Origin: Xestospongia muta
Taxonomy: Eukaryota; Porifera; Demospongiae; Haplosclerida; Petrosiidae
Direction: 5' to 3'
Assembly (NCBI GenBank): GCA_963693285.1
Contig: OY848918.1
Span: forward strand, 3,973,876-4,037,875
DNA: 64,000 bases
Made by a program: the position numbers and the translations under genes. Shown one piece after another: positions 1-64,000 of the stretch. The notes beneath the pieces are model-generated. The model was not told the origin of the DNA. It saw nothing but the letters and a program-made list of their open reading frames with translations, and made no database searches. Each line of letters opens with the position of its first letter. The stretch's first letter is position 1.

Positions 1-862
1 ATCAACCTGGTTTGGATAGTTCAGAAGCTATATACAGGGAAATAATAATTCCATCTTTGTTAGAAGTAGACACCATGAATATGTGATGATGACGTTACTT
101 TTAATAAGTTGGTAAATATAGTAGATTAATTATAGTCAACAATAGGACGGATACATGTATACATAAATACAAAGACCAAATGATGTGTTAGTATATGTAA
201 TTGTTTAGTCAAAAAAGTGCCAATTTATATTTCAAGAAGAGCAGGTAGCTGTTGTAATTAACTGATCATGAGAGTGTTGTTCATATTACATAATGCATTA
301 ATGTAGACATAACATATAACAACTATTAATCCATTGAAACATATCCTACACTATCAGTTTACTTAAATAATACTCTATAATCTGCAAACTATGTCAACCA
401 TCTATTGTATTTTAGCTAAACGAGATATACATTATTGTATGGGTCAAGACAGCAATTTATTGGTCTTCCCTTACATGTTTTAAATGACTTATAGCTAGCT
501 ATACAGGACTTACTCTATAGTACATTACACAAGGATTTATTTAATTAATGAAGTATTTTAAATTGACATTGTTCCTCATTAAGTATCATATCAACCTGGT
601 TTGGATAGTTCAGAAGCTATATACAGGGAAATAATAATTCCATCTTTATTAGAAGTAGACACCATGAATATGTGATGATGACGTTACTTTTAATAAGTTG
701 GTAAATATAGTAGATTAATTATAGTCAACAATAGGACGGATACATGTATACATAAATACAAAGACCAAATGATGTGTTAGTATATGTAATTGTTTAGTCA
801 AAAAAGTGCCAATTTATATTTCAAGAAGAGCAGGTAGCTGTTGTAATTAACTGATCATGAGA
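1..862. repeat. Direct duplication of 273 bp, copies 1-273 and 590-862
   Basis: Bases 1-273 recur at 590-862 almost without change, at an offset of 589. The only difference I noticed is near the start, in catctttgt versus catctttatt. The first copy may extend left of the window. The 316 bases between are not coding. No terminal inverted ends or target duplication are visible, so this could be a tandem segmental duplication or the two ends of a short element. Confidence 0.85.
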
Positions 863-3256
863 TAGTATTGAAATAAGCACTTCTACAAACTCAACAATTT
901 AGTTTTGTCTCAAGAGGTTATGACAATATTGTTGAGATATTATTTTGGCTGAGATATTCAGAAGACCACCTGAAAATTTTCAGGAAATATGGTTGAGACA
1001 TTAATAATAATAAATGAACTATATATAGTAACGTTTGATACCTTGATGTTTTTTTACTCTCATAGCATCTGTGTACAAGATATCAACTATTATTGAGACA
1101 TCTTTGAGCCATAATTACTATTATATTGATCCCACATCAAGATGCAATCTTAGCAAAATGAGATCAACAATAAACATGTTATCTCTTTCATATACATTAT
1201 TTCATATCATGTGACCATGCGTACGATATTTACAGCAGATGTCAAGGACATAATCAAAAATAGAAGCATTAGTATTTATCAAGTGCAAGTTGATCAGTAG
1301 CTTTTCACCATGTGTAAAAAAGACAATATGCCACATGAGATGTTATGAATATTATTATTCATAATATCTCATGTGGCATATTGTCTTTTTTTCATAGAAC
1401 TAGATGTGAATGCCTGGATGGTAGTATCAAAAAATTAAATACTACTTAGTTTATTTGATATGATGATGACTAGGTTGGTCCATTGTTAACTACCAGTTCA
1501 AAAGAGTACAGATATTCTCATCTCAGTACACTAATTGATGGTCATGGGAAAGATACATGGAATTAGAACCAAAAAAAGTAGAATGATTGTATGAGATGTC
1601 ATGAATTTCTTGCTTTCAAATATTATGAAGTAAGATTGAATTACAATTATACATAAGGATCAATGGTATAAATTGAGATGTGTATATCTAACATATGTAC
1701 AAAGTTGTAATAAATATAATGACTGTTATCCAAAGTTAAATGTTAGGTCCCATGTTGCTGTTGCATAACACTAGTCATTTATTTCCAGGAAATAAACTTA
1801 TGATATAATTATTTTTATAGTCTCTGGAGCTAGTGCTTCCTGTGTACATCAACAATTCAGTTCTAATAGGTCAGCAATTACATGTACTGTTTGACTCCAT
1901 TTACAGACATGAAGTGATGCTTATACACATAAAATTATATGGAAGGATGTGTTACAGGTATCACATGATGTTGAACAGTATAATGTGTTATATAAGAACA
2001 TCAACTGTACCTGGATTGTATCTACTATGTGATTAGAAACTCCCCCACACTTCCTGTACATTTCTTGTCCTAGAATATACATTATAATAATACTTGCTTA
2101 ATACACTGTAATAATGGAGCAATGACTAAACCACAATTTTTGATTCTGATTAATCAAATAATAAAGCCATTATACTAAACAGTAATATGCTAAACCACAA
2201 CGTTACTACCTCTTTCATTGCCAACTGAATTATTGAAGTGTAAAACTTTAAATTCTAGAGTTCCAAAAGTATGAATGCTTTGGAGAGCTTTTCACTGGAT
2301 TTACTGAAAAGACTTACTTCAAAGCCATTAGCTTAAACCCATATACTTTTATTCCTCAATACTATTTATGTTTAAATATTTCAGTATTAAAGTCAGTAAA
2401 AGAAACTAGAGCCCAATAGTGTCATTTAACAGGTTTTTTAGTACAAATCCAAACAACTGTACATTAACTAGACATTTTAAAATGCACTATAAACAAAAAT
2501 ATATAGACAACAAGTTAATCAATAGAAATGAGCTTGATTCGTTAAGCACTGTTTTGAATGTGTTCATTTTGCACCACCAGGTAATAAAAAGTAATTGATT
2601 TCTTTGGACACGGAGTGCATTTTTGAATGTTTGTTAAGTTGTAATGGATCATGTGTTTCTTTTCCAATCACGATTATGCAGTCAATACAATCTATGGTAC
2701 ATAGTTAGAACTGAGACAAGCACTAGACTACCTTTAACATTACTGAAAACACAAACATTTAAAATGTATGCTAATGTACAGTAAGTAATATTACTTATTA
2801 TTTCTTTGGACATTTTGCATTATTAATTCCAGCAATTTGATCTTTCATGCTTTGAACATTTGGATATCATGACAAATTTTTCTCATAAATCATTGCAAAC
2901 TTTGTTTTTCTCTATGAATTAATCCATCAAACTTGGGAGGTCTTCCTTAAAGAAATCATACTCTATAAATATTGTAAACATTGTGTGTCTCAATATTCAT
3001 TTACAAACATGTTATGTTCAGTTTTGATTACTAAATTTTAATTAATCACTATGGAATTGACAGTTTTTGTAATTTTACAAATGACAGGATGTAGATGGTA
3101 GTATCAAGAAATTTAACACTACTTAGTTTACTACTTAGTATCTACTAGCCACACTGTAGGAAGGTCAGCTGCATGTGATTTTACAGTAAAGGATATGCAT
3201 TCATGTTTCACAGCCACATGCTAGCTGAGTTATTACCAGCTATACTAACTGTATAT
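863..3256. other. Intergenic region with no gene recognised
   Basis: I see no splice-linked open frame and no receptor exon here. It holds the hairpin at 1316-1391 and two copies of a short noncoding stretch (gatggtagtatcaa, followed by a run reading actacttagtt) near 1415-1460 and 3090-3130. An open frame at 1833-2036 shows no domain or splice context. Confidence 0.6.
1316..1391. repeat. Long perfect hairpin (inverted repeat)
   Basis: Arms 1316-1341 and 1366-1391 are perfect 26-base reverse complements. After one mismatched pair (1342/1365) the stem continues for 8 more bases (1343-1350 with 1357-1364) around a 6-base loop. The stem is about 35 pairs. It could be a tiny foldback transposon or, if transcribed, a small-RNA precursor. 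It is not tied to a neighbouring gene. Confidence 0.85.
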
Positions 3257-3985
3257 GTCTCAATGACTTAGTTCTTCTTATCCAATATATTACTATATGT
3301 ACTAGTACAGTACATACCAGTATTAGAACTGACACATCCACTAGACTACCTAGATATTACAGTAATACATTATACAGTATACATAATAATACCTCCTGAT
3401 GTACCAGCAGCTGTTAAAACATTCTAATAACTTGTGTATCATAACATACATAGTAATATAATAATGATAACAAGTATACTAACGACTTACTGGTCAAACA
3501 GTCACATGTTCCTGTAGTAACTGTAACCATAAAAAGAGGACATGTGGATACAGGAGAAGTCATTTCAAGAGATGGGTAAGTTGGTTCCAATCCAGTAATA
3601 GTGATATTAGTAGATGATATTGCCCAGTCATCTGATAATGTATCCTCCTCTTCAATATCATATACATACATATTATATATACCAGTAGGTATATTATATG
3701 TACATCCAATTACTGTACTTCTACATACTGGAGAACACATCAATGATAAGTTAGTACTGTAGGTAGAGGAGATTAATGAAATAAGACAGCCTTTAACAAT
3801 AGCTCCTCTTATAAAATGACAGCTGTAACATATTCTACCAATATTACTTAGGTCATTATATAGGGTAGCTTCAGTAATATCATATGTACCTAATGAATGA
3901 AAAAATATTTGTAAGTCATTTATAATGTACTTACTTAGTACAGTTGATTCTGTTACATCAATAACAGCTCCACTTGGAGTAAAGA
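3257..3985 (-). pseudogene. Receptor family pseudogene, 3' part only
   Basis: Remaining exons: end of exon 5 (3935 to about 3981), exon 6 (3491-3889, 133 codons, open), exon 7 (3393 to about 3440) and TM exon (about 3257-3349). Exon 6 carries the membrane-proximal domain with the CHF...GC and IPTGIYNMYVYD motifs. The gene is broken at both ends. Exon 5 runs into unrelated duplicated sequence near 3982. The acceptor of exon 7 has lost its AG, and the donor of the TM exon has changed from caag|gta to a sequence without GT. No signal, Ig, FN3 or tail exon is joined to it. Confidence 0.8.
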
Positions 3986-4605
3986 AAGTAAAACATTTTA
4001 TAGCTCTCAATATTATAGAAAGATCTAAACCTAGTGTTCAGTAGGAAACCTCTATACTGTCATCATCCTTAGACCACTCTTACTACTACAGTCTGACTGA
4101 CTGGTAAAACCCTTTTTGCAATGTTCATTAAAACATTTAGTATGTGGTACAATGTTATAGCATTTTACAACACAAGGGTAGAGTGTGTAGTTGCTGACTC
4201 TGAACTTGCCAATTTTGGTTGGGTTGGTTATAAATTCTATTGCAAGACAAATTCTATAGTGACCTCAGCAAAAAGTAAAATATAGTCTATATAATTATTA
4301 TATTGCCATGTTCTCTTAATTTATTAACTAGATATTATCCAAAATGACAGGTCCACTCAGACTAACTCTATTGATCATCATGATAATGTTGTGTTCCAAT
4401 ATTATAGATATCATGTAATGGACATTATATTAATAGGAAATATGATTGTTAGTGATATAAATAGTTGTACAAAACCATTGATTATTGTATTAAAGTACTA
4501 TAGTTAGTAATTCTTGTATTAGTTAGAGATATAAACTATTGTAGTGATTGTCTTTATTAGTTACATTCAAAACTTGAATTAAACAATATTAACATGTAGA
4601 TATAA
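3982..4605. repeat. Segmental duplicate of 11601-12219 (receptor promoter and signal exon)
   Basis: This block is nearly collinear with 11601-12219, the upstream region and first exon of the intact receptor starting at 11965. It breaks into the truncated exon 5 of the pseudogene at 3257-3985, so the left edge is a recombination joint. The copy brings a signal-peptide exon at 4345. Confidence 0.8.
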
Positions 4606-4911
4606 TGCGTCAAAATAAATTGATGATCACCTTTTATTTAAAAATTCAGACAAATGAAAACTATCTTTTATCTTGTAGTTACTGTTCAGTACACATTCGT
4701 ATTCATTTAGTTTTATTATATAGCTGTTCAGTTCATATTTACTCCATCTCCTAACATTGGAGTCTATCAACTAGCACATTACCAATGTTCAGTGGATCAT
4801 ACTGGTGTGGGTGTTACTTAGTATATTAATGTAGGAACTAAATAGAGAGAGGTTATCACTGACATGATTACAATGAAGGAGTGTGATGCATATGGTGTTA
4901 TTATAAGACAA
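4345..4911 (+). pseudogene. Receptor pseudogene: signal exon, Ig fragment and short tail fused
   Basis: The signal exon at 4345-4408 encodes MTGPLRLTLLIIMI, as in the gene at 11965, but its donor is changed (atag|at instead of atag|gt). An Ig exon start follows at about 4725 and reaches a stop codon (act tag) near 4829. It is then joined directly to a class II tail exon (about 4836-4911) that ends in ECDAYGVIIRQ but has an early stop (aaa tag). A deletion has removed everything from mid-Ig to the tail. Confidence 0.75.
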
Positions 4912-5140
4912 TAACTAACTAACTACAGTGTACTCTCTCTCTCTTTTCCTGTGTGTGTGTGTTTTTAATTTGTTAATAAACTGTTGTGTAATTTGACAAT
5001 AACTTTTAATGGACAAGTTTAATATATCTTCACATATGAACAACACTGTAAATGTTTATTTTAAAATAAACAAAACAAATTTATTCAAATTATATAACAT
5101 ATACTGATATGTCATATAGTGTATTATCAGTGTATTTGTA

Positions 5141-5180
5141 GTGATGTAGTAATGATGTAATGATAACAGATAAACTCAGT
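5141..5180 (+). promoter_or_regulatory. Conserved 5' leader before the receptor start codon
   Basis: About 40 bases before the ATG (gtgatgtagtaatgatgtaa... ending aaactcagt) recur before the starts at 10964, 20064, 22532 and 27643 in matching orientation. This is probably 5' UTR and core promoter carried with each duplicate. No TATA box can be assigned. Confidence 0.35.
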
Positions 5181-7206
5181 ATGGATCTAGTGAAGACAAC
5201 ATGGCTACTACTGATTTTGTTAGTATCTATTATATTAAAATGTACAGGTATGATTATATTAATAACTAATGTACTATTTTATTAAGTTTTATTACATAGC
5301 TGTTCAGTTCATATTTACTCCATCTCCTAACATTGGAGTCTATCAACTAGCACATTACCAATGTTCAATTGATCATCCTAACTCAATTATTGTCTGGGAT
5401 GTTAATGGAACAGTTTCTACTAGCATTAACATTACTCAACTTGATATCATTACAAGTGGAGCAGGATCACCTAACTCCAGTCTTACCATACCTGGATATC
5501 CTCAATATAACAATACAGTGGTGACATGTATTGCCTACGGACCTGTGGAAGGTATTAATAATGCTACTTTGAGAATTCAAGGTATATGTAAACATTTCTA
5601 GGAAATTACAGCATTATTCCAATCTCTCTCTCTCTCTCTCAGGAAAACTATCAGAAGTTATAAATTTAACATGTACTAGACAAGGTCTCTGTTGTATAAA
5701 CTGTTCCTGGTCTCCTCCTTTCTCTCTTGATGGAGTACCAATATATGGTTATATTATTAATGTCACTAATGAAGGAGATAATACACAATATACTACAACT
5801 AGTAATACTACCAGCTGGATCTATTGTCCCAGTCAATTTGGTAACTACACAATTAGTATAGCTGGTAATAACTTAGCTGGAGAAGGAGAGATAAGTACTA
5901 CATCAGTAACATTACCTACAGGTATTAGTAATAGTATGGGATTTATATTATATGGTATCCATAGTAACCATTTCTGAATATTCTGTGATAGCTGAAATGG
6001 TAGTTAGAAATTGGACTGTAATTTGTGTGATAAAGGTAATATATTGTAATGTTCAATACATGTATATTATATTAGTGTATTTAGAATGCAACATTTCTGG
6101 ACAACAAACCATTACATGTACACACCCACTTAACTCCTCTTAATAATGATACATCTCCTGTTGATGGTCAAGGTCGTGGACAGTTTGAAGGAGATATATT
6201 TATAGGAACTGTAAATATGGGAGACTTACCAGATAAAAAGAAATGGTTGATATCATTTAGTTTAGTATATAACAGTGGATTATATATCAATGTATCACAA
6301 CCTACTGAATTTAGTAAGTTAATATATACTGTATTATCATATGTATATGAAACTTGTCTACTAGCTACATTTGATGTACAAAATGGTAGTTTAGAAGTCA
6401 TAGACTTGACTGTTGGAAAAGTTTGTTTTACTTGTCACTTTGTTACTGGAAGTCAATCACAAGGATGTTATGTTGAGTTTAAATGTTTCAAAACAGATTT
6501 CAATGGAAATGTTACAAGTAACAGAACATCAGTAGATACCAGTACTGCTAGTAAATGTGTGACAGGAATATATACCAGTAACTATAATGTGACATTTTAT
6601 GATATGGATTATAACAATGTACCATATACTACTGAGTATGCTGTAAAACTGACTAATCAATCAGTGACTGGACTATCTCCTCCTCTTACTCCTACACTAA
6701 CTACTATATCAAGTGTAGCAGTTATTATTACATTATCAAATCCATCACCAACTACACTATGTACAGACTGTGATAATAGTAAGTTATTATTAATATTATA
6801 ACAATTAAGTTCATATTATTACTACTACAGTGAGGAGTGTTCAAAGAGATCTAATAATAGGTAATACTAGTATGATAACTTCTAGTCTAGTTAACTAAAT
6901 ATATTACTACATATTGTAGGTAGTATTACTGGTAGTCTAGTGGGTGTGTCAGTTCTAATACTGGTATGTACTGTACTAGTACTTATAATGATATATAGGA
7001 TAAGAAGAACTAAGTCACTGAGACAAGGTACAGTTAACTACATTTTATATACACATTCTTTTATATAAGTCACTACTAGATACTGTACAACATCAAGTGA
7101 TGACTGGTATACCTCAATATGAGAATATTACTAATTACCATCATACTACTGAACTAGAGATGAACACATGTGCAGCATATGGTATGATATAATATTAACC
7201 AATAAC

Positions 7207-7281
<75 letters not shown>

Positions 7282-7484
7282 ATATACATAGTATTAAGTA
7301 ATGATCTCACTTGAGTATAATATGTTATTACATTGTAGGTACTGTACCATCTCCTGTTAATCCACTAACAGATATTGTCCCTCATCAAGTTATACCTCAA
7401 TATGAAAATGTTGATATGATCACTAATACACTACCTGGTACTGAACTAGAGATGACCACATGTGCTGCATATGGTGTGATATAA
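5181..7484 (+). CDS. Ig-FN3 transmembrane receptor with two alternative tyrosine-motif tails
   Basis: Exons: 5181-5247, 5300-5581, 5643-5921, 5965-6035, 6085-6313, 6365-6778, 6831-6860, 6920-7027, then terminal exon 7080-7192 or 7339-7484. All junctions keep frame. The product is 541 aa with the distal tail and 530 aa with the proximal one. Signal peptide 1-22 (MDLVKTTWLL...), Ig-like domain about 23-116, FN3-like domain 117-209, a cysteine-bearing membrane-proximal domain 234-447 (CFTCHF, GCYVEF, CVTGIYTSNYNVTFYD), TM about 465-484 followed by RIRRTK, then the tail. The tails contain PQYENI or PQYENV and end CAAYGMI or CAAYGVI. Surface receptor status follows from this architecture. The ligand is unknown. 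The start is the only ATG with a signal peptide in phase with the Ig exon. Confidence 0.88.
7208..7279 (+). repeat. (GT)n microsatellite between the alternative last exons
   Basis: About 35 GT units lie between the proximal tail exon (ends 7192) and the distal tail exon (starts 7339). CA/TG tracts also lie between the paired tail exons at 26010-26040 and 48957-48988, but the gene at 11965 keeps only a few units. Confidence 0.9.
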
Positions 7485-7871
7485 TATTAAACAATACCTG
7501 ATAGTAGTAATTGTCTCCATATATTATACTAGTGACCATATTAGTTTGATATAAGTGTGAAAGAGAGAATGGTTTATTGTTCATATTTAAAATCACATTT
7601 CAAAAAAGACTCTTTTATCAATACTTCAATATTTTAATAACAATAATCATATTAATTTGTGTTATGTGTACAGTAAGTAGACAACTGTTCTATCTTAATT
7701 TGTTAATGTTAGTACATAATTTAGTAGTAATTATGTCAATCTACACATTTTATCTACACATTTTATATTTAATAATAATTTATATAAGAATGCTTACAAG
7801 ATATTAGAGGTCACTAACTGTATAGATGTTTTCCTCTTAGAAAAGTCTAAATTGTCATAATAAAGTTAATT

Positions 7872-7877
7872 AATAAA
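7872..7877 (+). terminator. Candidate poly(A) signal AATAAA
   Basis: An AATAAA about 390 bases after the distal stop. The equivalent hexamer follows the paralogue at 14893-14898. Nearer variants are possible in such AT-rich DNA. Confidence 0.35.
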
Positions 7878-7946
7878 CACTTAAATAAAGTTACTATTTG
7901 GTATATCAAAACATGACAACATCACAACAAATAAAATGAACTAATT

Positions 7947-8275
7947 TTAATTCAACGAAATCATACCAGCTTTCCAGCCTGTTTGGAGTGTGTGAGTAAC
8001 TCTTTTAACAACTTGTTTCATCTCTGGTTTATCAGCCAGGTTGTTGTTTTATCATTGAAGAAGTAATTATTTAAGCTAGAGTGGTCATATAGTTCAGTAT
8101 CCCTCATCACATTGAAGTCAAGTTTTGTATTGGTTCAATCAAATTAATAACACTCAGTAAAATGATATTTACCTACACCGATTGTATAACCAATTATATT
8201 TCACTATGTTCATCAGAAGAATAAGGAGAATGCACTGGAATTTACCACAGACCAGTGGCAGATCTAGGATACTGA
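7947..8275 (-). pseudogene. Iduronate-2-sulfatase-like C-terminal fragment
   Basis: On the minus strand, short stretches read GYTIGVGKY, then KLDFNVM, RDTELYDHSS and finally NLADKPEMKQ...THTLQTGW before a stop at 7947-7949. This order matches the end of iduronate-2-sulfatase-type sulfatases (GYSIR.. .YR, ELYDH, NLAD.PE). The frame shifts at least once between FFNDK and LADKPE and stops interrupt the 5' portion, so it is a relic. Related relics lie at 14965-15062 and 16271-16800. The match is from memory of the family, not a search. Confidence 0.6.
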
Positions 8276-8454
8276 GTAAGTTGACAGTAAGCTCTCTTGA
8301 GAAGCATTGAATTGAAGGTTATATTGAAGGTGCCTTAAGCACCTAGTTCTGGTCAATGGCTAAGAAAAGGACATTTTATGTTAGCTGAGAATGAACGAAT
8401 CACCAAAAGAAAATATTGATTTGATAGGAGGTCATCATGTTCAGATCATGTCAC

Positions 8455-8670
8455 ATATTTTTATTGTGGTCATCATCACATTTTTTGATATTGCATTTTT
8501 GAGGTGTCTTAGAAAACTGCAGCTTGATAATTAACAATTGGTTTTTATTTTTTAAGATATGAATATTTTATATATTGTATTATTTTTATATATTTTTATA
8601 TAGTGTATTTTTGGAGGGTCTTAGAAAATTACAACTTGATCATTGACAGCTGGTTTTTACTTTTTAGTCT
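8455..8670. repeat. Diverged tandem pair of about 65 bp, with a third copy at 17100-17172
   Basis: A segment reading gcatttttgaggtgtcttag near 8495 is repeated in diverged form near 8606 and again at 17115. It accompanies the sulfatase relics in both places, so both were copied together. Nothing coding is seen. Confidence 0.6.
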
Positions 8671-8760
8671 GTCTTTTATTAATTGTTAAGTATACAGCTT
8701 GTCACAACAAAGTGTCTTTCATATTGATATAAAACTAATACACATTGAAAACAATTACTT

Positions 8761-10964
8761 TTAATATTTTATCACACCATATGCAGCACATGTGTTCATC
8801 TCTAGTTCAGTAGTAGGTAGTGTATTAGTGATCATATCAACATTCTCATATTGAGGTATAACTTGATGAGGGACAGTATCTGTTAGTGGATTAATAGGAG
8901 ATGGTACAGTACCTACAATAGATAATACCATTTACAAACTATTACCATTGTTAGTATTACCTTGTCTCAGTGACTTAGTTCTTCTTATCCAACATATCAC
9001 TATATGTACTAGTACAGTACCATAGATAGTATAGACTACGTAACGTAGTCTATACTATCTATGACAGTACATACCAGTATTAGAACTGACACACCCATTA
9101 GACTACCTATATATTACAGTAATACATTATACAGTATACATAATAATATAATTATATTACAACAGTTTTCATTTTGAGAGTCAACTATTTATAAACTTAT
9201 AATGATATGACTACTAGTGTTTATATTATTGTCATATTTATTACCTCCTAATATACCGGCACCTGTTATAAACACTTCATCAACTTGTGTATCATCTATA
9301 TAACATGCATAGAGATATAATATTGACATCAAATGTACTAATGATTACTTACTGGTTAAACAGTCACATGTCTCTGTAGTAATAGTAACCATTGGACTTG
9401 TGGCTACAGGACAAGTGGTAGGAATTACTGTTACCATGGAAACATAACATGATACAGAATTAGTCTTTTTAACAAATGTAAAAGTTTGTTCGACTCCAGT
9501 TATAGTGATATTAGTAGATGATATTGCCCAGTCATCTGATAATGTACCCTCCTCTTCAATATCATATACATACATATTATATATACCAGTAGGTATATCA
9601 TATGTACATCCAATTACTGTACTACTACATACTGGAAAACACATCAATGATATGTTAGTACTGTAGTTAGAGGAGATTAATGAAATAAGACAGCCTTTAA
9701 CAATAGGTCCTGTTATAAAATGACAGCTGTAACATGTTCTACCAATATTACTTAGGTCATTATATAGAGTAGCTTCAGCAATATCATATGTACCTAATGA
9801 ATGAGAAAATATTTGTAAGTCATTTATAATGTACTTACTTAGTACAGTTGATTCTGTTACATCAATAACAGCTCCACTTGGTAATGATAAAGTCATTCTT
9901 GTTTTCCATATTTTATTCTCAGTTATATTTACAATATAGATGGTAACAACAATAACTCCTTCATCAGTTATAATTATTGGATTATTTAGAAATATAGAAA
10001 AATTATCTTCATTGTATATAACAACATTTAGTTGAGCTGACTCCACTGTATGAAGTTTCTAATATCACAAACATGAGGTATCTAAAGATATCATAATGTA
10101 ACTTACCAAATCATATATTGTTATATTTAGTATCCAACTATTAACTGATCTGGTAAAAGTAGTTGTTAATTTACTTATTTTAACTAAAATCAAAATAACA
10201 AATTATACATTAGTAACCATAGTGACAATACCTCCTAGTACTTGTAGCGATGTAGTAGTTATCTCTCCTTCTCCAGCTGAGTTATTACTAGCTACACTAA
10301 TTGCATATGTACATATAACAAATTGGTTTAGGAAATAAAACCATGTTGTAGAAGATATAGTGTTCTGTGTAACTAGATCTCCTCCATAAGTAATATTGAT
10401 GATAAAACCAGGTATGAATACCAGAGAGAAGGGAGGAGATCAGGAACAGTATATACATTGACTTTGTACATGACATATTAAGTTGTTGACAGGAGCTAGT
10501 TCACCTAATAAGAGGAGATATAATGACATTTATCAGAGAGTGTGTTACCTTGTATTCTCAGAGTAGTATTACCAAACTTAGTATAGAGATTGCCATCAAC
10601 AAATCCTGAAGCAAGGCATCTCACTATTATATTGTTATATTGAGGATTTCCAGGTATGATAAGACTGGAGCTAGATGATCCTGCTCCATTTGTAATGATA
10701 CCAAGTTGAATAGTGTCATTGTTAGTAGAAGCTGTTTCATTAACAATCCAAATAATACCCACATCAGGATGATTTACTGAACATTGGTAATGTGCTAGTT
10801 GATAAACTCCAATGTTAGGAGATGGAGTAAATATGAACTGAACAGCTATATAATAAAACTAAATAAAATAGTACATTAGTTATTAATATAATCATACCTG
10901 TACATTTTAATATAAGAGATACTAACCATATCATTAGTAACCATGTTGTCTTCACTAGATCCAT
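8761..10964 (-). pseudogene. Full-length receptor gene disabled by a nonsense codon and a foldback insertion
   Basis: Exons in transcript order: 10898-10964, 10549-10845, 10232-10504, 10107-10183, 9839-10058, 9353-9793, 9245-9295, 8961-9106, 8761-8912. Splice sites and phases match the intact gene at 20064. There are two lesions. In the FN3 exon the tryptophan of the CSWSPP motif is TGA (10440-10442). The TM exon holds a 43-bp palindrome plus a 7-bp target duplication (9021-9070), which adds 50 bases and shifts the frame. The tail exon is undamaged (PQYENV, CAAYGVIKY). The rest of the ectodomain is open, so inactivation looks recent, or the locus expresses only a short secreted Ig fragment. 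Confidence 0.85.
9014..9070. mobile_element. Miniature foldback insertion with 7-bp target duplication
   Basis: A perfect palindrome with 21-base arms (9021-9041 and 9043-9063, one central base) interrupts the TM exon exactly where other copies read acagtac followed by atacc. ACAGTAC is present on both sides (9014-9020 and 9064-9070), as expected of transposition or templated insertion. It has no coding capacity. Confidence 0.85.
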
Positions 10965-10984
10965 AGTGAGTTTATCATTACATC

Positions 10985-11167
10985 ATTATTACATCACTAC
11001 ATATTATAGTAACATACTGATAACAATAGTAATAGTATATGTTATATTAAAAGTTGACATAATAGTTTGTGTAGTATATATTTTTTTTACTAAATTGTAT
11101 GACATGTTTTTATCAATTGTTATTAATATGTGTAACATAATTAATAAATTAAGTGTTGTTTGAATTG
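10985..11167. repeat. Dispersed receptor-upstream repeat
   Basis: The sequence around ttaaaagttgacataatag, followed by about 100 bases ending ttaagtgttgtttgaattga, recurs at 22560-22745, 24745-24915, 30445-30545, 33520-33630 and partly at 15650-15790. Two copies sit just upstream of receptor starts (10964 and 22532), the others near broken copies. It marks the old 5' ends of receptor duplicates. The open frame in it at 10966-11163 is not conserved. Confidence 0.65.
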
Positions 11168-11964
11168 AATATATATTATTATAAATAGTTAACTTTCAAA
11201 ACGACCATATATTGAACATTGTTGTTAATCAACTTATAGAGCTCACTTGATGATTTATCAATCAGTAAGTGGTACATGTTATAATAATTTCAATTTATTA
11301 TATAATAACTAACTACAGGTGCTATCTCATGAAAGAAATGATAACAACAACGTCCTCAGTCTAAATAAACCCCATTAATTAATTATTTAAAACAACACAT
11401 CTCTTCCTGTTTACTTAAATAAGTTGTTGATGATAATAATTAATAATGTTTATTTATTTCCATAGTATATAAAAGTATTTGGTAATAATACATATATACA
11501 AATAATGGAGGCTGTCTTCTCAGTTTAAATAAGATAATAGTCACTAGTAGCTAGAAAACACTAGTATAGAACTGAGTTAAGTTAATCAAACAAAGATAAA
11601 AAGAAAGTAAAACATTTTATAGCTCTCAATATTATAGAAAAATCTAAACCTAGTATTCAGTAGGAAACCTCTATACTGTCATCATCCTTAGACCAATCTT
11701 GCTGCTACAGTCTGACTGACTGGCAAAAACCTTTTTTGGAATGTTCATTAAAACATTTAGTATGTGGTACAATGTTAGATCATTTTACAACACAAAGGTA
11801 GAGTATGTAGTTGCTGACTCTGCACTTGCCAATTTGGTCTGGGTTAGTTATAAATTTCCATTGCAAGTCAAAGTCTATAGTGACCTCAGCAAAAAGTAAA
11901 ATATAGTCTGTACAATAATTATATTGCCGTGTTCTCTTAATTTATTAACTAGATATTATCCAAA
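11168..11964. other. Intergenic region between divergent receptors
   Basis: No gene is seen. The right part (11601-11964) is the duplicate of 3982-4344 and is the likely promoter of the gene starting at 11965. Confidence 0.5.
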
Positions 11965-14507
11965 ATGACAGGTCCACTCAGACTAACTCTATTGATCATC
12001 ATGATAATGTTGTGTTCCAATATTATAGGTATCATGTAATGGACATTATATTAGTAGGAAATATGATATAAATAGTTGTACAAAACCATTGATTATTGTA
12101 TTAAAGTACTAGAGTTAATAATTCTTGTATTAGTTAGAGATATAAACTATTGTAGTGATTGTCTTTATTAGTTACATTCAAAACTTGAATTAAACAATAT
12201 TAACATGTAGATATAATGTCAGTATGTAATGTATTTATTATGTATTAAGGTAATGATAATAATATAATTTATTATAATAATACATGTATTATGTAAGCTC
12301 ACAATCGTTTGTGGGTCAAAAGAATTTTATAATCACCTTTGTCTTTAAAATTCAAACTAATGAAAACTATATTTATTTCATCTCATAGCTACTGTTCAGT
12401 TCATATTTACTCCATCTCCTAATATTGGAGTCTATCAACTAGCACATTACCAATGTTCAGTCGATCATCCTAATTCAATTATTGTTTTGCTTGTTAATGG
12501 AACAGTTTCTACTAACATTAAGATCAAACAACTTGGTATTACTACAAGTGGAGCAGGAACACGTAAATCAAGTCTTACCATACCTGGATATCCTCAATAT
12601 AACAATACAGTAGTGAGATGTATTGCATTTGGACCTGTGGAGGGTATTAATAATGCTACTTTGAGAATTCAAGGTATATTAAACATCTCTTGATAATTAA
12701 AACATTACTTCAATCTCTCTCTCTCAGGAAAACTATCAGAAGTTGGAGATTTAAAATGTACCACACAGGATTATTGTTGTATAAATTGTTCCTGGTCTCC
12801 TCCTTTCTCTCTTGATGGAGTACCAATCTATGGTTATATTATCAATGTCACTAATGAAGGAGATAATACACAATATACTACAATTAGTAATACTACCAGC
12901 TGGATCTATTGTCCCAGTCAATTTGGTAACTACACAATTAGTATTGCTGGTAATAACTCAGCTGAAGAAGGAGAGATAAATACTACATCAGTAACATTAC
13001 CTACAGGTATTAATAGTAGTATGTAATTTCTATTATATAGTATCCATAGTAACCATTACTGAATACTCTGTCACAGCTAAAATGGTAGATAAAAATTGGA
13101 CCATAATATTCATAATAAAGGTAATATATTGTACTGTTTAATACATGTTTATTATATTAGTGTATTTAGAATGTAACATTTCTAGACAACAAACCATCCT
13201 ATGTACACACCCATGTAACTCCTGTTAATAACGATACATCTCCTGTTGATCGTCAAGGTGGTGGACAGTTTGAAGGAGATACATTTATAGGAACTGTAAA
13301 TATGGGAGACTTACCTGGTAAAAAGAAATGGTTGATATCATTTAGTTTAGTATATAACAGTGGATTATATATCAATGTATCACAACCTACTGAATTTAGT
13401 AAGTTAATATATACTGTATTATCATATATATATGAAACTTGTCTACCAGCTACATTTGATGTACAAAATGGTAGTTTAGAAGTCATAGACTCGACTGTTG
13501 GAGAAGTTTGTTTTACTTGTCACTTTGTTACTGGAAGTCAAGCACAAGGATGTTATGTTGAGTTTAAATGTCTTAAACATGAGGTCAATGGAAACATTAC
13601 AATTAACAGAACATCAGTAGATACCAGTACTGCTAGTAAATGTGTGACAGGAATATATACCAGTAACTATAATGTGACATTTTATGATATGGATTATAAC
13701 AATGTACCATATACTACTGAGTATGCTGTAAAACTGACTAATCAATCAGTGACTGGACTATCTCCTCCTCTTACTCCTACTCTAACTACTATATCAAGTA
13801 TAGCAGTTATTAATACATTGTCATCACCTAGTACACTATGTACAAACTGTGATAATAGTAAGTTATTATTAATATTATAACAATTGAGTTCATATTATTA
13901 CTACTACAGTGAGGAGTATTCAAAGAGATCTAATAATAGGTAATACTAGTATGATAACTTCTAGTCTAGTTAACTAAATATATCACTACATATTGTAGGT
14001 AGTATTACTGGTAGTCTAGTGGGTGTGTCAGTTCTAATACTGGTATGTACTGTACTAGTACTTATAATGATATATAGGATAAGAAGAACTAAGTCACTGA
14101 GACAAGGTATAGTTAACTACATTTTATATATACACTCTCTTATATAAGTCACTACTAGATACTGCACAACATCAAGTGATGACTAGTATACCTCAATATG
14201 AGAATATTACTAATTACCATCATACTACTGAACTAGAGATGAACACATGTGTAGCATATGGTATGATATAATATTGACCAATAACAGTGTGTGTTTTTAT
14301 ATACATAGTATTGAGTAATGATCTCATTTGAGTATAACATGTTATTACATTGTAGGTACTGTACCATCTCCTATTAATCCACTAACAGATACTGTCCCTC
14401 ATCAAGTTATACCTCAATATGAGAATGTTGATATGATCACTAATACATTACCTACTACTGAACTAGAGATGATCACATGTGCTGCATATGGTGTGATAAA
14501 ATATTAA
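11965..14507 (+). CDS. Ig-FN3 transmembrane receptor with two alternative tyrosine-motif tails
   Basis: Exons: 11965-12028, 12389-12673, 12728-13006, 13050-13120, 13170-13398, 13450-13857, 13910-13939, 13999-14106, then 14159-14271 or 14356-14507. The product is 541 aa with the distal tail. The signal peptide is a different type from its neighbour at 5181 (MTGPLRLTLLII), but every later exon is a close paralogue. Ig about 22-116, FN3 117-209, membrane-proximal domain with CFTCHF and CVTGIYTSNYNVTFYD, TM with the VGVSVLILVCTVLV core, RIRRTK stop-transfer. The proximal tail reads PQYENI...CVAYGMI. The distal tail reads PQYENV...CAAYGVIKY, two residues longer than in the gene at 5181. No lesion is seen. 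Regulation is probably through the upstream block shared with 3982-4344. Confidence 0.88.
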
Positions 14508-14892
14508 ACAATACCTGATAGTAATATTTGTCTCCACATTTTATACTAGTGACTGTGTTAGTTTTATATATAGTGTGAGAGAGAATAGTTTATTGTTCAT
14601 GTTAAAAATCATATTTCAAAGAAGACTGTTTCAACAAAACTATTATATTTTGATAACAATAGTAATCATATTAATTTATGTTATGTGTACAGTAAGTAGA
14701 CAACTGCTCTATCTTAATTTGTTAGTATTGTTAGTAAGTAATTTACTAGTAATTATGGCTTTATTATCTTCACATTTTATATTAATTTTAATAATAATAA
14801 TTTATATAAGAATTTTTAAAAGAGATTAGAGGTAACTGACTTTATAAAGTTTCCCTCTTAGAAAAATATAAATTGTCATAATAAAATTAATT

Positions 14893-14898
14893 AATAAA
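14893..14898 (+). terminator. Candidate poly(A) signal AATAAA
   Basis: At the same relative place as the AATAAA at 7872-7877 after the paralogue. Weak evidence in AT-rich sequence. Confidence 0.3.
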
Positions 14899-14964
14899 CA
14901 CTAAAATAAAGTAACTATTCAGTATATCAAAATATGACAATATCACAACAAATAAAATGAACTA

Positions 14965-15062
14965 ATTATAATTCAATGAAATCACAGCAGCTGTCCAGCC
15001 TGTTTGGAGTGTGTGAGTAACTCTTTTGACTATTTGTTTCATCTCTGGTTTATCAGCCAGGT
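14965..15062 (-). pseudogene. Sulfatase-like relic, last residues only
   Basis: The minus strand reads LADKPEMKQIVKRVTHTLQT and a few further residues, as in the relics at 7947 and 16271. Near 15063 it switches to sequence matching the first exon and leader of the receptor at 30251, so it marks a recombination joint. The stop codon of the other copies is lost. Confidence 0.55.
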
Positions 15063-15200
15063 TATAATATACCAGCTGTAAGTTAATAGTAGGATCAGTA
15101 GACCTATCATTATATAACCTCTATATAGTAACCACACCCATTTTATATATGAAGTATACTAATGATCGTAGATATAACTGGATATATTATGTAAACAAAT
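15063..15200 (-). pseudogene. Remnant of a class II receptor signal exon and leader
   Basis: The sequence matches 30200-30310, the first exon and 5' flank of the receptor starting at 30251. It includes the complement of the LLILLLTYSWYII signal peptide, then diverges. No Ig exon follows on the minus strand. Confidence 0.6.
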
Positions 15201-15341
15201 TAGCAATTAGTAAAAATTATACTAAAAAATAAACATTTACTCATTTACTCTATCATATTCCATTAGTACACACATTGATATTATATGAAAAATTTAAATA
15301 GTAATCTGATTAAAGCTGTTTCTTAAACTTTTTGGAATTCT

Positions 15342-15595
15342 TTAGTATTTTATCACACCATATGCATCACATGTGTTCATTTCTAGTTCAGTATCTGATA
15401 ATGGATTAACAGGAGATGGTACAGTACCTACAATAATGATCTAACTACTAGTGTAGTGTGTAGTATAAAGGCATTCTTGTCTTCCATATTTTATTCTCAG
15501 TTATATTTATAATATAAATGGTAACAACAATAAGTTCTTCATCAGTTAGAATTATTGGATTAGTAGTAGCCATGTTAGATCCATATAATTTAGAA
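15342..15595 (-). pseudogene. Receptor remnant: shortened tail exon and fused exon 5 piece
   Basis: 15342-15427 is a tail exon with a 66-base in-frame deletion that removes PQYENV but keeps the C-terminal CDAYGVIKY. At 15475-15590 a piece of exon 5 (NPIILTDE...) is joined to the first codons of a signal exon (MDLTWLLL). The intervening exons are deleted. No intact reading frame remains. Confidence 0.7.
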
Positions 15596-15994
15596 AATAT
15601 AACACATAATACACAAACTTATAAAAATATGTAAAATATATTAATGTATATACCATTACTATTATTAATCTGTTACATAATTATGTAATAAAGATGTAAT
15701 GATAAATTATATATGTTTTTATCAATAGTTATTAATATGTGTAACATAATTAATAAATTATTTTTCTTAAGTGTTGTTTATATTGTCTTATTAGTATATT
15801 ATACAATATGTGTAATAGTTTATATTTTCTAATAATATATGTATATAAGTATTGGTAATGTTGTTATACAACTACAAAGTCATCTCCATATATTATTATG
15901 ACCAGTTAATATACTTGATGACACATCCAATTAATTATTAAATTAATCATACTTATAATGTCAAATTACATGATGTCAGGTATACAATGTATTA

Positions 15995-16146
15995 TTAATA
16001 CTTTATCACACAATATGCAGCACATGTCTTCATCTCTAGTTCAGTAGTAGGTAGTGTATTAGTGATCATATCAACATTCTCATATTGAGGTATAACTTGA
16101 TGAGGGACAGTATCTGTTAGTGGATTAACAGGAGATGGTACAGTAC
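15995..16146 (-). pseudogene. Orphan tail exon
   Basis: A complete class I tail exon with its acceptor and stop: PQYENV, then CAAYCVIKY, where the conserved glycine after the tyrosine is cysteine. No TM exon is found upstream on this strand before unrelated sulfatase-like sequence. It could be an unused fragment or be spliced to a distant gene. Confidence 0.7.
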
Positions 16147-16270
16147 CTACAATGTAATAACATTATACTCAAGTGAGATCATTAAAGTTAAAGTTAATTA
16201 ATAAACACTAAAAGTTACTATTTAGTATATCAAAACATGACAATATCACAACAAATAAAATGAACTAATT

Positions 16271-16800
16271 TTAATTCAATGAAATCACAGCAGCTGTCCA
16301 GCCTGTCTGGAATGTGTGAGTAACTCTTTTGATCAGCCAGGTTGTTGTTTTATCATTGAAGAAGTAATTATTTGAGCTAAAGTGGTCATATAGTTCAGTA
16401 CACGTTATCATATTAAAATCAAGTTTGATGATCAAATTAATAACACTCAGTAAATGATATTTACCTACACAGATTGTATAACCAATTACATTTCACTATA
16501 TTCATCAGAAGAAAACGAATGGAGTGGAATTTACCACAGACCAGTGGCAGATCTACGATACTGAGTAAGTTCTACTTTGTTGAGGATTTTCTGGAAGCTT
16601 GATTCGTTTTACCATCATAGAATTGATTGTCAGCAGAATCAAAGACATACCATGATGAATGGTTAGCATTGCCATTCTCTCACTCTTACTCTCTGTTCTA
16701 TTAAAGTAAGGCAAACAGTAAGGACTATAGAAGTACTTTTCATTATCATTACCACTTAAAGGTCCGAGATAGAATATCTTACCCATACCAATACTGATGT
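16271..16800 (-). pseudogene. Iduronate-2-sulfatase-like pseudogene fragment
   Basis: In minus-strand order: GKIFYLGPLSGNDN then YSPYCLPYFN (16670-16790), an unclear stretch, YRRSATGLW (about 16530-16560), GYTICVGKYH, KLDFNM, TELYDH and the LADKPE...TGW-like end, with a stop at 16271-16273. The GK(V/I)FHPG...PYSW order near PYH matches the middle of iduronate-2-sulfatases, and the rest matches their C-terminus. The catalytic Cys-x-Pro-Ser-Arg region is absent. Frame changes and the internal deletion make it non-functional. Its repeated company with receptor copies suggests that a real sulfatase gene once flanked the cluster. Confidence 0.6.
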
Positions 16801-17188
16801 ATCCATTTTATTAAAAGTATTGAAGAATGGTAGTAATGTTAGTATACTGATACCAGTATTCATCTGCTACTATTAACTACATACAGTTAGTACCTGGTCT
16901 TTTCCTTTAAATAAAGATGATTGTGATTGTGAACACACTACCAACTGACAGTAAGTTCTCTTAAGTAACATTGAATTGAAGGCTAAGGCACCAATATTTA
17001 TAATATCATATAATGCCTTAAGCACCTAGTTCTGGTCAATGGCTGAGAAAAAGGACATTTTATGTTAGCTGAGAATATTAAACTGCAGTCATCGTTATAT
17101 TTTTTGATATTGCATTTTTGAGGTGTCTTAGAAAATTACAGTTTGATTATTGACAAATGGTATTTATTTTTTAAGAAAACTATTAGTT

Positions 17189-17280
17189 TTAATATTTTAT
17201 CACACCATATGCAGCACATGTGTTCATCTCTAGTTCAGTTGTAAGTAGTTTATTAGTGATCATATCAATATTCAATATTC
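17189..17280 (-). pseudogene. Truncated orphan tail exon
   Basis: It retains the stop and the AAYGVIKY-coding end, plus part of TELEMNTC, but breaks off before PQYENV. Confidence 0.65.
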
Positions 17281-17299
17281 ATTACATATTAATTACAAA

Positions 17300-17600
17300 C
17301 ATAATAAAAGAATATTTCCATAGTTATAAAGTGTCCATTATATTAATTTAATGGCTCGTTTAGTTACTAACTACCGTACCTTGTCCATTGATAGTTGAGA
17401 ACAGAACAAGAAATCCAATAAAATAAATCAAAGTATGTTTCATGGACATTATTACAGAACTGACAACTACTAGAACTACTAGCAGATATTATTTGGGACC
17501 CTTGTCTTATGAATATGCCAAACTTATATAGTTGAAATGTTTTGTCAATTATGAGATATATAGGAATGTCTAGTAGTAATTTCACATTATAATAATGAAA
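17300..17600 (-). pseudogene. Orphan SRCR-type signal exon and leader
   Basis: 17380-17443 encodes MKHTLIYFIGFLVLFSTING with a good donor. It is nearly the same as the first exon of the SRCR gene at 38970-39039. About 150 bases of 5' flank also match (39040-39110). No SRCR exon follows downstream on this strand. Confidence 0.7.
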
Positions 17601-17949
17601 CCACATACTTTCTTATCAATCGTGTTGTGACATTTAAAATCATTATGAGCAGTTATATTTTTAGCTCAAACATAAAATTAAAGATAGTTACTACAAAAAT
17701 CAATTTTATTTTTATTAATAATGAATGTAACTACTTGTTACATACCATAATTCACATTATCTCAAAACTAATATAACAAAGTGTACATTATAGATATAAC
17801 AAGATGTACACATATGAACATTGCATTGAAACAATAAATTTACTATATGCTTGAGGCCAATGAGTTGTTGGTCTATAGTATATCTTTGAATAATATCAGT
17901 GACAATCTAATTATATTTGTATCTTTAATACTCATAATAGTTGAGCAAG

Positions 17950-20064
17950 TTAATATTTTATCACACCATATGCAGCACATGTGTTCATCTCTAGTTCAGT
18001 AGTAGGTAGCATATTAGTGATCATATCAACATTCTCATATTGAGGTATAACTTGATGAGGGACAGTATCTGTTAGTGGTTTAATAGGAGATAGTACAGTA
18101 CCTACAATAGATAATACTATTTACAACCTATTCCCATTGTTAATATTACCTTGTCTCAGTGACTTAGTTCTTCTTATCCAACATATCACTATATGTACTA
18201 GTACAGTACATACCAGTATTAGAACTGACACACCCACTAGACTACCTAGATATTACAGTAATACATTATACAGTATACATAATAATATAATTATATGACA
18301 GCAGTTTTCTAGTTAAGATTCAATTATTTACTATCTTATAATAATATGACTACTAGTGTTTATATTATTGTCATATTTATTACCTCCTAATATACCAGCA
18401 GCTGTTATAAAATGTTTATCAACTTGTGTATCATCTATATGACATACATAGAGATATAATAATGATAACAAATGTACTAATGATTACTTACTGGTCAAAT
18501 GGTCACATGTTTCTGTAGTAGATAATATTGTAACCATGGAAACAGGACATAAAGGACAAGTCATCTGACAAACAGATGTGGAAGTTGGCTCTAATCCAGT
18601 AATAATGATATTAGTAGATGATATTGCCCACTCATCTGATAATGTATTCTCCTCTTCAATATCATATACATACATATTATATATACCAGTAGGTATATCA
18701 TATGTACATCCAATTACTGTACTTCTACATACTGGAGAACACATCAATGATATGTTAGTATTGTAGGTAGAGGAGGTTAATGAAATAAAACAACCTTTAA
18801 CAATAGCTCCTCTTATAAAATGACAGCTGTAACATGTTCTACCAATGTTACTTAGGTCATTATATAGGGTAGCTTCAGTAATATCATATGTACCTAATGA
18901 ATGAGAAAATATTTGTAAGTCATTTATAATGTACTTACTTAGAACTGTTGATTCTGTTACATCAATAACAGCTCCACTTTGTAATGATAAAGTCATTCTT
19001 GTCTTCCATATTTTAGTTATATTTACAATATAGATGGTAACAACAATAACTCCTTCATCAGTTATAATTATTGGATTATTTAGAAATATAGAAGAATTAT
19101 CTTCATTGTATATAACAACATTTAATTGAGCTGACTCCACTGTATGTGGACATTGTTGAAGTTCCTAATATCACAAATATGAGGTATCTAGAGATATCAT
19201 AATGTAACTTACCAAATCATATATTGTTACATTTAGTATCCAACTATTAACTGATCTGATAAAGTTAGTTGTTAAATTACTTATATTAACTAAAATAAAA
19301 GTAATAAATTATACATTAGTAACCATAGTGATAATACCTTCTTGTACATGTAGTGATGTAGTAGTTATTTCTCCTTCTCCAGCTGAGTTATTACCAGCTA
19401 TACTAATTGTATATGTAACAAATTGACTGGGACAGTACTGCCATGTTGTAGAAGATGTAGTGTTCTGTGTAACTAGTTCTCCTCCATAAGTAACATTGAT
19501 GATATAACCAGGTATGAATACCAAAGAGAAGGGAGGAGACCAGGAACAGTTTATAAACAGACTTTGTACATGACATATTAAGTTGTTGACAGTAGCTAGT
19601 TGCCCTAATGAGAGGAGATATAATGATATATATTAAAGAATATGTTACCTTGTATTCTCAAAGTAGCATTATCAAAGTTGTTATAAAGACTGCCATTCAC
19701 AAATCCAAAAGCATTACATCTCACTACTGTATTGTTATATTGAGGATATCCAGGTATAGTAAGGCTGGAGTTGGGTGATCCTGCTCCATTTGTAACAATA
19801 CCAAGTTGAATAATATTATCATTGTTAGAAATTGTTTCATTAACAAGCCAAGTAACAGTCACACCAGTATGATTAGCTGAACATTGGTAATGTGCTAGTT
19901 GATAGACTCCAATGTTAGGAGATGGAGTAAATATGAACTGAACAGCTATATAATAAAACTAAATAAAATAATACATTAATTATTAATATAATCATACCTG
20001 TACATTTTAATATAATAGATACTAACAATATCAGTAGTAGCCATGTTGTCTTCACTAAATCCAT
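17950..20064 (-). CDS. Ig-FN3 transmembrane receptor, class I tail
   Basis: Exons in transcript order: 19998-20064, 19649-19945, 19338-19604, 19213-19289, 18939-19164, 18492-18893, 18384-18434, 18150-18245, 17950-18101. All are in phase, giving 544 aa. Signal peptide MDLVKTTWLLLILL, Ig about 23-121 (YQCSANH, TWLVNE, NNTVVRCNA), FN3 122-210 (NCSWSPPFS), linker exon to 236, membrane-proximal domain 237-445 (YSCHF, GCTYDIPTGIYNMYVYD), juxtamembrane DTQVDKHF, TM about 468-486 and WIRRTK. The tail has PQYENV and CAAYGVIKY. No damage is seen. It has only the distal-type tail exon; I found no proximal one between TM and tail. Confidence 0.88.
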
Positions 20065-20282
20065 ACTGAGTTTATTATTACATCATTATTACATCACTAC
20101 AAATACACTGATATACACTATATGACATATATCAGTATATCAGTATATTACCTATCATAATATTTTATATAATTTGAATAAATCTGTTTTATTTATTTTA
20201 ACAAAAATAATTACATTGTTGTTCATATGTGAAATATATTAGTTAATCTTGTCCATTAAGATATTGTCAAATTGAACAAAAC

Positions 20283-20288
20283 TTTATT
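20283..20288 (-). terminator. Candidate poly(A) signal for the gene at 22532
   Basis: AATAAA on the minus strand about 60 bases after the stop at 20347. It is preserved at 27809-27814 after the related class II gene. Confidence 0.45.
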
Positions 20289-20346
20289 AACATATTAAAA
20301 ACACACACACAGGAAGATAGAGAGAGAGTACACTGTAGTTAGTTAG

Positions 20347-22532
20347 TTATTGTCTTATAATAACACCATATGCATCACACTCCTTCATTGTCATCATGTC
20401 AGTGATAACCTCTCTTTGTTTAGTTCCTATAGTAATATATCAATGAAATATTTATTATTTTAAGATGTTAGAATGATATTTTATACTTCAATGTGAAATT
20501 TATATTAAAGCCAGAACCCTAACCAATGAACCTTAGACCCTACATGTATTAATTTCACATTGAAGTATGTTAGTTACAATATTATCATAAATATTATATT
20601 ACTGTTAATTTTAACTCACTGTTGATATATCTTCTATAACATATGATAACTGTAATAATATTAACTAATAATGATATTACCATGACAACAGCTGATATAG
20701 TAAACAAAGTCACTACATGTTGTAGATGATAATGATAACAGATAATATCACATAAGATATATATCACTTACCACTAGTGGTAAACTCATTATTATAATAT
20801 TGTGATATATCAGTAGATATGGTAGTAATAGATATAACTAGAGATAAGTATATTAATTGTTTGATAAATTTAAACAAAGATATAGTTATATACACATATA
20901 GAGCTAATCCTCCTCCCAGAGAGTTACACAAGATAAGATATATTAACAATAGTTCAGTTGTTATAATATTAATAATAACTTACTATTATAACAGTGTGTA
21001 CGTAATGTAGTAAGTGATGGAGATGATAAAATAGAAAAAGAAGAAGAGAGTCCTGTGACTGATTGATTAGTCAGTTTCACAGCATACTCAGTAGTATATG
21101 GTACATTGTTATAATCCATATCATAAAATGTCACATTATAGTTACTAGTATATATTCCTGTCACACATTTACTAACAGTACTGGTATCTACTGATCTTCT
21201 CACTATGGTAATATTACCACTGTAGTAGTCTGTTATAAGTGAGTTATATTCAATATAACATCCATGTGATTGACTACCATCAAGAAAATAACAAGTAAAA
21301 CAAATATGTCCAGTGGTAGAGTTGATGACTGTTAAACTGCCATTTTGAACATCAAATGTAGCTAATAAAAATATAAATAATAAATAAAGCAATTACACTA
21401 ACTTACAAATTATTTTAGCTGGTAAACTATTCTTTAAAGAGTTGTTATTGTCATATATTAGACTTAAAGATACAGTCAACTTTTGTCTACCATTTGTACC
21501 AATATTTATATTCCCCTTAAATTTATTATCAACAATATCAGTAACTGTTTCAGTATGTGTTAATGTAGTTCCATTACTGGTAGTTAGTTTGAGAGATATT
21601 ACTGATGGCTCTATAGAATATGTAGTCTAAGAGAGAATATGAATCTAAAATAACTTAGGTTATGACATACCTCTACAATACAGCTGATCAAATAAGAACC
21701 ATTTGATAAAATTTTAGGAGTCACATTATAAGAAGTAATTTCATCTATATATAGTTAATGAAGAGAGATTGAATATAACTACATCACGTACCTTCTGGTA
21801 CTACAACTGACGTAGTACTTATCTCTCCTTGTCCAGCTGAGTTATTACCAGCTACACTAATTATATATGTGTATATACCAAATTTACTGGGATAGTAGCT
21901 GTACTGCCATGTTGCAGAAGGTGTAGTGTTCTGTGTAACTAGTTCTCCTCCATAAGTAATATTGATGATATAACCAGGTATGGATACCAGAGAAAAGGGA
22001 GAAGACCAGGAACAGTTTACATACTGACTTTGTACATGACATATCAAGTTGTTGACAGCAGCTAGTTGACCTAATAAGAGGAGATATAACGACATATATC
22101 AGAGAGTGTGTTACCTTGTATTCTCAGAGTAGATTCAATAAAGTTGTAATAACTCATGTTACCATTGACAAAACCTGCTGCATTACATCTCACTACTGTA
22201 TTGTTATATTGAGGATATCCAGGTATAGTAAGATTAGACTGTTGTGATCCATCTTCATATGAAAAAATACCAAGTTGGATAATGTCATTATTAGCAGAGC
22301 TAGTTCCATTAACAAGCCAAGTAATTCCCACATCAGTATGATCTACTGAACATTGGTAATGTGCTAGTTGATAGACTCCAATGTTAGGAGATGGAGTAAA
22401 TTTGAACTGAATAGCTATATAATAAAACAAATAAAAAAGTACATTAGTTATTAATATAATCATACCTGTACATTTTAATATAATAGATACTAACAATATC
22501 AGTAGTAGCCATGTTGTCTTCACTAGATCCAT
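20347..22532 (-). CDS. Mosaic Ig-FN3 receptor with class II short tail
   Basis: Exons in transcript order: 22466-22532, 22115-22414, 21792-22070, 21671-21744, 21407-21626, 20984-21361, 20772-20903, 20620-20712, 20347-20426. All junctions are in phase, giving 540 aa. Signal, Ig and FN3 are of the MDLVKTTW type. The membrane-proximal domain (CFTCYF, CVTGIYTSNYNVTFYD) is like that of the genes at 5181 and 11965. The last three exons are of the type found in the gene at 30251. Exon 7 has its own hydrophobic run (LIYLSLVISITTIS). Exon 8 holds the main TM (AVVMVISLLVNIITVIICY) followed by RRY. The tail is short (RTKQREVITDMM...) and ends ECDAYGVIIRQ, without a YENV site. The 45-base intron between exons 5 and 6 contains a stop, so it must be spliced. 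Confidence 0.85.
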
Positions 22533-22860
22533 ACTGAGTTAGTCATTACATCATTATTACATCACTACATATTATAGTAACATACTGATAGCAGTTAGTA
22601 ATATAGTATATATTATATTAAAAGTTGACATAATAGTTTGTGTAGTATATATTTTATTTATTAAATTATATGACACGTTTTATTAATTGTTATTATATGT
22701 GTTAAGATAATTAAAAAATTAAGTGTTGTTTGAATTGAATAAATAGTTAACAACATAACATTCAAAATGACATTTATTGACTTTTTTATTGATTTTGTCA
22801 GTAGCAACCAAACAAGTGAGAAAAGAGTGTTGTTTTGAGATGATTGTTTATAATATTATG

Positions 22861-22908
<48 letters not shown>
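22861..22908. repeat. (AT)n run
   Basis: About 24 AT dinucleotides, noncoding. Confidence 0.9.
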
Positions 22909-22911
<3 letters not shown>

Positions 22912-25195
22912 ATATTAATATCTAGTTTTAATATGTGTAATATAATAAATAAATTAAGTGTTGTTTGAATTGAAGATATATTATTAAAAATAGTTAACAT
23001 TCAAAATACTGAATGTTGTTGTTAAACAACTCATTAGGATAAGTACAATATTGATTAATTCAGTATGGATCTTTTGGTTACTGTATAAACATTGACTCAC
23101 ACAACATGGAGAATATAGCTTTCAACTTCTAAAAAGTTATATTACAGCTGGCATCACAATTCCTAATATTAAAATCTAATAATTCCAATATTCTCCATAA
23201 TGAATTTGCCAGTTTACATAACTGCATGCCATAAATAAGTTGCTATGACTATATATTATACTGTGATCAGTGCTATTCATCATTGCACAAACATTGGGTC
23301 TAGTGTCACTGTCATAGGAGGAAAAGACTGTCCTCTCTAAGTGATTCTGGATTAGGTAGTAGTAAATAGTGGACAGTGCTAATGGTGTAGTAACAGCTGT
23401 ATATGTGGCCCAGCAAAATCCTGTTATGATAGTTGATTACTTCAGTCACCTCCTGTTACTACATACTATAGAGTTCATGTAAACAATTTAATTAATATAT
23501 TGAATATATGGTGTCCCCAAGTGTTATCTAAGAATAGTTATAGATATAGTACACTTATTGTACTGTTATTAATTTCTCATGTACTATAACCTTGTTTATA
23601 CTATATAGATACATCTCTTCTAAGATAATCTGATGTTATAAACTTCGATACTGGTAAGAAAATAACAATCATTTTTTCATATACATATGTACATGTTTGA
23701 GAGTTAAATATTACAATAATATTGATCATGTGTCAATGAAACTGTATATTAAATAATGAATCACTGGTTTGTTAAAATAGAATTATTGATTACCAAATGT
23801 TAGTATAGACTTACCTCAGTGTCACCAGAGTTATAGTTATAATATTCATGAGTATCCAATTATATTTATGAGATGAATGTTGATGGAGACTCATCCTTCA
23901 ATATCAATTCTATAAAGCTACATTGGCCAATTGTTTGTCCACAACTAACATTGTTTCTTGGTGTTGTTTTCTCTTTGAACAAATTGGAGTTACTCTTAAG
24001 ATATGAGTATGTACTTGAAAGGTTGAGGTGACTGTTTTCTTCAATTTAAGGATCTCTTCAGATGTAAACATGTATATGGATATAGTGTATTATCACTGAT
24101 AAAAGTAATGTACTAATATTATGTATTCACAACCAGCAACCTACCTACCTAGTATGGCTAGTAGATGTACAAATGGCTACCTTTGCACACATACTCTCTA
24201 GTTTGTGAGGAGGAAGTCCCTCTACAAGAGCCATTGATGTGTCAAACAATTACTTAGTTAATAACAAATGTTTGTGTATTTCTTGTTAGTATTACAATTA
24301 TATTGTTGACTTATAATCTACATACATCATGGTTGTCCTATAGTTAATATCATTAACTAATATATTTACTACATATTATATTATATCACATTGACAATAA
24401 TAATATAACTAGTCAAGTAATGTACATTAATTATTTGTATTACAGTCTTTAACAAATCATACCAACATATCTCATCTTTATAAAGTTAATATCTCTGTTC
24501 ACATAACTATTTGAATTGTTGCTAATATAGCAACATGTCTAGAATGGTATGCTATTAGATTAGGTATGTATTATGACATGAAGTTTACTGAACTAACAAC
24601 ATCATATGTACAAAGGGATGAGTTATACACATAATGTTATTTACTTTAGAATAGTGTACTATTGGATTAGGTGGTATATGTTATGATATGATATAATGAA
24701 CTAGCAACATTGTATACACAGAGGAGTAAGTCAATACACATATCAATTTACATATTATAGTAACATACTGATAGCAGTTAGTAATATAGTATATATTATA
24801 TTAAAAGTTGACATAATAGTTTGTGTATTGTATATTTTTAATTACTAAATTATATGTTTTTATCAATTGTTGTTTGTATGTGTATTATAATTAATAAATT
24901 AAGTATTGTTTAAATTGACTATATTAACAATAATTAACAACATAACATTCACAATAATTAGTAACTTATCATTCTAAATGACCATATAATATAATAACTA
25001 TATATACTACATATCATATGTTGAACATTTGTGTTGATATAAAGGCAGACATTTTGCCAGTAACAGTAAAAGTAGTTAGGTTGTTTTGAGATGTCTTATT
25101 GAGTTCATATTTATATTAATAATATGTAACATAATATATATTGTAATATAACTAATAATAGTTTGTTTATATCCATACAATACAATATCTTGACC

Positions 25196-25248
25196 ACTAT
25201 ACTGACATCCATAACACAGGGTACTATACTGACATCCATAACACAGGG
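25196..25248. repeat. Two-copy 27-bp tandem repeat
   Basis: The unit beginning actatactgacatccataa is present twice, at 25196-25221 and 25223-25248, without differences. Apparent open frames across it read the duplication (CVMDVS twice) and are not taken as genes. Confidence 0.9.
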
Positions 25249-25808
25249 AATAACTTTCATCTTTGTAACATTTATCAGGTGAGAGGCACACCAGTTAGTC
25301 TTTATTAACAATATCATTTCTTATGATTATAGCACAAACTATTTACATTCAATTATCTTAAAGTATTGAAGTCTGTTGATAGAGACATTAATAACTATAT
25401 CAATAGAACTACTATAATATAGTGTGTGTATTATATGTAATATCTGTAATATGTCATTATTTGAATGTAACATATTGTATAATCCAGCTGTAACTTTATT
25501 GCTGTGTTGGTTATTTGATATAACTTGTGATTATCTGTCAGTGTACATAGCTGTGGTACTGCTGCCATGACAACTATAAGGTTATCTTGATACACAGTAC
25601 TGTGACTAGTTGTTTTACTTGATGGAGATGTCCAATGACTTCTTAATGAATACAGTTACTGTTTATGATTTTTCTTTAATAATATTGTCATCAGTATATT
25701 CCTCTGGTCACCCTCGTGCTTGATTTTATAGTTAAAATTTAATTCATTAATTTATCATGATCATAATATAAAATTACATAATGTCAGCTGTATAATGTAC
25801 TTTTAATA

Positions 25809-27643
25809 TTATATCACACCATATGCAGCACATGTGGTCATCTCTAGTTCAGTAGTAGGTAGTGTATTAGTCATCATATCAACATTTTCATATTGAGGTA
25901 TAACTTGATGAGGGACAGTATCTGTTAGTGGATTAACAGGAGATAGTACAGTACCTACAATGTAATAACATATTATACTCAAGTGAGATCATTACTCAAT
26001 ACTATGTATATAAACACGCATACACACACGCACACACACATTGTTATTGGTCAATATTATATCATACCATATGCTGCACATGTGTTCATCTCTAGTTCAG
26101 TAGTATGATGGTAATTAGTAATATTCTCATATTGAGGTATACCAGTCATCACTCGATGTTGTACTGTATCTAGTAGTGACTTATATAAAAGAATATGTAT
26201 ATAAAATGTAGTTAACTGTACATTTTCTCAGTGACTTAGTTCTTCTTATTCTATATATTATTATAAGTACTAGTACAGTACATACCAGTATTAGAACTGA
26301 CACACCCACTAGACTACCAGTAATACTACCTACAATATTAATATAATAATAAAATTATATGTAATATATAAAATTAACTAAACTACCTATTATTAGATCT
26401 TCACAAATATTCTTCACAGTAGTAGTAGTAGTATTAATAGAATGAACTATATAATATAATTGTATACAATAACCATATACTAGTATCACATTTTTGCATA
26501 CATAGTATAAATATGGTTTATAGTAGTAACAATTATACTTACTAATGCTATCAATGATACTAGTAGATATCACAGTAAATGTTCTAGAAGGTTTTATAGA
26601 TATTCTGCCAGTGATACTAATATCAGTTAATATAACAGCTGGATTAGAACATATCTTGTTGCCTTGAGGTAATGTTCCATCACATACATACAATGTCCAA
26701 TTATTACCAGAAGGTATATCACTGAAACATTTAGTAAAGATAAGTTGATTGTTACGAGAGAGATCTTCATTATCAAAAAAAAATCTATGATCACACTGTA
26801 GATGTAGATGTACTTCATTTATTGTACTTCCATTAACAAAGATAAACTGAAGACATAATATATCATTTGATGTATTAGTTATAATTAACTGTTGTAGATC
26901 TTGACTACCTGTTATCAAAGATAGTAATGACATATGTAACACATACAATATACTTACTGGTAATTACTGGAGTAGTTTGAAATATCTGTCTACTCTTATA
27001 TTGTAAGTATACAAATGTATTGAACTTCTCTCTAGGAGGAAGATCAATTACTGATATTATAGTCTTATATCCATTAGAGTCAGTGATAATAGTAACATTA
27101 GTACTGTTATAACAATCAGAAGAGTTCTTTAAATTACAACTCATCACTGTTGTATTCATAATAGGTTGAGTACAGAGTTGAGTGGACTGTAAGAAAGTAA
27201 ATCATGTGACATATTGATAGATCATGTGATCACTTACTGGTGTTATTTCAAAGTGATAAGTCCAGTCAGTCTTGACGATGTATCAAATAATTGTTATAAA
27301 CAACATCAAGTGTTTTGTCTATAAAAGGAAAGTATATGGTAAGACTAGAGTTAAATGATCCTGCTCCATTTGTAACAATACCAAGTTGTATTGTGTCATC
27401 GTTAGTAGAACTTGTTTTATTGACAAGCCAACTAATACTCACACCAGTGTGATCCACTGAACATTGTAATGTGCTAGTTGATAGACTACAATATTAGGAG
27501 ATGGAGTAAATATGAACTGAACAGCTATATAATAAAACTAAATAAAATAGTACATTAGTTATAAATATAATCATACCTGTACATTTTAATATAATAGATA
27601 CTAACAATATCAGTAGTAGCCATGTTTTCTTCACTAGATCCAT
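25809..27643 (-). pseudogene. Receptor pseudogene: Ig domain and FN3 lost by deletion
   Basis: Exons left, in transcript order: signal 27577-27643, 5' two thirds of the Ig exon (to 27534), exon 4 27238-27318, exon 5 26958-27186, exon 6 26543-26908, exon 7 26387-26446, TM 26222-26329, proximal tail 26057-26169, distal tail 25809-25954. A deletion joins the Ig exon at SSLTI directly to the intron before exon 4, removing the rest of Ig and all of FN3. Exon 4 also has an in-frame TGA and an extra base. Downstream everything is open, with both alternative tails (PQYENI/CAAYGMI and PQYENV/CAAYGVI). The ectodomain is the CLQF...VHLHLQCDH type seen at 30251. Confidence 0.8.
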
Positions 27644-27808
27644 ATTGAGTTTATCATTACATCATTATTATATCACTACAAATACACTGATAATACACTA
27701 TATGACATATCAATATATATTTTAGATAATTTGAATAAATCTGTTTTGTTGTAAATAAAATATATTAGTTAAACTTGTCCATTAAGATATTGTCAAATTG
27801 AACAACAC

Positions 27809-27814
27809 TTTATT
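27809..27814 (-). terminator. Candidate poly(A) signal for the gene at 30251
   Basis: AATAAA on the minus strand about 60 bases after the stop at 27873, at the same place as in the class II gene at 22532. Confidence 0.45.
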
Positions 27815-27872
27815 AACATATTAAAAAAACACACACACAGGAAAAGAGAGAGAGTACACTGTAGTTAGTTAG

Positions 27873-30251
27873 TTATTGTCTAATAATAACACCATATGCA
27901 TCACACTCCTTCATTGTCATCATGTCAGTGATAACCTCTCTCTGTTTAGTTCCTACAATAATATATCAATGAAATATTTATTATTTAAGATCTTATAATG
28001 ATATTTATACTTTAATGCAAAATTTAAATTAAAGCCAGACCCTAACCAATCAATCTTAGACCCTACATGTATTAATTTCACATTGAAGTATGTTAGTTAC
28101 AATATTATCACAAATATTATATTATTCTTAATTTTAACTCACTGTTGATATATCTTCTATAACATATAATAACTGTAATAATGTTAACTAATAATGATAT
28201 TACCATGACAACAGCTGATATAGTAAACAAAGTCACTACATGTTGTAGATGATGATGATAACAGATAATATCACATAAGATATATATCACTTACCACTAA
28301 TAGTAAACTCATTATTATAATATTGTGATATATCAGTAGATATGGTAGTAATAGATATAACTAGAGATAAGTATATTAATTGTTTGATAAATTTAAACAA
28401 TGATATAGTTATATACACATACAGAGCTAACCCCTCCTCCCAGAGATGTATACAAGATATAATATATTAACAATAGTACATTATATAATGGAGGTTATTA
28501 CCTGTTATAGTAGATACTTCACTAATACTACTAGTAGATATCACAGTAGAAGTTCCAGAGGGTTCTATATGTACTTTGACTGTGATAGTAACATCTGTTA
28601 ATATAACAGCTGGATTAGAACATGTATCACTGACATTAGGTAGGGCTCCATCATATGCATATAATATCCAATTATTACCAGGAGGTATATCACTGAAACA
28701 TTTAGTAAAGATAAGGTGATTGTTATACAAGAGGTCTACAATAAAATGATAGCCAGCCACAATCAGATTATAATGTTTATCTCCATTTCTCATATCTAGA
28801 TGTAGTTCAGTTATCTGTCTGCCATGAACAAGTTTAAATTGAAGACACAGGACATCATCTGAAGTATTCCAAACAGTGATACCTTGTAGATCATGAGTAC
28901 CTTTAAACAAACTATAAATAATATATACAAACACATACAATATACTTACTGGTAACTACTGGAGTAGTTTGAAATATCTGTCCACTCTCATATTGTAAGT
29001 ATATAAATGTATTGAACTTCTCTCTAGGAGGAAGATCAATTACTGATATTATAGTCTTATATCCATTAGAGTCAGTGATAATAGTAACATTAGTACTGTT
29101 ATAACAATTAGAAGAGTTCTTTAAGTTACAACTCATCACTGTTGTATTCATAATAAGTTGAGCACAGAGTTGAGTGGACTATATGAGAATTAATATGTCA
29201 TGTGACATATCAACAGATCACATTATCATTTACTTGTATTTTAAAATGAAAGGTCCAGTGATTGTTTAGTCGATAAGTCACATGGTCACTATAGAAGGTA
29301 TTGAGCATCTGATCTATGAAAAGAAACATTACTATTAATTAATAAATCAATGAAAAATAGACAATACTTGCCAAATTGGTATTGAATGTGAACTATGTTA
29401 AATGGACTTATAGATCTACTTGTATAACAATAAATAACCAAACTAGTTTTAGGATTACTGGGTATATGATTTGTGCCAGCAGGCAATAGTTGTGTCATTT
29501 GTGGAATTACAAAATAATTAGTTATTATACCTGTTTTATACATTGTAGTAATACTGTTCCATATTCCAGTCCCTGCTCCATTGATTGTAGTAATATTAAG
29601 TCTATATTCTCCATCAGTTAGGTCAATAAGACAATAAGTGTAGTTAGTAGTATAGATTACTTCTGATGATATCACTTCTTCTCCTACACTTAATGTCACT
29701 TGATACCACACACTTAACTGTCCTAATGTGAATGGAGGAGACCAGGAGAAGACAATATAACAATAATCTAACTGATGTCCTTGGAGATTAGAGACAGTTC
29801 CAGGAGAACCTGACCAATGACAGTACATTAATTTATTAGTAATATAAGTTATCTTTATCTCTTACCTTGTCAATATACATAGGAATAGTCTGATATTCCT
29901 TTGAATACATTATTCAAACGAGCTATACATGATACACCAGTACCATTGTTACCACTTGTTACAATGAAGGTTGTTGTAATCTTTATACCACCATCAGGTA
30001 GATTAGTTTGTTTCAATATAGAATCTATAGATCCGCTATAGTCAAATGTTAGAGTATATCCAGTTAAGTTAGTAGCACACTCAAATGTCACATTATTACT
30101 GAGGTAGACATATTGTGTCTCTGGTACAATAGTGAAGATACCTATAAAATAATGTCAGTGTTAACATAATACTTATATTGTACTTACTGGTAACACAAGG
30201 TATAATATACCAGCTGTAAGTTAATAGTAGGATCAGTAGACCTATCATCAT
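27873..30251 (-). CDS. Class II-tail receptor with divergent Ig and FN3, one nonsense codon
   Basis: Exons in transcript order: 30188-30251, 29866-30141, 29531-29809, 29234-29313, 28950-29178, 28502-28900, 28295-28426, 28143-28235, 27873-27952. All junctions fit (544 codons). The signal peptide MMIGLLILLLTYSW is unlike the others. The Ig exon (TFECATNLTG, VSCIARLNN) and FN3 exon (FSWSPPFTLGQ, NGAGTGIWN) are strongly diverged. The membrane-proximal domain has CLQFKLVHG and CFSDIPPGNNWILYAYD. TM and tail are class II (ECDAYGVIIRQ). A single TGA sits at codon 112 (29870-29872), one codon before the end of the Ig exon. It may be a CGA to TGA change. As it stands the product is a 111-aa secreted Ig domain, or the gene is a very young pseudogene. 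Confidence 0.75.
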
Positions 30252-30913
30252 ATCACCTCTATATAGTAACCACACCCATCTAATATAAGGTACATTAATG
30301 ATTGTTGACATAACTACATGTTTTATATATGCACATTAGTAAATGATAAACAATAACTTAAATATATTGTTATATATTGTTGTAATATTTTATGACATCA
30401 TGCAGCAATGTGTTCATCTCTAGTAGTTCAGTAATAGGTACTATATATTATATTTACTAACTTATATGACCTGTTTTTATTAAATATTATTAATATGTGT
30501 AATATAATTGATAAATTAAGTGTTGTATGAACTGAATATATATTATAAATAGTTAACAAATTAATAATCAAAATAACCATATGTTGAACTGGATTGATGT
30601 AAAGGTCAAAACCCAAACAATTATATGATTAGCCAAAGTAATTTGAGATAACTGTTTATATAACTTTATTGAGTTCATATTTTATAATATATATTATTTA
30701 TAAAAATTATGTGCTAATAATTTAAAGTAACACATCTGTTCCTGTTTACTTAAATATTGAAGTTGTTGACTCTGTAATTTGGGTTGGTTTAGCTCAAGAA
30801 TTTTGAATTTTCAAGTTTTTATAGACCAAAGATCAACCTTCAGTTAGTGAATGAAGAAGTAAATATAACACATTTTATGATGTTTATATATTATATTAAC
30901 TAGATTTTATCTA
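30252..30913. other. Intergenic region with a tail-exon trace
   Basis: 30385-30440 is a badly decayed tail exon end (minus strand). 30445-30545 is a copy of the dispersed upstream repeat. Nothing else is recognised. Confidence 0.5.
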
Positions 30914-30971
30914 ATGGTAGGACCACTCATACTAATTTTCTTTGTTATAATGTTGTTCTCCAATATCATAG
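30914..30971 (+). pseudogene. Orphan receptor signal-peptide exon
   Basis: It encodes MVGPLILIFFVIMLFSNIIG with an intact donor in phase 1, like the first exon at 11965. The next plus-strand receptor sequence is an FN3 trace at 31440-31555, and no Ig exon lies between. Confidence 0.65.
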
Positions 30972-31140
30972 GTATGTAAAGGTAATGTAGTAATGTATTT
31001 TATAATTCTATAATATTTTAATTTCTTAAATTTCTGTAGTTTTGAGATAATTGTTTTTGATATTGAAGTTAATTTGAAATTAATTCTATAGTAGGCTGGT
31101 TTTATTAAGTTTACTATTTATAGTGACACTTCAAATATAT

Positions 31141-31240
31141 TTTATCACACCATATGCAGCACATGTGTTCATCTCTAGTTCAGTAGTAGGTAGTGTATTA
31201 GTGATCATATCAACATTCTCATATTGAGGTATAACTAGAT
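31141..31240 (-). pseudogene. Truncated orphan tail exon
   Basis: It codes for PQYENV through CAAYGVIK, but both ends are lost: no acceptor region, and the normal stop codon is replaced. Confidence 0.7.
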
Positions 31241-31439
31241 CTGACATGGTAAGTAATACCTGACATAAAATCTAGGTGGTTTTAAAGGGACATATATTGG
31301 CTTAATGATTATATTTGAAGGTCTCATTTGTTTTTCTATTATTATAGTTTTAATTTGTTTGTTACTGTAATTGTTATTGAAGAAGATACTAAAGTACATT
31401 ATGTTCCTTTACAATTACTACCTAACTATTATGTGTATA

Positions 31440-31555
31440 GTAGAAATGTTTGTAGTAATAACTTAACCTATGGACTAATGGAGAATATAGACTAACTTGA
31501 TATTACTACAATCAATGGAGGAAGGACTGGAATATGGAACAGTAACACAACATTC
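31440..31555 (+). pseudogene. FN3 exon trace of the 30251 type
   Basis: It reads GEYRLNITT-like and GGRTGIWNSN-like residues, matching the FN3 exon of the gene at 30251, with frame breaks. Confidence 0.55.
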
Positions 31556-32103
31556 TGAATATTAGGATGTTAATAAAGTTCACATCATTTGTCTCATGAT
31601 TTATTAAATACTTACAAAGTATTTGAGGTAAGCAAGAACTGTTAAAACTTAGAATGACTTGTAAGTACTAAATATGATATTAGTTAACAAAGATAAATTA
31701 TCAATATATCTTATATAATTTGAATAAATCAGTTTTGTTTATTTTAATATAACATATTTACAATGTTGTTCTTATGTGAAATATATTAGTTAAACTTGTC
31801 CATTAAGTTACTGTCAAATTGAACAACACTTTATTAACATATTATAAGCACACACACACACAGGAAGAGAGAGAGTACACTGTAGTTAGTTAGTTATTGT
31901 CTTATAATAACACCATACACAACACACTCCATTATTTTAAGATTGTAGAATGATATTTTACACTCGAATATAAAGTTGATTTTAAAACCAGAACCCTAAC
32001 CTATAAACTTTGTACCCTACATGTATTAATTTCACATTAAAGTATGTTAGTTACAGTATTATCTTAAATATTATATTACTCTTAATTTTAACTCATTGCT
32101 AAC

Positions 32104-32780
32104 ATATCTTCACTAACATTGGAGTCTACCAACTACCACATTACCAATGTTTAGTGAATCATGCTGGTGTGAGTATTACTTGGTTTGTTAATGGAACAGT
32201 TTCTACTAGCAATGCCATTATTCAACTTGGTATTCTTACAAATGGAGATTGATCACAACAGTCTAATCTTACCATACCTGGATATCCTTAATAAAACAAT
32301 ACAGTAGTGAGATGTAATGCTGCATTTGAGGATGAATATAATTATATCAACTTGGGAAAATCTACTCTGAGAATACAAGGTAACACACTCTCTGATATAT
32401 GTCATTATATCTCCTCTCATTAGGTGAACTAGCTGCTGTCAGTAACTTGATATGTCATGTACAAAGTCAGTATATAAACTGTTCTTGGTCTCCTCCCTTC
32501 TCTCTGGTATCCATACCTGGTTATATCATCAATGTTACTTATGGAGAAAAACTAGTTACACAGAACTCTACATCTTATACAACATGGCAGTATTGTCCAA
32601 GTCAATTTGGTACATATACAATTAGTGTAGCTGGTAATAACTCAGCTGGAGAAGGAGAGATAAGTACTAGAAGGTAAATGATGTAGACATTTTAATTTGT
32701 TAACTACTTGATACTAATAGATACAATTACTAACTAAATTACTATCATGGCACTTATTTGGTCAACTATATTGTGGAGGT
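32104..32780 (+). pseudogene. Receptor pseudogene: Ig, FN3 and exon 4 remains
   Basis: The Ig exon (32115-32380) has stops where other copies read GSQQ and PQYNN (tga and taa taa). The FN3 exon (32425-32675) is open (CHVQSQYINCSWSPPFS) but ends in ARR rather than the normal TTS...PEG. A piece of exon 4 (LIWSTILWR-like) lies at 32750-32778. There is no signal exon, TM or tail. Confidence 0.75.
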
Positions 32781-33435
32781 ACAATGACTTCTCTTATATA
32801 AATGTGACTAAGAGACATCCATATTCCTGGGACATATTGTTAATGATATTGAGGTTACCAGTTGTAAAAGAAGCTGAACTTGCTAACGAACTAATTCAGT
32901 TACTACAGTAACTTAACCTTAACTCTGTGTGCGTGTATATAATTATTGCTCTATTATCATTCACTAATTACAGTCATACACCTTTGTATTATTTTCTTAA
33001 CTTAGTGAAAATGTATTTCATGACAGTGATGAATGTAATTTTATTTGCCACATTATACTGCTTTATTAGGCTCTAAATCATTTACTTCAATAGTTTTAGT
33101 AGTTGAAGATTATATCCAATTTTAAGTATAGAAAATCCTGAATCTAACTAAAATGCATCTGACAATCACAGTTTTATAATTTTTTGATGGATTATGAGGT
33201 GGAAACCAAATCTCTAGTTGTTAAAATATAAACAATAACTTTAGACATTAATTGATATATGATAAATGGAATTACACAGGGAGGGTTGGTTATGGCTGAA
33301 ACTGCAACTGGAAAATAGAAAATATCTATTAATTTACAACACATTCAGTGCTAAGATACCATCTTGAAAGTAACAACAATTTGAGTTCAATAACTCCACA
33401 CAAACAAAGATACATGCACTATTATTAACCAATGT

Positions 33436-33525
33436 TCAATCACACCATATGCAGCACATGTATTCATCTCTAGTTCGGTAGTAGGTAATGTATTAGTGAT
33501 CATATCAACATTCTCATATTGAGTA
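33436..33525 (-). pseudogene. Truncated orphan tail exon
   Basis: It keeps YENVDMITNTLPTTELEMNTC and the AAYGVI code but loses its stop (gtg att gaa) and the 5' third of the exon. Confidence 0.65.
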
Positions 33526-34318
33526 ATATAGTATATATTATATTAAAAGTTGACATAATAGTTTGTGTCATGTAATAGTTTATATAGTAGCGTAATAGTT
33601 AATGATATGATAGATATTTTTATTCACTTTGTCTTGTTATTAAATCGTATGGTCAGTTTTAAATCATTGTTATTTATTTAATATAATTTGTGTGATGTTA
33701 GTAAAATTGACTTCAAGTAAGTAAGTGATGTTTGAGTTGAATATACATTATTGATAGTTTATATCTCATTAACTTTTAGGTAAACAAGAGACACATTATT
33801 CATTTCATTTCAAACATTATGTTACAGAGTAAGTTGACTCTGTATTTCTAATATGTTATATACAAACAATAAAAAAATAAAATAATGATATTTTAAAAAC
33901 ATTACATATAATACACACACTATATTATAGTAGTTCAACCTATATAGTATATTATAGTGTATCAAGATAACCTTGTAGTTGTCATGGCAACAGTGCCAAC
34001 AGTATGTACACTGACAGATTTGTTGTTAATGACCAGCTTATCACAAGTTATATCAAAATTGCCAGCACAACAATAAAGTTACAGCTGGATTATACAATAT
34101 GTTACATTCAAATACTGACATATTACAGATACTACATATAATACACACACGCTATATTATAGTAGTTCTATTGATATAGTTATTGATGTCTCTATCAACA
34201 AACTTCAATACTTTAAGTTAATTGGATGTAAATAGCTCATATCCCTAATCATAAGAAATTAGTACTAGCTAGTGTTAATATAATATATTGTGATAAGAGA
34301 TCTTCCTTATCAAAAAGA

Positions 34319-34765
34319 TAAAGTCACAGTAGATGATTTAGAAGGTTCTATAGATACTCTACCAGTGATAGTAATATCAGTTAATATAACAGCTTGATTA
34401 GAACAAGTATCACTGACATTAAGTAGGACTCCATCACATACATATAATGTCCAATTATTACCAGGAGGTATATCATTAAAACATTTAGTAAATATAGATT
34501 GATTGTTCCGAGAGAGATCTTCATTATCAAAAAGATGAAGTCTATGATCACACTGTAGATGTAGATGTACTTCATTTATTGTACTTCCATTAACAAAGAC
34601 AAACTGAAGGCATAATATATCATTTGATGTATTGGTTGTAATTAACTGCTGTAGATCATGATTACCTGTTATCAAAGATAGTAATGACATATATAACACA
34701 TACAATATACTTACTGGTAACTACTGGAGTAGTTTGAAATATCTGTCTACTCTCATACTCCAAGA
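34319..34765 (-). pseudogene. Receptor fragment: exon 6 and end of exon 5
   Basis: Exon 6 (34319-34675) encodes HDLQQLITTNTSND, CLQFVFVNG, CFNDIPPGNNWTLYVCDG, like the pseudogene at 25809-27643. Only the last 50 bases of exon 5 remain (34715-34765). Both ends run into unrelated sequence. Part of exon 6 (GEIFIIKKMKS-like bases) is duplicated at its 3' end near 34297-34320. Confidence 0.7.
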
Positions 34766-35439
34766 ATGTACATGTAATATTAGATCATGATTACCTGTTA
34801 TCAAAGAGTTGAATGCACTATAAGAGAGTAAGTCATGTGGTGTATCAATCAATCATGTGATCACGTACTGGTAATTTTAAGTAATAGGTACGTCCATGTA
34901 TTATTCTGATAATAAGTTATGTGAATAAGATAGTAGATATTGACAATAGGATCTGTGAAAAAGTTTTATTTTCCTCCTGATATCACTTACTAGTACATTA
35001 CCACTTACAAGCTATACACACGAATGCAACATCATTCATTCATCTTCATACATATTATATATACCAATTATGACATTGTCTTTTACTACAACTTAAAAAT
35101 GTCTTATTGCAATCACATGTAGTGTCAGAATAATAACACAAAAAGTACAAAAAGTGATATTATAAATTATCCTGTTTAGTTATTTGAACATGAGTCTAGA
35201 AATGTTAACATTATTAATATATATCACTGACCTTATGTTCATGTAAATACCATTTATTTACATATTAGTTGTTAGTCTATTAAATTTTACAGTGATATAA
35301 CTAAAATTTATTTATTTAGACAATTCTATAGTAAATAACAAATCCACTACAGTTGTAGTATTGGTGAGCTCTCTCATCCTATGAATGTACTAATGAAATT
35401 AATGAGCAAACCTATTTCAATATAGTTGGTGATGTATTT

Positions 35440-36690
35440 ATTGATGCTATAAAGGTCAAGTTATTTGTGAATGTTTTTCTCGTGAATTACATTAATGTGT
35501 GGGATAGTTCTTAAAAACTAAATTCATTATTATTGTTAATTTCCTGCACTGCCATTAGCAGTGCACCTGCCATGTAGCATACACATGTATTATATCTTAT
35601 TTGATCAACAAACACACAAACATTCACACACCATCATAATTATTAGTTTTGAGAGCAAAAGGTATGACATGGATTTAAAGTCTTAGATAAATCAAACTTA
35701 ACTAATGGATTGATTATTGATAATTGGTGAAGTTTTTCTTTCTCATCCACATGATATTATTGGTCAATATTATATCATACCATATGCTGCACATGTGTTC
35801 ATCTCTAGTTCAGTAGTATGATGGTAATTAGTAATATTCTCATATTGAGGTATACCAGTCATCACTTGATGTTGTACAGTATCTAGTAGTGACTTATATA
35901 AGAGAGTGTGTATATAGAATGTAGTTAACTGTACCTTGTCTCAGTGACTTAGTTCTTCTTATCCTATATATCATTATAAGTACTAGTACAGTACATACCA
36001 GTATTAGAACTGACACACCCACTAGACTACCTTTAATATGGCATATACATGTAAATAATCAGCATTTGGTTGTTTTAAGCAAAAAAACACAATTTTATGT
36101 CCATATAATTGCATAAAAATTGATTTGAGCACCTTACCTCCTAATATACCAGCAGCTGTTACAAACCATCATTGTTGACTTGTGTATCGTTTATATAACA
36201 TACATAGAGATATAATAATGATAACAAATGTACTAATGATTATAAACTGGTCAAATGATCACATGTTCCTTGAGTATCCATAACCATGGAAACAGAAAAT
36301 ACAGGACAAGTCACTTTAAGAGATGAATAAGTTGGTTCCAATCCAGCAATAAAGATATTAGTAGATGATATTGCCCAGTCATCTGATAATATATCCTCCT
36401 CTTCAATATTACATATATATACATATTATATATACTAGTAGGTATGTAGTATGTACGTCCAATTACTGAACTACTACATACTGGAGAACACAATATAATT
36501 TCAATATAATTGCTTACACATTGTGTTTATTGATGCTATATAATTATGTTCAAGTTACATGTGAATGTTTTTCTCATGAATTTTATTAATGTTTGAGAGT
36601 GATATTCCCAGTAATCTTTAGCTAAATTCATAATCATTGTTAATTTCTTGTACTCCCAATAGCAATGGCACCTGCCATGTAGCATACTAA
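35440..36690. repeat. Direct repeat pair flanking a receptor pseudogene
   Basis: About 150 bases at 35440-35590 (from tgatgctata to ccatgtagcatac) recur at 36527-36690 with modest divergence. They bracket the receptor pseudogene at 35770-36493, so the pseudogene may have been inserted into, or duplicated with, this flanking sequence. Confidence 0.75.
35770..36493 (-). pseudogene. Receptor pseudogene: part of exon 6 to tail
   Basis: In transcript order: exon 6 from CSPVCSSSVIG (truncated at 36493), exon 7 (about 36136-36190), TM 35935-36030, proximal tail 35770-35882 (PQYENI, CAAYGMI). Exon 6 has a frameshift after YNMYIYVI and its donor is changed (acca|gttt). There is no distal tail. TM and tail are open. 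Confidence 0.75.
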
Positions 36691-36692
36691 TT

Positions 36693-36840
36693 GGAAACAC
36701 CATTAAAAGCAAATTGATGACTTATCACATTAGCTTCACCAAAAGAACTATCATCACAAATGTTACCTCAAGTACTAAGATAGTAAATCTCAACTATACC
36801 AGAACTATAAGATTGAATTACTGAGTCAAATTTTAACATG
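36693..36840 (-). pseudogene. SRCR domain fragment
   Basis: It matches the first half of SRCR domain 1 of the adjacent gene (38561-38710): [29 protein letters not shown]-like residues, with losses at the tryptophan and cysteine positions. Confidence 0.65.
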
Positions 36841-37024
36841 GATTTTTATTAGAATTAATAATTTTTTTCATGATGCCTACTTTTTAATTAAATTATAAAA
36901 ATAATAGCTACAAAATAATAAATGCCAAAAATGTTTTCCATTTAAACACACATTCTAACTAGTAGTCAGCTATGAGCTCACACCTTAAATCCACCTTGTA
37001 TGTGTATGCATGGGCTTTGGTTCT

Positions 37025-39039
37025 TTAATCACTACAGCAAAAATAAAAGCAACAGCATACAATGCAGCACCAAAAAATAATGTTAAAAATTACACCCAAA
37101 ACACTTCCTACAGTAGCCTCAATAGCAACATCTGAGTTATGGTTACCACCACCTGTACAAAAAATTATAATTAATGCATGTGATATATTTCAATATACTA
37201 TATTTACACAATCACCTGGACTATCACTGCGGCAAGTAGTAAGTGTAGCATATGGACCACTGGTACGAGTTAGAGAGAACTCTATGAATAAAGAGGAACA
37301 TATGCATCGTTGTTGCTTAGTTACATACCACACTCCAAGGAGACATCTTCATTATGATTACAGTCATGATTTTCAGAGGATGGACAGCTTTCACAAGAAG
37401 AAAGACATTCAGTTGTTGAACTAGTACATCTAACATTGTCCAACCAAATAGGCTGAGAAATGGAGCCAGCACTAAAACAAGTACACAGTTTGACCTCATA
37501 TTATTAACTATCATTGAAGTTACACAAGTTTATTGATTTTTAAATCAATTACTCTATCATTAATTACTGATTTAGTTGAATACATTTGTCTATTATGAGG
37601 ATAAGAACAAAAAAATTAGCTAGGAATTTGTACACTCCCACTTAGGTTGTATATAATTTACATAATTTATACATGCACACACACAATATATATAATATTT
37701 ATAATAAAAATGGCTAAAATATTTATACACTACTTTGTTGATGTAGTAAGTGTATGATATTTGTAGTTTTCTATAATTTATATACACACAATATAATTAT
37801 ATTATGTGAATATATTTGATCCAATATCATATGTATGAGGGAGTATACAAGTACAATATCTTAATTGAGATAGTAGTTCTTATTATCATAATATTTTCTA
37901 ATGTACAGTAGTAAGTTATGATAGGCATTCTACTCAGAACTTCTTGAAATGGTGTAATAACTACTTATTAAAATTTTAATAGAAATATATGACAAATCCC
38001 ATAATTATTAAGATATTATTAATAATATAAAGATAATGAAAAAACAGAACTTACTAGATTGATGTATATTCATAACGAGAGTAGTCTGAATAACCCAGCT
38101 GTCGACAGGCAACATTAGCATCTGTTGCCCCAAAACTATCATCACACACTGTTCCCCATTGTCCATTACAATAGACCTCAAGACGACCTTGGTTGGAATA
38201 AGTTCCATTCACAATACGAAGTTGTCCTGAATAAGGATTACTATTCCAGATCTTAGTGGTATCTAAATGAGACATGTATTATTGTACAGTATTTGGTAAT
38301 AGATCATAATACTTACAACAAACAACAAAAGCATCACGAATGTCATTGTTACAATAAGTAGAGTAATGAGAACTGTAACTACACTGCAAGAGAACCAGGT
38401 AACTACTGTAGTAACAGTCAACATCTTCTAGTACACTTGAAGCATTGTCTGTGCCATAACTGTTTATAATATATAAATAAAACATGTCACATAGTACAAT
38501 ACAACTTATAATTAATTGTAAATCTCACATTGTTGTACTTCCAGCATAACCATAACTGAAGGCACCAGTAAAGGCCAATTGATGACATATCACATCAGCT
38601 TCATAAGAACGAAAAGAAGTATCATCACAGATGTTACCCCAAGTACCATCATAATAAATCTCAACTATACCCGAACTATAGGATTGAGTTGGTGAGTATT
38701 GACCAAATCTCATTAGACGAAGTGCTCCAATACCTAATAAATAAATACAAAGTTATTAGGACATTATGCCACATTATACTGTTAAGGGGCCTAATCTTTT
38801 ATAACCTCCTTTAATTCTTGACTAGACTAGGTTATAATTATACACATAAATATTGAAGGACAATATCAAAGAGTTATATTGTAATACAAACCTAATAAAA
38901 GTTAATCTCCATTTTATAAAGTGTCCATTATATTATTTTAATGGCTCGTTTAGTTACAAACTACCGTACCTTGTCCATTGATAGTTGAGAACAGAAAAAG
39001 AAATCCAATACAATAGATAAGAGTACTTTTCATGATCAT
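37025..39039 (-). CDS. Two-SRCR-domain transmembrane protein
   Basis: Exons in transcript order: 38970-39039, 38529-38733, 38317-38459, 38055-38262, 37329-37471, 37025-37152. Phases 1-2-1-2-1 all fit, giving 298 aa. Signal peptide about 1-23 ([16 protein letters not shown]). SRCR1 about 30-139 ([24 protein letters not shown]). SRCR2 about 150-256 ([45 protein letters not shown]). Each SRCR domain is split by a phase 2 intron, as is common in the family. TM about 270-290, followed almost at once by cysteines and the stop ([15 protein letters not shown]). There is no signalling tail. SRCR proteins are pattern-binding surface receptors; the ligand here is unknown. An ATG two codons later (39033) could also start. 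Confidence 0.87.
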
Positions 39040-39161
39040 TATTGCAGAACTGACACCAGTAACTTTTAGCAGACATTATATACGATCCTTGTCTCATGAA
39101 TATTCCAAATTATATAATTGTAATATTTTGACAATTTTGAAATATCTAGTACTAATTTTTA

Positions 39162-39532
39162 CGGAAGCCGAGAACGGACATTTCAATTTCTATTTCCTAT
39201 TTCTCCCGAGCACCTTCTCGTAGTTGAAAATTCTTATTAACAACCCAATTGATGAGTTCCAATTCCTTATTCAATGCTTGGCACGTGCGCTATTTCTAAG
39301 TTTTATTAGGCTTTTCTTGTTACTTAATAAAACGCAGAGCACAAGTACCACGAGCCGTCTCTTAGAATCGAGCGTTAGGGAGATGTTTATAATTGAGTTG
39401 GGTTCCTGATTTTTGTTGTATATTGTGATGTCCGCCCTCGGATTTCGTACAAACTGGGTTGTTAATTGGAATTTTTGAATGTGCGAAGGTGCGCGGAAGA
39501 AATAGGAATTGGATGTCCGTCCTTGGCTTCCA
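39162..39532. mobile_element. Non-autonomous DNA transposon with terminal inverted repeats and TA duplication
   Basis: The ends CGGAAGCCGAGAACGGACAT and, inverted, TGGAAGCCAAGGACGGACAT match over about 55 bases, including further in cctatttct and gcaccttc. TA flanks both sides (39160-39161, 39533-39534). This is the target duplication of Tc1/mariner-type transposition. The 371-bp body is clearly more GC-rich than the surroundings and has no transposase. Open frames at 39032-39223 and 39224-39409 are by-products of its composition. Confidence 0.85.
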
Positions 39533-40089
39533 TAAATTTAAACATTATAGTAAATGTCATAAATATGTTACCGATTATTTGACAATGCATGAAATAAACA
39601 AAACTTAGCATACTTAAGGATATTAATATTATAGAAAAATATTGAACAGCAGAGGCATATATTCATGAAGGGTATTTCATTATGATTAGCTACATTTCTG
39701 TGTGTTTTGTCTCAACATAAATTGAAGAAAGTAACCACAATTATATACTTTATAGATATTAACTAGACTACCTATAATACTACATATATACAATATATAA
39801 TCTGATGATGTAGTATACATATAATATAATATATAAAATTAACTAGACCAGACATAATAAATTAATATAACCTATAATTAGATATCTTTGATTATTCTTC
39901 ATAATATCCATGATCTTATAGTACATAGTAATTAACACATAAGATTCCATGAGACATTTAAATATATCATATATGTTATAAAGTACTGTCATGATTCAAA
40001 AAATAAAATGAAAATACAATGTATTCTCATTGATATTCTATAAGGACATCATTGACATGCTGCTTCATGTTGTCCTCTCTAGCGCTGCT

Positions 40090-40852
40090 TATACTAGCAC
40101 TTGTATTGAACTTCTCTCTAGGAAAAAGATCAATTACTGATATTATAGTCTTATATCCATTAGAGTCAGTGATAATAGTAACATTAGTACTGTTATAACA
40201 ATCAGAAGAGTTCTTTAAGTTACAACTCATCACTGTTGTATTCATAATAGGTTGAGTACAGAGTGTAATGGACTGTAAGAGAGTACGTCATAAGATATAT
40301 TGAAAGATAGTCTAATCACTTACTGGTGTTATTTCAAAGTGATAAGTTCATCATTATCTTGATGATATGTCAAATAATTGTTATAGACAACATCAAGTGT
40401 TTTGTCAATGAAAAGGAAATATGATGTGTTGATTAATGAAGCTATAAACAATATAATATAATATAATTATTATATTATATTAGTGGAGTCCCAGTATGAT
40501 TATAATTGAATGTTAAACATGTTATATTATAATAACAATACTCTTTATTAATGTCTTGTTTATTGTTTACATTAATATATTATAGTATTTTAACAGTTTA
40601 GTTAACTGGAAATACACCACAGTATGGAAATATGCTATCTCCATTGTTATAAAGTAAACAATAGTACAATGGAGGAATTTACAGAAGTATAAAATAAACA
40701 TTATCATTATATAGCTGTTTTAAACATTGTAGTGTTACTGTTCAATATTCCAGTCCCTGCTCCATTGATTGTAGTAATATTAAGTCTATATTCTCCATTA
40801 GTTAGGTCAATAGGACAATAAGTGTAGTTAGTAGTATAGATTACTTCTGGTA
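40090..40852 (-). pseudogene. Receptor remnants: FN3, exon 4, exon 5
   Basis: In minus-strand order: an FN3 piece (40718-40852, LTNGEYRLNITTINGAGTG), exon 4 (40326-40415, DKTLDVVYNNYL, with its acceptor lost and an in-frame stop) and the 5' two thirds of exon 5 (40110-40272, NTTVMSCNLKNSSDCYNS). Exon 5 is cut at NTSAS and joined to unrelated sequence. The order is that of the 30251-type gene, so this is one decayed copy. Confidence 0.7.
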
Positions 40853-41023
40853 ACAATCGAGGATATAACTGGATATCTTATGTAAACAAATTAGTAAATG
40901 ATAAACAATAACGTAATATACATAAAGTCAAAGGTCATTTAGTCTATCAAACTTATTCATCATCAACAATATGTAATATTTATATAGTCCTCTGAATAAC
41001 AATAGACTAGAGCAGCTGTTTCT

Positions 41024-41545
41024 TTAACATTTTATCACACCATATGAGGCACATATGTTCATCTCTAGTTCAGTAGTAGGTAGTGTATTAGTGATCATAT
41101 CAACATTCTCATATTGAGGTATAACTTGATGAGGAACAGTATCTGTTAGTAGATTAACAGGAGATGGTACAGTACCTACAATGGATAATACTATTTACAA
41201 ACTATTCCCACTGTTAGTATTACCTTGTCTCAGTGACTTAGTTCTTCCTATCCAATATATCACTATATGTACTAACTAGTACAGTACATGCCAGTAATAG
41301 AACCGACACACCCACTAGGTAATGACATATGTTACACATACAATATACTTACTGGTAACTACTGGAGTAGTTTGAAATATCTGTCCAATCTTATATTGTA
41401 AGTATACAAATGTATTGAACTTCTCTTTAGGAGGAAGATCAATTACTGATATTATATCCATTAGAGTCAGTGATAATAGTAACATTAATACTGTTATAAC
41501 AATCAGAAGAGTTCTTTGAGTTACAACTTGTCACATTGAATATCT
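41024..41545 (-). pseudogene. Receptor pseudogene: exon 5 joined to TM and tail
   Basis: The tail exon 41024-41175 is complete (PQYENV, CASYGVIKC-like end). The TM exon (41224 to about 41320) has lost its first bases and is fused to the intron after exon 5. Exon 5 (41353 to about 41540) lacks part of its middle. Exons 6 and 7 are deleted. Confidence 0.7.
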
Positions 41546-41950
41546 GCTGAAAACATCATATGGAAAGTTGGTCACATAATCTGCACATGACATAATATAC
41601 ATGTAAAATGGCTAAAATGAATGAATATATTGAATGTTTATTGTTAGTCTCATGATATATTACAATGTGTTAATAATGATCTCTTAAAACACAATAATTG
41701 ACTCAAACATTTGATCACATTACTACACTTGAACTAACTGAGTAATAGGTATATATGTGTGTATTGACTATATATGTGTGTATATATATCATAATAAGTA
41801 TATTAAAATTAGTATAGATACAATACAATGTTTTTAATGTTTCCATTGGAATGTTCACTACATTAGATTGTTGAGCTAAGTAAACTGATACTATAGGATA
41901 TGTCTCATGAGATTAACAGTTGATAGATGTTATACACAAACATAAAGTGG

Positions 41951-42200
41951 GTGTGTCAGTTATAATACTGGTATGTACTCTAATAATACTTTTAATAATA
42001 TATCAGATAAGAACTAACTCACTGAAACAAGGTACATTTAGCTATATTTTATATACACATTCATATATAGCTAACTACTAGATAGTTGACTCTCAAAACG
42101 AAAACTGTTGTCATATAATTATATTATTATGTATACTGTATAATGTATTACTGCAATATCTAGGTAGTCTAGTGGGTGTGTCAGTTTTAATACTAGTAAG
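41951..42200 (+). pseudogene. Two TM exon fragments
   Basis: 41951-42032 reads VGVSVIILVCTLIILLIIYQIRTNSLKQ-like codons up to an intact donor. 42164-42195 reads the first residues of a second TM exon (GSLVGVSVLILV). Neither has partners. Confidence 0.6.
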
Positions 42201-43475
42201 TACTAAATGACCTAAACAACTTTAAAATGTTAATTAATGAAGTGTTAACTGATAAGACACTCCTACTCTACTACCACACCCATTATACTGGTTGTTTATC
42301 TTAGTACTTTGTATGTGACTATAACACTGTAGTTGATTTATATATGAATTTCATAGTAACAACATCTTAACATTATAGTTCTAACAATTAGATAGCTACA
42401 TGAATAGTCAATTCCGTAGTACATTATTACATTAGTAATAAAAACTGTACGTGGTGTTTACTTTATTACATCAAATAATTTGTTACATAGATATAATCTA
42501 TATAACAATGTATTGGTTAAATTTAACAATCAATTTTATTCAATTTTGAGGATACTCTTAACTTGAGAATGTTAACAGTTTTTAATGTGGTATATTGTGG
42601 TTTATGAAATCAAAATAGTTCATTATTGTCATTTTATTTCTAATTATACTCTTCTAGTTCTACATAATATAGTCCAAATAAGGTCATAATAATGTAAGTA
42701 TGGTACTTTTGTATATAGTACACAATATAATGTACTAATAGACACAATACTGCTGTTATATAATATTACTGTATATTAATGTAATAAAGTATATATAACT
42801 TTAGCAATTGTGTTGATAATAAACTATTGTATATAGGATCATCAGTTTAGTGATTTTAAATATAATGTAGTGAGTACTACAATCACAACTGTTATATCAC
42901 ATGACAAATGTAATAACATCTGTTGGACAATTTGTTGTCATACCGCATATGTAAACAGCTATAGTTAGAAAAAGGACAATGTTGAAAAAGAACATATTAA
43001 GAATATTAAGACACTTTATAAGAATAACGTGCTGTGATTTTACACATTAAATGTCTCTTCAAGTGGACTGGGATTGGAGTGCCAGATCTCATACTCTTCT
43101 TACCTGTTCAATACTGATATGATAGTAGTAGACAATTCATATCTAGATACTATAGACATAAAGTATCTATATTTAGATGTAGTAGATAGCATTGTGTTAT
43201 CAATTGAAAAACAAATATTGATTCATTGACATGTCAGCTTTATATACCTTAGTATTATTGGAACTGACTTATAATTAATGGTCATATCAATTAAATAGTC
43301 AATGACAAAATTTTGCTGCTTTAAATTTGACAGATTATTCCACTAACAGGTCCTCCATGATAATTTGGTGTATTAATGTAGGACTAAAACAAAATTTATT
43401 TTCCGCTATATAACACATAAAACACTACTATCAATGTTATTATTCTTTTAATAAGTAATTTTATATCATTGAGAT
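42201..43475. other. Intergenic region, nothing recognised
   Basis: AT-rich sequence without spliced frames, domain traces or clear repeats. Confidence 0.5.
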
Positions 43476-43720
43476 GATGTCAACAGTCTCTGGCTAGTCC
43501 ATCTCCAGCAGTACCAGAGTATCCTTCTACATTAAGTGTTTATTCAGTAATACTGTCTCCAATTCAGAATGTGGAGTACTTGGCATAACCTATGTTGTTT
43601 TCAAAGTCTCCAAGATCCACTCATAGAGTGTTTGTTCCATTTAGTGTAAGATGATATACTTTATTTAAAGCTAACCAATATTCTCCAGTAAAATCATCAA
43701 AACTTCTTTTATAGAATTAA
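43476..43720 (-). pseudogene. Fibrinogen-related domain pseudogene
   Basis: The minus strand reads FDDFTGEYWLALNKVYHLTL, then VDLGDFENN, YAKYSTF, GDSITE and NVEGYSGTAGD. This is the first half of a fibrinogen C-terminal domain (consensus GNFTGEFWLGL..., YAKY, GYSGTAGD). At least three stop codons interrupt it. Paralogous relics are at 46800-47070 and 48240-48390. Confidence 0.75.
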
Positions 43721-44173
43721 AAACTATTTCTTATTGATAATGGACAAATATAAACCAATATATTATTGTTGTGTACTATGACTGAATTTATTATCATTGT
43801 ATCTTATTGATAAATATGTGAGGACTTAGTCCACAGGTTTAGTGTGATACTAAACAACAGACCTAGTGTAGTATTTGAGTTTGATACTAAATTCAATAGT
43901 GTTGACATTGTTTATTTTGTAAACAATAGATTGAAATTAAAAACTTCATTTACATTAAAAATCAATTAACTTAATTAAAGTTATCATTTATTAGTACTCA
44001 CTACTAAATAATATCATATTATTTAATATTAAAACAAAATTAATGTTATATGTTGTTCTGTAATGTTTAGTTAAAGAAAATGTATGATATCAATTTACTA
44101 TTATTCATTACATTAATTAGTAATGTCACATTTTGAGATGATGTGTTAAGAAAACATTGACAAATGTATTTAG

Positions 44174-44392
44174 TTATGGACAAGAACTAGGTCTTGTAGA
44201 TGGACAAAAGATAAACCTAGTTAGACCATTTTCTTTCAAATGAAATCTCTTTCCACTGTTATCATTTTGACAGCAGTATTGTTTATATAGAGAGGGTCCA
44301 TGTCGTCTCATGTTACAGTCATCCATACAGTGAGAGAATCTCTGTCTTATACCAAGAGTTGGTAACACTAACAAAAAGAAAAGAGCTGCCAT
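44174..44392 (-). CDS. Small secreted cysteine-rich ORF, likely first exon of a lost fibrinogen-related gene
   Basis: 72 codons with a signal peptide (MAALFFLLVLPTLG) and cysteines in CMDDCNMRRHG, YCCQ, FIFCP and SSC. Two paralogues lie at 47124-47312 and 47833-48040. In the third copy a donor (gtaagat) follows SSCP, so this was probably a first exon spliced to a fibrinogen domain. In the copy at 44174 the donor is gone and the frame closes two bases after SSCP. It may be a relic or a free small protein; with no homologue search I cannot decide. Confidence 0.4.
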   Translation of the reverse strand: MAALFFLLVLPTLGIRQRFSHCMDDCNMRRHGPSLYKQYCCQNDNSGKRFHLKENGLTRFIFCPSTRPSSCP

Positions 44393-44813
44393 TATAACTA
44401 GATGCTGTAAGTAATGTATATACTATGTTGTAACAGTGATGATAAAGTATGACTGTTTGATATGCTATTATGTACCACATCACAGTAGTGACATTATGTT
44501 AATATAATATGATGTACTATAATGTATTATATTGTGTTATTATATAATTAGTATGCTTTTATTAAATTAATAGCTTACATACTAAATACTATTGTTTGAA
44601 AATTGTTCAAATAATCCTTTAAAAATAACTATTATCAAATTAACATTTTAACAATCATAACATACCAGACTATGTTATTTATTTGACTAATTAAAGTTTT
44701 AGTCTAATTACTAAAAATATCCTTTTATAGAATAAGAGGTGATTGATCTATTGGTAGTTAGCTCCTCCTAACATTTATCAAATCACTCATACTCTTTTTT
44801 TAGTAAGTTAATA

Positions 44814-46419
44814 CTAGTCAAACTGGTCATACTTGTTTATACTAGTCAAACTGGTCATACCTGTTTCAGTTATTGCAATACTGGTCAGACTAGTCATGCA
44901 TGTTACTGAGGGTTCAATACTAGAAGTTGTTACAGTAGTTGATGTTATGTCACAATCATCAGAGAGAGAAAGATTAGCACTACGTGGTGATGACCCATTT
45001 CCATTATCAAACATCAATGTACTGTTATTAGTACATAATGATTGTGATATATTACCATTATAAAGACTCCAAGATCTACAAAAAGGGTTATTATTATAAA
45101 ATATAAAGAGATATTACTCACTCATTTGTGTAACATAACTCATATTGTTCCAATGTTATTTTGACTTGACTAAGACTCCAGATATCTTTATTAATAGTAT
45201 AGTTCTCTTGTATCCAACTCAATGAGAATTGACTGATATTATTATTAAGACATGTTGTAATTAATGTATTCTCAGTACTACTAGGAGAGTATATTGGAAC
45301 ATTATATAAACTACTGCCATTAAAATAAGGCCAGTATTTGTTACCCACTGGTACAAAATATGCCAAAGGTGATGAGGTATTTTCAATATGTAGAGAGAGA
45401 AGGATAGCATTAGGTGAGTTATCAGTACATGGACCAGGTCCAATAAATTGAGTTAATTGAAGTAAGAAACTTATAATTCTAATAAGAAAGAAATATATAG
45501 TATTTATTGATATATAAAGACTACTTACATTATATTTTCATCATTATTACATATATTCTCTTTATAAGTAGTAGGTGAAGATGATAGAGTAACTGGTGTA
45601 ATAACTTGAAGATCTAACATTGGAGATGTAGCCTGACGAGTTCCCCCATGTATATAGTTAGGACCACCAGTAAAATAAAGACATCCATTTGAACTATCAC
45701 ATTGACTAGATTTAAATGAGATAGTTGAGTTAATGAGATCCCAACCAGGAGATTCTCCATTATTAAAATCTTGTTGATAAATGTGTCGATAACATCCATT
45801 GTGTTGTAGAGATATATTGATGTTGTCTAATGCCCACACATCACAATTAGCATAATGTGCAAAGTATGTCTGATTCCATGCAAAACGTACTCTTTGATTT
45901 AACAGTAAATCATTGTTAATGATAATGTTATAAACATATGGTCCAACAGTTGATGAGGCAGTAAATGGGACAGTATATGAAGTAGTATTGTATGTTAAAT
46001 TAAGGAATGATGAGTTAATGGAGGTCACTGTGGGAATACGTCCATCATTTCTAGTTGATCTTCCAGCTTCATAATAGAAATAAAGTGGAACAACTGTAAT
46101 ATTGTCTATTAGTCCTTTTATGAGAACACCTTCATTTTGTGTTTCTAATGGTGAACACATATAAATATTATCAGGTGTGTATTTAAGAACTAGAGAGAAT
46201 TTTAAGTCACTAGAAAAAAGAGAGAGTGAGTGAGTGGTCAGTCATATTACAATAATTATATAAAATATACTAAACTATGTAATAGATACATATACTAATA
46301 TAATATAATAGTATTTAACTTACATACATTGTAACATCCTCTTCAGCTTTAGTTGACAGATAAAGAAGAGACAAGAGACAGACACACACATTGCTGATTG
46401 ATAGTTTTAACTTGTTCAT
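44814..46419 (-). CDS. Secreted protein with two reelin-repeat-like (jelly-roll) units
   Basis: Exons in transcript order: 46328-46419, 45529-46209, 45122-45478, 44814-45075, all joined in phase 2, giving 463 aa. Signal peptide about 1-26 (VCVCLLSLLYLSTKA). The order of motifs repeats the reelin subrepeat pattern: LYFYYEAG, RVRFAWNQTYFAHY, CDVWALDNINISL, YQQDFNNGE...GWDL, GCLYFTGG, TSPMLDL, then FSLSWIQ, DIWSLSQVKITLE, and SLCTNNSTLMFDNG. No TM follows. The C-terminus is Thr/Ser-rich (ITSTTVTTSS) with a short MTSLTSI duplication. A splice-like site (acag|gtatga) near the end could give another tail. The assignment is by motif order; a MAM-like fold is the alternative. Confidence 0.72.
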
Positions 46420-46799
46420 GTTACTTCTCTACAAAATAGTATAAAATAGTACAAATGTTAACAGAATATATACGGTTACTAATTAACGTGGAATTAACAT
46501 TTTTCTACTTCTTAAATGATTTCTTAGAAAGGAAGTTTATGTAGTTTGTGGGACTGCACTGTTGTAAATTCCACAGTGACACTTCTCTATTATAGGTCCA
46601 GCATCCATAAAATGTCATTAGTCTAACTAAACGGATGTCATACAAAATTCTTTTGTTCTCTGACAAATAAAATACTTGACTGTCAACTGTTTGATTATTA
46701 GATCAGTCATGAACCTGAATATATCTTAATATCTTATAGTGTATTATATACAAACTATATAGCTATATATATTTATGAAAGTAAATCAACATGTGCACC

Positions 46800-47312
46800 A
46801 GCTCTGTCTCTAACTACTTCATCTCCAGTAGTACCAGAATAACTTCATGTATTAAGTGTGTACTCAGTGGTACTGTCTCCAATATCGAATGTAGAATACT
46901 GGGCATAAGGTGTGTTGTTTTCAAAGTCTCCAAGATCCACTCATAGAATGTTTGTTCCATCTAGTGTAAGATGATATACTTTACTTAAAGCTAATCAAAT
47001 TGCCCAGTAAGGTTACCAAAACCTTCCTCACAGTCAACTCAGTTATACTTGAAATCAACAGATCTGACTTGTCTTCTTTGAAAGAGAGATATATTAATAA
47101 AATATAGACAATAAATACTTATCTTATGTAAAATAAGAACTAAGTCTTGTAGATGGACAGAAGATACACCTAGTTTGAACATTTTCATTCAAATAAACTC
47201 TCTTTCCCCTCTTACTCAATATACAGCAGTATTGTTCATATAGAAAGTGTCCATGTTGTCTTATTTTACAGTCAGCTATACAATGAAAGGATCTCTGTCC
47301 TATACCAGACAT
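46800..47312 (-). pseudogene. Fibrinogen-related pseudogene with its cysteine-rich first exon
   Basis: 47124-47312 encodes the C-rich first exon (HCIADCKIRQHG, EQYCC, CIFCPSTRLSS) without its signal peptide, and its donor is lost. About 46800-47070 is the fibrinogen domain start (DCEEGFGNLTGQF, LGDFENNTPYAQYSTF, GYSGTTGDE), broken by several stops. It is the same gene type as at 43476-44392. Confidence 0.7.
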
Positions 47313-47832
47313 ATTAATATATATATATTAATATATGTATTACACATATTACATGTACTATATATATTATTAATACATGTATTACAACTACTATATAGTA
47401 GTGTTATGTAGTATAACATTGAGTATGATTCTTCCATCTTTACATTTTAGATCTAGATATAGTACTGAGTAATACACTGTAGTGTTTATTGACCTTACAT
47501 TAGCTATAACATCATTATACAAACTCATTATTACAATAACTATGTCTTTAATTAGTTTAGAAGACATATTAAGTTCAATGTGATATAAACACTATAATGA
47601 CATTGACATTATACAACAGTACTAATTTCCTCCTAACACTTTAGTATTTAGGAGGACTGTTAATGGTTTCTCATATTGGACCTCTTGAACATTGATAATA
47701 TTTAATCAGTAAATAAACTAATTGAAGTGTACCCAAGTACAATACAGGCAATGAAAAATGTGTTAATTAAAAATAAATAGCTGCTTATCTCTCGTTAATT
47801 AGTTAAAAAGTCTCATTGAATACTTATCTTAC

Positions 47833-48390
47833 ATGGACAAGAACGAGGTTTTGTAGATGGGACAGAAGATACACCTAGTTACACCATTTTCATTCAAATA
47901 AAGTCTCTCTTCCCTCTTACTTGATATTCAGCAGTATTGTTCATATAGAAAGTGTCCATGTTGTTTTATATTACAGTCAGCCATAAAATGAGAGGATCTC
48001 TGTCCTATACCAGGAGTTGGTAACTATAACAAAAAGAGAATTCTCATTGTAACTAGTTTGTGGATTGATCATAACTGTTAAAAACTGGAGTGTTTCTATA
48101 TTATAGTATAGTTACATTATGTCAGTACTTTACCGTACTTTCATGTATTATATTGTACTATTATAATATGTACAAATTGATAGATTCTTACTTACTAATC
48201 AGTTATCTTATTGAATTGTTCACTAATCTGGTTTAATGTAGTGTTTATTCTTTTGGCGTAAGTCGATATATTTTGCAAGACCTAACCAAAATTCTTCAGT
48301 AAGGTTACCAAACTTTTCCTCGTAGTCAACTCAGTTATGATAAATATCAACAGATCGAATTTATCTCCTTTGAAAGATAATCCATCCACT
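47833..48390 (-). pseudogene. Third fibrinogen-related relic
   Basis: 47833-48040 is a C-rich first exon ending in SSCP with a GTAAGAT donor, but frame breaks occur inside. 48240-48390 holds VDYEEKFGNLTEEFWLGLAK, a fibrinogen domain start, lying upstream of the first exon on this strand. The order is therefore rearranged, or two relics overlap. Confidence 0.6.
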
Positions 48391-48755
48391 ATCTTCATCA
48401 GATATTTTAACAGTAAGAGTCAAACAATTAAGTAATTTGTCAAAGTAAATTAATTTTAGATGACAATTATAGCTGCTAATAATTCCAATATTATCATAAC
48501 AAATCTGCCAGTATACAAAGTGTTGTTACTGTTGCCATGACAACTACAAGTTTGTTTCCATATACTATACTGTGATCAGTTGATTACTTGTTGTATATGT
48601 CCAATGACTTCTTACTGAATAAAGTTCACAAATTCTCTTTAATAATATTATCATCAGTACATTCCTCTTGTCACATTCCTACTTGATTTATAGTGAAATT
48701 TGATTCATAAATTTATCATGATCAAATTATATAATATCAGCTGTATGATGTATTA

Positions 48756-50000
48756 TTAATATTTTATCACACCATATGCAGCACATGTGGTCATCTTTAG
48801 TTCAATAGTAGGTAGTGTATTAGTCATCATATCAACATTCTGATATTGAGGTATAACTTGATGAGGAACAGTATCTGTTAGTGGATTAACAGGAGATGGT
48901 ACAGTACCTACAATGTATTAACATATTATACTCAAGTGAGATCATTACTCAATGCTATGTACACACACACACACACACACACACACACTGTTATTGGTCA
49001 ATATTATATCATACCATATGCTGCACGTGTGTTCATCTCTAGTTCAGTAGTATGATGGTAATTAGTAATATTCTCATATTGAGGTATACCAGTCATCACT
49101 TGATGTTGTACAGTATCTAGTAGTAACTTATATAAGAGAGTGTGTATATAAAATGTAGTTAACTGTACCTTGTCTCAGTGACTTAGTTCTTCTTATCCTA
49201 TATATCATTATAAGTACTAGTACAGTACATACCAGTATTAGAACTGACACACCCACTAGACTACGAGTAATACTACCTACAATATGTAGTGATATATTTA
49301 GTTAACTAGACTAGAAGTTATCATATTAGTATTACCTATTATTAGATCTCTTTGAACACTCCTCACTGTAGTAGTAATAATATGAACTTAATTGTTATAA
49401 TATTAATAATAACTTACTATTATCACAGTCTGTACATAGTGTAGTAGGTGATGGAGATGACAATGTAATAATAACTGCTACACTTGATATAGTAGTTAGT
49501 GTAGGAGTAAGAGGAGGAGATAGTCCAGTGACTAATTGATTAGTCAGTTTTACAACATACTCAGTAGTATATAGTACATTGTTATAGTCCATATCATAAA
49601 ATGTAACGTTATATTTATTGGTATATATTTCTATCACACATTACCAACAGTACTGGTATCTACTGATGTTCTCACTATGGTAATATTACCAGTGTAGTAG
49701 TCTGTTATAAGTGAGTTATATTCAATATAACATCCTTGTGATTGACTACCTTCAAGAAAATAATAAATTAAACAAACCTTGCCAATACTAAAGTTGATGA
49801 CTCATTACTGATGGCAATTTTGTACATCAAATGTAGCTTATGAAAGAATATAAATAAGAAATAAAATAAAGTAATTGTATTAACTTATTAATTAGTTTAA
49901 CTGGTAAAATATTCATTAAAGAATTGTTGTTGTGATATGTTAGACTTAAAGACACAGTCAACTTTTGTCTTCTATTTGCACCAATATTTATATTTCCTTT
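48756..50000 (-). pseudogene. Receptor pseudogene with paired alternative tails
   Basis: In transcript order: part of exon 5 (about 49881-50000, donor GT lost), exon 6 49418-49836 (early stop after the CHQ codons, and a one-base deletion before NKYNVTFYDMD), exon 7 49336-49365, TM 49169-49276, proximal tail 49004-49116 (PQYENI, CAAYGMI), distal tail 48756-48907 (PQYQNV, CAAYGVIKY). The 3' half is undamaged; note YQNV instead of YENV. The 5' end is cut at 50000 and joined to another copy's tail exon. Confidence 0.8.
48957..48988. repeat. (CA)n microsatellite between paired tail exons
   Basis: On the transcript strand this is a GT run, at the same place as that of the gene at 5181. Confidence 0.9.
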
Positions 50001-50003
50001 AAA

Positions 50004-50217
50004 TTCTCATATTGATGTATAAATTGATAAGAGACAGTATCTGTTAATGTATTATCAGAAGATGGTACAGTACGTACAATAGATATTACCATTTACAAAC
50101 TATTCCCACTGTTAGTATCACCTTGTCTCAGTGACTTAGTTCTTTTTATCCAACATATCACTATATGTACTAGTACAGTACATACCAGTATTAGAACTAA
50201 CACACCCACTAGACTAC
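50004..50217 (-). pseudogene. Receptor remnant: TM exon and tail exon start
   Basis: The TM exon 50122-50217 is open (SLVGVLVLILVCTVL). The tail exon (about 50004-50073) has its acceptor changed from tgtag to tgtac and is cut just after PQYE-coding bases, in which a stop occurs (tta tac atc). Confidence 0.7.
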
Positions 50218-50562
50218 CTAGATATTACAGTAATACATTATATAGTATAGATAATAATACTCTATAGCAGTTTTTAATTGCATTCCATAATGACTTAGCA
50301 TGTTGTGTTAAATCAAGTATAGTCAACACTTTTCTTTCTATAATGATTTAATAAAATCTGTTAATAAAATATAACTATATAATTCTATGAGACATATCCT
50401 ACACAATCAGTTTACTTAGGTGACAATGGTACAAAGGAAAGCAATGTGACCTAGCAGTTTATCTGTTCTGTGATATATATTTCTTATGATACACATATTG
50501 TCAACACACATATATATACAAAACGGTAAAGCTTAATTTATAGTTTTGATATTATACTCAAA

Positions 50563-52079
50563 ATGACGAGATCTCCAATGGAAGTCATACTAACTCTCCT
50601 AATTGTGATATTGTGCTCTAATACTAAAGGTAAGGACAGACAGTAGCTGTTCTACTTTCATTTAACGGTTACCTTAGTGATAGGCTTGAACAATGTAGGA
50701 GGCTTAAATGTCATATAGTTATACAAATATGTTTTCAGACTGACCAAAACTTTTTATTTCATTATATAGCTGCTGTTCAGTTCATATTTATTCCATCTCC
50801 TAACATTGAAGTCTATCAACTAGCACATTACCAATGTTCAGTGGATCATACTGGCGTGACTGTTACTTGGCTTGTTAATGGAACAGCTTCTAAGGACAAT
50901 AATATTATCAAACTTGGTATTGTTACAAGTGGAGCAGGATCATCTAACTCCAGTCTTACCATACCTGGATATCCTCAATATAACAATACAGTAGTGAGAT
51001 GTAATGCATTTAAATTTTTGGGTAATAATATGACTTACTTTAACTTCAATGAATCTATTCTGAGAATACAAGGTAACACACTCTCTGATATATGTCGTTA
51101 TATCTCCTCTCATTAGGTGAACTAGCTGCTGTCAGTAACTTGATATGTCATGTACAAAGTCAGTATATAAACTGTTCCTGGTCTCCTCCCTTCTCTCTGG
51201 TATCTATACCTGGTTATATCGTCAATGTTACTTATGGAGGAGAACTGGTTACAAAGTACACTACATCTTCTACAACATGGCAGTACATCTACTGCCCCAA
51301 TCAATTTGGTACATATATGATTAGTCTAGCTGGTAATAACTCAGCTGGAGAAGGAGAGATAAGTACTACATCACTACGTTTACCAGGAGGTAAACTTTTC
51401 TTGTCAAACTGATTGAATATCTTATAATCACAGATATCATCATTTGCCACTTGGTAGTTAAAAGATTACCAGATGCCACATATAATTTCAGCTATATTGT
51501 AGAGGTACATTATCTCTCATAGTTTATTTATGGAATTCTATTTTCTTTAGACTAGGTATCCTTTATTATCATCATCTATATCTATACATATAACAAACAG
51601 TGCTGGAATTACATCAGTTTTTGATGGAAATGTCAATGTTGATGGAAATAAGCTTACAGGAAACGTACATATTAAAATGACAAGAAGACAGAAGTGGAAT
51701 GTTGTTTTGATGCTAGGAGATAACTGTAAAGGAAGGACAAAAACATTCAGTAAGTTCATTTGATTATGTATTTCAAGATTTTTATAAATTTCCATTAGCT
51801 ACATTTAATGTACAAAGTGGCAGTGTAACAGTCAAGAACTCTAACACTGGAGAAGTTTGTTTCACTTGTCACTTTGTTGAAGGTGGTCAGGGAAAAGGAT
51901 GTTATATTGAATATAACTCACTTATAACAGACTACTACAGTGGTAATATTATCATAGTGAGAACATCAGTAGATACCAGTACTGCTAGTAAATGTGTGAC
52001 AGGAATATACACCAGTAACTATAATGTGACATTTTATGATATGGATTATAACAATGTGCCATATACTATAAATAAATAA
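50563..52079 (+). CDS. Secreted Ig-FN3 receptor ectodomain without TM or tail
   Basis: Exons: 50563-50629, 50770-51072, 51117-51389, 51434-51504, 51551-51749, 51799-52079. All are in phase, giving 397 aa. The signal peptide is a distinct type (PMEVILTLLIVILCS). Ig about 23-123 (YQCSVDHTGVTVTWLVNG), FN3 124-214 (YINCSWSPPFS), membrane-proximal domain from 238 (CFTCHFVEG, GCYIEY, CVTGIYTSNYNVTFYDMD). In the last exon NNVPYT is followed by INK and TAA, because the normal exon is cut at about 52064. AATAAA overlaps the stop. The lost end of the exon reappears at 52684 beyond an inverted piece of another receptor. So the gene was membrane-bound and was cut by an insertion; it may now be secreted. 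Confidence 0.82.
52071..52076 (+). terminator. Candidate poly(A) signal overlapping the stop
   Basis: AATAAA within the last codons of the secreted receptor (aat aaa taa). If used, processing would fall 10-30 bases downstream. Confidence 0.35.
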
Positions 52080-52299
52080 TAAACACGTTTTATGAAGTAA
52101 AGTGTAATAGTTTGGACAATATCTTGTTCATTATGTTATGTAATTATACTAATTCTTTTAAATATTATGCATTTCATTAAGTTGTTATATATATAGTTGT
52201 TGCTATTTCTGTTGTTGTTATTAGCAATATTGAGTAACATTATTATATCATACATATAGAAAAGAGTTCTCTGTGAAACTCACCCAAACAATTCTTGTA

Positions 52300-52640
52300 T
52301 ATAGTTACTCAAAGATTTGTTGGTTCCAATCCAGCAATAGTAATATTAGTAGATGATATTGAACAGTCATCTGATAATCGACCCTCCTCTTCAATATCAT
52401 ATACATACATATTATATATACCACTAGGTATATCATATGTACATCCAATCACTGTACTACTACATACTGGAGAACACATCAATGATATGTTAGTACTGTA
52501 GGTAGAGGAGGTTAATGAAATAAGACAACCTTTAACAATAGCTCCTCTTATAAAATGACAGCTGTAACATGTTCTACCAATATTAATTAGGTCATTATAT
52601 AGGGTAGCTTCAATAATATCATATGTACTTCAAGCTTCCA
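52300..52640 (-). pseudogene. Inverted receptor exon 6 fragment
   Basis: It reads ATLYNDL, CYSCHFIRG, GCTYDIPSGIYNMYVYD, STNITIAGLEPT on the minus strand, the 54524/59000 type. It lies inside the disrupted last exon of the plus-strand gene at 50563. Confidence 0.8.
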
Positions 52641-52683
52641 TATCACGTACACTTTCATCAACTAATGTCACATCCATCACCTA

Positions 52684-52705
52684 TTACAGACTGGGATAAT
52701 AGTAA
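52684..52705 (+). pseudogene. Displaced end of exon 6 of the gene at 50563
   Basis: The bases cagactgggataatagtaag match the last codons (TDxDN) and donor of exon 6 as found at 6765-6784, resuming the plus-strand gene after the inverted insertion. Confidence 0.55.
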
Positions 52706-54523
52706 GTTATTATCAATATTATCATAATATATACTATTGGTTATTGAGTAACACTGTATCTATCGCACTTATAGAAAAGAGAAGCTGTCTCTTCTTCATC
52801 TAATGAGAACACTAATAATGAATGTACATGTTATGTACATTTGAGTGAATGTTTATCATTGTTATCTCATTATATATAATAACAAGTTATTTTTATTTTT
52901 TTATATAATGTAATTGTTGACAAAGCTGCTTTTTAATGTGTTGGGTAATCTATTTAAATGCTGCATATTTCATTCAATACTCCCTTACACACAAGATATT
53001 TATAATAGTTCAATATATAACATATAATGCAACATTGGTCTTCATATTATGAAAGTACACTTTCTGATGAGATATGGCATGCTTAACAACATATAATTTT
53101 TTTATTTACGCTAATACTCAATGTGTTATGACCAAATTGAAGTGTCTTTTTGTAAATAAACACCTACTTTGCATATAAATCTACCTATGTATTCTACACT
53201 ACCTACTTATGGTGACATCACAAGTCATATATCATTATCTGACAGTCAGTACTCTACTTTGTCTAATAAAACAAGTGATAAATTAACTATTAAGAAGACA
53301 ACTGGTCAGTAAACTTTACTATATAGTAGATATTATATTTGTTATATTAGAGAGGTCTCTTTATAATGAAATAACTACCTACATATGAAATTGTCAACCA
53401 TGCAATTATATGTGCTATGTTGTGCTTTAAGTAGATGACCATACAACACAATCATACCACTCTTCCTAGCATATAATAATAAATGAATGTAATTCATTAG
53501 CTGTTAGTGCTTACTTGAACTGTTAATGTATGACACATAATCACTCCCACATAATTTAATGTGTATAATCACTCCATATAAATTAATGTGTATAATCACT
53601 CTCATATAAATTAATGTGTATAATCACTCCCATATAAATTAATGTGTATAATCAATCTCATATAAATTAATGTGTATAGTCTTCCATAAGTTAATGTGGA
53701 AACTCAACTCAGTTACAAGCACCTAATAATACCCTGTGATAACAATGTATAGAACTTAAACACTCATCTACTAACTATGGTATTCCAGAAACTGTTATAC
53801 TACATTATTAGTTCATTTCCTGGAAGTACCAATGCCACAAACAAATTAGGAAAATAAAGGTTTCTTTGTTACAAAATCACTACTTATAAATAAATTTACT
53901 AACCAATTATACTAAATGAATATACCAATTTTATATAAAATGTATTGTGCTTTAAAATAAGATTATAAATGACAGCTAATAAATCATCACACTTTTCTTA
54001 TCATATCAAATTAATTAACTTCATTAGTTATTAGTACTGAAATATATTGTTACTGTATGTCATACACTACTAATGCCTCAGCATAAACAATATCTAATAT
54101 TATGTATGCACTATTTTATTGCACTATATATATATATATATATTCATCTGCAGTGAATGAAACTGACCTTGATGACCTCTATAACTACAATACAATGTAA
54201 TTAATTGACTGCTTATTATTATTGTTAGTGATTTTGTTGACCAATTAGAAGTACAGCTGCTCAGTGACTGTATTTACCAGTATATGTGTTAGTATGTGTA
54301 TTATTTATATGTCCCCTTTATATTATATATAATTATGTTATATTGATAGTGCTATATTAAAATGGAAACAGTTTACTTGACCAACTAGAATTATCATGTT
54401 TTATACTAAATGATTGTAGCATGTGTTATGTTTAAATAATATAATATTATATGACATAGTCCTTTTTTGCTTTCACATGTCATGGATGTCAATGTTGACA
54501 CAGTAATAATATCTCAGTACCAA
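52706..54523. other. Region without a confident gene; minisatellite and older array unit
   Basis: 53160-53312(+) holds a short frame with tyrosine motifs (see findings). 53537-53698 is a minisatellite. From about 53720 to 54523 the sequence matches 58255-58990 and 62740-63478, the noncoding end of the tandem unit, at greater divergence. Confidence 0.5.
53537..53698. repeat. Minisatellite, about 30-bp unit, five copies
   Basis: The unit ataatcactc(c/t)catataaattaatgtgt repeats with small changes. Noncoding. Confidence 0.9.
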
Positions 54524-56605
54524 TCAATATTTTATCACACCATATGCTGCACATGCGTTCATCTCTAGTTCAGTAGTAGGTAGTGTATTAGTGATCATAT
54601 CAACATTCTCATATTGAGGTATAATGATAGCATCTGTTAGTGGATTAATAAGAGATGGTACAGTACCTACAATGGATAATACCATTTACAAACTATTCCC
54701 ACTGTTAAAATTACCTTTTCTCAGTGACTTAGTTCTTCTTATCCAACATATAACTATATGTATTAGTACAGTACAAACCAGTATTAGAACTGACACACTC
54801 ACTAGACTACCTATAGAGAGTAATCTGACAATTACTTGAGTTCACATAAGTAAATAAATTATTCATCTTTCAAATTCATTTTAATTTTTATAACAAAGAT
54901 TTTATTATTGTTTCAAAATGTCTAGTAGAATAATTCATTACCTCCTAATGCAGCTGTCATTACACTACTTGTGTCTTCACAAACCTGTATATCTATAAAA
55001 CATATCATGTCACCAAGAAATAAAATATGATATAAAAACCAAATAGTGTTAGTTCTCACCTAAACAAGTACTAGTAGTAACTGTTACTTGAAGACAGGAT
55101 ACAAAGGACACTGGAGGGGATGGTTCCAATCCAGTAATAGTGATATTAGTAGATGATATTGCCCAGTCATTTGATAATCTACCCTCCTCTTCAATATCAT
55201 ATACATACATATTATATATACCAGTAGGTATATCATATGTACATCCAATTACTGTACTAATACATACTGGAGAACACATCAATGATATGTTAGTACTGTA
55301 GGTAGAGGAGGTTAAGGAAATAAGACAACCTTTAACAATAGCTCCTCTTATAAAATGACAGCTGTAACATATTCTATCAATATTACTTAGGTCATTATAT
55401 AGGATAGCTTCAGTAATATCATATGTACCTAATAAATGAGAAAATATTTGTGAGTCATTTATAATCTACTTACTTAGTACAGTTGATTCTGTTACATCAA
55501 TAACAGCTCCACTAAGTAATGATAAACTCATTTTTGTCTTCCATATTTTATTCTCAGTTATATTTACAATATAAATGGTAACAACAATAATTCCTTCATC
55601 AGTTAGAATTATTGGATTATTTAGAAATATAGAAGAATTATCTTCATTGTATATAACAACATTTAGTTGAGCTGACTCCACTGTGTGTGGACATTGTTGA
55701 AGTTCCTAATATCACAAACATTAGGTATCTAGAGATATCATTATGTAACTTACCAAATCATATATTGTTATATTTAGTATCCAACTATTAACTGATCTGA
55801 TAAAGGTAGTAGTTAAATTACTTATATTAACTAAACTCAAAGTAATAAATTATACATTAGTAACCATAGTAATATTACCTTCTGGTACATGTAGTGATGT
55901 AGTAGTTATCTCTCCTTCTCCAGCTAAGTTATTACCAGCTACACTAATTGTATATGTACCAAATTGACTGGGACAGTACTGCCATGTTGTAGAAGATGTA
56001 GTGTTCTGTGTAACTAGTTCTTCTCCATAAGTAACATTGATAATATAACCAGGTATGGATACCAGAGAGAAGGGAGGAGACCAGGAACAGTTTATATACT
56101 GACTTTGTACATAACATATCAAGAAGTTGACAGTAGCTAGTTCACCTAATGAGAGGAAATATAATGACATATATCAGAGAGTGTGTTACCTTGTATTCTC
56201 AGAGTAGATTTACTGAAGTTGTAATAATTATTGCCATCTACAGTTCCAAAAGCATTACATGTCACTACTGTATTGTTATATTGAGGATATCCAGGTATGG
56301 TAAGACTGGAGTTAGGTGATCCTGCTCCAATTGTAACAATACCAAGTTGGATAATATCATTGTTGGTAGAACCTGTTTCATTAACAAGCCAAGTAACAGT
56401 CACACCAGTATGGTCCACTGAACATTGGTAATGTGCTGGTTGATAAACTCCAATGTTAGGAGATGGAGTAAATATGAACTGAACAGCTATATAATAAAAC
56501 TAAATAAAATAGTACATTAATTATTAATATAATCATACCTGTACATTTTAATATAATAGATACTAACAATATCAGTAGTAGCCATGTTGTCTTCACTAGA
56601 TCCAT
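54524..56605 (-). CDS. Ig-FN3 transmembrane receptor, array unit 1
   Basis: Exons in transcript order: 56539-56605, 56190-56486, 55879-56145, 55754-55830, 55474-55705, 55060-55428, 54942-54992, 54715-54810, 54524-54666. All are in phase, giving 532 aa. Signal MDLVKTTWLL, Ig (YQCSVDHTGVTVTWLVNE), FN3 (YINCSWSPPFS), membrane-proximal domain (YSCHFIRG, GCTYDIPTGIYNMYVYD), juxtamembrane QVCEDTSSVMTAALG, TM (SVSVLILVCTVLIHIVIC), WIRRTK. The tail is 3 codons shorter than usual because of an in-frame deletion before IPQYENV, and it ends CAAYGVIKY. The 45-base intron at 55429-55473 contains a stop, so it must be spliced. No lesion seen. Confidence 0.88.
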
Positions 56606-57359
56606 ACTGAGTTTGTCTTAGTTATGACAACAATATATATTGAAACTTGGCAAAAGGCTTTATGTCCTCTATGTTAGAGTTATCTGACTTAGTGATATCC
56701 TGTCTTCTTATTATCTGATTTTGTTGTTTCAGCGACTAAGTTATGATGATTTTAACATTACCATTAGTTGCCATATAAATTATTGTAAAAATTTAAATTG
56801 TAGATTACTATGGAATTCAAACTTCTTGTGAATTATTTACTGTATAATTTGTTTGTTTGTATTAGCACAAGATACCACAGCAAGTAATAGACATGTACTC
56901 TAAATTCTATAGTAAACTATTGATGTAAGTTACAGAGTGATCATTAAAATAACTGTTTAAAATTGATGTTATTATGTCAAAATTAGTGTTTTTATTATAT
57001 TTGATATTAACAAAATTATAATGATATATATTAGATAATGTATTATATCTCAAAGTACTACCAGTTATTTGTACATGATTATACAATTGTAAATCTCTAT
57101 TAAGGTGCTACTATTGCGATTACTGAAAAAATTATTTGCAGTATATTTAAAATTGATTGTCTTCAACGATCAATGTAACCAATTAGATTTTGTTTATATT
57201 ATAGCGAAATAAATTTTTTGATTAAGTCTTAATATTAACAACAATTAATTTTAATAACTATTATAGTTGGTAAACTATATCAATTTAGTATTATAACAAA
57301 CACATTATATTATGCTGTAGTAGTTCCACTGATATAGTTACTTCTATCTCTCTCCACAG
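56606..57359. other. Array spacer, no gene recognised
   Basis: Conserved with 61093-61833. It includes the receptor's 5' flank. No domain or spliced frame is found. Confidence 0.5.
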
Positions 57360-57762
57360 ACTCTAGTACTTTAATTAAATTTGCTGGTGACAGTCATACT
57401 GATACAGCACAAAACCTACAAGAAAAGAAAATACAGAAGAAAAGAAATTAGTAAAATCTACTATTTCACATGGTAAGAGGATAAATTGCTTTATGTTACC
57501 ATGAGTACTTTCCATAGATAATAATAATTCAATGCAGCTGTTTCTATCTAGTAAGAAGGTATTATTTCTTCTCTCTTGGTGTCAAGAGAGAGGACATATA
57601 GATCTCCCTCCATTGATCCCTTTTATACAGCTGTTACAACAAGAAGGTAGACTACTCTTAGTTCTTCTTATATATTATAATGTTACCTCCATCCCTCACT
57701 GTGTTATAGACTTAGTAGTAGGTGAACTAAGTAACAGACTTCCAGCTGCTATGAGAGGATAG
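57360..57762 (+). CDS. Unrecognised two-exon reading frame (3' end of a gene), array unit 1
   Basis: 57360-57450 (after an acceptor, ccacag) and 57552-57762 (after ctatctag) join in phase 2, giving about 101 codons to a stop. The first part is charged (KFAGDSHTDTA, QEKKIQKKRN). The second reads LLSWCQERGHIDLPPLIPFI, LLQQEGRLLLVLL, GELSNRLPAAMRG, a composition typical of a folded protein. No first exon is visible. I do not recognise the family. It is duplicated at 61834-62235, where the donor of the first exon has GT changed to AT. It could be a captured 3' end of a host gene. Confidence 0.4.
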
Positions 57763-57918
57763 AATCATTTAAAATGTTACAAACTATTAATTAAAGAATT
57801 AAATTGAAACAATCAAGACCTACTTAAGTTAATTTATACAACAAATTATATAATAATTATATATGATTAATTTATTAAATATTATAATAAGTTGTTCTTG
57901 TTATTGCTATAGCAACCA

Positions 57919-58061
57919 TTATCTATGATATTTCCATTTATGATTCACAGTTCCATATGTTGGACACTGTTCTATTTCTAAGTATTCAGGTATCGGAGGA
58001 GGTTCCTCATCGTTAATAGCTATTGTATTGACAACTTCTATCCTCATTAGAGTAGTACCAC
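57919..58061 (-). CDS. Class III receptor tail exon (orphan), array unit 1
   Basis: It has an acceptor (cttacag), phase 1 like all other tail exons, and 47 codons plus a stop. It starts GTTLMRIEVVN and continues NDEEPPPIPEYLEIEQCPTY and GTVNHKWKYHR. There are two tyrosine sites: EYLEI, and CPTYGTV, which resembles the CAAYGVI end of other receptor tails. No matching TM exon is recognised between here and 58999. It may belong to a receptor whose upstream exons have decayed, or to a gene I cannot model. The identical class is at 62392-62534. Confidence 0.55.
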
Positions 58062-58999
58062 CTGTAAGTAGTAACTGACACACCCATTTTTTATTGATTA
58101 ATTAGTTATCTTTATGACATAATGAGATATAATATATGTAGATCAGTACTAGAGACAGTGGTAGTGAAACAAAAGGAAAACAAAAACATACCCACCAACT
58201 ACAGTTGATTAGCATTGTTCTCTTAATTTATGGACTTATAATATATTAGAGATATCTAGAACTTAAGTACTCATCTACAAACTACGGCCAGAAACTGTGA
58301 TAGTGCACTATTTGTTCACTTCCTGGAAGTACTAATACCACACACAATCAAGTAAACAATTAAAGAGATCTCTTTGTAACAAAATCATTGTCTATAAATG
58401 AGTTTGTCAACCAATTATACTAAATGAATATACAAATTTTATATAAATATTGTATTATGCTTTAAAATAAGATTATAGAAAGACAAAACAGCAGATAAAT
58501 CATCACATTTCTCTTATCATTATCAATTATATTAATTTCATTGATTGTTAGTGCAGATATGTACTGTTACTATATGACATATAGTACTGACATCTCAGGA
58601 TAAACAGTAACTAATAATTTTTGTGTATGTGTTATTTTATCACACCATATGTATACATCTCTAGTGCAGTGAATGAAACTGACCTGATGACCAACTATAA
58701 CTCAATTGTTGATAGAACACAAATAATTGACTGTTTATTATTATTAATTGATTGCTTATTATTATTGTTAGTGATTTTGTTGACCAATTAGAAGTACAGC
58801 TGCTCAGTGACTGTATTTATATGTTTTAGTATGTGTATTATTTATATGTCCCCTTTATATTATATATAATTATGTTATATTGTCAGTATTATATTAAAAT
58901 GGAAACAGTTTAGCTGACCAACTAAAATTATCATGTAAGGATTAGAACATGTTTTATGTTTTAGGAATATGATTGCAGATAACTATGTATAATATTCAA
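58062..58999. other. Array spacer, no gene recognised
   Basis: Conserved with 62535-63478 and, more distantly, from 58255 on with 53720-54523. A hydrophobic minus-strand frame near 58120-58220 is noted but lacks a credible donor. Confidence 0.5.
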
Positions 59000-61092
59000 T
59001 TAATATTTTATCACACCGTATGCATCACATGTGTTCATCTCTAGTTCAGTAGTAGGTAATGTATTAGTGATCATATCAACATCCTCATATTGAGGTATAA
59101 CTTGATGAGGGACAGTATCTGTTAGTGGATTAACAGGAGATAGTACAGTACCTACAATGGATAATACCATTTAAAAACTATTCCCACTATTAGAATTACC
59201 TTGTCTTAGTGACTTAGTTCTTCTTATCCAACATATCACTATATGTACTAGTACAGTACAAATCAGTATTACAACTGACACACTCACTAGACTACCTATA
59301 GAGAGTAAATCTGACAATTACTTGAGTTCACATAAGTAAATAAATTATTCATCTTTCAAATTCATTTTAATTTTTATAACAGATTTTGTTATTATTTCAA
59401 AATGTCTAGTAGAAAAATTCATTACCTCCTAATGCAGCTGTCATTACACTACTTGTGTCTTCACAAACCTGTATATCTATAAAACATATCATGTCAACAA
59501 GAAATAAAATATGATATAATAAAAACCAAATAGTGTTAGTTCTCACCTAAACAAGTACTAGTAGTAACTGTTACTTGAAGACAAGATACAAAGGACACTG
59601 GAGGGGATGGTTCCAATCCAGTAATAGTGATATTAGTAGATGATATTGCCCAGTCATTTGATAATCTACCCTCCTCTTCAATATCATATACATACATATT
59701 ATATATACCACTAGGTATATCATATGTACATCCAATTACTGTACTACTACATACTGGAGAACACATCAATGATAAGTTAGTACTGTAGGTAGAGGAGGTT
59801 AATGAAATAAGACAACCTTTAACAATAGCTCTTCTTATAAAATGACAGCTGTAACATGTTCTACCAATATTACTTAGGTCATTATATAGGGTAGCTTCAG
59901 TAATATCATATGTACCTAATGAATGAGAAAATATTTGTAAATCATTTATAATATACTTACTTAGTACAGTTGATTCTGTTACATCAATAACAGCTCCACT
60001 TGGTAATGATAAACTCATTCTTGTCTTCCATATTTTATTCTCAGTTATATTTACAATATAGATGGTAACAACAATAACTCCTTCATCAGTTATAATTATT
60101 GGATTATTTAGAAATATAGAAGAATTATCTTCATTGTATATAACAAAATTTAGTTGAGCTGACTCTATTGTGTGTGGACATTGTTGAAGTTCCTAATATC
60201 ACAAACATGAGGTATCTAGAGATATCATAATGTAACTTACCAAATCATATATTGTTATATTTAGTATCCAACTACTAACTGATCTGATAAAGTTAGCTGT
60301 TAAATTACTTATATTAACTAAAGTCGAAGTAATAAATTATACATTAGTAACCATAGTGATAATACCTTCTGGTACATGTAGTGATGTAGTAGTTATCTCT
60401 CCTTCTTCAGCTGAGTTATTACCAGCTACACTAATTGTATATGTACCAAATTGACTGGGACAGTACTGCCATGTTGTAGAAGATGTAGTGTTCTGTGTAA
60501 CTAGTTCTCCTCCATAAGTAACATTGATGATATAACCAGGTATGGATACCAAAGAGAAGGGAGGAGACCAGGAACAGTTTATATACTGACTTTGTACATG
60601 ACATGTCAAGTTGTTGACAGCAGCTAGTTCACCTAATGAGAGTAAATACAACGACATATATCAGAGAGTGTGTTACCTTGTATTCTCAGAGTAGCATTAT
60701 CAAAGTTATTATAGAGACTACCGTCAACAAATCCTGCAGCAAAACATTTCACTACTGTATTGTTATATTGAGGATATCCAGGTATAGTCAAATTAGACTT
60801 TTGTGGTCCTGCTCCATTTGTAACAATACCAAGTTGTGTAATATTATCATTATCAGAAGTTATTCCATTAATAAGCCAATTAACAGTCACACCGGTATGA
60901 TCCACAGAACATTGGTAATGTGCTAGTTGATAAACTTCAATGTTAGGAGATGGAGTAAATATGAACTGAACAGCTATATAATAAAACTAAATAAAATAGT
61001 ACATTAGTTATTAATATAATCATACCTGTACATTTTAATATAATAGATACTAACAATATCAGTAGTAGCCATGTTGTCTTCACTAGATCCAT
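59000..61092 (-). CDS. Ig-FN3 transmembrane receptor, array unit 2
   Basis: Exons in transcript order: 61026-61092, 60677-60973, 60366-60632, 60241-60317, 59961-60192, 59547-59915, 59426-59476, 59200-59295, 59000-59151. All are in phase, giving 535 aa. It is a close paralogue of the gene at 56605. It differs most in the Ig exon (NWLINGITSDNDNITQ versus TWLVNETGSTNNDIIQ; VKCFAAGFVDG versus VTCNAFGTVDG), while the membrane-proximal exons are almost unchanged. The tail is full length (VPHQVIPQYENV, CDAYGVIKY). It has the same 5' flank as unit 1, so co-regulation is likely. No lesion seen. Confidence 0.88.
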
Positions 61093-61833
61093 ACTGAGTT
61101 TGTCTTAGTTATGACAACAATATATATTGAAACTTGACAAAAGGCTTTGTGTCCTCTATGTTCTGACTTAGTGATATCCTGTCTTCTTATTATCTGATTT
61201 TGTTGTTTCAGCGACTAAGTTATGATGATTATAACATTACCATTAGTTGTCATATAAATTATTGTAAAAATTTAAATTGTAGATTACTATGGAATTCAAA
61301 CTTCTTGTGAATTATTTACTGTATAATTTGTTTGTTTGTATTAGCACAAGATACCACAGCAAGTAATAGACATGTACTCTAAATTCTATAGTAAACCATT
61401 GATGTAAGTTACAGAGTGATCATTAAAATAACTGATTAAAATTGATGTTATTATGTCAAAATTAGTGTTTTTATTATATTTGATATTAACAAAATTATAA
61501 TGATATATATTAGATAATGTATTATATCTCAAAGTACTACCAGTTATTTGTACATGATTATACAATTGTAAATCTCTATTAAGGCGGTACTATTGTGATT
61601 ACTGAAAAAATTATTTGTAGTATATTTAAAATTGATTATCTTCAATGATTAATGTAACTATTTAGATTTTGTTTATTATAGCGAAATAAATTTTTTGATC
61701 AAGTCTTAATATTAACAACAATTAATTTTAATAACTATTATAGTTGGTAAACTATATCAATTTAGTATTATAACAAACACATATTATGCTGTAGTAGTTC
61801 CACTGATATAGTTACTTCTATCTCTCTCTGCAG

Positions 61834-62235
61834 ACTCTAGTACTTTAATTAAATTTGCTGGTGACAGTCATACTGATACAGCACAAATCCTACAAGAAAA
61901 GAAAATACAGAAGAAAAGAAATTAATAAAATCTACTATTTCACATGATAAGAGGATAAATCACTTTGTTACCATGAGTACTTCCTCATAGATAATAATAA
62001 TTCAATGCTGCTGTTTCTATCTAGTAAGAAGGTATTATTTCTTCTCTCTTGGTGTCAAGAGAGAGGACATATAGATCTCCCTCCATTGATCCCTTTTATA
62101 CAGCTGTTACAACAAGAAGGTAGACTACTCTTAGTTCTTCTTATATATTATAATGTTACCTCCCTCCCTCACTGTGTTATAGACTTAGTAGTAGGTGAAC
62201 TAAGTAACAGACTTCCAGCTGCTATGAGAGGATAG
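61834..62235 (+). CDS. Unrecognised two-exon reading frame, array unit 2
   Basis: This is the copy of 57360-57762. The second exon is kept nearly base for base. The first exon's donor reads attaataaaa instead of attagtaaaa, so normal joining is lost and the copy may be inactive. Its function is unknown. Confidence 0.3.
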
Positions 62236-62391
62236 AATCATTTAAAATGTTACAAACTATTAATTAAAGAATTAAATTGAAACAATCAAGACCTACTTAA
62301 GTTAATTTATACAACAAATTATATAATAATTATATATGATTAATTTATTAAATATTATAATAAGTTGTTCTTGTTATTGCTATAGCAACCA

Positions 62392-62534
62392 TTATCTATG
62401 ATATTTCCATTTATGATTCACAGTTCCATATGTTGGACACTGTTCTATTTCTAAGTATTCAGGTATCGGAGGAGGTTCCTCATCGTTAATAGCTATTGTA
62501 TTGACAACTTCTATCCTCATTAGAGTAGTACCAC
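62392..62534 (-). CDS. Class III receptor tail exon (orphan), array unit 2
   Basis: Copy of 57919-58061 with the same acceptor, phase and residues (IPEYLEIEQCPTYGTV). Its preservation in both units shows only recent duplication, not selection. Confidence 0.5.
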
Positions 62535-63478
62535 CTGTAAGTAGTAACTGACACACCCATTTTTTATTGATTAATTAGTTATCTTTATGACATAATGAGA
62601 TATATAATATATGTAGATCAGTACTAGAGACAGTGGTAGTGAAACAAAAGGAAAACAAAAACATACCCACCAACTACAGTTGATTAGCATTGTTCTCTTA
62701 ATTTATGGACTTATAATATATTAGAGATATCTAGAACTTAAGTACTCATCTACAAACTACGGCATTCCAGAAACTGTGATAGTGCACTATTTGTTCACTT
62801 CCTGGAAGTACTAATACCACACACAATCAAGTAAACAATTAAAGAGATCTCTTTGTAACAAAATCATTGCCTATAAATGAGTTTGTCAACCAATTATACT
62901 AAATGAATATACAAATTTTATATAAAAATTGTATTATGCTTTAAAATAAGATTATAGAAAGACAAAACAGCAGATAAATCATCACATTTCTCTTATCATT
63001 ATCAATTATATTAATTTCATTGATTGTTAGTGCAGATATGTACTGTTACTATATGACATATAGTACTGACATCTCAGGATAAACAGTAACTAATAATTTT
63101 TGTGTATGTGTTATTTTATCACACCATATGTATACATCTCTAGTGCAGTGAATGAAACTGACCTGATGACCAACTATAACTCAATTGTTGATAGAACACA
63201 AATAATTGACTGTTTATTATTATTAATTGATTGCTTATTATTATTGTTAGTGATTTTGTTGACCAATTAGAAGTACAGCTGCTCAGTGACTGTATTTATA
63301 TGTTTTAGTATGTGTATTATTTATATGTCCCCTTTATATTATATATAATTATGTTATATTGTCAGTATTATATTAAAATGGAAACAGTTTAGCTGACCAA
63401 CTAAAATTATCATGTAAGGATTAGAACATGTTTTATGTTTTAGGAATATGATTGCAGATAACTATGTATAATATTCAA

Positions 63479-64000
63479 TTAATATTTTATCACACCGTAT
63501 GCATCACATGTGTTCATCTCTAGTTCAGTAGTAGGTAATGTATTAGTGATCATATCAACATCCTCATATTGAGGTATAACTTGATGAGGGACAGTATCTG
63601 TTAGTGGATTAACAGGAGATAGTACAGTACCTACAATGGATAATACCATTTAAAAACTATTCCCACTATTAGAATTACCTTGTCTCAGTGACTTAGTTCT
63701 TTTTATCCAACATATCACTATATGTACTAGTACAGTACATACTAGTATTAGAACTGACACACTCACTAGACTACCTGTAGAGAGTAAATCTGACAATTAC
63801 TTGAGTTCACATAAGTAAATAAATTATTCATCTTTCAAATTCATTTTAATTTTTATAACAGATTTTGTTATTATTTCAAAATGTCTAGTAGAAAAATTCA
63901 TTACCTCCTAATGCAGCTGTCATTACACTACTTGTGTCTTCACAAACCTGTATATCTATAAAACATATCATGTCAACAAGAAATAAAATATGATATAATA
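63479..64000 (-). CDS. Ig-FN3 transmembrane receptor, array unit 3 (partial, runs off the window)
   Basis: Only the 3' exons are in the window: juxtamembrane 63905-63955 (QVCEDTSSVMTAALG), TM 63679-63774 (SVSVLILVCTVLVHIVIC) and tail 63479-63630 (VPHQVIPQYENV, CDAYGVIKY). Splice sites are intact. The ectodomain exons should lie just beyond 64000. Confidence 0.82.

Follow-up and report, generated by a model that had tools for sequence, protein, structure and literature searches.

Alr proteins are membrane receptors whose N-terminal domains are variable. The available text of three sources describes the Alr genes of Hydractinia as a clustered immunoglobulin superfamily (IgSF) family in the allorecognition complex, with 40-41 members of which Alr1 and Alr2 are highly polymorphic (PMC11876637, PMC11999971, PMC13119343). 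As far as that text goes, the receptor-gene array that we describe here, at ~3.58-5.59 Mb (about 1.9-2.0 Mb) on chromosome 2 of the sponge Xestospongia muta, is similar in being an IgSF gene cluster of a sessile animal, one in which potential pseudogenes occur and some members lie apart from the main cluster. It differs in size, with at least 150 Ig exons against 40-41 genes, and, compared by description, in architecture, a single Ig domain being followed by FN3-like modules. The KIR, LILR, SIRP and Siglec receptors of vertebrates are also polygenic Ig receptors with varied transmembrane (TM)/tail types and tyrosine motifs. The tails of these paired leukocyte receptors are read by SHP phosphatases, and CD22 and Siglec-10 are among the Foldseek matches of the X. 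muta Ig model, although the domain order is different. Among sponge recognition or adhesion molecules, with which the X. muta family may be grouped, the IgSF adhesion molecules and RTKs of Geodia contain Ig-like domains and the aggregation factor genes contain Calx-beta and related repeat domains. The X. muta family is unlike them in forming an array on the megabase scale, made up of single-Ig receptors whose tyrosine tails are short, and a Pfam scan of three intact models out of six detected no kinase or aggregation-factor (Calx-beta type) domain with E up to 1. Dscam and the chelicerate sDscam, which work in cell identity, share with it the combination of Ig and FN3 in cell-surface proteins with many Ig variants, but in X. 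muta the diversity lies across separate genes and not in alternative Ig exons within one gene. Dscam-type arrays of alternative Ig exons are absent from the gene models, each of which has one Ig exon (6/6). The earlier note knew of no named family with such a tail, and our literature searches likewise returned no account of the X. muta family.

The clustered family had been proposed from a 59-kb span of the window (the whole stretch of 64,000 nucleotides analysed); the cluster is real, but this span is a mere slice of the array. Of 150 Ig exons scored among 206 candidates, 147 lie on chromosome 2 in the array, which, as a check against chance clustering, represents ~1.2% of the genome. Exon 6 (148 of 150 scored, from 393 candidates) and the tail exons (148 of 150 scored, from 231 candidates) are similarly placed on chromosome 2. 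Judging from these sequence matches, the array comprises well over a hundred related genes for putative cell-surface proteins.

Six full-length open gene models were obtained in the window, in agreement with the previous estimate of at least six, and their modelled introns are GT..AG in every case. The exon plan consists of a signal peptide, Ig, a putative FN3, a beta module split between exons 4 and 5, an FN3-like exon 6, a stalk, a TM segment and a tyrosine tail; the introns are in phase 1 throughout, except for phase 0 between exons 4 and 5, and all six models finish with the TM and tyrosine tail. The forward strand carries G1 (5181..7484, with two tail exons) and G2 (11965..14507), both with 10 exons and 575 aa; G2 has a different signal-peptide exon (11965-12028, +). 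On the reverse strand are four models of 9 exons: G3 (17950..20064, 544 aa), with membrane-proximal type 1 and one tail exon, G4 (20347..22532, 518 aa), with type-2 TM and tail, G8 (54524..56605, 532 aa) and G9 (59000..61092, 535 aa). The one ectodomain-only gene reported earlier may have been G4 or the truncated ectodomain at 50772-52067; G4 has its own TM exon (20712-20620, reverse strand) and a tail exon of another type, and so is not ectodomain-only. G8 is intact because its apparent stop falls within an intron of 45 nt that separates exon 5 from exon 6.

Searching the window by tblastn with exon peptides revealed 25 exon chains, of which 6 are complete, 1 is clipped at the right end and 18 are partial or broken, consistent with the more than a dozen broken copies reported before. 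Some of the partial or broken chains are single exons. The copy at 8761..10964 (−) has a stop in its FN3 exon and a TM exon interrupted by a palindromic insert, while the truncated ectodomain at 50772..52067 (+) retains Ig, FN3 and partial membrane-proximal exons in a chain with no TM match. The window end cuts off the next copy, whose TM and tail lie at 63488..63775 (−). Hybrid genes are also present, as anticipated, with modules recombining with three TM/tail cassettes (types 0, 1 and 2), and each of the exon-6 types 0, 1 and 2 is found with two TM types. The broken copy at 25812..27643 (−) combines a frameshifted main-type Ig with type-2 membrane-proximal exons and type-0 TM and tails, and the divergent copy at 27876..30139 (−), of the subfamily with type-2 Ig, FN and MP exons, has a type-2 TM/tail and a stop at the Ig exon end. 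The G9 stalk region (59317..59642, reverse strand), spanning the 3' end of exon 6, an intron, the stalk exon and a further intron, shows ~20-40% divergence along its length among ten genes, with alternative stalk cassettes. Recombination is significant along the gene (p = 0.001) and not significant in tests within the Ig exon (p = 0.26 and 0.67), and some exon pairs partly keep a common history (MP1-MP2, r 0.38, p 0.025; FN-MP2, r 0.41, p 0.02).

The AlphaFold model of the Ig exon is of middling confidence (pLDDT 70.4, with residues 41-55 below 50) and displays strands at residues 2-8, 15-24, 29-35, 58-66, 74-83 and 86-95, with Cys22 in strand B, Trp33 in C and Cys77 in F. Foldseek matched this model to CD22, VCAM-1 and sDscam Ig1 with a probability of 1.00, although the E values, 0.007-0.08 over Ig domains, are at best only 0.0067, and VIA-align gave Z values up to 9.9 with neighbours including Dscam1 Ig7 and sDscam Ig1. 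The predicted Ig beta sandwich supports assigning the variable exon to the immunoglobulin superfamily. Sequence matches are fainter: the Ig profile has a best match of E 0.045 against PDB sequences, also a point of difference from the vertebrate paired receptors, and Pfam Ig models gave no hit with E up to 1 when three whole gene models were scanned. When 30 single exons were searched, Ig_3 matched 7 (best E 0.0084) and ig matched 2 (best E 0.0051). Among 21 members of exon 3, the fn3 model matched 20, at a best E of 8e-5, but the bit scores given (22.1 and 18.2) stay under the cut-off of 25. Exon 6 has an FN3-like fold.

The claim that the ectodomains differ most holds for the Ig exon, whose divergence among ten genes is 0.161 compared to 3-10% in the five nearest introns (0.058 and 0.101 for the two flanking ones) and 0.056 in exon 5. 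Within the exon, about the first 50 nt diverge by 5%, followed by peaks of 24% and 31%; in the peptide of the G9 Ig exon (60677..60973, reverse strand), the reference for the variability map, the variable stretches cover approximately residues 27-59 and 75-95. Mapping the entropy of 148 Ig sequences, with outward and inward residues set by strict strand parity, shows that in strands C, F and G the outward residues are more variable (2.23 bits versus 0.83 inward, p = 9e-5), as in C and F alone (2.21 versus 0.50, p = 4e-5). Outward residues also vary more in strands C+F than in B+E (p = 0.0012), and within strand G, residues 86 and 92, inward by parity, are still variable (2.3-2.4 bits). The pN/pS is 0.49 in the A, B and E segments versus 0.93 in the C-to-D and F-G segments, the former reaching or exceeding the latter in 84 of 2000 bootstraps, and by codon it is 1.58 for outward positions (bootstrap interval 0.98-2.92, just including 1) and 0.51 for inward ones. 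Since synonymous sites in the Ig exon are raised as well (pS 0.21), selection on point mutations is insufficient by itself, and the divergence would call for gene conversion by diverged donors or for lineages maintained over long times. An Ig domain that varies on one face and is otherwise alike looks, at the level of sequence, like a domain for the recognition of self, strangers or microbes.

The tails had been described as repeating PQYEN(V/I) and C-x-A-Y-G-(V/M)-I, which is the case for most open tail-0 and tail-1 exons of the loci analysed (PQYEN[VI] in 15/22 and 33/42, C-x-A-Y-G-[VM]-I in 18/22 and 37/42) but only in part for tail-2, a type that had been overlooked, where the second motif occurs in 5/5 and the first in 0/5. 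Accordingly, the type-2 tail exon of G4 (20347..20426, reverse strand; ending KECDAYGVIIRQ) contains CDAYGVI and no PQYEN. In G1, the first tail exon (7080..7181, +; PQYENI..CAAYG) ends with GGTATGATATAA, readable either as GMI-stop or as the donor site for splicing to the second (7339..7484, +; PQYENV..CAAYGVI stop). The tails are alike, as stated earlier, but not through constraint alone: pS is 0.02-0.08 in TM and tail exons, compared to 0.19 in FN3 and the higher Ig value, so that much of the likeness reflects recent copying or gene conversion. Overall protein constraint is small (pooled dN/dS of 1.44, 0.84 and 1.68 in TM and tail exons), with point values of 0.58 for the tail motifs and 0.97 for the remaining tail. 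In contrast to the vertebrate paired receptors, none of the 69 open tail exons or the 7 assembled tails has ITAM spacing (Yxx[LI], 6-12 residues, Yxx[LI]), and most tails are devoid of the ITIM ([SIVL]xYxx[ILV]), with such strings in 8 of 69 exons (tail-0 7/22, tail-1 1/42, tail-2 0/5) and, among the seven assembled tails, in G2 only (VAYGTV, spliced form). From these strings, the ITIM does not appear to be a family-wide feature. ITSM-type strings (TxYxx[VI]) are found in 6 of 42 tail-1 exons and 0 of 27 others. The genome encodes SH2-SH2-phosphatase genes of the SHP type, whose products are possible candidates as tail readers.

We consider it probable that the window belongs to a polygenic array whose genes encode single-pass type I membrane receptors. 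Each of these would expose at the cell surface one Ig domain atop a stem built from FN3-like beta modules and carry between one and four intracellular tyrosine motifs. Ligands would most likely be bound at the exposed, hypervariable G-F-C sheet face, the Ig core being conserved and the opposite sheet less variable. Duplication, module recombination and gene conversion would keep the chassis alike and, at the same time, spread old, diverged Ig cassettes and varied TM/tail cassettes over it, giving over a hundred specificities per genome in a common signalling frame. Receptor clustering by ligands would then lead to phosphorylation of the tail tyrosines, with YEN[VI] serving as a site of both the YxN and the Yxx-hydrophobic kind and YG[VM]I as one of the Yxx-hydrophobic kind. 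Proteins with SH2 domains would read these sites, and the SHP-like tandem-SH2 phosphatases that the genome encodes are plausibly among them.

For the ligands of these receptors, cell-surface self/non-self recognition is a tentative reading that we judge to be nearly an even call. Microbe-facing receptors typically form large polygenic arrays that include many broken copies, and this array, being large, polygenic and rich in broken copies, could within the same explanation be an innate pattern-recognition repertoire against symbionts or pathogens, a possible reading, and the chief alternative as to ligand, that we hold with some reserve. The same X. muta specimen yielded several bacterial symbiont genomes (genome note), and in a survey of the congener X. 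testudinaria, as far as its available text goes, SRCR and NACHT domains are less numerous than in Stylissa carteri, which would leave space for another repertoire (PMC4772301); yet a TM and tyrosine tail in 6/6 models on a uniform chassis fit cell-cell receptors at least equally well. The Ig plus FN3 architecture and the structural likeness to Dscam and sDscam Ig domains would also suit adhesion, cell-type sorting or gamete recognition, with variation that marks identity, inside a single animal or between gametes, instead of serving defence or allorecognition, and a review, in its available text, treats sponge IgSF members mainly as adhesion molecules (PMC11999971). This seems improbable to us, as the broken and hybrid copies and the many Ig variants in public assemblies fit an arms race or an allotype locus better, without being decisive.

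That the array is a decaying or neutral set of repeats with no special function, swollen by uncollapsed haplotypes, would agree with the 18 of 25 chains that are partial or broken, with a 28.6-kb stretch present again at 99.72% identity, and with the genome note, according to which contig order is unknown in a repetitive part of chromosome 2 and curation removed 28 haplotypic duplications. However, the ten genes are several percent apart even in introns, and therefore two haplotype copies of one gene cannot explain the family. Splice sites are clean in the six models, a stop occurs in just three of the 150 Ig exons scored, leaving 147 stop-free, pN/pS in the Ig exon is 0.39 in framework segments in addition to the A-B-E value of 0.49, and the variation tracks protein geometry, unlike neutral decay, all of which makes this account very improbable.

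Sponges reject grafts with fine specificity. In Amphimedon, graft specificity indicates an underlying polymorphic genetic system, according to the available text of PMC5450542. A physically bounded, chromosome-level receptor array such as that of X. muta offers a defined locus whose genotypes could be compared with the outcome of grafts. It would be a bolder and rather unlikely step to regard the locus as the sponge histocompatibility complex, with the G-F-C face as the self/non-self code, diversified by swapping Ig cassettes across a homogenised signalling chassis, and SHP-like phosphatases as readers; if true, sponges would possess, by descent or convergence, the logic of tyrosine tails and SHP that operates in vertebrate natural-killer-type receptors. 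Since three whole models have no domain above the Pfam cut-off, standard domain surveys would overlook the family, and sponge immune-gene counts may miss repertoires of this kind. As an array of type I receptors, the locus would provide an early-animal case of diversity generation by germ-line cassette exchange across a common chassis.

Exon models of the window, which sits on chromosome 2 (C2) of the 158.03-Mb genome at G000:C2:3973876-4037875, establish six intact receptor genes, the earlier note having proposed at least six. Their exons encode, in order, a signal (exon 1), an Ig domain (exon 2), an FN3 domain (exon 3), exons 4 and 5, exon 6, a stalk (exon 7), a TM segment (exon 8) and a tail (exon 9), with a second tail exon (exon 10) present in the genes G1 and G2. 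In all six complete genes, the introns are in phase 1 throughout, except for the phase 0 intron between exons 4 and 5, so that exons 4 and 5 together probably make up one module, with exon 6 as a second. Most introns measure ~43-61 nt and a few 70-360 nt. The 45-nt intron that separates exons 5 and 6 (18938-18894, for example) is open and in frame in nine aligned type-1 spans, so that its retention would add ~15 residues; in the copy at 56605 it contains a stop. In the broken copy at 10964, a palindromic insert of ~40 nt (window about 9020-9065), perhaps a small mobile-element remnant, splits the TM exon. A head-to-tail 5-kb unit, 96.2% alike between 54521-59521 and 58997-64000, contains receptor exons and an unrelated repeated frame (57505-57762, 61951-62235). 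Further unrelated frames with a WALDNI-type motif, by eye reminiscent of reelin-like proteins, are found at 44814-46241 on the minus strand.

Searching the whole genome with single exons gave counts that are lower bounds. With the Ig exon as query, 150 matches were scored among 206 candidates (3 with stops), of which 147 are on C2 at 3.577-5.469 Mb, two on C5 and one on C14. With exon 6, 150 of 393 candidates were scored (148 on C2 at 3.65-5.59 Mb, one on C14, one on C15), and with the tail, 150 among 231 (148 on C2, two on C14). Outlying family exons detected by exon matches are located at C5:1223471-1223788, C5:1325296-1325592 and C14:2880822-2883813, and another, on C15 (locus L038), has a stop. 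We chained the exon matches over 254 kb, comprising the window and three joined C2 stretches, and over three further loci, excluding the matches of locus L017 from exon sets and module counts. This produced 87 chains, 16 of them complete by matches: six in the window, nine in the three C2 stretches, and one outlying copy on C14. Extrapolating from 15 complete chains per 254 kb, the array would contain ~110 intact genes. According to the genome note (PMC12398682), chromosome 2 contains a repetitive segment (16.1-18.9 Mb) whose contigs are of unknown order. Counted from the opposite end, this interval becomes 3.25-6.05 Mb, and we conjecture that it may be the receptor array, if the assembly sequence is reversed.

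The divergence between copies is too high for haplotype artefacts, an explanation that we dropped. A single long near-identical stretch was seen between the joined C2 contigs, namely a 28.6-kb repeat with 99.72% identity at about G000:C2:3726285-3754868 (loci L025-L028) and 3772421-3800986 (loci L029-L032), ~46 kb apart, which is either a tandem duplication of very recent origin or a haplotype left uncollapsed. The mitochondrial contig has nine TGA codons in the COX1 frame, which fits a sponge mitochondrion.

In the chains, counted with the 28.6-kb repeat taken in twice, exon-6 type 0 is paired with TM type 0 in 12 cases and with TM type 2 in 2, exon-6 type 2 with TM type 0 in 3 and with TM type 2 in 1, and exon-6 type 1 with TM type 1 in 19 (two without a tail match) and with TM type 0 in 1, a broken copy. 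The PQYEN-type tails described in the earlier note are present, while the type-2 tail of G4 had been overlooked there. Among ten same-type genes, the Ig-exon distances track those of the other exons weakly, with Spearman coefficients of 0.28, 0.05, 0.23, and 0.04 for FN, the membrane-proximal exons MP1 and MP2, and the stalk, respectively (Mantel p of 0.09, 0.40, 0.08, and 0.38). A common history is kept between FN and MP2 (0.41, p 0.02), MP1 and MP2 (0.38, p 0.025), and MP2 and stalk (0.39, p 0.013). The compatibility test shows recombination across the whole gene (p = 0.001) and finds no significant recombination within the Ig exon (p = 0.26 and 0.67). The stalk region of ~325 nt, with ~20-40% divergence in ten genes, introns included, is a further exchanged cassette.

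Along the gene, mean divergence among ten genes is 0.161 for the Ig exon versus 0.058 and 0.101 for the introns before and after it, and 0.087, 0.056, 0.048, and 0.079 for FN3, exon 5, TM and tail; the value for exon 6 (0.109) is driven by its 3' end. The three introns after the Ig-flanking pair have values of 0.068, 0.029, and 0.051, and those around the stalk 0.36 and 0.34. Within the Ig exon, the first ~50 nt display 5% divergence, later climbing to 24% and 31%. An exon that is more diverged than its own introns reflects selection for diversity, import of older sequence, or both. Synonymous divergence is elevated as well, with pS of 0.21 for Ig and 0.19 for FN3 versus 0.02-0.08 for TM and tails, so part of the Ig divergence comes from old cassettes that conversion has spread. 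Selection statistics were computed on 28 Ig and 25 FN exons, without exons that had a stop or whose coverage did not exceed 90%, and with the divergent types Ig_2 and FN_2 left out. When the Ig exon is divided by model strands, pN/pS is 0.49 for the A, B and E segments versus 0.93 for the BC-to-D and F-G segments, and the A-B-E ratio reached the C-to-D/F-G value in 84/2000 resamplings. A split into framework and variable parts gives 0.39 versus 0.97 (15/2000 bootstraps), but the entropy plot of these very sequences had served to define it, and the strand-based split is the fairer figure. The ratio is 1.58 for 13 outward codons (bootstrap 0.98-2.92) and 0.51 for 14 inward codons.

The predicted model of the Ig exon, built with 30 sequences (pLDDT 70.4, pTM 0.61), has strands at residues 2-8, 15-24, 29-35, 58-66, 74-83, and 86-95, with Cys22, Trp33 and Cys77 at the standard Ig places. 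Ig domains make up most of its best Foldseek rows, alongside some further beta sandwiches (adaptin ear domains, for example), and its VIA rows are Ig domains. Residue variability was calculated from 148 Ig sequences, 28 from genome loci and 120 from public assemblies. It alternates along the C strand (T30 2.6, V31 1.0, N32 2.2, W33 0.2, and L34 2.7 bits) and along the F strand (K76 2.0, C77 0.1, F78 2.5, A79 0.5, and A80 1.9 bits). Under strict parity, outward residues of the C, F and G strands average 2.23 bits versus 0.83 for inward ones (p = 9e-5), and those of C and F alone 2.21 versus 0.50 (p = 4e-5); the parity of strand G is less clean, S86 and D92 being variable though inward by count. 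Outward residues elsewhere have 0.58 bits on strand B and 1.43 bits on strand E. Because the outward C, F and G residues vary and the inward ones little, the variable surface in the model consists mainly of one sheet face and its loops. Many IgSF receptors use the same face for binding.

Exon 6 is predicted as an FN3-like sandwich. A fold claim for exons 4 and 5 was dropped, because the model is of low confidence over that half (pLDDT mostly 50-70) and the fold search hardly probed it. The idea that exon 5 arose by copying exon 6 was also dropped, and exon-5 rows were excluded from alignment A3, because MAFFT had forced exons 5 and 6 together; A3 uses 19/38 exon-6 references and 9/14 exon-5-to-6 spans. 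The alignment A1 leaves out 4/34 Ig references and the FN alignment A4 10/31 FN references.

In tail rows of the commonest length, to which residue percentages refer (17/22 tail-0 and 36/42 tail-1), both motif tyrosines are kept in 17/17 and 36/36 cases. YEN[VI] matches the YxN (Grb2-type) and Yxx-hydrophobic consensus, and YG[VM]I the Yxx-hydrophobic one. ITAM spacing occurs in 0/69 open tails. ITIM-type strings are present in 8/69, so this consensus is not wholly missing from the tails, and ITSM-type strings in 6/69; both arise by changes at position -2 of either tyrosine. As 19/22 first-tail exons keep a donor nested in a stop-proximal GGTATGA and an acceptor downstream, one gene could, judging from these sites, give rise to a short and a long tail by alternative splicing. 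The PQYEN codon pattern also matches places beyond the array (loci L001-L007, on C1 and C2), where 6/7 minus-strand frames show no apparent relation to the tail; the frame at L007 (C2:3.587 Mb) reads VIPQYENV, a tail remnant. Candidate readers of the tails are found among the 76 SH2 matches in the genome. Three single open frames have the SH2-SH2-phosphatase architecture of SHP-1/2, one on C5 (L041, G000:C5:8740500-8743300) and two in tandem on C3 (L042, G000:C3:11955900-11961700), each one long open frame, and a further pair of SH2 matches is found on C3.

A whole-protein search of 5.8 billion proteins gave no match with E of 0.01 or below among 7993 scored candidates, probably a length effect and not absence, because exons of this kind are stored in the searched database as short frames. 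Profiles of single exons matched 473/720 Ig candidates and 287/1883 candidates for the membrane-proximal exons in public assemblies (90% clustering), the matches listed having ENA, or the window itself, as source and carrying no names. Among the 120 Ig clusters listed, the longest contig is 500 kb or more in 64, under 10 kb in 53, and between these in 3; those on short contigs probably come from other samples. In the variable part, 1/53 short-contig variants has 97% or more identity to a long-contig one, a comparison biased by the 90% clustering of the database. Two short-contig variants, P0143 and P0131, have top identities to the genome of 82% and 92%, flanking residues included. These sequences hint that Ig variants are more numerous than in the reference genome, but fall short of proving polymorphism. 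PDB sequence searches gave no significant match, and no description of the receptor family was found in the open-licence papers searched.

The array appears to work like clustered Ig receptor systems such as Alr and KIR/LILR, a likeness of working that does not imply membership in any of them. It is most likely a germline-diversified recognition receptor array.
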